Assembly (NCBI GenBank): GCA_013286315.1
Contig: JABDFX010000020.1
Location: 1 to 37,310 of the forward strand
Direction of reading: 5' to 3'
Source of the DNA: Bacteroidota bacterium
Lineage (GTDB): Bacteria; Bacteroidota; Bacteroidia; Chitinophagales; Chitinophagaceae
Length of the DNA: 37,310 nucleotides
Both the position numbers and the translations under genes were made by a program. The notes under the pieces are model-generated. The model searched no databases and was not told the DNA's origin. It saw only the letters and a program-made list of their open reading frames with translations. Each line of letters starts with the position of its first letter. The stretch's first letter is position 1. Of the stretch, positions 1-37,310 are shown piece by piece.

Positions 1-1649
1 CCACGCAGCTGGGTTGAACCCCCGTTTATGCGATAAAATTTTTGCAACGTTAGTTTTACAGTGCCCAGCTGTCCTGCCCCATCATTAAAACCCATATTTT
101 TATCCAGTGGAATATTGCGCTGAACTGTCCCTTTACCATAAGTACTTGTGCTGCCAATGATCACACCTCTGTGATAATCCTGAATGGCAGCTGCAAAAAT
201 CTCAGAAGCCGATGCACTAAATTCATTTACCATCACGGCCAGGGGTCCATCATATAATACCGCCCTGTCCTTATCATCCAAAACCTGCGGTTTACCATCA
301 CGGTCACGCACCTGGACAACAGGACCCTGATCTATAAAGAGTCCCACCATTTTGACTACGTCATATAAGGAACCTCCTCCATTATTACGCAGGTCAAGTA
401 CAATGCCATCTACTTTAGCTTCTTTCAACTTAATAATTTCCCTGGCTACATCCGTGGAGCAACGATTTCCTTTTGGATTATCGAAATCAGCATAAAATTC
501 CGGAAGAAAAATATACCCGATTTTACCTTTGTCACTTTGAACGATAACACTCTTTGCAAATTTTTCATCCTGCACTATTTCATCCCGGACAAGTGTAACT
601 ACTTTAACTGACCCGTCGGCTTTTTTAAGCGTTAATTTCACCTCAGTCCCTTTATTACCGCGGATTATTTTAACAGCATCCTCCACCATATAACTTGTGA
701 GATCCACAGGTTCCTGATTGCCCTGACCAACTTTAAGAATAACGTCTCCAACGTTCACCTGACCGGACTTCCATGCCGGACTTCCGGTTACGAGAGTGAC
801 TATTTTAATGGTGCCATCTTCATCGCGCAAGGCCGCACCGATACCATAAAAACGGCCACTCATATCTTCGTCAAAAGATCTTTTTTCAACAGGCGGAAAA
901 TAATCCGTATGAGGATCCATGCATTGCACGATCGTCTCAACAAATACATTGAAAAAATCATCATCGTCCGCTTTGATCTTAAGATGATCGTAAAAGCGGT
1001 CAGAAATTTTTAAAGTTTTATCCCGGGCCTCCTTTTCCAGTTGTTCGTTGGTCTTTGTGACATAGCCGGCTTTACTTTTTGCAGCTTCCTGCTGATCCAG
1101 CAAATCAACGTATTTTTCCAGGGTCAGGTATTTTAATTTTTTTCTTATTTCTTCCCGTTGAGCTGCGGCACTGGCAGGATAATCCAGTTTTTCATAATCA
1201 AGGTTTACGGTTTCCTGCTTATTAAAATCAAATGGCTGAGAAAGAATTTCATGCGTAATGTTCTGGGTTTCCTGTAATCTTTTCTTATAAGCCGCTACCA
1301 CAGCAGGTACAAATTGCACAGGAACTTTTCCCAGGATTTCATCGTCGAGCTGATTTTGGTACCTGGACAGCTCCAGGATATCTGATTTCAGGAAAATTTT
1401 CTTCTCCACGTCTACTTCGCCCAGGAACTTCTTAAAAACCTCTTTGGAAAACTGGTCATCTATATTTTTAGGACTGTAGTGGATTTCTTCCAGTAATTCG
1501 CTCACATTTTTTAATATTCTCTCGTACTTGGACGGGGGATTGGGTGCAAAAGCAAAAGTTTTCAGGGCTATCGCGATTCCAATAACAGAGATGAACAGGA
1601 CGATGGGTAAATTCCTTTTATTCAACATATGGGAGAACAATTTAGACAT
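1..1649 (-). CDS. prc: Tail-specific protease (Prc/Tsp, S41 family), N-terminal 549 codons; 3' end outside window
   Basis: Periplasmic carboxy-terminal processing protease that degrades or trims proteins from their C-terminus. Translating the minus strand from the ATG at 1649 gives 549 uninterrupted codons running off the window edge. A signal/anchor segment (LPIVLFISVIGIAIALKTFA) lies at about residues 14-33, a long helical Prc N-domain follows, then a PDZ domain from about residue 263 (MSGRFYGIGAAL) and the S41 catalytic domain. The Ser/Lys dyad is visible: serine 480 within SASASEI (478-484) and lysine 506 within TYGKGTVQ. The C-terminal domain is missing only because of the window edge. 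A second in-frame ATG at 1628 (MLNKRNLP) still leaves a good signal segment; the perfect -7 motif at 1654-1661 would suit that later start better. Family assignment is secure; the exact start is not. Confidence 0.93.
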   Translation of the reverse strand, partial: MSKLFSHMLNKRNLPIVLFISVIGIAIALKTFAFAPNPPSKYERILKNVSELLEEIHYSPKNIDDQFSKEVFKKFLGEVDVEKKIFLKSDILELSRYQNQLDDEILGKVPVQFVPAVVAAYKKRLQETQNITHEILSQPFDFNKQETVNLDYEKLDYPASAAAQREEIRKKLKYLTLEKYVDLLDQQEAAKSKAGYVTKTNEQLEKEARDKTLKISDRFYDHLKIKADDDDFFNVFVETIVQCMDPHTDYFPPVEKRSFDEDMSGRFYGIGAALRDEDGTIKIVTLVTGSPAWKSGQVNVGDVILKVGQGNQEPVDLTSYMVEDAVKIIRGNKGTEVKLTLKKADGSVKVVTLVRDEIVQDEKFAKSVIVQSDKGKIGYIFLPEFYADFDNPKGNRCSTDVAREIIKLKEAKVDGIVLDLRNNGGGSLYDVVKMVGLFIDQGPVVQVRDRDGKPQVLDDKDRAVLYDGPLAVMVNEFSASASEIFAAAIQDYHRGVIIGSTSTYGKGTVQRNIPLDKNMGFNDGAGQLGTVKLTLQKFYRINGGSTQLR

Positions 1650-1653
1650 TGTT

Positions 1654-1661
1654 CAAAAATA
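1654..1661 (-). promoter_or_regulatory. Possible -7 element before the tail-specific protease
   Basis: On the minus strand this reads TATTTTTG, an exact match to the Bacteroidota -7 consensus TAnnTTTG. No TTG lies at the usual 17-23 nt upstream spacing, so support is weak. If real, transcription would begin close to the ATG at 1649 and would favour translation from the ATG at 1628. Confidence 0.3.
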
Positions 1662-1855
1662 ACGATTAATGCTTCTGTATTGTTGTTGGGGAGACTAATA
1701 TTAACCAGCCCTTACGTTAACGGCAAATATTATGTACGACTGGTGTCGTATGTTAATATCCATTGATAATTTTCCTGTTATTTCGCGATTAAAAACCAGT
1801 GTTTATATAAACTTCCCTCCAAAATTTTCAAATTCCCGAATCTCCCAATTTTCCT

Positions 1856-1863
1856 TAAATTTG
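1856..1863 (+). promoter_or_regulatory. -7 promoter element for tRNA-His
   Basis: TAAATTTG is an exact match to TAnnTTTG and ends 12 nt before the first base of the tRNA acceptor stem, a natural spacing for a tRNA promoter. A clear TTG -33 element is not visible; the upstream sequence is only AT-rich. The rest of 1650-1855 shows no gene. Confidence 0.5.
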
Positions 1864-1875
1864 CCGTCCCGAATG

Positions 1876-1949
1876 GTGGTTGTAGCTCAGCTGGTTAGAG
1901 CACTAGATTGTGGTTCTAGGGGTCGCGGGTTCGAACCCCGTCATCCACC
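1876..1949 (+). tRNA. tRNA-His (anticodon GTG)
   Basis: A full cloverleaf can be drawn. The acceptor is GTGGTTG (1876-1882) with CATCCAC (1942-1948); the D arm is GCTC/GAGC; the anticodon stem is CTAGA/TCTAG with loop TTGTGGT, placing anticodon GTG at 1910-1912; the T arm is GCGGG/CCCGT with loop TTCGAAC. The extra 5' G expected for histidine tRNA (G-1) is at 1875, opposite discriminator C at 1949. The CCA end is not encoded (bases after 1949 are CAT), so CCA must be added enzymatically. One acceptor pair, 5-68, is a T-T mismatch. A T-rich run (1952-1958) follows and may end transcription. Confidence 0.96.
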
Positions 1950-2065
1950 CATTTTTTTCCTTTTCGGAGGACTTCCCTTGTTTTTACTAATTCTGCTGTT
2001 AACAAGCTTTTAGCAAGGGGTTCAGGCACGTTCCTTGAACTTTAAAATTTCCAATAGAACCAATA

Positions 2066-4972
2066 ATGAAAATTTTGCTGCGTTGTTATTCGTCGGGATG
2101 TCTCTTATTCCTGATTTCTGCCGCAGCGTTTTCACAGGATTCAACCCGAAAACCGTTACCAGCAATACCAATGGATACGCTGGTATCCACAATTACGCGA
2201 AATTTACAGGACACTATCTCACATGATCGGTTAAAAGATTCAGTACCCCTTACCGCACCGGACTCATCCCGGCAAAAACCTGGTATTTCATTGGCTGATT
2301 CAACACATATTCATGCTGGAGATTCGGTTCGCCACAAATCCAGGACGACGCTCGCCGCTGCGGGATCGGCAGGTTTTTCCAGTAGCAGGCGCAATGGCAG
2401 CGGAAGGCAATCTCCGGCCATCGGCCATTTTTATGGACGAATTGTGGATGCAAAAACCAATAAGGGATTGGACGGCACATCCGTTCAGTTGGTTATGACA
2501 TTATTTGATTCCGCCGCACATAGTCGCCGTGATTCTGTAATTCGTGGAGCAATTACCCCATCCAACGGAGATTTCAGTTTCGAAAATCTTCCCATTCTTG
2601 GAAGTTATCAATTAAAATTAACTGCCATCGGTTATAAGCCGGTAAATCAACACATTGCTTTTAGTCTTACAGATGCTCAAAGTACAGACCCGGAGCAACG
2701 ATTGGGAGCAGTTGATAAAGATTTGGGAAATATCAAAATGGAAATCGATCCTACAAGTCTTCAGCAGGTAACCGTTACAGCTGACAAGCCACTGATTCAA
2801 CTGGGCATAGACCGCAAAGTGTATAATGTGGAGAAAGACCTTTCGGCTTCGGGTGGAACTGCCGTGGATATCATGAAAAATATTCCTTCACTTGCAGTTG
2901 ATATCGATGGAAATGTAACATTACGAAATGCGCCGCCTACGATTTTTGTGGACGGCCGGCCGACTACACTTACCCTGGATCAAATTCCGGCGGATGAAAT
3001 CGAGAGTGTGGAAATCATTACAAATCCCGGAGCAAAGTTCGATGCATCCGGTGGAGTCTCCGGCATATTGAATATTGTCATGAAAAAAAACCGCAAGGCG
3101 GGTTATAACGGTGCCTTGCGTGCAGGGATCGACAAACGGGGCGGATATAATTTTGGCGGAAATCTGAATATAAAGGAAGGAAAATTTAATTTTTTCGGAA
3201 GTGCCAATATCAATCACCGTAAAACTATTTCACCAGGCACAACTGACCGCCTGACATTTATTTCAAATCCGGAGTATCAGCTGCATCAGGTAGATAGCAA
3301 TGTAAACAGCAGTCATTTTGTGTTTGGGAGGCTGGGTTTTGATTATTTTCTGGACAACAGAAATACATTTACGATTTCAGGGACACTTGTTCACGGAACA
3401 TCCAAACCATATACAAACAGCAACATCACACAGGATACCTTATATGACAATGGCTATTCTAACAGCTCATTCACGCAGCGTTATTCCAATAATTCCACAG
3501 AGTTTAAAAATAAATCGGGCATGCTCAGTTTTAAGCATAATTTCCCCAGATCAGGAGAAGACTGGACCGCCGATGCCAACTATACAAACGGAGAAACCAA
3601 CAGTATCAATCAAACAAATTCTTATTTATTTGAAAATCCGGATGGACCCCTGTCGAGTATTTATAAGCAACAAACTAACTCTTCCGCAAAAAATGAATTC
3701 ATTACTGCGCAAACGGATTTCACCAATCCATTTACAGAAAAATCAAAATTAGAAGCAGGAGGCCGGATCGCCGTGCGAAATATTGGGAACCTGAATAACT
3801 TCTACACGGTAGATAGCATAGGGAATCTGGTCTACCAGCCTCTGCTTTCATCCAACTATAATTACCATGACCAGGTTTTGGCAGGATATATCCAGTATAC
3901 AAATTCGGTAGGAAAATTTGGTTTCCAACTTGGTTTGCGTGCCGAAAATTCAAGCTATCGTGGCACGAACAGCTTTGCTGAAAAAGATCCGAATAATCAG
4001 GGTAGTTTAAAGGATACCATAGGCTCATTCAGCAATAATTATCCAGTCAGTCTCTTCCCGAGCGTATTTCTGACACAGAAATTGAACGATGATCAGAGCC
4101 TTCAGTTGAATTATACGCGCAGAATCGACAGGCCCAGCTTTCTCCAGCTCTCACCATATACCGACTATTCAGATTCACTGAACCTGAGCCGGGGTAACCC
4201 AAATCTGAAACCCCAGTTTACGAATTCGTTTGAAATGTCCTACCAATTAAACTATCAGAAAAATACCTTCCTGAGCTCCGTATATTATAAATATACTACC
4301 GACCTGATTACCCGTTATCAGACCAAAGAAGTGAATCCGCTGACAGATTCGACTGTGTTGATCAATACATTTATTAATGCTAATTCCAGTTATATCGGCG
4401 GATTGGAACTTATCGGACGAAATAGTCTGACCAGTTGGTGGGATCTTACCACCAATCTGAATTTCTATACATCTAAAATCAACGCGGCGGATTCAATTCA
4501 AACGGCGCCGGCCAGTCTTAGCTGGTTTGCCAAAATAAATATGACTTTTAAAATGCCAAAGAATTTTACTCTGCAAATAACTGGGGACTATACCTCTAAG
4601 ACTGTTCTTCCTCCTGGCGGTACCGCCGGAACCGGTGGCGGAGGCAGGGGTGGCACAGTCAGCGGGAATGCACAGGGTTATTCCCTGCCGACAGGAGGGG
4701 CTGACGCTTCGTTGAAATATGAATTCCTGAAAAACAAGGCAGCCAGCCTCACTTTCAGTATGAATGATATCTTCGCTACCCGTCGTTCGGATGTGTTCAT
4801 CAATTCTCAATATTCCACCCAACATACCCTGCGATACAGGGATCCTCAGTTTTTCCGTCTGCAGTTTAACTATCGGTTTGGAAAAGTGGATGTATCCCTT
4901 TTTAAACGAAAACCAAAGCAGGAGGATCCTGATAATCTCCAAAACGGCACTGATACTCCTCTTACTCAATAA
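2066..4972 (+). CDS. Outer-membrane beta-barrel protein with carboxypeptidase-regulatory-like N-domain (TonB-receptor-like)
   Basis: A 968-residue outer-membrane protein. An N-terminal signal peptide (LLFLISAAAFSQ, cleavage about residue 24) is followed by a Ser/Thr-rich stretch to about residue 120, a CarboxypepD_reg-like beta-sandwich at about 122-235 (GHFYGRIVDAKTNKGLDGTS onward), then a plug-like domain (LQQVTVTADKPLIQLGIDRK to SGILNIVMKK, about 243-350) and a C-terminal barrel rich in aromatic, Asn and Ser residues ending in strands such as FFRLQFNYRFGK. This is the layout of the Bacteroidota outer membrane beta-barrel family (OMP_b-brl_3). There is no SusD-like partner next to it, so a SusC role in glycan import is not supported; the substrate is unknown. 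A Gly-rich loop lies near residues 850-865. A strong terminator follows, so it is probably monocistronic. Confidence 0.88.
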   Translation: MKILLRCYSSGCLLFLISAAAFSQDSTRKPLPAIPMDTLVSTITRNLQDTISHDRLKDSVPLTAPDSSRQKPGISLADSTHIHAGDSVRHKSRTTLAAAGSAGFSSSRRNGSGRQSPAIGHFYGRIVDAKTNKGLDGTSVQLVMTLFDSAAHSRRDSVIRGAITPSNGDFSFENLPILGSYQLKLTAIGYKPVNQHIAFSLTDAQSTDPEQRLGAVDKDLGNIKMEIDPTSLQQVTVTADKPLIQLGIDRKVYNVEKDLSASGGTAVDIMKNIPSLAVDIDGNVTLRNAPPTIFVDGRPTTLTLDQIPADEIESVEIITNPGAKFDASGGVSGILNIVMKKNRKAGYNGALRAGIDKRGGYNFGGNLNIKEGKFNFFGSANINHRKTISPGTTDRLTFISNPEYQLHQVDSNVNSSHFVFGRLGFDYFLDNRNTFTISGTLVHGTSKPYTNSNITQDTLYDNGYSNSSFTQRYSNNSTEFKNKSGMLSFKHNFPRSGEDWTADANYTNGETNSINQTNSYLFENPDGPLSSIYKQQTNSSAKNEFITAQTDFTNPFTEKSKLEAGGRIAVRNIGNLNNFYTVDSIGNLVYQPLLSSNYNYHDQVLAGYIQYTNSVGKFGFQLGLRAENSSYRGTNSFAEKDPNNQGSLKDTIGSFSNNYPVSLFPSVFLTQKLNDDQSLQLNYTRRIDRPSFLQLSPYTDYSDSLNLSRGNPNLKPQFTNSFEMSYQLNYQKNTFLSSVYYKYTTDLITRYQTKEVNPLTDSTVLINTFINANSSYIGGLELIGRNSLTSWWDLTTNLNFYTSKINAADSIQTAPASLSWFAKINMTFKMPKNFTLQITGDYTSKTVLPPGGTAGTGGGGRGGTVSGNAQGYSLPTGGADASLKYEFLKNKAASLTFSMNDIFATRRSDVFINSQYSTQHTLRYRDPQFFRLQFNYRFGKVDVSLFKRKPKQEDPDNLQNGTDTPLTQ

Positions 4973-4988
4973 GTTAAGTAGCTATCTG

Positions 4989-5017
4989 GACCTCTGTTCC
5001 AACAGAGGTCATTTTTT
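4989..5017 (+). terminator. Rho-independent terminator after the barrel gene
   Basis: GACCTCTGTT (4989-4998) pairs perfectly with AACAGAGGTC (5001-5010), with a two-base CC spacer between the arms so the top pairs open to form the loop, followed by ATTTTTT. It starts 16 nt after the stop codon at 4972 and separates the barrel gene from topA. Confidence 0.9.
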
Positions 5018-5078
5018 ACTTTCAATGTTATACTGTAAAATTGCACGCCTTAGGGTCGTTTAAATCATTCAAAATAGC

Positions 5079-7424
5079 ATGGCGAAAAATTTATTGATCG
5101 TGGAGTCCCCGGCAAAAGCCAAGACAATTGAAAGAATTCTGGGGGAGGATTTTGAGGTAAAAAGCTGCTATGGTCATATCCGTGACCTTGAAAGGGCTGA
5201 CATGGGGATTGATCTGAATAATAAATATAAGCCGAGATATATTGTACCGGAAGATAAAGAAAAGGTTGTCAAGGAATTAAAAAGTATTGCCAAGAAATCG
5301 GGCGAAGTATGGCTGGCCACGGATGAGGATCGCGAGGGAGAAGCCATCAGCTGGCATCTTTGTGAAGTTCTGGGCCTGGACCCCAAAACAACCAAACGCA
5401 TCGTTTTTCATGAAATAACCAAACCTGCTATTGAATCTGCCGTTCGGAACCCCAGAACGGTTGATATGAACCTGGTAAATGCACAACAAGCCAGACGTAT
5501 ACTGGATCGGATCGTAGGATTTGAACTGAGCCCCGTACTCTGGCGGAAAATGAGCATGAAAAATAATCTCAGCGCCGGCAGGGTACAAAGCGTCGCCGTA
5601 CGGATTATTGCAGAAAGGGAAAGAGAAATCAACGCTTTTAATCCCCAGAGTACATTCCGGATTGAAGCTTCATTTTCAGCAAAAGACATAACCGGAAAAA
5701 ATGTTGTTTTTTCTGCTGAAGGCAAAAAATACTCAGATGAAATAAGTGCAGAAGTTTTTTTACAAAGTTGCCTCCATGCAGACTATACAGTTGCTGATAT
5801 ACAGATCAAGCCGGGCAAGAAATCACCTGCGGCACCATTTACAACTTCCACTTTACAGCAGGAAGCCTCCCGAAAACTTGGATATGGTGTAAGCCGTACG
5901 ATGTTGCTGGCTCAAAAACTATATGAAAGCGGTAAGATCACATATATGCGAACCGATAGTGTGAGCCTGAGCGACACAGCCATGGACAGTCTCAAAAATG
6001 AAATCAACAGTAAGTACGGAAAAAAGTATTACCAGAAACGTGCTTTTAAAAATAAAAATGAAAATGCGCAGGAAGCGCATGAAGCTATCCGCCCAACTTA
6101 CATGGAAAATGACACGGTCGAAGATTCCGATCTCCGTCGTTTATATGAATTAATCTGGAAAAGAACCATGGCTTCTCAAATGGCAGATGCAGATCTTGAA
6201 AAAACAACTGCCATTATTCAGATATCTACCAATAAGGAAGAATTAAGGGCAAATGGCGAGGTCTTGAAATTTGACGGATTTTTAAAGGTATACAGGGAGG
6301 ATCGGGACGATGATGAAATTTCGGATGAAGAAAATCAGGAGGGTATGTTGCCGCCTTTATCGGTAAATCAAAAACTTCCCTTTCTGGAAATGCTCGCCAC
6401 AGAGCGTTTCAGCCGTCCCCTGCCCCGATATACTGAAGCATCGCTGGTTAAAAAACTGGAGGAACTGGGTATCGGAAGGCCTTCCACCTATGCGCCTACT
6501 ATTTCCACTATTCTCAAAAGAGGATACGTTGAAAAACGCGACAAGGAAGGTGTGTTACGAAATTTCAGGGTACTGAAATTGAAAGAAAATAAAATCAGTA
6601 AAATTTCTGATCAGGAAACAACTGGCGCGGAAAAATCAAAACTATTTCCAACCGATCTCGGACTTGTAGTGACCGATTTTCTCAAACTGTATTTTGATGA
6701 TATCATGGATTATAATTTCACTGCCCGGATTGAAGCAGAGTTTGACGAGGTTGCCAGTGGTAAAATCGAGTGGAACAACATGATTGATGATTTTTATATT
6801 CCATTCAAGAAAGATGTCGAAAATACCATTGAAACCGCAGAGCGTATCAGTGGAGAAAGAGAACTGGGAGTGGATCCGGTATCCGGCAAAAAACTTATTG
6901 TGCGTATGGGCCGTTACGGACCGATGGCTCAGATTGGTGAACAAAATGATGAAGAAAAACCACGGTTTGCCAAATTAAAAAATACGCAAAGCATTGAGAC
7001 CATCAATCTTGAAGATGCACTTGAATTATTTAAGCTTCCACGCAATCTGGGTTCCTTTGAAGGCACAGATGTAACTGTGAGTATCGGAAGATTTGGTCCG
7101 TATATTGCCCACGACAAGAAGTTCTATTCACTCGGAAAAGAATTTGATCCATATACGATCAGTTTTGAAGAAGCCATTCCCATCGTGGTGGAAAAAAGGG
7201 CTGCCAAGGAACAAAGGACGATTAAAGTTTTTGAGAAGGAGAAAATTCAGTTGCTTCGCGGACCTTATGGACCCTATATCAAACAGGGACTTCGCAATTA
7301 TAAAATCCCCAAAGAAAAGCAGGATATGGTGGAAACACTTGAATTGCCTGAAATCAAGGCCATCATTGAAGATGTGAAGGCCAATCCTCCCAAAAGAGTT
7401 CCCAAGAAAAAGAAATCCTCATAA
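5079..7424 (+). CDS. topA: DNA topoisomerase I (type IA)
   Basis: Relaxes negatively supercoiled DNA by transient cleavage of one strand. The 781-residue protein starts with a Toprim domain (KNLLIVESPAKAKTIERIL, then DEDREGEAISWH with the metal-binding acidic residues). The catalytic tyrosine is Tyr289 in KITYMRTDS. Further type IA signatures are AGRVQSVAVRII and GIGRPSTYAPTI. The C-terminus carries no Cys4 zinc ribbons; instead it has repeated Toprim_C_rpt-like modules with the motifs GRYGPMAQIG, GRFGPYIA and GPYGPYIK, and a basic tail (PKRVPKKKKSS). That zinc-free C-terminus is usual for this phylum. No clear promoter motif is visible in the 60 nt after the preceding terminator. Start chosen at the ATG giving the conserved MAKNLLIVESP beginning. 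Confidence 0.98.
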   Translation: MAKNLLIVESPAKAKTIERILGEDFEVKSCYGHIRDLERADMGIDLNNKYKPRYIVPEDKEKVVKELKSIAKKSGEVWLATDEDREGEAISWHLCEVLGLDPKTTKRIVFHEITKPAIESAVRNPRTVDMNLVNAQQARRILDRIVGFELSPVLWRKMSMKNNLSAGRVQSVAVRIIAEREREINAFNPQSTFRIEASFSAKDITGKNVVFSAEGKKYSDEISAEVFLQSCLHADYTVADIQIKPGKKSPAAPFTTSTLQQEASRKLGYGVSRTMLLAQKLYESGKITYMRTDSVSLSDTAMDSLKNEINSKYGKKYYQKRAFKNKNENAQEAHEAIRPTYMENDTVEDSDLRRLYELIWKRTMASQMADADLEKTTAIIQISTNKEELRANGEVLKFDGFLKVYREDRDDDEISDEENQEGMLPPLSVNQKLPFLEMLATERFSRPLPRYTEASLVKKLEELGIGRPSTYAPTISTILKRGYVEKRDKEGVLRNFRVLKLKENKISKISDQETTGAEKSKLFPTDLGLVVTDFLKLYFDDIMDYNFTARIEAEFDEVASGKIEWNNMIDDFYIPFKKDVENTIETAERISGERELGVDPVSGKKLIVRMGRYGPMAQIGEQNDEEKPRFAKLKNTQSIETINLEDALELFKLPRNLGSFEGTDVTVSIGRFGPYIAHDKKFYSLGKEFDPYTISFEEAIPIVVEKRAAKEQRTIKVFEKEKIQLLRGPYGPYIKQGLRNYKIPKEKQDMVETLELPEIKAIIEDVKANPPKRVPKKKKSS

Positions 7425-7592
7425 GATTTTTAAAAATCCTGCGTTATCCAATCAGGGCAGACGCATTCTTTCTGGAAATAAACATCCGGAAAGGGTTTGT
7501 GGATAAGATTGTCATTGCATTTTTTTTAACTTCTGCGATATTCATCCCGTTAACCCTGACTGTATATCGTCTGAAGAAAAATCATCCACCCC

Positions 7593-8465
7593 ATGCAGGA
7601 ATCAAAGGAAATTAAAGCATTGCTTCATCTGATTGATGATCCGGATGAAGAAGTTTTTACTACGGTCAGCAACCGAATCATCAGTTACGGTAGAGGTATC
7701 ATCCCCAATCTGGAATATCTCTGGGAAAATACCTTGCAGGATACTATTCAGGAAAGAATTGAAATGCTCATTCACCGGTTACACTACCGCGACCTGACGG
7801 AGGATTTTCAAAGATGGAAAACCAGCAGTTATCACGATTTACTCACAGCCAGCCTGTTGGTATCCAAGTTCCAATACCCGGATCTGGCAACCAGCCCGGT
7901 ACTTGAAGAAATTGAAAAGCTCCGCAGGAATATCTGGCTGGAATTAAACAGTTATCTGACACCGTTAGAGCAGGTAAATGTGCTTACCAGCATTATTTAC
8001 GGCTATTATAATTTAAAGGGCACCGAAGTCGGATACCAGCATCCGGATGAATTCCTCATTCATAAAGTAATTGAAACCAAAAGAGGAAATACTATTATTA
8101 ACGGTATTGTTTATTTGCTGTTGAGTGAATTGCTGGATATACCGGTAAAAGCTATCAATATTCCCAGGCAGTTTGTATTGGCTTATATCAAACCCGAACT
8201 CGCCGATGAAGACAATAACAAGGCTGCCATCGACCGCATTGAATTTTTTATTGATCCTATGAGCGGCCAGGTATTTACCCAAAAAGATGTGATGAACTAT
8301 TTCAACCGCATTGCCATCACTCCTTCGGATATTCATTTCAAACCCTCGAACCATATCCGGATCATGCAATCTCTGCTGGAAGAGTTCAGTAAGTGTTTCG
8401 ACAATGAGTCAAACCTGTATAAAAAAACCGAATTGCTCATGCTCTCCCGAATGCTAAGTGAATAG
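7593..8465 (+). CDS. SirB1-like / transglutaminase-core-like protein
   Basis: A 290-residue cytoplasmic protein with no signal peptide. The C-terminal half resembles the SirB1 (Transglut_core2) family: TPLEQVNVLTSIIYGYYNLKG, then ETKRGNTIINGIVYLLLSELL and IPVKAINIPRQFVLAYI, where the family has the RGNP...L and PGHF-type motifs. The N-terminal half is helical and resembles HEAT-like repeats (IKALLHLIDDPDEEVFTTVS). The only cysteine is near the C-terminus (FSKCFDN), far from the expected transglutaminase nucleophile site, so enzymatic activity is doubtful. It lies 168 nt after topA on the same strand; this gap contains an AT-rich palindrome (GATTTTTAAAAATC, 7425-7438) but no convincing terminator or promoter. 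Function unknown. Confidence 0.78.
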   Translation: MQESKEIKALLHLIDDPDEEVFTTVSNRIISYGRGIIPNLEYLWENTLQDTIQERIEMLIHRLHYRDLTEDFQRWKTSSYHDLLTASLLVSKFQYPDLATSPVLEEIEKLRRNIWLELNSYLTPLEQVNVLTSIIYGYYNLKGTEVGYQHPDEFLIHKVIETKRGNTIINGIVYLLLSELLDIPVKAINIPRQFVLAYIKPELADEDNNKAAIDRIEFFIDPMSGQVFTQKDVMNYFNRIAITPSDIHFKPSNHIRIMQSLLEEFSKCFDNESNLYKKTELLMLSRMLSE

Positions 8466-8538
8466 CCGTCTGTAATTCTGTTATTTAGCTGTGACCTTCA
8501 TCCGCAATTAGCGTAAATTGGCTAAAATTTTAGCTCTT

Positions 8539-10932
8539 ATGCCCGTTACATACCGGCTAAAAGCCATTTTTGCCTGCCTCTTTTTTTCTTTTTGTTTCTG
8601 CCTGGCAAATGCCCAGGTTAAAAAGCGTGTCAAACACCGGCCAAAAGTTGACTCCGCAATTCTCGAATTAAATAGCCGTATTTCTGATTCTATACTGAAC
8701 GAAAAAGAAATCAAGGATACTACCGTTCCAAATATGGTGAATAAGGTTGAGACCTATTCATTCAGCCTGAACCGTGCGGAAAATTTCTTTGAAAGAAGAC
8801 TGGATACTACAGGCATGTTCCAGGGAATTTCAAAAATGGAACGGGCATTGAATTATTTTCATAATAAACTCGAACGAAATGATAATCCACTCAACCTCCG
8901 GAACCTGAACACCGCCTCCGTTTTGCTGAGCGAATCGCGCGAGACAATAACTGATTGGCAAAAATCACTCGATTTTTATATTGATCAGCTAAACGGAATA
9001 CATCAGCGAATCCGTACAGTTAAACATGACAGCAGTTTATTAAATGATTCGTTAAATCAGATTCTGCATGGTGAAATGAGCTCTGTATACGAGCGGTCCC
9101 TGTCACTGGATTCAGTGTATCATACTGCGGCAATAAAAGTAAATACTCTCCGCAACCGTGTTTCAATAAATTTTTTATTGCTTAAAGATCTTCAAACCAC
9201 CATCATTGAGCGGCAACAGGCTATTGGTCAGGCCATGTGGAAGCAGGAAGAGTCGCCATTTTTAGCATTTTGTTCTACTGACTATGATGTAACAATTTGG
9301 GATGTCATAAAGGACAGTCTAGGCCGGTCATTGCGGGTGATCAAAATATTTATGGCGACCACCTGGGATACCAGGACTATTAACATTATTATTTGGATTT
9401 TACTTCTGATCTGGTTCCTGGTTACACGTCATGTCGTTCGAAAGAAACCGGACAATGAATCGATCCTGAGAAATCTCACTTTCCTGAAAAAATCCGCAAT
9501 ACTTTCCAGTTTACTGCTTTTGTTTACTTATGGATCTTTAGTATATGTAAGCGCGCCGGCAGCCTATGTTCATTTGAATGAATTCATTCGGTTAATCCTG
9601 TTGTCCATTTTACTTTCCTTCTATCTTACAAGAGCGGGAAAAATTATTTTGTATTGTGTAGCAGTATTATGGCTCGTGTTTGCAATCGATGACCTGTTGG
9701 TGGATTCCGCTTATGGGGAAAGATGGGGACTCATGCTCGGAGGGCTTTTCTTGCTGGGTTTATGCATTTGGATGTTAATGAAGAGAACAATTATTTTTAA
9801 AAACCTTGAAGATTCCAAAGCACGTAAATGGGTGCTTTTTATTACACTGAGTCAAATAATTGTTTCAATTGTGTGTAACCTGACCGGAAGAGTTACACTC
9901 TCAAAACTTTTTGCTTTCAGTGCTATCGACAGTCTGGTGCTGGCTGTTACTTTGAAAATTTGCTGTTCGATACTGGTAGATGCAGTCTATACCCAATCTG
10001 AAGTTTTTCATAACCGGTTTTTTGCCTTCCTGAATTTCGTAGACCTGAAAAATAAACTACGCGGTGTGCTGTGGATAGTCGCCATTTTTGTTTGGATACT
10101 TGCAATTTTAAAAAATCTGACCTTGTATGACCGTTTCAGCGGAATGGTCATATATTTCATCAACAAACCAAGAACAATCGGCAGTATTAATTTCTCTTAT
10201 GCAAGCGGACTACTTTTCATACTCATTATATGGATTTCTTCTGTGTTATCTCAATTCGTCAATTTCTTTTTCGATGAAAGTCATAACCCCGGACCTCAAA
10301 AAAAGACAAAACTAGGTTCTATCGCACTGATTGTACGGATCAGTATCTGGACAGCCGGATTTCTCATTGCGGTCGCAGCTGCAGGTATTCCGCTTGACAA
10401 AATATCCATTCTAATAGGCGCACTCGGAGTGGGCATTGGGTTTGGACTTCAAAATCTGGTTAACAATCTGGTGTCCGGAATTATCATTGCTTTTGAACGA
10501 CCCATACAGATAGGAGATACCATTGAGATTTCGGGAAAAACGGGAACAGTGCAGGAAATAGGTGTAAGATCAAGCCAGATCAGTAATGGCGAGGGAGCCA
10601 ATATCATTGTGCCCAATGGCGACCTTTTATCCCAGCAGTTGATCAACTGGACCATGCATAACCGGAACAAACGTGTTAAAATTTCATTCAGTGTTCCCTA
10701 CCAATCAGATTTCCGAAAAGCCCGGGATCTGGTTTTAGAAGAATTAAATAAAAATCAGAAAATTATGCGTGATCCAAAACCTGCCGTAACGGTTGATACA
10801 TTCGCAAATAATGCTGTCAACTTTGAAGTTAAATTCTGGGTGCCTGACATGTCTGAAGTAGGTACAATTAGAAATGAATTAATGATGGACATCATCAGTT
10901 CATTTTCTAAAAATACGATTGTGATGGCTTAA
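8539..10932 (+). CDS. Large MscS-family mechanosensitive channel
   Basis: Inner-membrane channel that probably releases solutes on hypo-osmotic shock. The open frame begins with a TTG at 8518, but the ATG at 8539 gives a clean signal peptide (MPVTYRLKAIFACLFFSF ... ANAQ) and is preferred; this makes 797 residues. A periplasmic, helix-rich region (about residues 30-270) is followed by many membrane segments (about 290-600) and the MscS core: the pore helix GALGVGIGFGLQNLVNNLVSG, then ERPIQIGDTIEISGKTGTVQEIGVRSSQI of the beta domain and the soluble vestibule (VKISFSVPYQSDFRKARDLV onward). This is the MscK/YbdG-like large type rather than minimal MscS. It ends in a GCTTAACGC repeat whose TAA is the stop codon, and is convergent with the next gene. 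Confidence 0.92.
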   Translation: MPVTYRLKAIFACLFFSFCFCLANAQVKKRVKHRPKVDSAILELNSRISDSILNEKEIKDTTVPNMVNKVETYSFSLNRAENFFERRLDTTGMFQGISKMERALNYFHNKLERNDNPLNLRNLNTASVLLSESRETITDWQKSLDFYIDQLNGIHQRIRTVKHDSSLLNDSLNQILHGEMSSVYERSLSLDSVYHTAAIKVNTLRNRVSINFLLLKDLQTTIIERQQAIGQAMWKQEESPFLAFCSTDYDVTIWDVIKDSLGRSLRVIKIFMATTWDTRTINIIIWILLLIWFLVTRHVVRKKPDNESILRNLTFLKKSAILSSLLLLFTYGSLVYVSAPAAYVHLNEFIRLILLSILLSFYLTRAGKIILYCVAVLWLVFAIDDLLVDSAYGERWGLMLGGLFLLGLCIWMLMKRTIIFKNLEDSKARKWVLFITLSQIIVSIVCNLTGRVTLSKLFAFSAIDSLVLAVTLKICCSILVDAVYTQSEVFHNRFFAFLNFVDLKNKLRGVLWIVAIFVWILAILKNLTLYDRFSGMVIYFINKPRTIGSINFSYASGLLFILIIWISSVLSQFVNFFFDESHNPGPQKKTKLGSIALIVRISIWTAGFLIAVAAAGIPLDKISILIGALGVGIGFGLQNLVNNLVSGIIIAFERPIQIGDTIEISGKTGTVQEIGVRSSQISNGEGANIIVPNGDLLSQQLINWTMHNRNKRVKISFSVPYQSDFRKARDLVLEELNKNQKIMRDPKPAVTVDTFANNAVNFEVKFWVPDMSEVGTIRNELMMDIISSFSKNTIVMA

Positions 10933-10950
10933 CGCTGAAAGCCTGACGCC
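10927..10950 (+). repeat. 3'-end repeat copy at the mscS-type gene stop codon
   Basis: GCTTAACGCTGAAAGCCTGACGCC. The core GCTTAACGC matches the element found at the end of the amidotransferase gene (28279-28287), and here too the TAA is the stop codon. This is the most diverged member of the family, but its position relative to the gene is the same. Confidence 0.5.
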
Positions 10951-10958
10951 AATGAATT

Positions 10959-10989
10959 AACAATTCACAATTAAAAATTGACAATTGTT
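10959..10989. terminator. AT-rich palindrome between convergent genes
   Basis: AACAATT (10959-10965) pairs with AATTGTT (10983-10989), and inside it CAATT (10968-10972) pairs with AATTG (10976-10980) around an AAA loop, with a 2x2 internal mismatch. It fills the gap between the converging mscS-type gene and Gfo/Idh gene and could act as a weak bidirectional terminator. It also looks like the AATTGTTAATT-type intergenic motifs common in AT-rich Bacteroidota genomes. Confidence 0.45.
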
Positions 10990-12425
10990 TACCATCCTTT
11001 CCTGTATTCTCTTTTTACAAACTGATTGGCTTCATCAAAATTGCTGATCTTCATATTAACCGCATCCCAGATCAACTTTTTTCTTCCGGGATAAGAAAAT
11101 TGAGGCCTTCCTGAATTTCCCGTTGTAGCTTTCGCAACACGTATATTCCAGGTCCGGAGTGCAAGGTTACCCATTAAGATTGTCTCAGTTAGCGGACCTG
11201 CATATTCAAATGGAGAACTGACTTCTTTTCGCCCATAACCTGCGACACAGGCGTTGATCCATTGAACATAATGACCTTCCGGCACACGGGCAATTGTTTG
11301 CGGAACATTTACTTCTTTTGTTTTAGTAGTTGGTAAAAGTTTCGGATCACTGCCATAGGTTCCACACATGATTTTTCCTTTTGTTCCTATAATCAAAACA
11401 CCGCCGCCACCATTATCACCAAATTGTTCATCAGCGCCCAGTTCTTCAGGCCTTTGCGGAATAATGCCACCATCCATCCAGTGCATTTTAACATCCGGTT
11501 TTCCATTCTTGCCGGGGAAATTCAAGATGACTGAAGATGCAGCCGGACAACTTTCCGGAAAATACTCAGGTGTCCAGGCCTTTTCATATATGGAAACCTG
11601 ACTGCATTCAACAGAATTGGGATAACCAAGGCCCACCGTTTTGAATGCCGGATCTATTAAATGGCAACCCATATCACCCAGCGCCCCGGTTCCGAAAGCC
11701 CAGAATCCACGCCAACTGAAAGGAACATACTCTTTATGATAGGTTTGTTCCTGAGCAGGCCCGAGCCAGAGATCCCATTTTAATTCCGGTGGCACAGGAT
11801 CAGTGCTGTTGGGCGTGCCCATTCCCTGCGGCCAGATAGGACGGTTTGTCCATACCTGTATTTCTGTTGCATCCCCGATAATGCCCGCATGATACCACTC
11901 CTGCATAGTGCGTACACCGTCTCCGGATGAACCCTGATTGCCCATCTGGGTAACTACTTTATATCTTTTAGCCGCCTCTGTTAACATTCTCGCCTCGTAA
12001 ATATCATGCGTCAAAGGTTTTTGAACATACACATGTTTGTCCAATTGCATGGCGGCGAGTGCAGCTACGGCATGACCGTTGTCTGGTATAGAAACGGAAA
12101 CCGCATCGATTGATTTATTTTCTTTTTCAAGCATCTCGCGCCAGTCATAATATCTTTTTGCATTTGGAAAACGACCAACGGATTTTTTTATCTGCCTGTC
12201 ATCTACATCACACAGAAAAACAATATCGGCATTCGGACTTTTAGAAAATTCTAACAAGTCACTCTCTCCCTTTCCTCCGGCTCCGATAGCGGCAATCCGA
12301 AGTTTATCGCTTGGAGCAATGAAACCACGGCCCATAACATGTCTTGGCACAATAAAAAAACCAGCTGCTGCAAGTGAACCTGTTTTTAAGAAATCTCTTC
12401 TCGATTTATTTTCTCCTGTTTTCAT
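10989..12425 (-). CDS. Tat-exported Gfo/Idh/MocA oxidoreductase, paralogue 1 (QKP variant)
   Basis: A 478-residue NAD(P)-dependent oxidoreductase-family protein exported in folded form. Residues 8-30 are a twin-arginine signal (SRRDFLKTGSLAAAGFFIVP). The Rossmann fold follows (KLRIAAIGAGGKG, then FLCDVDDRQ and DAVSVSIPDNGHA) and then the C-terminal Gfo/Idh/MocA domain with the bacterial-type extension. The family's catalytic EKP motif is QKP here (residues 135-137, HVYVQKPLTHD); the lysine is retained. The substrate is probably a sugar or sugar-derived compound but cannot be read from sequence. It lies directly downstream of a close paralogue (12504-13925) on the same strand, with 78 nt between them containing a 3'-end repeat, so tandem duplication is likely. 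Confidence 0.9.
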   Translation of the reverse strand: MKTGENKSRRDFLKTGSLAAAGFFIVPRHVMGRGFIAPSDKLRIAAIGAGGKGESDLLEFSKSPNADIVFLCDVDDRQIKKSVGRFPNAKRYYDWREMLEKENKSIDAVSVSIPDNGHAVAALAAMQLDKHVYVQKPLTHDIYEARMLTEAAKRYKVVTQMGNQGSSGDGVRTMQEWYHAGIIGDATEIQVWTNRPIWPQGMGTPNSTDPVPPELKWDLWLGPAQEQTYHKEYVPFSWRGFWAFGTGALGDMGCHLIDPAFKTVGLGYPNSVECSQVSIYEKAWTPEYFPESCPAASSVILNFPGKNGKPDVKMHWMDGGIIPQRPEELGADEQFGDNGGGGVLIIGTKGKIMCGTYGSDPKLLPTTKTKEVNVPQTIARVPEGHYVQWINACVAGYGRKEVSSPFEYAGPLTETILMGNLALRTWNIRVAKATTGNSGRPQFSYPGRKKLIWDAVNMKISNFDEANQFVKREYRKGW

Positions 12426-12470
12426 ACGTTTTGCAATAAAATGTTTGGAAGGTAATAAAACTAAATAACC

Positions 12471-12506
12471 CTTGCGTTAGGCGTTACGCTTTGTGCGTTA
12501 CGCTTA
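12471..12506 (-). repeat. 3'-end repeat copy after Gfo/Idh paralogue 2
   Basis: On the minus strand the gene's TAA stop opens the block TAAGCGTAACGCACAAAGCG, followed by TAACGCCTAACGCAAG. It contains three units of TAACGC in the sense orientation of the upstream gene. The block lies in the 78-nt gap between the two Gfo/Idh paralogues. Confidence 0.6.
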
Positions 12507-13925
12507 GTATGTTCTATATTGACGTTTCACGAACTGGTTTGCCGGAGCAAAATTAGTTACTTCCATTTTTTCTCCGTCCCAGAGTAATTTTTTACGTCCC
12601 GGGAATATCTTATTTCCCAGGCTGTCATTTTCGCTGTATTGATAACTACGAACTGCCAGGTTTCCCATCAAAACGATTTCCGTCAATGGGCCGGCAATGG
12701 CAAAATCAGAACTGGTATACGCTCCATAACCCATTTTACAGGCCTTTACCCATTGCTGCTGATGACCCTCAGTACTTCCTTCTACTAAAGGAAATTTTGA
12801 TTTTGCCATGACCCTGTCCTTCATCAGGCTCGTAGGAAGCAGGGTTGCATTCGCACCAAATTTTCCGGCCATTAATTTTCCTTTGGTTCCCTCGAAAATC
12901 ATTCCTCCATCTACCTTACTCATCTCTTCATCAGGTAGAAGTTCAGCAGGTCTCTCCGGCAATATACCGCCATCATACCAGATCATTTTAACCGGTACCA
13001 TTGAACCACGTTGCGGAAATTGAATGTAAGTTTTTGCGGAAGGGGGAAATCCTTCGGTGTTGATGACTTCTTTAAAATATCCGCTATATACAGATCCAAT
13101 GCTGGTTTCAGCAGAAATAGGATAACCCAGCTTCAAGGCCAGATAGGGTGAATCGATAAAATGGCAACCCATATCACCAAGTGAGCCGGAACCATAATCC
13201 ACCCATCCCCGCCAGATCGCGGGAAGAAATGCAGGATTATAATCCCGTTGCGGCGCAGTACCCAGCCAGAGATTCCAATCCAGTTCGCCGGGAACTTCAA
13301 ATTGTCCGGTCGGTGTAACTATGCCCTGTGGCCATGTGGGGCGATTGGTCCATACATGCACCGTATGAACGTCTCCCAATAATCCGTCCTGCAACCAGGT
13401 TTCTATAAGGCGGATATCGTCGCCGGAAGCACCCTGATTCCCCATCTGGGTTACTACCTTATATTTTTTTGCCGCCGCTGTAAGCATCCTTGCTTCATAG
13501 ATATCATGTGTAAGGGGTTTTTCAACATATACATGTTTTCCCAGTTCCATGGCAGCCATGGCGATCGGCGCATGCATATGATCCGGAGTTGTTATCATGA
13601 CAGCATCAATGTTCTTTCCTTCTTTATCCAGCATGATTCGATAATCCTTATAATAAGGCGACTTTGGCCATTTTGTTCTTGCATTCACAGATCGCCGGTC
13701 ATCTACATCACATAATGCCGTAATATTATCGGAACCGTTATTGTAGGCCTTGGGAAGATTTGTTTCGGCCCTGCCGCCCACCCCTACTCCGGCAATATTT
13801 AATTTATCACTGGGAGCAATGAATCCACGCCCCAGCACATGCCTTGGTACAATAAAAAAACCGGCCGCAGCCAATGAAGAATTTTTAATAAAATCTCTCC
13901 TGGAGTTATTGTATTTTATTTTCAT
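12504..13925 (-). CDS. Tat-exported Gfo/Idh/MocA oxidoreductase, paralogue 2 (canonical EKP)
   Basis: A 473-residue paralogue of the downstream gene, with the same plan: twin-arginine signal at residues 8-30 (SRRDFIKNSSLAAAGFFIVP), Rossmann fold (KLNIAGVGVGGRAETN, LCDVDDR, DAVMITTPDHMHAPIA) and the Gfo/Idh/MocA C-domain. It keeps the canonical catalytic EKP at 135-137 (HVYVEKPLTHD). The stretch GFIAPSDKL just after the signal and PLTHDIYEARMLT are identical or nearly so in both paralogues, while the C-terminal halves have diverged more. Probably acts on sugars in the periplasm; substrate unknown. The ATG at 13925 is placed exactly where the Tat signal begins. Its own promoter was not recognised. 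Confidence 0.91.
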   Translation of the reverse strand: MKIKYNNSRRDFIKNSSLAAAGFFIVPRHVLGRGFIAPSDKLNIAGVGVGGRAETNLPKAYNNGSDNITALCDVDDRRSVNARTKWPKSPYYKDYRIMLDKEGKNIDAVMITTPDHMHAPIAMAAMELGKHVYVEKPLTHDIYEARMLTAAAKKYKVVTQMGNQGASGDDIRLIETWLQDGLLGDVHTVHVWTNRPTWPQGIVTPTGQFEVPGELDWNLWLGTAPQRDYNPAFLPAIWRGWVDYGSGSLGDMGCHFIDSPYLALKLGYPISAETSIGSVYSGYFKEVINTEGFPPSAKTYIQFPQRGSMVPVKMIWYDGGILPERPAELLPDEEMSKVDGGMIFEGTKGKLMAGKFGANATLLPTSLMKDRVMAKSKFPLVEGSTEGHQQQWVKACKMGYGAYTSSDFAIAGPLTEIVLMGNLAVRSYQYSENDSLGNKIFPGRKKLLWDGEKMEVTNFAPANQFVKRQYRTY

Positions 13926-13985
13926 TTTCGATTGAGAATAATAATTGAAAGTCGACGACTGTAAAAATTCGCCTGTTCCTTATTT

Positions 13986-14021
13986 GCTTTGAGCCTTACG
14001 CGTTATGCGTTGTGCTTAAAC
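13986..14021 (-). repeat. 3'-end repeat copy after the OsmC-family gene
   Basis: On the minus strand it reads CTCGTTTAAGCACAACGC then ATAACGCGTAAGGCTCAAAGC. It starts over the stop codon (TAA, 14018-14016). The ATAACGCGTAA core matches the copies at 29551-29591 and 29667-29707. Confidence 0.65.
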
Positions 14022-14432
14022 GAGGCTCGCATCCAGTGTAATGTTAGTATTTAACAATTTGCTGATCGGGCAACCGGTCTTAGCGGCCTCATATGCTTTC
14101 TTAAATTGCTCCTGCGAAACGCCAGGTATTTTTGCTTTCAGAGTAAGAGCGGAGGAAGTGATAGAACTCGTGGGTGGATCTAATGTCACGACCGCATTCA
14201 CATCGAGACTATCCGGTGTAATGCCCATCGCCTGTAATTGAAAACTAAGCGCCATCGCGAAACATCCCGCATGTGCAGCAGCAACCAACTCTTCGGGATT
14301 GGTCCCAACCCCTTCTTCAAAGCGGGATTTATAAGAATACTGGGTATTGTTTAATGTGTTGCTTTGCGTAGTCAGTGTTCCCTTTCCGTCCTTTCCGGAT
14401 CCTTTCCAGATTGCAGTGGCAGTACGTTTCAT
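14016..14432 (-). CDS. OsmC-family peroxiredoxin
   Basis: A 138-residue protein of the OsmC/Ohr superfamily, which reduces hydroperoxides with a pair of reactive cysteines. Both are present: Cys57 in AAAHAGCFAMAL and Cys121 in AKTGCPISKLL. The beginning MKRTATAIWKGSGKDGKGTL and the motif GVGTNPEELVAAAHA are typical of the OsmC subfamily rather than Ohr. It is the last gene of the lepB - cdd - FKBP - osmC run, 35 nt after the FKBP gene, and is probably co-transcribed. Its stop codon lies inside a GCATAACGCG-type repeat. Confidence 0.93.
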   Translation of the reverse strand: MKRTATAIWKGSGKDGKGTLTTQSNTLNNTQYSYKSRFEEGVGTNPEELVAAAHAGCFAMALSFQLQAMGITPDSLDVNAVVTLDPPTSSITSSALTLKAKIPGVSQEQFKKAYEAAKTGCPISKLLNTNITLDASLV

Positions 14433-14467
14433 ATCTATAAAATTTTAGAAACGTAAGTTAGGGAAAA

Positions 14468-14944
14468 CTAATTCACCTGCAGCAGCCTGACATCAAAATA
14501 CAAGGGAGCATTCCCGGGCACAGGAAGGTATCCTGTACAACCATAACCATACGCCGAAGGTATAAGCATAATAATATGACCACCGACCCCGATTTTAGGC
14601 AACCCAATCTGCCAGCCCAAAATTAACCCGGACAGCCTTGCGCCATTCAGATTGGAATTAGATGCAGAATCAAAAATGACTCCTGACATAAGACGACCAA
14701 CATAATTCACCACCAAATTTGAAGAATAAATGGGTCTGGTGTTGTTGCCAGAATCAATGATTTGGTAATACATTCCGCTGTCCGCAGTTACCTGGATAGA
14801 TGAATCATGCGCATATTTCAATAATGCAGCAGAATCTGCAGAAGGAGGCAGAAGGGTACATGCCGTCACATCCGGCAAACCCTTGTTACAACCAAAAAAA
14901 ACAACAATCCCTACGACTACAAATACCAAAAACAATTTTTTCAT
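14468..14944 (-). CDS. FKBP-type peptidyl-prolyl isomerase lipoprotein
   Basis: A 158-residue lipoprotein. The signal peptide MKKLFLVFVVVGIVVFFGC ends in a lipobox with the lipidated cysteine at residue 19. The mature part contains one FKBP domain (about residues 60-158): YYQIIDSG, NLVVNYVGRLMSGVIFDSA, then IGLPKIGVGGHIIMLIPSAYGYG and PGNAPLYFDVRLL. It probably helps fold envelope proteins. It sits between cdd (15 nt upstream) and the OsmC gene, reading from the lepB promoter; this placement next to signal peptidase I fits a role in handling exported proteins, but that link is inference. Confidence 0.9.
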   Translation of the reverse strand: MKKLFLVFVVVGIVVFFGCNKGLPDVTACTLLPPSADSAALLKYAHDSSIQVTADSGMYYQIIDSGNNTRPIYSSNLVVNYVGRLMSGVIFDSASNSNLNGARLSGLILGWQIGLPKIGVGGHIIMLIPSAYGYGCTGYLPVPGNAPLYFDVRLLQVN

Positions 14945-14959
14945 AACAGGTGCCTTAGA

Positions 14960-15451
14960 TTAATGAGGCTTCAATTCCTGGCTACTAAACGCAAACGGCA
15001 ACAGATCCGTTGCCCTGTTGATTATATAAATTTCGCCGGAAAATCCACCCAGTATAAGACGTATTGACCGCCCAAAACGTTGTTCATACTCTGCCAGCGT
15101 TTGCCTGCATATTCCGCAGGGGCTGATGGGATGTTTGCTATCGCCCGACTCATTGACATAAGTCAGGGCGAGTTCTGTCACCGCGATGCCGGGATATACA
15201 GCAGAAGCTGCAGATAGCGTCACACGCTCCGCACATATTCCTGCCGGAAAACTTGCATTTTCCTGGTTCGACCCCGTTATAATTTGCCCATTCTCCAACC
15301 TGATGGCCACTCCTACTCTGAACTTTGAATAAGGTGCATACGCGTCGGCGGTTGCATTGCGGGCACACTCGAAAAGCTCAGCATCCGGGGCTTCCAGCGT
15401 TTTGAGGTCTGAAAATATTTGTACCGGAATATGTATACTGGTCTGCTTCAT
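14960..15451 (-). CDS. cdd: Cytidine deaminase
   Basis: A 163-residue cytoplasmic zinc enzyme that converts cytidine and deoxycytidine to uridine and deoxyuridine in pyrimidine salvage. Motifs: AYAPYSKFRVGVA for substrate binding, then the zinc site Cys73-Ala-Glu75 (FPAGICAER, Glu as proton shuttle) and Cys112-x2-Cys115 (SPCGICRQTLAE). The three-cysteine zinc site places it in the small homotetrameric class. It lies 16 nt downstream of lepB and is probably co-transcribed with it. Confidence 0.96.
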   Translation of the reverse strand: MKQTSIHIPVQIFSDLKTLEAPDAELFECARNATADAYAPYSKFRVGVAIRLENGQIITGSNQENASFPAGICAERVTLSAASAVYPGIAVTELALTYVNESGDSKHPISPCGICRQTLAEYEQRFGRSIRLILGGFSGEIYIINRATDLLPFAFSSQELKPH

Positions 15452-15467
15452 CCGGAAAAATAAAAAA

Positions 15468-17000
15468 TTATCTGATTTTCTTGAACAGACGACTCCAGCG
15501 AACTCCGTTCTTCCAACTCATCCAGATCATCCAGGCCTCACCGACCACATGATCTTCCGGAACAAAGCCCCAGTAGCGGCTATCCTGGCTCTGATGTCTG
15601 TTATCACCCATCATCCAGTAATAATCCATTTTGAAAGTATAACTCGTGGATTCTTTATCATTGATAAAAAATTTTCCATCCCGCGTTTCCAATTTGTTTT
15701 TCTCATAATCACGAATCGCTCTCTCATAAAAAGGATAGTTAAATATATTAAGAACCAGTGTTGCTCCTTTTTTAGGTATCCAGAAGGGACCATAGTTATC
15801 CTTTGTCCAGTTATATTGTGGATCATAGGGATACACCATTTTACTGCTGTCCAGATAAGGAGTAATATTTTTTGCGAGTCCGCTTTTTAACATTTTATCA
15901 CGGGCAATAGCCGTCAACAACATGGCATATCGGTTTGGAACACCTGTTTGCTGAAATTCTTCGCCGTTGTTGATATCGATGTCATATTCATCCTTCATTA
16001 CCGTTTCATCCAATTGCTGGCCACCGGTAACAACAATGTAATTTGTTTCTGAATAATCTGGTAGCGGAGTAGCCTGGCCATTGATATAAACTACCTGGTT
16101 TTTGATCTGTAGCGTATCTCCGGCGACACCCACACAACGTTTTATGTAGTTTTCCTGTTTGTCAACGGGTCGCACAATAATAGGGTACTGATCCGGATCA
16201 CCTAAAATAAGCGGGCGGCCAGCATTGATATCTCCGTTGCCCAACATCCGGGCCACATCATAATAGGGCTGCTCCGACTGATAACCTTCCTTGTTGATCA
16301 CCGTATCTCCCGCGGGGAAATTAAATACAACTACATCATTCCTTTTTACGGGTGCAGCAAACCAGCGGGTATAGGGAATATGAATCCATTCAACGTACGA
16401 CTTTACATCGAACAGCGGCATGGTATGATGCACAAAAGGCATAGCAATCGGTGTATTTGGAATGCGCGGGCCATAACTGAATTTACTAACAAAAAGAAAA
16501 TCGTTGACCAGCAGAGTTTTTTCCATGGAAGGCGTCGGAATCACATAGGCTTCAAAAACGAAAGTGCGGATAAGCGTAGCAGCTACGACTGCAAATATTC
16601 CCGCATCAATCCATTCACGGGCAGCAGACTTCTTATATTTTCTTGCTGCCTCCGGCCCAATGAATTTATCTTTTTTATTCAGGCCGATATATAAAAAATA
16701 TAAACCAAGGGTACATACCGTGAGCGCATGTTGATAAAACCGGAACTTGCCAAAAGTTTTTACAAATTCAACCAGGATGGCAATTGAAAAAAACCAACCG
16801 ACAACCGGGATGAATTGTATGAAAAATAAATAAACGGGTCGCTTGCTCAATTTAATCATCTCATAGGAATTGAGCACAGGTACCATTCCTTTCCAGGCAG
16901 GAACTCCTGCTTTTTTAAACATAAAATACAAACCAAATGCAGGAAGAATGAATAGGGCGAGAGCAATTAAAATGAGAATCAGAATCTGGTGAGCGGTCAT
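15468..17000 (-). CDS. lepB: Signal peptidase I, large form
   Basis: Removes signal peptides from Sec-exported proteins. At 510 residues it is much longer than the E. coli enzyme. Residues 1-107 hold three to four membrane segments (LILILIALALFILPAFGLYF, PVYLFFIQFIPVVGWFF, ALTVCTLGLYFLYIGL), then comes the anchor segment IDAGIFAVVAATLIRTFVF (131-149). The catalytic dyad is Ser158 in PTPSMEKTLL and Lys287 in ENYIKRCVGVAGDTL; the late box GDNRHQSQDSRYWG is also present. Long insertions separate the serine and lysine boxes and follow the lysine box. An upstream TTG-N17-TACATTTG promoter sits close to the ATG at 17000. First gene of the operon with cdd, FKBP and OsmC. Confidence 0.96.
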   Translation of the reverse strand: MTAHQILILILIALALFILPAFGLYFMFKKAGVPAWKGMVPVLNSYEMIKLSKRPVYLFFIQFIPVVGWFFSIAILVEFVKTFGKFRFYQHALTVCTLGLYFLYIGLNKKDKFIGPEAARKYKKSAAREWIDAGIFAVVAATLIRTFVFEAYVIPTPSMEKTLLVNDFLFVSKFSYGPRIPNTPIAMPFVHHTMPLFDVKSYVEWIHIPYTRWFAAPVKRNDVVVFNFPAGDTVINKEGYQSEQPYYDVARMLGNGDINAGRPLILGDPDQYPIIVRPVDKQENYIKRCVGVAGDTLQIKNQVVYINGQATPLPDYSETNYIVVTGGQQLDETVMKDEYDIDINNGEEFQQTGVPNRYAMLLTAIARDKMLKSGLAKNITPYLDSSKMVYPYDPQYNWTKDNYGPFWIPKKGATLVLNIFNYPFYERAIRDYEKNKLETRDGKFFINDKESTSYTFKMDYYWMMGDNRHQSQDSRYWGFVPEDHVVGEAWMIWMSWKNGVRWSRLFKKIR

Positions 17001-17021
17001 TTAGGCAATTTTAGATTTGGT

Positions 17022-17049
17022 CAAATGTACCATATTATACAGCCTTCAA
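17022..17049 (-). promoter_or_regulatory. Promoter of the lepB operon
   Basis: Minus strand: TTG (17049-17047), 17 nt, then TACATTTG (17029-17022), an exact match to TAnnTTTG. The -7 element ends 21 nt before the lepB ATG, so the leader would be short. Spacing fits the TTG-N17-23-TAnnTTTG consensus known for Bacteroidota. Confidence 0.7.
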
Positions 17050-17109
17050 AATACAGCGGCTGAGCGGATTGGCTGAACCGTTCGGCACATTTACACTATT
17101 TTTAATAGG

Positions 17110-18273
17110 TTATTTTTTAGGTAATACATAATTCGCCACGTCTTCACGATTTATGGATTTCGAAGAAAGTATAATCAGACGTTCCACCACATTGCGAAGC
17201 TCCCGGATATTTCCCGTCCAATTATATTCCTGAAGTGCCCGTATCGCTTCGTCATCAATCGCTTTTCTTGCAATACCATATTCATTGCAGATATCCTGCA
17301 GGAATTTATCGATCAGCAATGGAATATCATCTCTCCGTTCATTTAAAGAAGGAACATGAATAATGATTACGCTGAGTCGATGGTAAAGATCCAGCCTGAA
17401 ATTTTTTTCGTCCACTTCTTTTAGCAAGTCCTTGTTGGTCGCTGCAATCACCCGCACATCTACGTTGATATCTTTATCCCCGCCCACACGTGTGATCTTG
17501 CCTTCCTGAAGGGCACGCAGCACTTTGGCCTGGGCGTTCGGGCTCATGTCCCCGATTTCATCCAGAAATAGCGTACCTGAATTCGCCTGCTCGAATTTCC
17601 CGATTCTTTGTTTTACAGCAGATGTGAAAGAACCTTTCTCGTGACCAAATAATTCACTTTCTATCAGTTCCCCCGGAATGGCTGCACAGTTTACTTCTAT
17701 CAGAGGGCCGGCAGCGCGGTTACTCTTCTCATGTACCCAACGCGCAACCAGTTCCTTTCCGACACCATTTTCGCCCGTTATGAGTATACGTGCGTCGGTC
17801 GGTGCAACTTTTTCAATTGTTTCCCTGATTTTGTGAATAGGCGTCGATTCACCAATCATATCCTGCACGCGGCTAACCTTTCTCTTCAAAACTTTGGTTT
17901 CCGCTACCAGGGATGTTTTATCCATGGCATTGCGTATGGTAATGAGCAGTCGGTTGAGATCCGGTGGTTTTGAAATATAATCGTAAGCACCTTTTTTTAC
18001 AGCTTCAACCGCCGTCTCTATTGTGCCATGTCCCGAAATCATAATGATAGGAAGGTCAGGATTCAATTCCTTTGCTTTCTCCAGAAACTCAATGCCATCC
18101 ATTTTAGGCATTTTAATATCACATAGTATAACATCGTATTCCTTCTCTCTGAATTTCCTGAAGCCTTCTTCGCCATCCCCTGCCTCGTCAATTTTATATC
18201 CTTCGTAGGAAAGTATCTCACTGAGGGTCTTACGGATTGCTTTTTCATCATCTATAATCAGAATATTCGACAT
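17110..18273 (-). CDS. NtrC-like response regulator lacking HTH, with GSFTSA loop
   Basis: A 387-residue two-component regulator. The receiver domain (1-120) has the acidic pocket, phosphoacceptor Asp52 (LCDIKMPKMDG) and Lys102. An AAA+ sigma54-interaction domain follows (about 137-370): Walker A GENGVGKE at 167-174, Walker B LFLDEIGD at 235-242, and arginine-finger region FRLDLYHRLSV. Two features are odd. The loop that normally reads GAFTGA and touches sigma54 is GSFTSA (214-219), and the protein ends right after the AAA+ C-terminal helices (NYVLPKK), with no Fis-type helix-turn-helix. No histidine kinase is adjacent. It may act without specific DNA binding or not on sigma54 at all. The gap to lepB is 109 nt; it is transcribed in the same direction. 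Confidence 0.93.
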   Translation of the reverse strand: MSNILIIDDEKAIRKTLSEILSYEGYKIDEAGDGEEGFRKFREKEYDVILCDIKMPKMDGIEFLEKAKELNPDLPIIMISGHGTIETAVEAVKKGAYDYISKPPDLNRLLITIRNAMDKTSLVAETKVLKRKVSRVQDMIGESTPIHKIRETIEKVAPTDARILITGENGVGKELVARWVHEKSNRAAGPLIEVNCAAIPGELIESELFGHEKGSFTSAVKQRIGKFEQANSGTLFLDEIGDMSPNAQAKVLRALQEGKITRVGGDKDINVDVRVIAATNKDLLKEVDEKNFRLDLYHRLSVIIIHVPSLNERRDDIPLLIDKFLQDICNEYGIARKAIDDEAIRALQEYNWTGNIRELRNVVERLIILSSKSINREDVANYVLPKK

Positions 18274-18406
18274 GCTTTTCTGGTTTCTATAAAAATAAAG
18301 GCCGGATTTTCAGCCAATTAGCCCGCAATTTAGTTGAATAATGGGGTATTTGTATAATGGGATTCAAATCCTTTAGGGAATGGAAGTGTACCATAGTAAA
18401 ATTACG

Positions 18407-18436
18407 TTGCAGGAACCGGTTTCTCTTTATATTTTG
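18407..18436 (+). promoter_or_regulatory. Possible promoter of the small membrane protein gene
   Basis: TTG at 18407-18409, 18 nt, then TATATTTTG (18428-18436), which fits TA-n3-TTTG, one base longer than the consensus. It lies 45 nt before the ATG at 18482 and inside the longer open frame that starts at 18380, which argues that the shorter protein is the real one. Confidence 0.45.
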
Positions 18437-18481
18437 TGTATGCCCATATTTTTAGAAAAACCAGAATTAAAATTTAACCCT

Positions 18482-18619
18482 ATGAAACAGGAATTAGACC
18501 ATTCCGTAAATACACCGGCGAAGGTGTTCGTAAAATTGACCGTTTTTGGATTCGTATTAATTGGCTTTGCCTATTTTTCCCTGATTGTTTTGGGAACAGC
18601 GCTGAAGGCCATTCATTAA
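18482..18619 (+). CDS. 45-residue single-span membrane protein
   Basis: Encodes a short hydrophilic N-terminus (MKQELDHSVNTPAKVFV), one hydrophobic segment of about 25 residues (LTVFGFVLIGFAYFSLIVLG) and a tail TALKAIH. The frame is open back to 18380, but the candidate promoter at 18407-18436 and the ordinary composition of the 45-residue part favour the ATG at 18482. It has a strong terminator 11 nt after the stop, so it looks like an independent transcription unit. I do not recognise a family. Either a small inner-membrane protein or, less likely, a chance open frame. Confidence 0.6.
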   Translation: MKQELDHSVNTPAKVFVKLTVFGFVLIGFAYFSLIVLGTALKAIH

Positions 18620-18629
18620 ATAATAAGTT

Positions 18630-18652
18630 CCCCGCGTTGGCGGGGTTCTTTA
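18630..18652 (+). terminator. Rho-independent terminator after the small membrane protein gene
   Basis: CCCCGC (18630-18635), loop GTTG, GCGGGG (18640-18645), then TTCTTTATTT. The stem is perfect. The T-rich tail overlaps the stop codon of the convergent fucosidase gene (18650), and the same hairpin could serve that gene in the other direction, though its minus-strand tail is less T-rich. Confidence 0.88.
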
Positions 18653-19972
18653 TTTCACTACTTCCAGTTGGATAATCGCGTCCACAGGATCTAAATGAAT
18701 ATTTCTCAGATCAATTCCTACATAATTATCGTCCAGTTGCTTTACAGGAATTAAATGTCCCTCTATTTTTGCCGATTTCACTTTATAAGGCATCCTGATA
18801 AAAAATTCTTCTTCGTCTGTTTTAAATAAATGAATGTAAACAAGATTCCCCTTTTCAGTAACGGCACCCCAGTCCTGGGGCTTTGAAAAGCCGCTCTTTG
18901 TACCATATATACTGTATCCGTTCTTCATCAGCCAAACCCCCATGCTATCCAGCCTTTCCGTGAAAGCATCCTGAATTTCACCATTTGGCAGGGGACCAAT
19001 ATTCAATAAAAGATTGGCTCCGTACCCGGCGTCTTTTACAAGAAGGCGGATCAACTCTTTGGTCGACTTATAATGAAGATCGGTAATATTAAAGCCCCAG
19101 GAGTTATTAATCGTTTCGCATGTCTCCAGCGGGAGACTTGAAACAGAAGCACCACCGAAACCGGTGCTGTTACCACCCGGCAGGTCCTTTTCAAACATTT
19201 GAAAATCTTCTCCGGGAATAGGGCTGAGATGGTGATTATTTCCTATCAGACATTGCGGTTGCAAATGATGTATCATGGAATAAATCTCTTCCAGGTGCCA
19301 GTCTACCGCAGGTTTGTTGGATTTGTCTTGATCATTTGGAAGTTGGTCCCAGTACCCGTCGAACCAGACTCCTGCGATTGGACCATATTGAGTAAGCAAT
19401 TCCGTCAACTGGGCTTTCATGAAAGCAATATAATGGTTCCAGTCGCTTTTGGCAGTTCTTCCGGTACCATGCCCAGTACGTCCGGTTTCATATTGATAAT
19501 CGCTGCGATACCAGTCCAGCAGAGAATAGTATACAAATAATTTAATTCCCTGCTGCTGACATTCTTCTGCGATCAGTTTTACCGCGTCCTGCTTCCAGTC
19601 TGTATTCGTGATTTTCCATTCCGATTGCCTGGTATCCCAATCGCTGAATCCATCATGGTGGCGGGTGATAAGCGTAATATATTGCATGCCGGCACGTTTG
19701 GCGGCCGACACCCATTTTTTTGCATCAAACCGAACCGGATTAAAAATTGTTTGCAACCGGCTGTATTCAGCAACTGTAATATTCCGGTTATTCATTACCC
19801 ATTCCCCATCCCCGGGAACACTAAAGGCGCCCCAATGAATGAACATACCAAAGCGGGCACTATCAAACCATTTTCTGGCTGAAAGATTTTCTGCAGAAGG
19901 CTGATATTGGGTTTGGGACCGGCTTATCAATGAGAGGGAAGCTAAACACAGTACCGTGAAAAGCATTTTCAT
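18650..19972 (-). CDS. Secreted alpha-L-fucosidase (GH29)
   Basis: Hydrolyses terminal alpha-L-fucose from glycans. The open frame starts with TTG at 19999, but the ATG at 19972 gives a normal signal peptide (MKMLFTVLCLASLSLISRSQ) and is preferred, for 440 residues. GH29 signatures: ARFGMFIHWGAFSVPG, the HHDGF motif (ITRHHDGFSDWDT), and the nucleophile aspartate in AGVWFDGYWDQ, about residue 205. A small beta-sandwich closes the protein (VDAIIQLEVVK). No CBM or C-terminal sorting domain is visible. It lies 30 nt downstream of pdhB and may be read from the pdhB promoter, an odd pairing metabolically. The acid/base residue cannot be assigned with certainty in this family. Confidence 0.94.
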   Translation of the reverse strand: MKMLFTVLCLASLSLISRSQTQYQPSAENLSARKWFDSARFGMFIHWGAFSVPGDGEWVMNNRNITVAEYSRLQTIFNPVRFDAKKWVSAAKRAGMQYITLITRHHDGFSDWDTRQSEWKITNTDWKQDAVKLIAEECQQQGIKLFVYYSLLDWYRSDYQYETGRTGHGTGRTAKSDWNHYIAFMKAQLTELLTQYGPIAGVWFDGYWDQLPNDQDKSNKPAVDWHLEEIYSMIHHLQPQCLIGNNHHLSPIPGEDFQMFEKDLPGGNSTGFGGASVSSLPLETCETINNSWGFNITDLHYKSTKELIRLLVKDAGYGANLLLNIGPLPNGEIQDAFTERLDSMGVWLMKNGYSIYGTKSGFSKPQDWGAVTEKGNLVYIHLFKTDEEEFFIRMPYKVKSAKIEGHLIPVKQLDDNYVGIDLRNIHLDPVDAIIQLEVVK

Positions 19973-20002
19973 ACGAAGCAATTTAAAACTCGCCTGCAAA
20001 TA

Positions 20003-20989
20003 TTATTTATTCAAGTACATCACTTCCTTTACCATGCGAACCACTTTTTCCATCGAAGGCATAGCGGCAGCAACCAGGTTTCCGGCATAATGTAAGGGTG
20101 CATCGGCTGCTGTAATACGGCGTATGGGCGCGTCAAGATAATCGAATCCCTCTTTCTGAATGGTGTAAGCAACTTCTGAAGAAACGGAACCAAAAGGCCA
20201 CTGTTCTTCAACGATCACCAGGCGGTTTGTCTTCTTTACACTTTCCAGGACCGTCATCCAATCGAGCGGACGAATCGTTCTGAGATCGATCACTTCAGCA
20301 TTTATATTCTCCTTTTGAAGTTCTTCTGCGGCTGCCATCGAAATCTTCATCATTTTATTATAAGAAACGATCGTAACATCCGTACCGGGCCTTGCAACTT
20401 TTGCTTTACCCAGTTCAATATAATATTCCTCCTCCGGCACATCTGATTTATCCCCATAACTTACTTCGCTTTCCATAAAAATCACCGGATCCTCTTCGTA
20501 ACGAATTGCCTGCTTCAGGAGACCCTTGGCATCATATCCGTTGCTCGGAGATACAACCTTTAATCCCGGTATGTTCGCGTAATAACTTTCAAAGGCCGTT
20601 GAATGCTGCGCGCCTAACTGTCCTGCAGAACCATTGGGGCCGCGAAAAACAATCGGGCATCCGACCTGACCACCACTCATAGCCAGCATTTTGGAAGCGG
20701 TATTCAAAATCTGATCCAGGGCCAAAGCCGCAAAATTCCAGGTCATATATTCCAGTACCGGGCGAAGGCCGTTCTGAGCTGCGCCGACGCCAATGGCGGT
20801 AAATCCCAGTTCAGATATGGGTGTATCTATGACTCTTTTCGGACCAAATTCATCCAGCATGCCCTGGCTGACCTTGTAGGCACCATTGTACTCAGCAACT
20901 TCTTCGCCCATTAGAAACACCCGGTCATCCCGCCGCATTTCTTCTGACATGGCTTCACGTAATGCTTCCCGGTAAGCGATTTGTCTCAT
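20003..20989 (-). CDS. pdhB: Pyruvate dehydrogenase E1 component, beta subunit
   Basis: With E1-alpha, catalyses thiamine-diphosphate-dependent decarboxylation of pyruvate for acetyl-CoA formation. The 328-residue sequence shows the E1-beta features: ALREAMSEEMRRDDRVFLMGEEV, DTPISELGFTAIGVGAA with Glu60 as the residue expected to contact the thiazolium cofactor, QLGAQHSTAFES, and the C-terminal transketolase domain (RLVIVEEQWPFGSVSSEVA). Length is normal. No E1-alpha, E2 or E3 gene is adjacent, so the complex is encoded at separate loci, which is common in Bacteroidota. A branched-chain oxoacid E1-beta is the alternative, but the sequence resembles PdhB more closely. Confidence 0.93.
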   Translation of the reverse strand: MRQIAYREALREAMSEEMRRDDRVFLMGEEVAEYNGAYKVSQGMLDEFGPKRVIDTPISELGFTAIGVGAAQNGLRPVLEYMTWNFAALALDQILNTASKMLAMSGGQVGCPIVFRGPNGSAGQLGAQHSTAFESYYANIPGLKVVSPSNGYDAKGLLKQAIRYEEDPVIFMESEVSYGDKSDVPEEEYYIELGKAKVARPGTDVTIVSYNKMMKISMAAAEELQKENINAEVIDLRTIRPLDWMTVLESVKKTNRLVIVEEQWPFGSVSSEVAYTIQKEGFDYLDAPIRRITAADAPLHYAGNLVAAAMPSMEKVVRMVKEVMYLNK

Positions 20990-21012
20990 TTACAGATGTA
21001 TTTAAAGAGGGG

Positions 21013-21042
21013 CAAAAGTATTGAGGAATGGGGAATCAGCAA
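21013..21042 (-). promoter_or_regulatory. Promoter of pdhB
   Basis: Minus strand: TTG (21042-21040), 19 nt, TACTTTTG (21020-21013). Both elements match the Bacteroidota consensus exactly with ideal spacing. The -7 element ends 23 nt before the pdhB ATG at 20989. This is the best promoter in the window. Confidence 0.78.
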
Positions 21043-21157
21043 TGGAGATTTTCTTTTAATCGTTGTTTTTTACCCAAAAATCGAAGGTTTGGCCCCCTTA
21101 ATCGAATAAGTTATATAAAGGGTGGCTTCATGTGCATCTTTGTATTGTTAAAGCAAA

Positions 21158-21180
21158 ATGCATAACGCGTAAAGCTCAAA
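21158..21180 (+). repeat. GCATAACGCG repeat copy not at a stop codon
   Basis: ATGCATAACGCGTAAAGCTC, then AAA. It contains the GCATAACGCGTAA core of the 3'-end repeat family and the associated AAAGCTCAAA string, but here no gene ends at it on the plus strand. It sits at the edge of the A-rich repeat block within the 535-nt gene-free region 20990-21525. Confidence 0.5.
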
Positions 21181-21376
21181 ACCGAAACCTGAAAAATCCG
21201 AAACCATCCAAGTCCGAAAAACTAAAACCGAATCCCGAAAAACTAAATTCCTGAAATGCTGAAACCGACTGAAAAACCCTGAATCCTGACCTAGAAAAAT
21301 CCGAAACCATCCGAGTCCGAAAAACTCAATCAGAAATCCAAATCCGAAAGAAAACCAGTATCGTTGAAATCCGGAT
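21181..21376. repeat. A-rich degenerate repeat block built on CCGAAA/CTGAAA motifs
   Basis: About 200 bases made largely of variations on (C/T)CCGAAA, CTGAAA and CCGAAT, very poor in T on the plus strand. A 36-base unit is present twice, at 21191-21226 and 21294-21329, with 34 of 36 positions identical and 103 bases between starts (both contain AATCCGAAACCATCC and GTCCGAAAAACT). No gene model fits: the open frame on the minus strand is low-complexity (FGFGFLIEFFGLGWF) and has no recognisable domain. The rest of the gene-free region 21050-21157 shows nothing I can name. Confidence 0.6.
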
Positions 21377-21442
21377 CCTGTAAAAAGCAAGCAATTCCTT
21401 CCTGATCAAGTTTACATTTTGATTTACCCGGTTTAACGAATT

Positions 21443-21478
21443 AAAAAGGCCGTTCCGCAACAAGCAGAACGGCTTTTT
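21443..21478 (-). terminator. Bidirectional terminator after the Kelch-DUF4907 operon
   Basis: GCCGTTC (21449-21455) pairs with GAACGGC (21467-21473), flanked by A5 upstream and T5 downstream, so it can work on both strands. It lies 48 nt beyond the stop codon of the DUF4907 gene (minus strand). Confidence 0.85.
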
Positions 21479-21525
21479 CATTTTTTCAATAAAATAATCT
21501 TAATTATTCTGATGTTTCCATCTTC

Positions 21526-21873
21526 TCAATGATTTGCAGAATCTTTATAAAGACCCATGCTGTCAAGTTCATGAAGAGTTATAGTAGGCATTTTATTCTC
21601 TGTAATTTTTTTGACAACCAGGTTACCCACCATCATGGCATCTGTTGCAGTTTTAAATCCCCGCTTACCGGGAACAGCAGGCATGTACTCTTGTTTTATA
21701 TGAACTTTGTCAGCAGCAATAATATTGTACCCCCATCCATAAACTGTTTGTGTTGGTTCGGCATAAATGAAAACTTTTTGACTTCGTTCCTTATATTTAC
21801 TGAAAAAAATTACCGCGAAGCAAATGAGCAGCGCGGCAATTGCTATGAGAGAATAAGTTTTTCTAATTGTCAT
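21526..21873 (-). CDS. DUF4907-family protein
   Basis: A 115-residue protein with an N-terminal membrane segment (SLIAIAALLICFAVIFFS, about 8-25) and a small exported domain. The domain carries the DUF4907 pattern: VYGWGYNIIAADKVHIKQEYMPAVPGKRGF, then DAMMVGNLVVKKITENKMPTITLHELDSMGLY. Function unknown. The start codon lies 11 nt inside the 3' end of the Kelch gene (overlap 21863-21873), so the two are translated from one mRNA and probably coupled. The domain is predicted to face the periplasm. The family assignment comes from memory of the motif and is good but not certain. Confidence 0.8.
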   Translation of the reverse strand: MTIRKTYSLIAIAALLICFAVIFFSKYKERSQKVFIYAEPTQTVYGWGYNIIAADKVHIKQEYMPAVPGKRGFKTATDAMMVGNLVVKKITENKMPTITLHELDSMGLYKDSANH

Positions 21874-22930
21874 TGGGATTCAGTGTCTCATCGGGATAAA
21901 ATTCACGAAGATAGTCAGATGCGCCAGCCTGTCCTGTTGTACTTCTTCCCGTTGCAATATATCCACCGCCACCGGTTGTACTCGTTAAAGTGAATCCGAC
22001 GGCTCCGGTAGTCGGGGGTCCTTCGAATGGTGATTTTTCATTCCAGAGGTCACCATTGACCGTTCCATCAGGAAAAGTATATTGCCATGTGGTCAGATTG
22101 CTGCTGATATTTTCGCCGGTACTTATGTAGGCATATGGTTTACCACCCGAAGTTCCTACAAAAGCTGAACCATTCCACCGCACGATGGTTGTATAAGCAT
22201 CATCATATGCTTCCGTACTGACATTGCTGATATGACGCAACTCAGCCCATTTTGCAGTGTCCGAAGCCGGATCAAAAACCCAGAAATCATTTTGCATCAC
22301 GCCGCTGTTTACCCCTGTAACGACATAGGCTTTGTTATTGTAAGTAAATGTAACCGCTCCATATCTTTTATTTCCACTGAAGCCGACATCGGTCCACGTG
22401 TCCAGCGATGGATCATACTGATAAAAATCTTTCAGCGCATTATTGCCGTCAAACCCGGTTCCCACATATCCCAGATTTCCCAATCCGAACGCAACCGCCT
22501 CATACCTTGCACCACCCGCATAGTCTGCCTTTCTTGTCCAGTTGCCGGTTGCCGGATCAAATTCGTAAAAATCACTCAGATAATTAAACCCGTTATAACC
22601 AGTTCCAACATATCCTTTGCCGGCTGTTGCAAAAGCAACAGCGGAACTCCTGGCCGTGCTGTCTGGCATGCTGGTAACCTGTGACCAGACATTATTTACC
22701 GGATCATATTTCCAGAAATCAGTGAACCTTGTATTTAATCCATCCCAGCCTGTTCCCAGATAAGCAAAATTATCAATAACAAATGAAACTGCTTCACTCC
22801 TCGCAGGTCCGTTTAATTGAGACATGGTCACCCAGTTTCCACTTTGTGTGTAAGGAATTGAAGTTGAATGACAGGAAAACAAAGTGCTTAAAACAAAAAG
22901 TGAAAGTAAACGAAAGTAGATCCGCTTCAT
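21863..22930 (-). CDS. Kelch-repeat lipoprotein
   Basis: A 355-residue lipoprotein; signal peptide MKRIYFRLLSLFVLSTLFSC with the lipobox cysteine at residue 20. The mature protein is a Kelch beta-propeller with about five to six blades, each showing GYVGTGY/F-(D/N)G followed by DFW/YxYDPxxxxW: NFAYLGTGWDG, KGYVGTGYNG, LGYVGTGFDG, KAYVVTGVNSG and GGYIATGRST. It resembles the NanM/galactose-oxidase-like propellers but I see no residues that would define an enzyme. Overlaps the DUF4907 gene and is divergent from the DUF4270 gene, 282 nt away. Probably at the cell surface or periplasmic face of the outer membrane, binding a glycan or protein; this is inference. Confidence 0.87.
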   Translation of the reverse strand: MKRIYFRLLSLFVLSTLFSCHSTSIPYTQSGNWVTMSQLNGPARSEAVSFVIDNFAYLGTGWDGLNTRFTDFWKYDPVNNVWSQVTSMPDSTARSSAVAFATAGKGYVGTGYNGFNYLSDFYEFDPATGNWTRKADYAGGARYEAVAFGLGNLGYVGTGFDGNNALKDFYQYDPSLDTWTDVGFSGNKRYGAVTFTYNNKAYVVTGVNSGVMQNDFWVFDPASDTAKWAELRHISNVSTEAYDDAYTTIVRWNGSAFVGTSGGKPYAYISTGENISSNLTTWQYTFPDGTVNGDLWNEKSPFEGPPTTGAVGFTLTSTTGGGGYIATGRSTTGQAGASDYLREFYPDETLNPNDN

Positions 22931-23047
22931 ATTGTTGTATTGAGAATACTGTGTTTTGTAGCGCTAAAAGTATTTTATTTGCAGCGCGAAATACGGACAA
23001 TTCGGGGGATTTCACAAAAATTTATCAAATCCTTCAATGTGTTTCAA

Positions 23048-23078
23048 TTGTTAATCGAATTCAAAAAACATACTTTTG
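23048..23078 (+). promoter_or_regulatory. Promoter of the DUF4270 - barrel operon
   Basis: TTG (23048-23050), 20 nt, TACTTTTG (23071-23078), exact to the Bacteroidota consensus and the same -7 octamer and following CCC as at pdhB and sdhC. The leader to the ATG at 23213 is about 125 nt. The intervening sequence holds no convincing gene. Confidence 0.68.
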
Positions 23079-23212
23079 CCCTTTTAGAAACTGCGGAAAG
23101 ACGACTAAATGAATTTAGACAACCCGATACCTGACAAAACAGTTCACCGCACCAACCCCGTCAGTTTTTTTCAATTGTCCGAAACCGGATCCATAATCAG
23201 GAGAAAATAAGC

Positions 23213-24565
23213 ATGGCAAGGAATTTTTATTTCAGGAGTCGATCCTCATTATGTTTTTTACCTTTTCTTATTGTCATAGTAATATTCGGATGCACCAAAC
23301 CCCAGATTACATTTCAAAATCTCGGTAATGGAAGCAATACGCCCAACATAGTAACCATAGATACTTTTGCCGTTCAGGTTTCAACCGTTTTTCTTGATTC
23401 ATTCACTACTTCGGGCACCAAGGCGCAATTGCTGGGCCGGTATATCGATCCTTATTTTGGAAAGGTAACCTCCCAGAGCTATACTGATATCGGAACGCCT
23501 TCTCCATTGCCTACCATTACAAATTATTCCGTATATGATTCGATCCAGCTGATTATGCGTATCGACCGAACTTTTTATGGCGATACAACACAAGTACAGC
23601 GCTTCCTGGTCAGTCAGTTGACCCAGGTCATGAATTTACCCGGGACGCAAACATCCTTTTATAATAATAATTCCATTCCTTACGATCCGGCACCGCTTGG
23701 ATCTGTAGATGTGAGGATCAATCCGACAGGCGGACTAACATCGCAACGCATTGGTGATACAATAAAAATTACAATGCCTAATAGTTTGGGCAAACAACTG
23801 TTCGGACTTTTATACAGGCAACCGGATACCATCACAAATCCAGCTATATTCAGGGGTTATTTTAAAGGATTGACCATTTACCCTGATACAAGTTTACCTG
23901 GTGCGGTGTACGGATTTAAGGATACGATGATGCTTCGTTTATTTTACCATGAACCGGGCGTTGTCGTGGCGCAAAAATCCACCGATTTCGGCGTGGTTAA
24001 CCAATCTACCCAGTTTAACCAGATAAAAGCTGACCGCACCGGAACGCTAACCGAAAATGTCAACAGGCAGACACCGGAACTTCAATCCACAGCTTCTGGC
24101 AACGAGGCCTTTTTACAGCCGATCACCAGTTTATACATAAAACTTCTTTTTCCTACCATCAGTAATCTGGCGGGGTATCCCGATTATCTGGCAATTATGA
24201 AGGCAACCCTGGAAATAAAGCCGGTACAGGGGACGTATAGTCCTATCTATAATCTTCCGCCACTTGTAAATCTTTCGTTAACGGGAGAAGGAAATACCAT
24301 CGGTGCTCAACTTCCAGTAGGAAATGGCAATTTGGTCATAGACTATTTATACGGAACTAATACGAATTATTCTTATGATATCACGGCGTACATTCAAAGT
24401 GCAATAGCACAGGGTGCACCGAATAATGCAAAGAATGGATTGATCATCGTAACACCGGCCACAGCATTCAATACCATGTTTAACCGGGCTGTGATTGGTA
24501 ACTCGTATAATGCGCAAAAGTCAAATCAAATTTCTCTGAAAATCTATTACGCCTCATATTACTAA
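23213..24565 (+). CDS. DUF4270-family lipoprotein
   Basis: A 450-residue lipoprotein. The signal peptide ends in VIFGC with the lipid-bearing cysteine at residue 27. The body shows the DUF4270 pattern: DTFAVQVSTVFLDSFTTSGTK, LLGRYIDPYFGKVTSQSY near the N-terminus, a central YGFKDTMMLRLFYH region and a C-terminal LYIKLLFPTISNL plus YDITAYIQSAI. All-beta, probably surface or periplasmic. Role unknown. The next gene starts one base after its stop codon, so the two are translationally coupled, and the Kelch-DUF4907 pair is divergent from it. Confidence 0.85.
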   Translation: MARNFYFRSRSSLCFLPFLIVIVIFGCTKPQITFQNLGNGSNTPNIVTIDTFAVQVSTVFLDSFTTSGTKAQLLGRYIDPYFGKVTSQSYTDIGTPSPLPTITNYSVYDSIQLIMRIDRTFYGDTTQVQRFLVSQLTQVMNLPGTQTSFYNNNSIPYDPAPLGSVDVRINPTGGLTSQRIGDTIKITMPNSLGKQLFGLLYRQPDTITNPAIFRGYFKGLTIYPDTSLPGAVYGFKDTMMLRLFYHEPGVVVAQKSTDFGVVNQSTQFNQIKADRTGTLTENVNRQTPELQSTASGNEAFLQPITSLYIKLLFPTISNLAGYPDYLAIMKATLEIKPVQGTYSPIYNLPPLVNLSLTGEGNTIGAQLPVGNGNLVIDYLYGTNTNYSYDITAYIQSAIAQGAPNNAKNGLIIVTPATAFNTMFNRAVIGNSYNAQKSNQISLKIYYASYY

Positions 24566-24566
24566 T

Positions 24567-25838
24567 ATGACCAAACCGAACGGTTTTGCTTCATTGCGAC
24601 TTTATATCACGATCGTTTTAACCGTTCTGTTTATCGCATCTGGTTATCCCCAAACCAATAATCAGCCTTATTCAATTCACGCCATTGGAGATATCACAGA
24701 TAATATTATCAACAGGACGAGCGGAATGGCTTCAACAGGACTCGCATACCGGAACAACAGGTTTATTATCACAAACAATCCTGCATCATTGAGCGCTATG
24801 GATAACCAGTTTTTTGCAGGAGAAATAGGCGTAAATGGTCAATACATTGACTACTCAGGAAATGGTGTGAGTGTCACGAATCACCAGTCATCCGACATTA
24901 CTTTCAAGAGATTTACACTTGGTACAAAAATATTCAGGCATTGGGGAAGTGCAGTCGGGATTGTTCCGTTTAGTGAAGAAAATTATGAGTACTCGGGATC
25001 TGATCAAATCGGCGGCAGTGCTGCTGTGATTCCGACTTACAACCAGGGATATGGTGGTATTAATAAAGTATTCTGGGCGAACGGGTATGAGTTTCTGAAT
25101 CATTTTTCTATCGGCCTCACCACTTCTTACCTTTTCGGTTCGATTAACAATAAAAATATTCTTCTCGGTCAGGCCGCTTCCATCTACCTGTCCAGCAACA
25201 GCAATACTTTTTACGATAACCTTTATCTCGATTATGGCATTCAGTATTATGGGTCGATCAATAAACATTGGGATTTTACGATCGGTGCAGTGTACGCAAA
25301 TCAGACGAATCTGAGAGCAGAAACAAATACAAATGTCATCAATCTGGATTCCAGTGTGCTGCGTTCTAAAACCACGATAGGCACCTATACGATCCCGACA
25401 AGTTATGGTTTTGGTTTCTCCCTTACAAGAAATAAAAAGTATACATTGGTGGGGGATTACAAATTTCAGAACTGGTCAAGTCTTCGATCTACTACAGGAG
25501 ATTTTTTTTATGAAAATAGTCAGCGGGCTTCCATTGGATTAGAGATCTCCAACAAAAAAGTAGCCTATAATACTTTATACGAAACGTCTTTTTTCCAGGC
25601 TGGTTTTTATTATAATAAAACCTATCTCATTGTTAACGGGACACCCATCAATGACATTGGTGGTTCTATTGGTTTAGGTTTCAATTCCAAACGAAGTGTA
25701 TTATCGCTCCTGGTGGTTCTGCAATATGGTATAAAAGGAACTACTCAAAATAACCTGCTCAGGGAAAATTATGGAAACCTGAGTTTTATTTTCTCCATGC
25801 GCGACTTCTGGTATACGCATGGAAGAAAATTTGATTAG
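24567..25838 (+). CDS. Outer-membrane barrel-like protein paired with DUF4270
   Basis: A 423-residue protein with a signal peptide (LYITIVLTVLFIASGYPQ, about 12-29). After it come YSIHAIGDITDNIINRTSGMASTGLAYRNN and NPASLSAMDNQFF, a start typical of the FadL/PorV-like 14-strand outer-membrane barrels in this phylum. Alternating hydrophobic/hydrophilic strands continue to the end (SVLSLLVVLQYGIKG, NLSFIFSMRDFWY). The start codon lies one nucleotide after the DUF4270 stop. Likely an outer-membrane pore or assembly partner for the lipoprotein; no substrate can be inferred. The stop at 25838 is only 6 nt from the convergent S53 gene, with no separate terminator. Confidence 0.78.
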   Translation: MTKPNGFASLRLYITIVLTVLFIASGYPQTNNQPYSIHAIGDITDNIINRTSGMASTGLAYRNNRFIITNNPASLSAMDNQFFAGEIGVNGQYIDYSGNGVSVTNHQSSDITFKRFTLGTKIFRHWGSAVGIVPFSEENYEYSGSDQIGGSAAVIPTYNQGYGGINKVFWANGYEFLNHFSIGLTTSYLFGSINNKNILLGQAASIYLSSNSNTFYDNLYLDYGIQYYGSINKHWDFTIGAVYANQTNLRAETNTNVINLDSSVLRSKTTIGTYTIPTSYGFGFSLTRNKKYTLVGDYKFQNWSSLRSTTGDFFYENSQRASIGLEISNKKVAYNTLYETSFFQAGFYYNKTYLIVNGTPINDIGGSIGLGFNSKRSVLSLLVVLQYGIKGTTQNNLLRENYGNLSFIFSMRDFWYTHGRKFD

Positions 25839-25844
25839 TCAGGA

Positions 25845-27437
25845 TCACAATATATTTATCACGTTCCCCAGCGGAACGCCAAGACCTGTACAGGCATCCC
25901 AACCGGGACCTGCAGAATATCCGCCATTTTTTGCTGTGATATTATTCCCTTCCGTTATGTCTTTAAATACCGGTGAAGAGGAGGCATATATTTTAGGCTG
26001 AATAAATCCAACCTTACGTTTCAATTTTTGATTTGCCAGCGCGATCAATCCGGCAATCAGTGGCGCCACTGCGCTTGTACCACCTACCACGGTCCACTGT
26101 CCGTCTACCAAAACATTATATCCGCTGGCAGAATCTGCGTTTGCTGCAATATCAGGAACACCTCTTCCTTTCTTCTTATTTCCGTTCACTGATGCAGGTA
26201 AGCTGATATTTTTCTGATAATCCGGAACCGGGAAAATATCACTGATACCTCCACCGGTTGCCCATCCGTCCTGATCATTCCAAACAGTTTCGGAATCAGA
26301 TAGTAAACGAGTGCCCCCGCAGGCAATCGCATACGGACTGCTTGCCGGAAAATCTACATGGGCCTTGCCATCCGTTTCCCGATCAGACGAACCATTATCA
26401 CCGGCAGCAACAGTTATAGTCACACCCAGTGCAGCGGCCGACATAAACGTCTCATTGAAATTCTGCATGGCCTGTTCGGTCCACTGCGATTCAGATGCGC
26501 CCCAGCTAATAGAGATAACAGAAGGACTATTTACAGAATCATGTATGGCTGTACTGATGGCGTCCAGAAATCCTTTATCCGTATTGGGAGCAAAATATAC
26601 TACAATTTTTGCCCCCGGTGCCACAGCACCCGCCACTTCAATATCCAAAGCCACTTCACCATCAGCGCTATCTGCAGTGGAAGGTGCATTCAGAGCTCCA
26701 TCTACCGATTGCGCCGTTATAACCGGAAGTGAAATGCCTAGTTTGCTGAAATAATTTTGCATATCCACGTTACGATAACCGCCACCCAACTCAATGAGAG
26801 CTATACATTCACCAGTGCCATTGACATCGCGGGGATATTTATAAGATTTGGCCACAGCATCCGGGTTATAAGAAACCGTAGTCGCCCGGGGATGAACGAG
26901 CCCCCCCTCATTTTTTAATAAATAGAACATAGGCCTTGCCTGAGGGCGGTTATCCAATCCAAATACACCCGTGACGATATCTTTCAAAATTTCAGGTATA
27001 TGAATCGAACCTGTACGGCCACGATAGCTGATTCCGTTTTCAGGAATAAAGTCAGCCAGGTTTACCTGAAAAGCGTCGTTGAATTTTTGAACCGATCCCA
27101 TTAAGATAACACAGCGTCTTGAAACGGAAGTTTGAAGAACTGTCAAATCATGTTGACGGGCAAAGTCAACAACCAAGCCGATATCTTCCGGGGAAGCACC
27201 AAATCGTCGATCGAATAATTCCCGGCTAACAGGTTTGTTTTTCCCCGTTGCAATTCCCCGTATATAATTCCGGATGGGGTTTTTCCTTCTGATTTTGACC
27301 AACACTTCAATCACCAGATTGAAGGATGTATTACCGATATTTGTCCCGGTAGGAAGTTTCCTGAAACTGCCGGCAAGTTCTATCCGGGATTCAAATTTTG
27401 CGGATGGTTTTAAGTACTTACTTTTTGCTGCAGACAT
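25845..27437 (-). CDS. Sedolisin (S53) serine-carboxyl peptidase with prodomain
   Basis: A 530-residue acid-type subtilisin-fold peptidase. Residues about 35-165 form the Pro-kumamolisin activation domain (SRELFDRRFGASPEDIGLVVDFARQHDLTV). The catalytic residues are in place: Glu261 and Asp265 (DGEVALDIEVAG), Asp347 of the oxyanion hole (VAAGDNGSS) and Ser455 in GGTSAVAPL. Spacing between Glu, Asp and Asp (4 and 82) is as in kumamolisin. The calcium site near the C-terminus (FKDITEGNN, then GPGWDACTGLG) is also present. No signal peptide is seen at the N-terminus (MSAAKSKYLKPSAKFE), unusual for this usually secreted family. Divergent from the amidotransferase gene, 28 nt apart. Confidence 0.94.
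   Translation of the reverse strand: MSAAKSKYLKPSAKFESRIELAGSFRKLPTGTNIGNTSFNLVIEVLVKIRRKNPIRNYIRGIATGKNKPVSRELFDRRFGASPEDIGLVVDFARQHDLTVLQTSVSRRCVILMGSVQKFNDAFQVNLADFIPENGISYRGRTGSIHIPEILKDIVTGVFGLDNRPQARPMFYLLKNEGGLVHPRATTVSYNPDAVAKSYKYPRDVNGTGECIALIELGGGYRNVDMQNYFSKLGISLPVITAQSVDGALNAPSTADSADGEVALDIEVAGAVAPGAKIVVYFAPNTDKGFLDAISTAIHDSVNSPSVISISWGASESQWTEQAMQNFNETFMSAAALGVTITVAAGDNGSSDRETDGKAHVDFPASSPYAIACGGTRLLSDSETVWNDQDGWATGGGISDIFPVPDYQKNISLPASVNGNKKKGRGVPDIAANADSASGYNVLVDGQWTVVGGTSAVAPLIAGLIALANQKLKRKVGFIQPKIYASSSPVFKDITEGNNITAKNGGYSAGPGWDACTGLGVPLGNVINIL
27398..27427 (+). promoter_or_regulatory. Possible promoter of the amidotransferase/ATP-grasp pair
   Basis: TTG (27398-27400), 18 nt, TACTTTTTG (27419-27427), a TA-n3-TTTG variant like the one at 18428-18436. 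It lies inside the 5' end of the divergent S53 gene and 38 nt before the ATG at 27466. Confidence 0.45.
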
Positions 27438-27465
27438 AACAGATTTTTTTGAAGATATTTGCAGA

Positions 27466-28284
27466 ATGAATCATACGTTACGCGTTGCTATACTTGATCT
27501 GTACGAAGGACGACCAAACGAAGGTATGCGCTGCATTCAGCAAATCCTTCAGGAATATAGTCGGGCTAAGGGTTTACCTGTAGTCACTAAAATTTTCGAT
27601 GTCCGTTTAAAAGAAGAGCTTCCTGATCTTTCATTTGATATTTACTTGTCCAGCGGCGGACCAGGAAGTCCGTTGGAAACAGAAGGCGTTTCATGGGATA
27701 ATAAATATATGGACTGGTTGTACAATATGGTTAAGCATAATAAAGTATCCAGTGAGGCCGACAAAAAATATGTGTTCTTTATATGTCATTCCTTCCAACT
27801 CGCGTGCCGTTTTTTTAAAACGGGCAAAGTGACAAAAAGAAAATCGACGGCATTTGGCGTTTTCCCGATCCATATGAAATCAGAAGGAAAAAAAGACGCC
27901 GTCTTCCATGGATTGAAAGATCCGTTTTATGCGGTGGATAGCAGGGATTATCAGGTCATAGAGGAGGAAAAAACCGACGTTAAAAAGAAGGGAGCTACTG
28001 TATTGGCCATAGAAAAAGAAAGGCCCCATATCCCTCTGCAAAGAGCCATTATGGCCATACGGTTTAATGAATTCATGCTGGGTACGCAGTTTCATCCTGA
28101 AGCTGATGCCGCCGGCATGAGTATGTATTTGCAAAGAGCTGATAAAAAGAAAACAGTCATAGAAGGATATGGGGAAGAAAAATGGAAAAGTATGATCCAG
28201 CAGCTCAACGATCCGGATAAAATCAGAAAAACCTATTCGGAAGTGATTCCAAATTTTTTAAATATAGCCTTAGGCAAAGCTTAA
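27466..28284 (+). CDS. Class I glutamine amidotransferase-like protein
   Basis: A 272-residue GMP-synthase-glutaminase-like protein. The frame is open upstream to 27274, but that part overlaps the S53 gene on the other strand; the ATG at 27466 (MNHTLRVAILDLYEG) is preferred. GATase1 features: LSSGGPGSPLETEG, nucleophile Cys107 in YVFFICHSFQLACRFF, and His210/Glu212 in FMLGTQFHPEAD. The nucleophile elbow, usually GxCxGxQ, reads FICHSFQ, so both glycines are replaced. That may change substrate or chemistry. About 80 nt downstream is an ATP-grasp-like gene on the same strand, suggesting a ligase/amidase pathway. The stop codon is inside a GCTTAACGC repeat. Confidence 0.86.
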   Translation: MNHTLRVAILDLYEGRPNEGMRCIQQILQEYSRAKGLPVVTKIFDVRLKEELPDLSFDIYLSSGGPGSPLETEGVSWDNKYMDWLYNMVKHNKVSSEADKKYVFFICHSFQLACRFFKTGKVTKRKSTAFGVFPIHMKSEGKKDAVFHGLKDPFYAVDSRDYQVIEEEKTDVKKKGATVLAIEKERPHIPLQRAIMAIRFNEFMLGTQFHPEADAAGMSMYLQRADKKKTVIEGYGEEKWKSMIQQLNDPDKIRKTYSEVIPNFLNIALGKA

Positions 28285-28360
28285 CGCTCAACGCATACAT
28301 TACCGCCAACTGTTAACCGTCAACCGCTTTAAGCGTTAAGCTGTAGGCATTAAGCTTTAA
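28278..28360. repeat. 3'-end repeat with inverted arms between amidotransferase and ATP-grasp genes
   Basis: AGCTTAACGC (28278-28287, containing the stop codon TAA at 28282-28284) is exactly inverted as GCGTTAAGCT (28333-28342), 45 nt apart. Between them are further TTAACCGTCAACCGC-like units, and a GCATTAAGCTTTAA string follows up to the next start codon. The whole 78-nt spacer between the two genes is made of this material, so it may fold in the mRNA between the two reading frames. Confidence 0.6.
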
Positions 28361-28362
28361 AT

Positions 28363-29568
28363 ATGATTCCTCATCTCCGAAAAATATTTAATGACTCTTT
28401 CACGGAAAAAAAATATCAGACTTTTCTGGACGACCTGAATGCTAAACATCCGGGTGCCATTGAATTCCGAATAGCCGAAACACCTGTATTCGTGCCAGAC
28501 GATTTTCGGGAAAAAATGATAAGCGCCTGCGAATCAATTGTAGATATTATCACAGCCCGTGGTTTCAAAGAAGAATCGGTCAAAGCCATTCCTCCTGCGG
28601 ATTTTGTGCCCGGAAATGAAACACATCCGCATTTCATAGCTTTTGATTTCGGTGTTTGCATAAATGAAAAAAAAGAAATCGAACCTCAGCTGATCGAAAT
28701 GCAGGGATTCCCGACACTTTACGGTTTCCAGGTTTATTATCCTGAAATGATCCAGAAACATTTTTCCATCACACGGAACTTAACTCAATACCTCGGCGGT
28801 TACGATCGGCCGTCTTACCTGAAGGCCCTGAAAAAAATTCTCATAGGCGATAACGAAGCGGAAAACACCATTTTACTCGAAATAAAACCCTGGGAACAAA
28901 AAACAAGAATTGATTTTTACTGCACACAGGATTATTTCGGAATCCAGCCCGTTTGCATAACGGAATTGATAGAAGAAGGGAACCGGTTATTCTATTTTCA
29001 CAAAGACAAAAAAGAGAAAGTACAGGTAAAGCGAATTTATAACCGGATCATTTTTGATGACCTGCATGCGCAAAAAGATTCCCTCGGCAAACATATTGAT
29101 CTGAAAAAAAAATGGGACGTAGAGTGGATCCCTCACCCCAATTGGTTTTACAGGATTTCAAAATATACGCTTCCATTTATAAAACACCCCTTTGTTCCTG
29201 AAACAGAATTCCTGGATAAAGTAAAATCTATACCGGAAGACCTTGAAAACTATGTTTTGAAACCACTGTTTTCTTTCGCTGGTCAGGGAGTTGTAATAGA
29301 TATTAAACAACAGGATATTCACTCAATCAAAGACCCCTCTAACTGGATCCTTCAACGTAAAGTAAATTACGCTCCTGTCATTCAAACGCCGGACGATCCG
29401 GCGAAAGCGGAAATCCGGATCATGTACATCTGGCCGGATGGTGCAACCAGACCCGTTCCCGCCATCAACCTGGCGCGGTTAAGCAAAGGGAAAATGATTG
29501 GTGTACGTTACAACCAGGACAGAACCTGGGTCGGAGGAAGTGTGGCCCTCTTTAAGCCTAAAGCATAA
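28363..29568 (+). CDS. ATP-grasp-like protein of unknown function
   Basis: A 401-residue cytoplasmic protein. Motifs suggest an ATP-grasp ligase: EPQLIEMQGFPTLYGF (107-122), YVLKPLFSFAGQGVVIDI (297-314, the usual lysine-then-glycine-rich loop), NWILQRKV (327-334, hinge to the nucleotide), EIRIMYIW (350-357) and NLARLSKGKMIGVRYNQDRTWVGGS near the C-terminus. This layout resembles circularly permuted ATP-grasp / glutathionylspermidine-synthetase-like proteins, but no substrate is evident. Preceded by a class I amidotransferase-like gene, so a product with an amide or peptide-like bond is plausible. The TAA stop is the TAA of the GCATAACGCG core in a 3'-end repeat. No membrane segments or signal peptide. 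Confidence 0.72.
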   Translation: MIPHLRKIFNDSFTEKKYQTFLDDLNAKHPGAIEFRIAETPVFVPDDFREKMISACESIVDIITARGFKEESVKAIPPADFVPGNETHPHFIAFDFGVCINEKKEIEPQLIEMQGFPTLYGFQVYYPEMIQKHFSITRNLTQYLGGYDRPSYLKALKKILIGDNEAENTILLEIKPWEQKTRIDFYCTQDYFGIQPVCITELIEEGNRLFYFHKDKKEKVQVKRIYNRIIFDDLHAQKDSLGKHIDLKKKWDVEWIPHPNWFYRISKYTLPFIKHPFVPETEFLDKVKSIPEDLENYVLKPLFSFAGQGVVIDIKQQDIHSIKDPSNWILQRKVNYAPVIQTPDDPAKAEIRIMYIWPDGATRPVPAINLARLSKGKMIGVRYNQDRTWVGGSVALFKPKA

Positions 29569-29591
29569 CGCGCAACGCGTAACGCCTCAAA
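29551..29591 (+). repeat. 3'-end repeat copy over the ATP-grasp gene stop
   Basis: TTTAAGCCTAAAGCATAACG, then CGCAACGCGTAACGCCTCAAA. The TAA in GCATAACG is the stop codon (29566-29568). It is nearly the reverse complement of 29667-29707, giving an inverted pair around a 75-nt spacer. Confidence 0.75.
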
Positions 29592-29666
29592 CTATAAAAG
29601 AGTAAATACAATTACATATTCTGTTTTAAAAAAGTTCCGTGCCATATACATCCTTCCACGGGTCCC

Positions 29667-29707
29667 TTTACGCGTTACGCGTTACGCGTTATGCTTTGAG
29701 CTTAAAG
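29667..29707 (-). repeat. 3'-end repeat copy after sdhB
   Basis: On the minus strand, starting 2 nt after the sdhB stop: CTTTAAGCTCAAAGCATAAC, then GCGTAACGCGTAACGCGTAAA. Three TAACGCG units are in tandem. It matches the copy at 29551-29591 in inverted orientation with only a few differences (CCT/CTC, CGCGC/CGCGT). Confidence 0.75.
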
Positions 29708-29709
29708 AG

Positions 29710-30453
29710 TTATTCACTCAAACCTGCGAAAATAAACTCGGAATTCAATTTTGCAATATTTGTCATGGAAATCTCTTTAGGACACACCGATTCGCAGGCC
29801 TGAGTGTTTGTACAGCCGCCAAATCCTTCCTTATCCATTTGTGCAACCATATTCAGGGCGCGTGATTTTCGTTCAGGATGTCCCTGTGGCAACAGGGCGA
29901 GATGCGAAACTTTTGCAGAAACAAAAAGCATGGCCGAACTGTTCTTACAGGCAGCAACGCATGCTCCGCAGCCGATGCAGGCGGCAGCTGCAAATGAAGC
30001 GTCCGCCAGGTTTTTATCCACGGGCAGCGAGTTAGCGTCCACAGGATTTCCGGTATTTATTGAAATATAACCACCAGCCTGAATAATCCGGTCAAAAGCC
30101 GAACGGTCCACGATGAGATCTTTAATGACTGGGAATGCATTGGCGCGCCAGGGTTCTATGGTAATGGAATCACCATCTTTATATGCCCGCATATGCAGTT
30201 GACAAACAGTATTTGCATGCCAGGGACCATGGGGTCTTCCGTTGATATACATCGAACAGGTGCCGCAGATGCCCTCGCGGCAATCGTGATCAAATGCAAC
30301 CGGGTCCTCACCTTCCCTGATCAGTCTTTCATTCAATACGTCGATCATTTCGAGAAAAGACATTTCAGATGAAATATCTTCTACTTTATATGTTGCAAAA
30401 TGACCCTTTGACTGAGAATTTTTTTGTCTCCAGATCTTCAGGGTAAGTCCCAT
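29710..30453 (-). CDS. sdhB: Succinate dehydrogenase / fumarate reductase iron-sulfur subunit
   Basis: Carries electrons from the FAD of SdhA to quinone. The frame is open to a TTG at 30495; the ATG at 30453 ([10 protein letters not shown]) is preferred because it has a GGAG 9 nt upstream and matches the usual start of the family, giving 247 residues. The [2Fe-2S] ligands are Cys58, 63, 66 and 84; the remaining clusters use Cys159, 162, 165, 169 and Cys214, 220, 224 ([11 protein letters not shown] and [12 protein letters not shown]). Last gene of sdhCAB. A short tandem repeat lies between it and sdhA. Confidence 0.95.
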
Positions 30454-30504
30454 TTTGTAATGCTCCATATCAGAAATCAGTTTTAAACTTCTCAATAAAA
30501 AACC

Positions 30505-30528
30505 ACTCTTATACTCTTATACTCTTAT
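30505..30528. repeat. Three tandem copies of an 8-bp unit between sdhA and sdhB
   Basis: ACTCTTAT is repeated three times (30505-30512, 30513-30520, 30521-30528) directly after the sdhA stop codon and about 50 nt before the chosen sdhB start. On the mRNA strand it reads ATAAGAGT three times. Perfect tandem copies like this can change number by slippage. Confidence 0.85.
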
Positions 30529-30529
30529 A

Positions 30530-32503
30530 CTACTTGTAACTTCTCTGTGTTGGCTTTGCCACATCAAACACCAGCGTTTCCGGATGTAATTCCCATTCAT
30601 GTTCTGATTTAAATTCCCAGGCAGCCACGTAGGTAAAATGCTCATCATCGCGTTTTGCTTCTCCTTCTTCAGTCTGCATTTCTTCCCGAAAATGACCGCC
30701 GCAACTTTCCTTTCTGTTTAGTGCATCAATGCACATCAATTCGCCCAGTTCAATAAAATCAGCCACGCGGTTTGCTTTGTCGAGTTCAGGATTCATCTCA
30801 TAAATGTCACCGGGTATTTTCAGATCGCTGAAAAATTCCTTTTTCAATTGTTGAATTTCAGTAATGGCTTCTTTAAGATTGCGTTCATTACGTGCCATGC
30901 CGCACTTATCCCACATGATCTTTCCGAGCTGTTTGTGAAAATATTCTACTGTTTTGGTGCCATTAATATTTTTCAAACGGGTCATACGATCCGAAACAGC
31001 GAGTTCAGCACTTTCGAATGCGGGATGGTCGGTCGGAATATTTGCAGTGCGGATATCGTCACTCAGATAGTTTCCAATTGTATAGGGAATCACAAAATAA
31101 CCATCGGCAAGTCCCTGCATAAGAGCAGATGCTCCCAGCCGGTTTGCCCCATGATCTGAAAAATTCGCCTCACCCATACAGTATAAGCCGGGAATTGTCG
31201 TCATGAGTTCGTAATCGACCCACAGACCGCCCATCGTATAGTGAACAGCGGGATAAATACGCATCGGGACTTCGTACGGGTTCTCTCCGGTAATCTTTTC
31301 ATACATGTCGAAAAGATTACCATATTTTTCTTTGATCACTTCTTTTCCGTACTGACGAATGACTTCTGTTGTTGAATTTTCCAGGCCAAGTTTATGACAT
31401 TCCACTTTTCCATACCGTATAATCGCTTCTGCATAATCGAGATAAACGGCCTGCCTGGAAGTTCCGACACCGTAGCCGGCATCACACCTTTCTTTTGCAG
31501 CACGACTGGCTACGTCCCGCGGTACCAGATTTCCAAATGCAGGATACCTTCTTTCCAGATAATAGTCCCTTTCTTCTTCCGGAATTTCACCGGGTTTGCG
31601 GTTGTCATTTTGTTTTTTCGGAACCCAGATGCGTCCGTCATTTCGCAGGGATTCCGACATGAGCGTTAGTTTCGACTGATAGTCACCGGAAACCGGAATA
31701 CAGGTTGGATGTATTTGTGTAAAACAGGGGTTGCCAAAAAAAGCTCCTTTCTTATGCGCTTTCCATATAGCAGTTACGTTACAGCCCATGGCATTGGTGG
31801 ACAGATAAAAAACATTTCCATATCCTCCTGTGCAAAGCACAACCGTATGTCCAAAATGACGCTCCAGTTTTCCTGATATTAAATTTCTTGTGATAATCCC
31901 TCTGGCTTTACCATCAATGATTACAAGTTCCTGCATTTCATGACGGGCATACATGGTTACATTACCGAGGGAAATCTGGCGTTCCAGCGCCTGGTAAGCA
32001 CCGATCAGTAATTGCTGACCAGTTTGTCCTGCTGCATAAAAAGTTCTTTGTACCTGGGTTCCACCAAATGACCGGTTGCTTAGAAGACCGCCATACTCCC
32101 GGGCAAAAGGAACTCCCTGTGCAACACATTGATCGATGATATTGGTGCTTACTTCTGCGAGACGGTGCACATTCGCTTCACGGGATCTGTAATCACCACC
32201 CTTGATCGTATCATAAAACAAACGGAAGACACTGTCTCCATCATTCTGATAATTCTTCGCGGCATTGATTCCGCCCTGCGCCGCAATACTGTGAGCACGT
32301 CGGGGAGAATCCTGAAAACAATAAGCTTTTACTTTATAACCCATTTCACCTAGTGAAGCCGCCGCTGATGCACCGGCAAGTCCGGTCCCGACCACGATGA
32401 TTTCTATTTTGCGCTTGTTGGCCGGGTTTACCAGTTTTACATGTCCCTTGTATTCATTCCATTTGTGCTCTAAGGCTCCGGGAGGAATTTTTGAATCGAG
32501 CAT
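30530..32503 (-). CDS. sdhA: Succinate dehydrogenase / fumarate reductase flavoprotein subunit
   Basis: Catalytic subunit of complex II: oxidises succinate to fumarate with covalently bound FAD. The 657-residue protein has the FAD-binding start [19 protein letters not shown] (38-56), the flavin-linking histidine His71 in [15 protein letters not shown], and further family motifs [44 protein letters not shown] and [38 protein letters not shown] (active-site arginine in NRLG). The length and the b558-type SdhC place it in the Bacteroidota/epsilon-type complex II. Sits between sdhC and sdhB. Confidence 0.97.
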
Positions 32504-32546
32504 ATGTTGAATTTCGAAATTTGAATATTTTGATAAAAGAACATTA

Positions 32547-33230
32547 TTAGGTTACCCAATCCAGAAAAACTGATATGGGCATCATAGCAAACGCGATGGA
32601 AATAATTACTGAAAAACCAAATCCGAAATTTCGGATCAGATTTATATACTTACCATTCGGAACGCCCAGAGTCCGGAACGAGCTCTGAAAGCCATGCAAC
32701 AGGTGATACATTAACGAAGCACAGCCCAATATATAAATTACCACCGCTACCGGATTGTGAAATATTCGTATGAGTTCTGCATATTGATTGGCCACTTCTT
32801 TTCCATCATAATTCGTAGTTGGCAAATCCATGAAACGGGAAGGTACCCAGAAGTCTTTGAGATGCACCACCAGAAAAAAAAGTAACAGGGTGCCCAGCAA
32901 ACCCATACTCCTGCTGTACCATTTGCTTCCTTTATTGCCCATGGGAACGGCATAACCGATTTTACGCTTGGCCCGGTTTTGAAATTCTACAACAAGTCCC
33001 TGAACGATATGTAACAGGAGGCCGGCAAATAACCCCACTTCAATGATGCGGATAACAATGGTTGTGGCCATAAAGTGGGAAGCCAGGTTAAACATTTGTC
33101 CGCCATCATTTGCCCAGATACAGGCATTGATGCCCACGTGTACCACCAGGAAGGTAATCAGGAAGATACCGGTTAAAGACATGATAAACTTCTTACCGAT
33201 CGACGATGTAAAGAAAGTGGACCATTTCAT
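32547..33230 (-). CDS. sdhC: Succinate dehydrogenase cytochrome b subunit (b558 family)
   Basis: Membrane anchor of complex II with five hydrophobic segments (about 13-35, 57-79, 107-125, 159-180, 200-222). Histidines inside or at the ends of these segments, His31, His74, His123, His176 and His179, include the expected haem ligands for a diheme b558 subunit. It replaces the separate SdhC and SdhD of E. coli. First gene of the operon; a TACTTTTG element lies 35 nt before the ATG. The 91-nt gap to accD on the other strand is a divergent promoter region. Confidence 0.93.
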
Positions 33231-33265
33231 ATATACCTTGAAAATTGAGAATCAGGGGAATAGGG

Positions 33266-33273
33266 CAAAAGTA
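33266..33273 (-). promoter_or_regulatory. -7 element of the sdhCAB operon
   Basis: Minus strand TACTTTTG, exact to TAnnTTTG, and followed by CCC as at pdhB and the DUF4270 gene. No TTG is present 17-23 nt upstream, so only half of the promoter is recognised. Confidence 0.5.
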
Positions 33274-33321
33274 AGTCAGGAAATCGGAAATCCCTATCTT
33301 AGCCGCTCAAAAACTGTCTGG

Positions 33322-34233
33322 ATGAAGCGCGAAGAAGATTTTGAAGCCAATCTTTCGGGTGAGGAAGGAACTACTGAAGAAACCAAATCAAGCTGGTTCA
33401 AGCGAATTAAGAAAGGGATCCTGACCAGTACGGCGGAGAAAAAAGAAACGCCTGAAGGCCTTTGGACCAAATGCCCGAGTTGTAATTATATCTGCACGGT
33501 TACCGAACTGAGGGAAAATCTTTTTGTCTGCCCCAAAGACGGACACCATCACAGAATTGGAAGCGATGAATATTTCGAAATTCTTTTTAACGACAATAAG
33601 TACGATATTCTTTTTGAGAATATCCGAAGCAAGGATTTTCTCCACTTCACCGATTTAAAATCATATCAGAAACGACTGGAAGAAACCTGGAACAAAACGG
33701 ATATCACAGATTCCATCCGGATTGCAGCCGGTCAGGTACGTGAACATCATATGGTGATCGGTTGTATGGATTTTGAATTTATCGGCGGCTCCCTGGGCAG
33801 CGTGATGGGAGAGCGAATTGCAAGGGCGGTGGATTATTGTTTACAACACCGTACACCGCTTATAATTATTTGTAAATCGGGCGGTGCGCGCATGATGGAA
33901 AGTGCTTTTTCCCTGATGCAGCTGGCCAAGGTTTCAGCGAAACTTTCCCAGCTGACTGACGCACGGATACCTTATATTTCCTTACTCACTGATCCTTCCT
34001 TCGGAGGAATTTCTGCTTCTTTCGGTATGCTGGGCGATTTGAATATCGCTGAACCCGGAGCATTGATTGGATTTGCAGGACCACGCGTCATCCGTGAAAC
34101 AATCAAAAAAGACCTTCCGGAGGGTTTTCAACGCAGCGAATTTCTATTGGAACATGGCTTCCTGGATTTCATTGTGAACCGCAAAGAACTGAAACATAAG
34201 ATCGCTACCGTACTCGCACTTTTAAAGAACTGA
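33322..34233 (+). CDS. accD: Acetyl-CoA carboxylase carboxyltransferase subunit beta
   Basis: With AccA, transfers the carboxyl group from biotin to acetyl-CoA in fatty acid synthesis. The frame is open back to 33043 but that part overlaps sdhC on the other strand; the ATG at 33322 gives the expected start (MKREEDFEANL ... SWFKRIKKGILTST) and 303 residues. The zinc ribbon has Cys51, Cys54 and Cys70, but the fourth ligand position is Asp73 (FVCPKDGHHHR). The crotonase-fold core is intact: FEFIGGSLGSVMGERIARA, SGGARMMESAFSLMQ, DPSFGGISASFGMLGD and IGFAGPRVI. AccA is not adjacent. Confidence 0.95.
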   Translation: MKREEDFEANLSGEEGTTEETKSSWFKRIKKGILTSTAEKKETPEGLWTKCPSCNYICTVTELRENLFVCPKDGHHHRIGSDEYFEILFNDNKYDILFENIRSKDFLHFTDLKSYQKRLEETWNKTDITDSIRIAAGQVREHHMVIGCMDFEFIGGSLGSVMGERIARAVDYCLQHRTPLIIICKSGGARMMESAFSLMQLAKVSAKLSQLTDARIPYISLLTDPSFGGISASFGMLGDLNIAEPGALIGFAGPRVIRETIKKDLPEGFQRSEFLLEHGFLDFIVNRKELKHKIATVLALLKN

Positions 34234-34261
34234 TCCCCATCCGCTAATTTTGCCTTCTATT

Positions 34262-34699
34262 ATGACTGAATTCAGAAACAGATCTGCTTATCATGAATAT
34301 TTCATCGAAGAAAAATACGATGCAGGTATGGTGCTTGCCGGCACTGAAGTCAAATCCATCAGGGAAGGGAAAATAAGTTTTGCGGACAGCTTCTGCATAT
34401 TTTTCAAATCTGAACTCTGGGTCCGAAACCTTCATATCGCCGAATATCGTTTTGGAACATCCAATAACCATCTGGCCGTACACGACCGCAAACTGCTCCT
34501 GAACCGGAGAGAACTGAAAAAACTGGAAAATAAGCTAAAGGACAAAGGGTATACAATCATTCCCCTCAGGATTTTTTTGAGCGAAAAAGGACTATTTAAA
34601 ATGGAAATCGGACTTGCCAGGGGTAAAAAACTCTATGATAAGCGTGAAACCATCAAGGACAGGGATACCCAGCGTGAGATTAAACGATTTCTCAAGTAA
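34262..34699 (+). CDS. smpB: SsrA-binding protein (trans-translation)
   Basis: Binds tmRNA and brings it to stalled ribosomes. Motifs: YDAGMVLAGTEVKSIREGKISFADSFC for the OB-fold core, LLLNRRELKKLENKLKDKGYTIIPL, and the basic tail KKLYDKRETIKDRDTQREIKRFLK that enters the decoding site. Start chosen at the ATG at 34262 (145 residues); the TTG 12 nt upstream is less likely. It lies 28 nt after accD and may be co-transcribed. No tmRNA gene is visible in the window. Confidence 0.96.
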   Translation: MTEFRNRSAYHEYFIEEKYDAGMVLAGTEVKSIREGKISFADSFCIFFKSELWVRNLHIAEYRFGTSNNHLAVHDRKLLLNRRELKKLENKLKDKGYTIIPLRIFLSEKGLFKMEIGLARGKKLYDKRETIKDRDTQREIKRFLK

Positions 34700-34811
34700 T
34701 AACCCATAATTAACGTCAATTTTCCGGGACTGCTTAAAATAAACCCTAACTGGTATAATGATTGCCTGTTTCCCACGTTAGATTGAATCGTAAACCTTTT
34801 AGAATTAGCCC

Positions 34812-35915
34812 ATGAAAAAACTTGTTCTCTTAGCTGTCATTTTCAGCTCATTATCGGTTCAGGCTCAAAAAGTTACTGGTTATTGGTACGGACAGGCCAA
34901 TGTGGAAATGGCCGGTATTCAGAACAATTATCTCACAGAACTCATCATTTCGCAGAAGGGAAATAAGGTGAAGGGGTTTTTCGGCTATTATTTCAAGGAC
35001 GTTTATCAGAGTTTTGTGGTGAAAGGGACTTTTGATCCAAAAACAAATAAACTGGTAATAAACGATATTCCGATCATTTACTTCAAAACCAATTCCACCA
35101 CGAATAGCGTGGATTGTATCACCAGTTTTTATGGTACCCTGCGTGTCTCAAAAGTTAAGACTGAATTAAACGGATACTTTTATCGCGACAAAAAATATAC
35201 ATATACCTGTCCTGATTTGAGGGTGAATTATACTTTGTTTACTGAAGCAAAAGTGACAGACAGCATTTTTAAAGATATGACCAGCACACGGAGCTTCTGG
35301 AAGCCCCAGCCGCCCGCGCCTGATCTTGTAAAAGGAAATGACGCCCGTCAGGAGGCCGAAATGCAGGCTATAACTGAAACAAAAAACGCTGAAAAAAAGC
35401 CAGCCGACCAGAGTACGGATGAATTAAAACCGAAGGAGAAAAAAACAATGGAGCCGGTAGTGACAACTCCGGTGGAAAAGTCTCCGGCCGTATTAGCTCC
35501 TGATCAACCGGTAGTGCAGGCAGACATTATTAAAATAAAGGAGAATTTTAAAAAGAGAAAACAGATTGTCAGTAAACAGATTGAAGTATCTTCCGATAGT
35601 GTGCGACTTAGTTTTTATGACAATGCGGAAGTGGATGGCGATAGCATTTCAGTATTCTTTAATGGGAAACTCGTAGTTGCACACCAGCTACTAACAGAAC
35701 GCGCGTTTAATGTATATGTACAACTTGACAGTTCGCTCACTATAAATGAAGTGAGCATGTTTGCAGAGAACCTTGGAAAGTATCCGCCAAATACTGCCTT
35801 GATGGTTATTAGTGACGGTGACAAACGATACGAAACTTTCCTCTCCAGTGATTTCCAGGGTAATGCCACTATTCGTTTAAAACTACGCAGGAATTCGGTT
35901 GCTAATAATAACTAA
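34812..35915 (+). CDS. Secreted two-domain protein of unknown function
   Basis: A 367-residue exported protein; signal peptide MKKLVLLAVIFSSLSVQAQ. The N-domain (about 20-170) is beta-rich and begins VTGYWYGQANVEMAG, followed by YLTELIISQKGNKVKGFFGYYFKD, resembling lipocalin-like or extracellular sensor domains. A Lys/Glu/Pro-rich linker (about 172-240) leads to a C-domain (about 245-360) with the pattern KQIEVSSDSVRLSFYDNAEVDGDSISVFFNGKLV, which I recall from many uncharacterised Bacteroidota proteins. No cysteine-based lipobox. Probably periplasmic or outer-membrane associated. Stop codon 11 nt from the convergent DUF2461 gene. Confidence 0.7.
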   Translation: MKKLVLLAVIFSSLSVQAQKVTGYWYGQANVEMAGIQNNYLTELIISQKGNKVKGFFGYYFKDVYQSFVVKGTFDPKTNKLVINDIPIIYFKTNSTTNSVDCITSFYGTLRVSKVKTELNGYFYRDKKYTYTCPDLRVNYTLFTEAKVTDSIFKDMTSTRSFWKPQPPAPDLVKGNDARQEAEMQAITETKNAEKKPADQSTDELKPKEKKTMEPVVTTPVEKSPAVLAPDQPVVQADIIKIKENFKKRKQIVSKQIEVSSDSVRLSFYDNAEVDGDSISVFFNGKLVVAHQLLTERAFNVYVQLDSSLTINEVSMFAENLGKYPPNTALMVISDGDKRYETFLSSDFQGNATIRLKLRRNSVANNN

Positions 35916-35926
35916 AAAGCACAACC

Positions 35927-36586
35927 CTATTCTACCATGGCCGCATCAAAAAATGTAAAAAATGGCAATGCTGCTTTATATGATTTCAATATTTCCGGAA
36001 TCAGTTGATTAGACATGACCAATTCGTCATCGAAACTTCTCTCAACATATAGTTGCTTAAATTTTAGTAATTCAATAGAAGGATTGTCAGCCTCATATCC
36101 TTTCGGAGGCCTTGTGAGTTTGGCGCCAGATATTTTTCCGAAATAATTCAAAAATACTCTTCCGTTGATAATCTTCTTTAACCTGGCGTTATTGTAATCT
36201 ATTTCCTGCCGAACCATTTTCAAAGTCTCTGCCGGAGGATCCCATATACCGCCACCCATCATAGATCTGCCTGGCTGAATGTGAATATATAATGGGCATT
36301 TCCTGTTTTCCGGACCTCTTTCAATGATGGAACTGAAATGTGATTTATAGGGTGTTTTATCCTTAGAAAACCGGATATCCCTATAAATCCGCTGAATATA
36401 TTTTACAGGCTCTTTTTCGGGAATGGGCTCTATCTTCCGGATTCCGATGATCAGCTTTGTTACAAAACCAAGATACTCTGCCCTTGCTTTTTCATATCTG
36501 GGCCTGTTCTTTTCAAACCATGGTTTGTTATTGTTCAGTTTGATCTGATTCAGAAAATGAAATGTTTCTTTTGTAATGAGTGACAT
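35927..36586 (-). CDS. DUF2461-family protein (TIGR02453)
   Basis: A 219-residue cytoplasmic protein. Motifs: TFHFLNQIKLNNNKPWFEKNRPRYEKARAEY at the start, YIQRIYRDIRFSKDKTPYKSHFSSII, LYIHIQPGRSMMGGGIWDPPAETLKMVRQEID and LTRPPKGYEADNPSIELLKFKQLYVER. All are characteristic of this conserved but uncharacterised family. Length is normal. No operon partner on the same strand except the upstream tagaturonate reductase gene, 33 nt away, which may share its transcript. Confidence 0.92.
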   Translation of the reverse strand: MSLITKETFHFLNQIKLNNNKPWFEKNRPRYEKARAEYLGFVTKLIIGIRKIEPIPEKEPVKYIQRIYRDIRFSKDKTPYKSHFSSIIERGPENRKCPLYIHIQPGRSMMGGGIWDPPAETLKMVRQEIDYNNARLKKIINGRVFLNYFGKISGAKLTRPPKGYEADNPSIELLKFKQLYVERSFDDELVMSNQLIPEILKSYKAALPFFTFFDAAMVE

Positions 36587-36619
36587 GCATCTTTTTATTT
36601 CTATTAATTATGGTACATC

Positions 36620-37310
36620 TCAAGTAGCAGGCCTGGAATAGGCGGATATTGCAGACATCGTTCCGGACCGGATAAAACTCTTTAATTTTTTAGTAACCGA
36701 ATTTGCAAAGCCTTCAAGCAGAGTCAGGTCGGTCCCCCATAAACTGGTATTTGAAAGAACGCGGTTTACGATGACGTCGGCTAAACCTTCATCCCATAAT
36801 CCAAAAAATTCAGAAACGCGGTCGTCATTGATAAGGTAAAACTGGTTATCCAGTATTCCATAATACTTCTCTGACTCTTTTTTTACCGGCCGCATGAAAA
36901 GCATATAAGCCGCAAAACCCATGGAAATCAATTCAGGGGGCCTTTTGAACAGCTCATAATATTTATTCAAAACGGGCAGAACCCGCATCGCCAGCTTTGA
37001 ACTGTACTGCATGGTAATGCTGAGCCATTGATGTTGTAAATAAGGATTCCGGAAACGATCGAGTACTTTTATTCCGAAAGCCCTTTTTTCATCTTCGGAG
37101 ATAGCAAATGGAATGGCCGGACTGACTTCATGCATCATCAGGTTTTCAATGTATGATTCGAAAAGTTCGTCCTCCATAGCAGCTTTAACTGTTTTAAATC
37201 CGGATAGATAAGCGAGTCCGGAGCTTAAAGTATGAGTTGCATTCAGCATTCTCAATTTCAATTCCCTGTACTTGGTGATATCCGGAGTAATAATAACTCC
37301 CGCATCCACT
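36620..37310 (-). CDS. uxaB: Tagaturonate reductase, C-terminal part; 5' end outside window
   Basis: NADH-dependent interconversion of tagaturonate and altronate in galacturonate breakdown. About 230 C-terminal codons are present, entering from the right edge. They cover the mannitol dehydrogenase C-terminal domain: KLRMLNATHTLSSGLAYLSGFKTVKAAMEDELFESYIENLMMHEV, then RFRNPYLQHQWLSITMQYSSKLAMRVLPVL. The lysine in SKLAMR and the histidine in NATH fit the catalytic residues of polyol-dehydrogenase relatives. The N-terminal Rossmann domain lies beyond the window. Fructuronate reductase or mannitol dehydrogenase are alternatives, but the pattern is closer to UxaB. Confidence 0.86.
   Translation of the reverse strand, partial: VDAGVIITPDITKYRELKLRMLNATHTLSSGLAYLSGFKTVKAAMEDELFESYIENLMMHEVSPAIPFAISEDEKRAFGIKVLDRFRNPYLQHQWLSITMQYSSKLAMRVLPVLNKYYELFKRPPELISMGFAAYMLFMRPVKKESEKYYGILDNQFYLINDDRVSEFFGLWDEGLADVIVNRVLSNTSLWGTDLTLLEGFANSVTKKLKSFIRSGTMSAISAYSRPAT

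Follow-up and report, generated by a model that had tools for sequence, protein, structure and literature searches.

Why do copies of a short repeat recur at the stop codons of genes in a Chitinophagaceae genome, and how did they come to be there? The question arises from a window of 37,310 nucleotides (the whole stretch of DNA analyzed here, from contig JABDFX010000020.1 of assembly GCA_013286315.1), in which an initial annotation had listed seven repeat places. All seven are present in the sequence; a coordinate check shows that at six of them a stop codon lies in the array or immediately next to it, and the seventh is indeed remote from any gene end. The proposed 9-nucleotide core, however, is one register of a tandem 7-base unit, AACGCNN, which has two free positions (period 7 in TRF). 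Nor are all copies oriented with the gene they end, because the place given as 28278-28360 also contains an inverted copy. The arrays in the window are the following.

10924-10949, plus strand: AACGCNN array that covers 10930-10932, the stop codon of the gene that ends at 10932.
10955-10986, minus strand: 7-base array of the AATTGTY family, next to 10989, where the minus-strand gene 10989-12425 has its stop; the unit is of the same kind as the flanks of a gene discussed below (contig C44, locus L262).
12474-12513, minus strand: AACGCNN array within which the minus-strand gene 12504-13925 has its stop (12504-12506).
13986-14018, minus strand: AACGCNN array with its start at 14016-14018, the stop of the minus-strand gene 14016-14432.
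21150-21189, plus strand: AACGCNN-type array with no gene-end anchor.
28276-28294, plus strand: AACGCNN array containing the stop (28282-28284) of the gene that ends at 28284.
28303-28326, plus strand, bounds by eye: heptads of CCAACTG / CGTCAACC, complementary to the CGGTTGR family, in one gap with the preceding and following arrays.
28326-28358, minus strand: inverted AACGC/AAAGC array, immediately 5' of the ATG at 28363.
29553-29585, plus strand: AACGCNN array within which the gene 28363-29568 has its stop (29566-29568); it forms the left arm of a hairpin.
29665-29711, minus strand: AACGCNN array adjoining 29710-29712, the stop of the convergent gene 29710-30495, presumably of the sdhB type; right arm of the same hairpin.
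30505-30531, minus strand: 8-base array, reading ACTCTTAT on the plus strand and AGTATAAG on the other, where the minus-strand gene 30530-32503 has its 3' end.

AACGC is thus one of several 7- and 8-base units that occupy gene ends. In the window, GCNTAACGC occurs 13 times, compared with a mean of 0.65 and a maximum of 4 in 100 dinucleotide shuffles, and in the assembled genome (hereafter G000) the tandem pair AACGCNNAACGC has 326 matches (165 + 161) vs 3 (0 + 3) for the pattern read backward. The copy number is therefore above chance; the opposite outcome had been named beforehand as grounds for abandoning the pattern. Among 38 relatives, AACGC tandem pairs are abundant in a few (G014, 570; G017, 444; G015, 177; G020, 49; G019, 20) and occur at about the control level in the others. 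At the gathering score, no Rfam family matched over the arrays, the single match in the window being a tRNA.

We scored placement relative to stop codons in a sample of 811,994 bases (24% of the assembly), using our own gene calls and the 64 arrays of at least 3 units. In 39 of the 64, a same-strand stop is overlapped by the array or lies no more than 20 nt before its start, vs 3 on the antisense strand, and if arrays were placed at random in gaps, 9.5% would be expected to lie on the correct strand no more than 20 nt away; random placement, the other outcome named beforehand as a refutation, is thus not what the sample shows. The sense bias is greatest for stop-overlapping arrays (30 vs 2), with 9 vs 1 at 0-20 nt behind the stop and 9 sense and 13 antisense arrays farther away. 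For the TAA of the core, which had been equated with the stop itself at three genes, the coincidence is at least partly a matter of stop capture: in GCGTAAC units TAA lies on the sense strand and the antisense strand is stop-free in every frame. By gap type, arrays are present in 34 of 77 gaps between convergent genes, in 66 of 328 between codirectional genes and in 13 of 99 between divergent ones; their occurrence in divergent gaps as well counts against a reading as gene-end elements.

The arrays have a second association, with small genes of the PF05635/TIGR02436 "four helix bundle" (4HB) family. PF05635 has no match in the contig of the window (C20), so the arrays listed above enclose no such ORF. 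Across 127 4HB genes, arrays of period 7 or 8 (score of at least 9) lie on both sides of 80 and on at least one side of 120, and the two flanking arrays are mostly inverted relative to each other. In the genus (33 loci cut and scored, mostly the best-scoring, of 66 PF05635 places listed), 25 loci have arrays on both sides and 31 on at least one, and the sides share units in inverted orientation at 26, in direct orientation at 4 and in neither at 3. For the best-scoring 30 loci each of the order and the phylum, one of which has just 19 nt upstream, the respective counts are 16 and 13 on both sides, 27 and 28 on at least one side, 21 and 25 inverted, and 2 and 2 direct. Hand counts gave both sides in 11 and at least one side in all 12 plasmid loci (12 of 30 hits, with wider flanks of 250 nt), and both sides in 15 and at least one side in all 22 loci from named genomes (22 of 30; L426 and seven loci sharing coordinates with G014 and G019 were omitted). 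By comparison, 166 control small genes, which may themselves contain some 4HB genes, have arrays on both sides in 7 cases and on either side in 41, and 171 control windows from the order and phylum loci in 0 and 20, respectively, at the same score. Raising the threshold to 12 reduces the two-sided count to 8/30 for the order and 5/30 for the phylum (either side, 23 and 20; control windows, 0 and 14). At the score of 9, any other repeat period is found on both sides of 0-1 loci per set (period 6 in 1/12 plasmid loci). The bracketing was seen in Bacteroidota and in cyanobacterial plasmids, and one-sided in one betaproteobacterium; ten genomes, mostly Bacteroidota, had been picked for PF05635 testing from a list of loci. 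Typically, a long same-strand ORF ends near the upstream array (27/29 loci of the genus and 57/63 of the wider sets, counted without a control set), no more than 15 nt away in 22 of the 27 and 52 of the 57. No catalytic motif was recognised in the 4HB proteins.

Do the dispersed arrays carry the units found beside 4HB genes? G000 has six 4HB genes with six units. Outside the 4HB loci it has 121 dispersed arrays, 104 of which have a tandem 5-mer core in common with at least one flank of these genes. This 86% comes from the third measure tried and should be read alongside 36/121 for exact 9-mer sharing and 34/121 for cyclic unit matrices, measures that we judged too strict because the unit has free positions. 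Individually, the six genes account for 34, 27, 24, 23, 21 and 8 arrays, one array possibly counting repeatedly, and 4HB flanks from other single genomes explain 2-53% of the G000 arrays by the same core. With the cyclic matrices at a threshold of 0.65, flanks of G017 explain 26 arrays compared with the 34 of the own flanks, and at 0.70 the figures are 18 and 16. In some relatives, the per-gene match is weak or fails (0.00 vs 0.15 in G015, 0.08 vs 0.17 in G040) or nearly equals the comparison (G041 and G020), such genomes having 3-7 arrays each, and in 6 of 9 relatives the own flanks account for fewer arrays than do the six flanks of G000 combined. By eye, relatives carry a different unit in the same gap downstream of sdhB and in two further gaps, which we take to be of the MoxR/DUF58 and argC/argD types. 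Apart from one region that contains a 4HB gene, none of 112 regions with dispersed arrays held a 4HB remnant, and the six element UTRs tested gave a single 21-nt hit outside their own flanks; therefore, the dispersed arrays are not plain internal deletions. A common element sequence beside the arrays was also sought and rejected: the matches listed were mainly array to array, with one locus matching itself and one match of 25 nt.

Overall, a small genetic element with a PF05635/TIGR02436 4HB gene at its centre is the probable source of the dispersed repeats, which would be copies of its terminal arrays. One alternative is that arrays are a host feature into which 4HB genes insert, as would agree with the position of most examined 4HB genes between arrays and with the 17 of 121 dispersed arrays that have no cognate 4HB flank in this incomplete assembly. 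Genomes without PF05635 should then retain arrays. Within the genus, however, arrays are found at 139 of 992 gene ends in 12 PF05635-positive genomes and at 1 of 275 sampled gene ends in 13 negative ones (Mann-Whitney p 7e-5; five stretches of 1-14 kb, G019, G045, G046, G047 and G004, are left out, and four negative genomes contribute at most 6 gene ends each), which makes the landing of 4HB genes in pre-existing arrays unlikely. Excluding G000, the positive genomes have arrays at 48 of 474 gene ends; G009, with six PF05635 matches, has arrays at 0/67 gene ends, and G039, with one match, at 0/18. On an sdhB tree of 23 genomes (a single gene, with 5 of 20 inner branches well supported and three PF05635-positive genomes absent), PF05635 presence requires 7 changes and is scattered without extra clustering (190 of 500 label shuffles as low), and neighbours differ in array-bearing gene ends (G020, 5/36, vs G043, 0/52; G002, 4/54, vs G013 and G006 together, 0/53).

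Could the arrays instead form the stems of hairpins that terminate transcription in both directions or stabilise mRNA 3' ends, growing by 7-base steps? As RNA, 29545-29720 folds at -65.7 kcal/mol (z -11.8), other hairpins are apparent by eye behind sdhB in relatives, and convergent gaps are the richest in arrays. Yet 28270-28365 has a z of -0.43, a 12-nt exact inverted repeat is present in 34 and absent from 79 of the 113 array-bearing gaps, and the link to 4HB genes is not predicted, so that we consider this origin quite unlikely. The terminator option of the initial annotation is thereby narrowed: termination by arrays is possible at single sites such as 29545-29720 and is probably not general. 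Neutral slippage, by which 7-base repeats would arise in non-coding DNA and survive behind stops, with the TAA of the unit giving the stop and the orientation, is rather improbable too. An excess of heptamers in bacterial genomes is documented in the available text of Rehm et al. (2015, PMC4692102), the units are degenerate, and stop capture can account for overlap and orientation; local slippage, however, does not give one unit at many places per genome, arrays are nearly absent from the sampled PF05635-negative relatives, and two-sided arrays are rare at the small control genes (7/166). A REP/RAYT system is very improbable: the repeats are dispersed at gene ends with some inverted pairs, but the units form tandem arrays of many sequences rather than a single palindrome, and a search of G000 for RAYT (Y1 transposase, PF01797) gave 0 matches, an absence that carries little weight because the assembly is 58.8% complete. 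As for other partners, the GxxExxY nuclease (PF13366), a suspected candidate, has no match in G000, and reverse transcriptase (PF00078) occurs in 3 of 13 PF05635-positive vs 10 of 20 negative genomes of the genus, that is, with no link.

Under the 4HB-element reading, the full element would consist, in order, of the stop codon of the upstream gene, a tandem array of 7-base (sometimes 8-base) units, the 4HB gene, an inverted array and the next gene. The 4HB protein might recognise the heptads that flank its own gene, perhaps when both arms pair in a hairpin, and promote the movement of DNA with array ends into gaps that follow stop codons, catalysis being left to host enzymes; afterwards, slippage within arrays would multiply the units and make them diverge. 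That a stop codon lies in the core would be a by-product, because the elements sit at gene ends along the direction of transcription and TAA-containing units replace the original stop, and facing arms could additionally form a strong 3' hairpin. A cognate link would make both partners testable, since a unit could be predicted from every 4HB protein and a 4HB gene from every orphan array. For the octad at 30505-30531, the 58.8%-complete assembly yielded no 4HB gene, and the prediction is a further one in the missing part.

Among known systems, REP/RAYT (REPIN) combines dispersed gene-end repeats with a gene flanked by the same repeats. Here too, the dispersed repeats correspond to the units that flank members of a single gene family, but this is PF05635, with a 4HB protein, many short tandem units and no Y1 transposase found. 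Of the initial options, "RAYT-like or other mobilising system" acting at 3' ends is the closest, with a PF05635 gene as the partner instead of a transposase; the reading that fits best is a REP/RAYT-like logic with a 4HB protein, in which mobility is inferred. TIGR02436 genes are common and widespread (PF05635 is present in 157 of 198 sampled Bacteroidota genomes), and we know of no function for them outside the Avd branch. Among 369 genomes from the class to which a Limnohabitans genome belongs, 77 have PF05635. A literature search, with most subscription journals outside its reach, found nothing linking 4HB genes to heptamers.

The arrays are heptameric tandem repeats of a familiar form: 7-base tandem units, intergenic and present at many loci. 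The STRR heptamers of heterocystous cyanobacteria were reportedly described by Mazel in 1990 and, like the present arrays, comprise several 7-base families per genome; to our knowledge, they have no partner gene, and 11 cyanobacterial plasmid 4HB genes that we examined adjoin heptads or octads. For Calothrix, three heptanucleotides are mentioned (PMC4692102, available text). TAACTGA repeats of Beggiatoaceae, cyanobacteria and Bacteroidetes (MacGregor 2015, PMC4679880, available text) are likewise intergenic heptamers, mixed with other heptamers in some genomes and showing 7-nt-step indels between two close strains; they differ in that the Maribeggiatoa copies lie mostly just upstream of start codons, and they are interpreted as possible regulator binding sites. 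The GGGNATC repeats of Xanthomonas and Nostoc come close to the present arrays, with 7-base units that have free positions, 2-26 copies, a preference for the sense strand within 50 bp of a stop or across the stop itself, and 70 and 75 inverted convergent pairs in two Xanthomonas genomes (PMC4692102, available text). They form one G-rich family interpreted as G-quadruplexes, and no partner gene is proposed in that text; the AACGCNN unit contains no G-tract and, judged by its sequence, would not form this type of quadruplex. The closest solved structure to one G000 4HB protein is 2gsc, XCC0516, which belongs to Xanthomonas campestris according to a reference.

Avd of diversity-generating retroelements has a homologous fold (PMC10053308, available text), and the NCBIfam Avd model hit 1 of 4 tested 4HB proteins at E 4.6e-5, below the cut-off of the model. 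The difference is that reverse transcriptase is unlinked to PF05635 genes here, with 0 PF00078 matches in the incomplete G000 assembly. Pfam names PF05635 after the ORF of the 23S rRNA intervening sequence (S23p). In Coxiella, this ORF lies in the loop of an inverted-repeat stem and the sequence is termed a selfish genetic element; in most 4HB loci, a PF05635 ORF similarly lies between inverted repeats, but the Coxiella sequence is inserted in rRNA helices and has a 28-bp stem, and heptad arrays are not mentioned in the available text (PMC4990558). In the literature surveyed, as far as its available text goes, heptamer repeats have no agreed cause, and the match between dispersed arrays and those bracketing a small gene family suggests that this family drives a poorly understood kind of bacterial repeat. 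We tentatively propose that PF05635/TIGR02436 4HB proteins may be the recognition factors of a new class of mobile elements ending in heptad arrays, each spreading its own unit behind stop codons, by a mechanism that might also underlie the heptamers of cyanobacteria, Xanthomonas and Bacteroidota and the intervening sequences of 23S rRNA.

The repeat copies listed in the initial annotation are real in the window sequence, but the nine-base core proposed there is a single register of a tandem array whose 7-base unit, AACGCNN as written on the coding strand, leaves two positions free. In the whole assembly of the window's own genome (G000; 3.31 Mb, completeness 58.8%), AACGCNNAACGC yielded 326 matches versus 3 for the reversed pattern. 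Among the 518 gene ends followed by at least 20 nt, the array score at lag 7 reached at least 12 at 103 (0, 9, 39, 1, 2 and 6 ends at lags 5, 6, 8, 9, 10 and 11, respectively). By eye, the units at gene ends comprise AACGCNN, AAAGCCT, AATTGTY, CGGTTGR, GGCRGGA and the 8-base GGAAGACT type, along with some minor others.

The placement of arrays was examined in 811,994 bases (stretches of contigs C1-C15 and the window), with genes called by a home-made ORF and hexamer script and one missed window gene entered by hand. The reported linkage to stop codons holds up: of 64 arrays of at least 3 units, 30 overlap a same-strand stop, 9 begin 0-20 nt past one, 3 lie within the same range in antisense and 22 are more distant. 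Random positions in gaps put 9.5% within 20 nt on the right strand, so the placement is indeed non-random. With no unit specified, self-similarity behind stops was 0.340, 0.323 and 0.308 at lags 7, 14 and 21, compared with 0.30 at lag 8 and ~0.27 at most remaining lags; coding sequence shows none (lag 7, 0.251), and it is only slight in divergent upstream regions (0.297). An array extending into a gene end would turn the TAA within its unit into the new stop of that gene, which can explain the most striking detail of the initial annotation, the core TAA serving as the stop itself, with no need for a role in translation.

Small four-helix-bundle (4HB) genes of Bacteroidota occur amid such repeats, and we therefore searched G000 with PF05635. 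The six matching genes are flanked by AACGC, GGCAGGA, CGGTTGG, AAAGCCT, AATTGTY and 8-base GGAAGACT-type units, such that each main dispersed family of G000 has one matching 4HB flank. When scored by shared tandem 5-mer core, the six flanks account for 104 of the 121 dispersed gene-end arrays (36 and 34 by two stricter measures), compared with 2-53% for the flanks of single other genomes by the 5-mer measure. The match in relatives is mixed, in small samples: own flanks exceed the per-gene average of others' flanks in 8 of 10 genomes, and are clearly ahead in six (G000, G014, G007, G005, G017 and G002); in G015 and G040 the match fails. No 4HB gene bearing the ACTCTTAT unit of one window array was found in the 58.8%-complete G000 assembly. 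This array and other window features are:

30505-30531, array of 8-base units (ACTCTTAT) where gene 30530-32503 (minus strand) has its 3' end
1876-1949, tRNA gene, the window's single Rfam match
10989-12425 and 12504-13925, minus strand, adjacent apparent paralogues with near-identical stretches (by eye)

Arrays (score of at least 9) bracket most of the 4HB genes examined. Among 33 genus loci from 13 genomes (mostly the best of 66 listed places), 25 had arrays on both sides, 31 on at least one, and 26 were inverted; both-sided arrays surrounded 7 of 166 small control genes. The best 30 order and 30 phylum loci had both-sided arrays in 16 and 13 cases (8 and 5 at threshold 12) and at least one in 27 and 28. 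In hand-counted sets, both sides were occupied at 11 of 12 plasmid loci (11 cyanobacterial, one Riemerella; one with direct arms, by eye) and 15 of 22 loci from named genomes, with at least one side occupied at all. Upstream arms tend to be purine-rich (genus 24/29, named 16/21, plasmids 10/12, order and phylum 35/43) and downstream arms pyrimidine-rich (24/28, 13/17, 9/11 and just 23/41). Within search windows of limited width and without a control, upstream arms adjoined a same-strand stop at 27 of 29 genus and 57 of 63 wider loci, starting at most 15 nt from it in 22 and 52 of these; where a long ORF was found downstream (12 and 33 loci), the downstream arm ended at most 15 nt from its ATG in 10 and 28. 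In three cyanobacterial plasmids (L391, L396 and L398), the 4HB gene lies inside a CRISPR-Cas operon, again in an intercistronic gap, between cas6 and cas4 in two and between cas10 and Cmr3 in one.

In the 25 genomes sampled within the genus, arrays were present at 139 of 992 gene ends in those with PF05635 and at 1 of 275 in those without. On an sdhB tree of 23 genomes, PF05635 is scattered, with seven changes, so the link is not accounted for by inheritance within a single clade. It also holds in one direction only: G009 and G039 have PF05635 and zero arrays in their samples. PF05635 was present in 10 of 10 genomes picked for holding AACGC arrays. Reverse transcriptase showed no link with PF05635. 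Separately, contig 1 of a 1.5-Mb genome (G670) gave 11 weak PF05635 profile matches, 10 of which carry one of two E-values; the usual number in its class is 1-5.

The gap behind the gene we take to be sdhB (window gene names are those of the initial annotation or putative) holds an AACGC hairpin in G000, GGTTGAT arms in G007 and a different 7-base hairpin in G014; in G015, sequence resembling the end of the neighboring gene starts a few bases past the stop, with no array, and several further relatives have what resemble ordinary terminators (all relatives by eye). Thus, the site, and often a hairpin too, is retained while the unit varies. In several gaps of G007 (L223-L226) and G005 (L231-L233), GGTTGAT/GGTTGAC-type arms surround, by eye, a similar ~32-nt palindromic core, possibly a separate REP-like dispersed element. 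In G014 (L218-L222), a block around CTGAACTGTGATTTGTGGGATTAGTGGGAT recurs by eye beside heptad arrays, in gaps behind:

C60:30309-31790
C60:72647-73927
C60:74183-75241

We favor the view that dispersed arrays are copies of the terminal arrays of a small element built around the 4HB gene. The data show the architecture, the placement, the association with PF05635 and, in G000, the cognate units; on this view, the 4HB protein would recognize the array, and array-ended DNA would spread with catalysis supplied by the host. The title of a structure paper on XCC0516 mentions five four-helix bundles, and a putative ring of five 4HB units binding the repeated unit would fit.

Earlier reports describe heptamers at stops and in inverted pairs in Xanthomonas and Nostoc (PMC4692102). 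TAACTGA heptamers are known from Beggiatoaceae, cyanobacteria and five Bacteroidetes (PMC4679880), and the Coxiella 23S rRNA holds an S23p ORF within an inverted stem (PMC4990558). Our literature search found no publication that joins these systems through a cognate 4HB gene for each array family. The dispersed arrays are nearly free of other element sequence, so that the array alone seems to be spreading, as with REPs.
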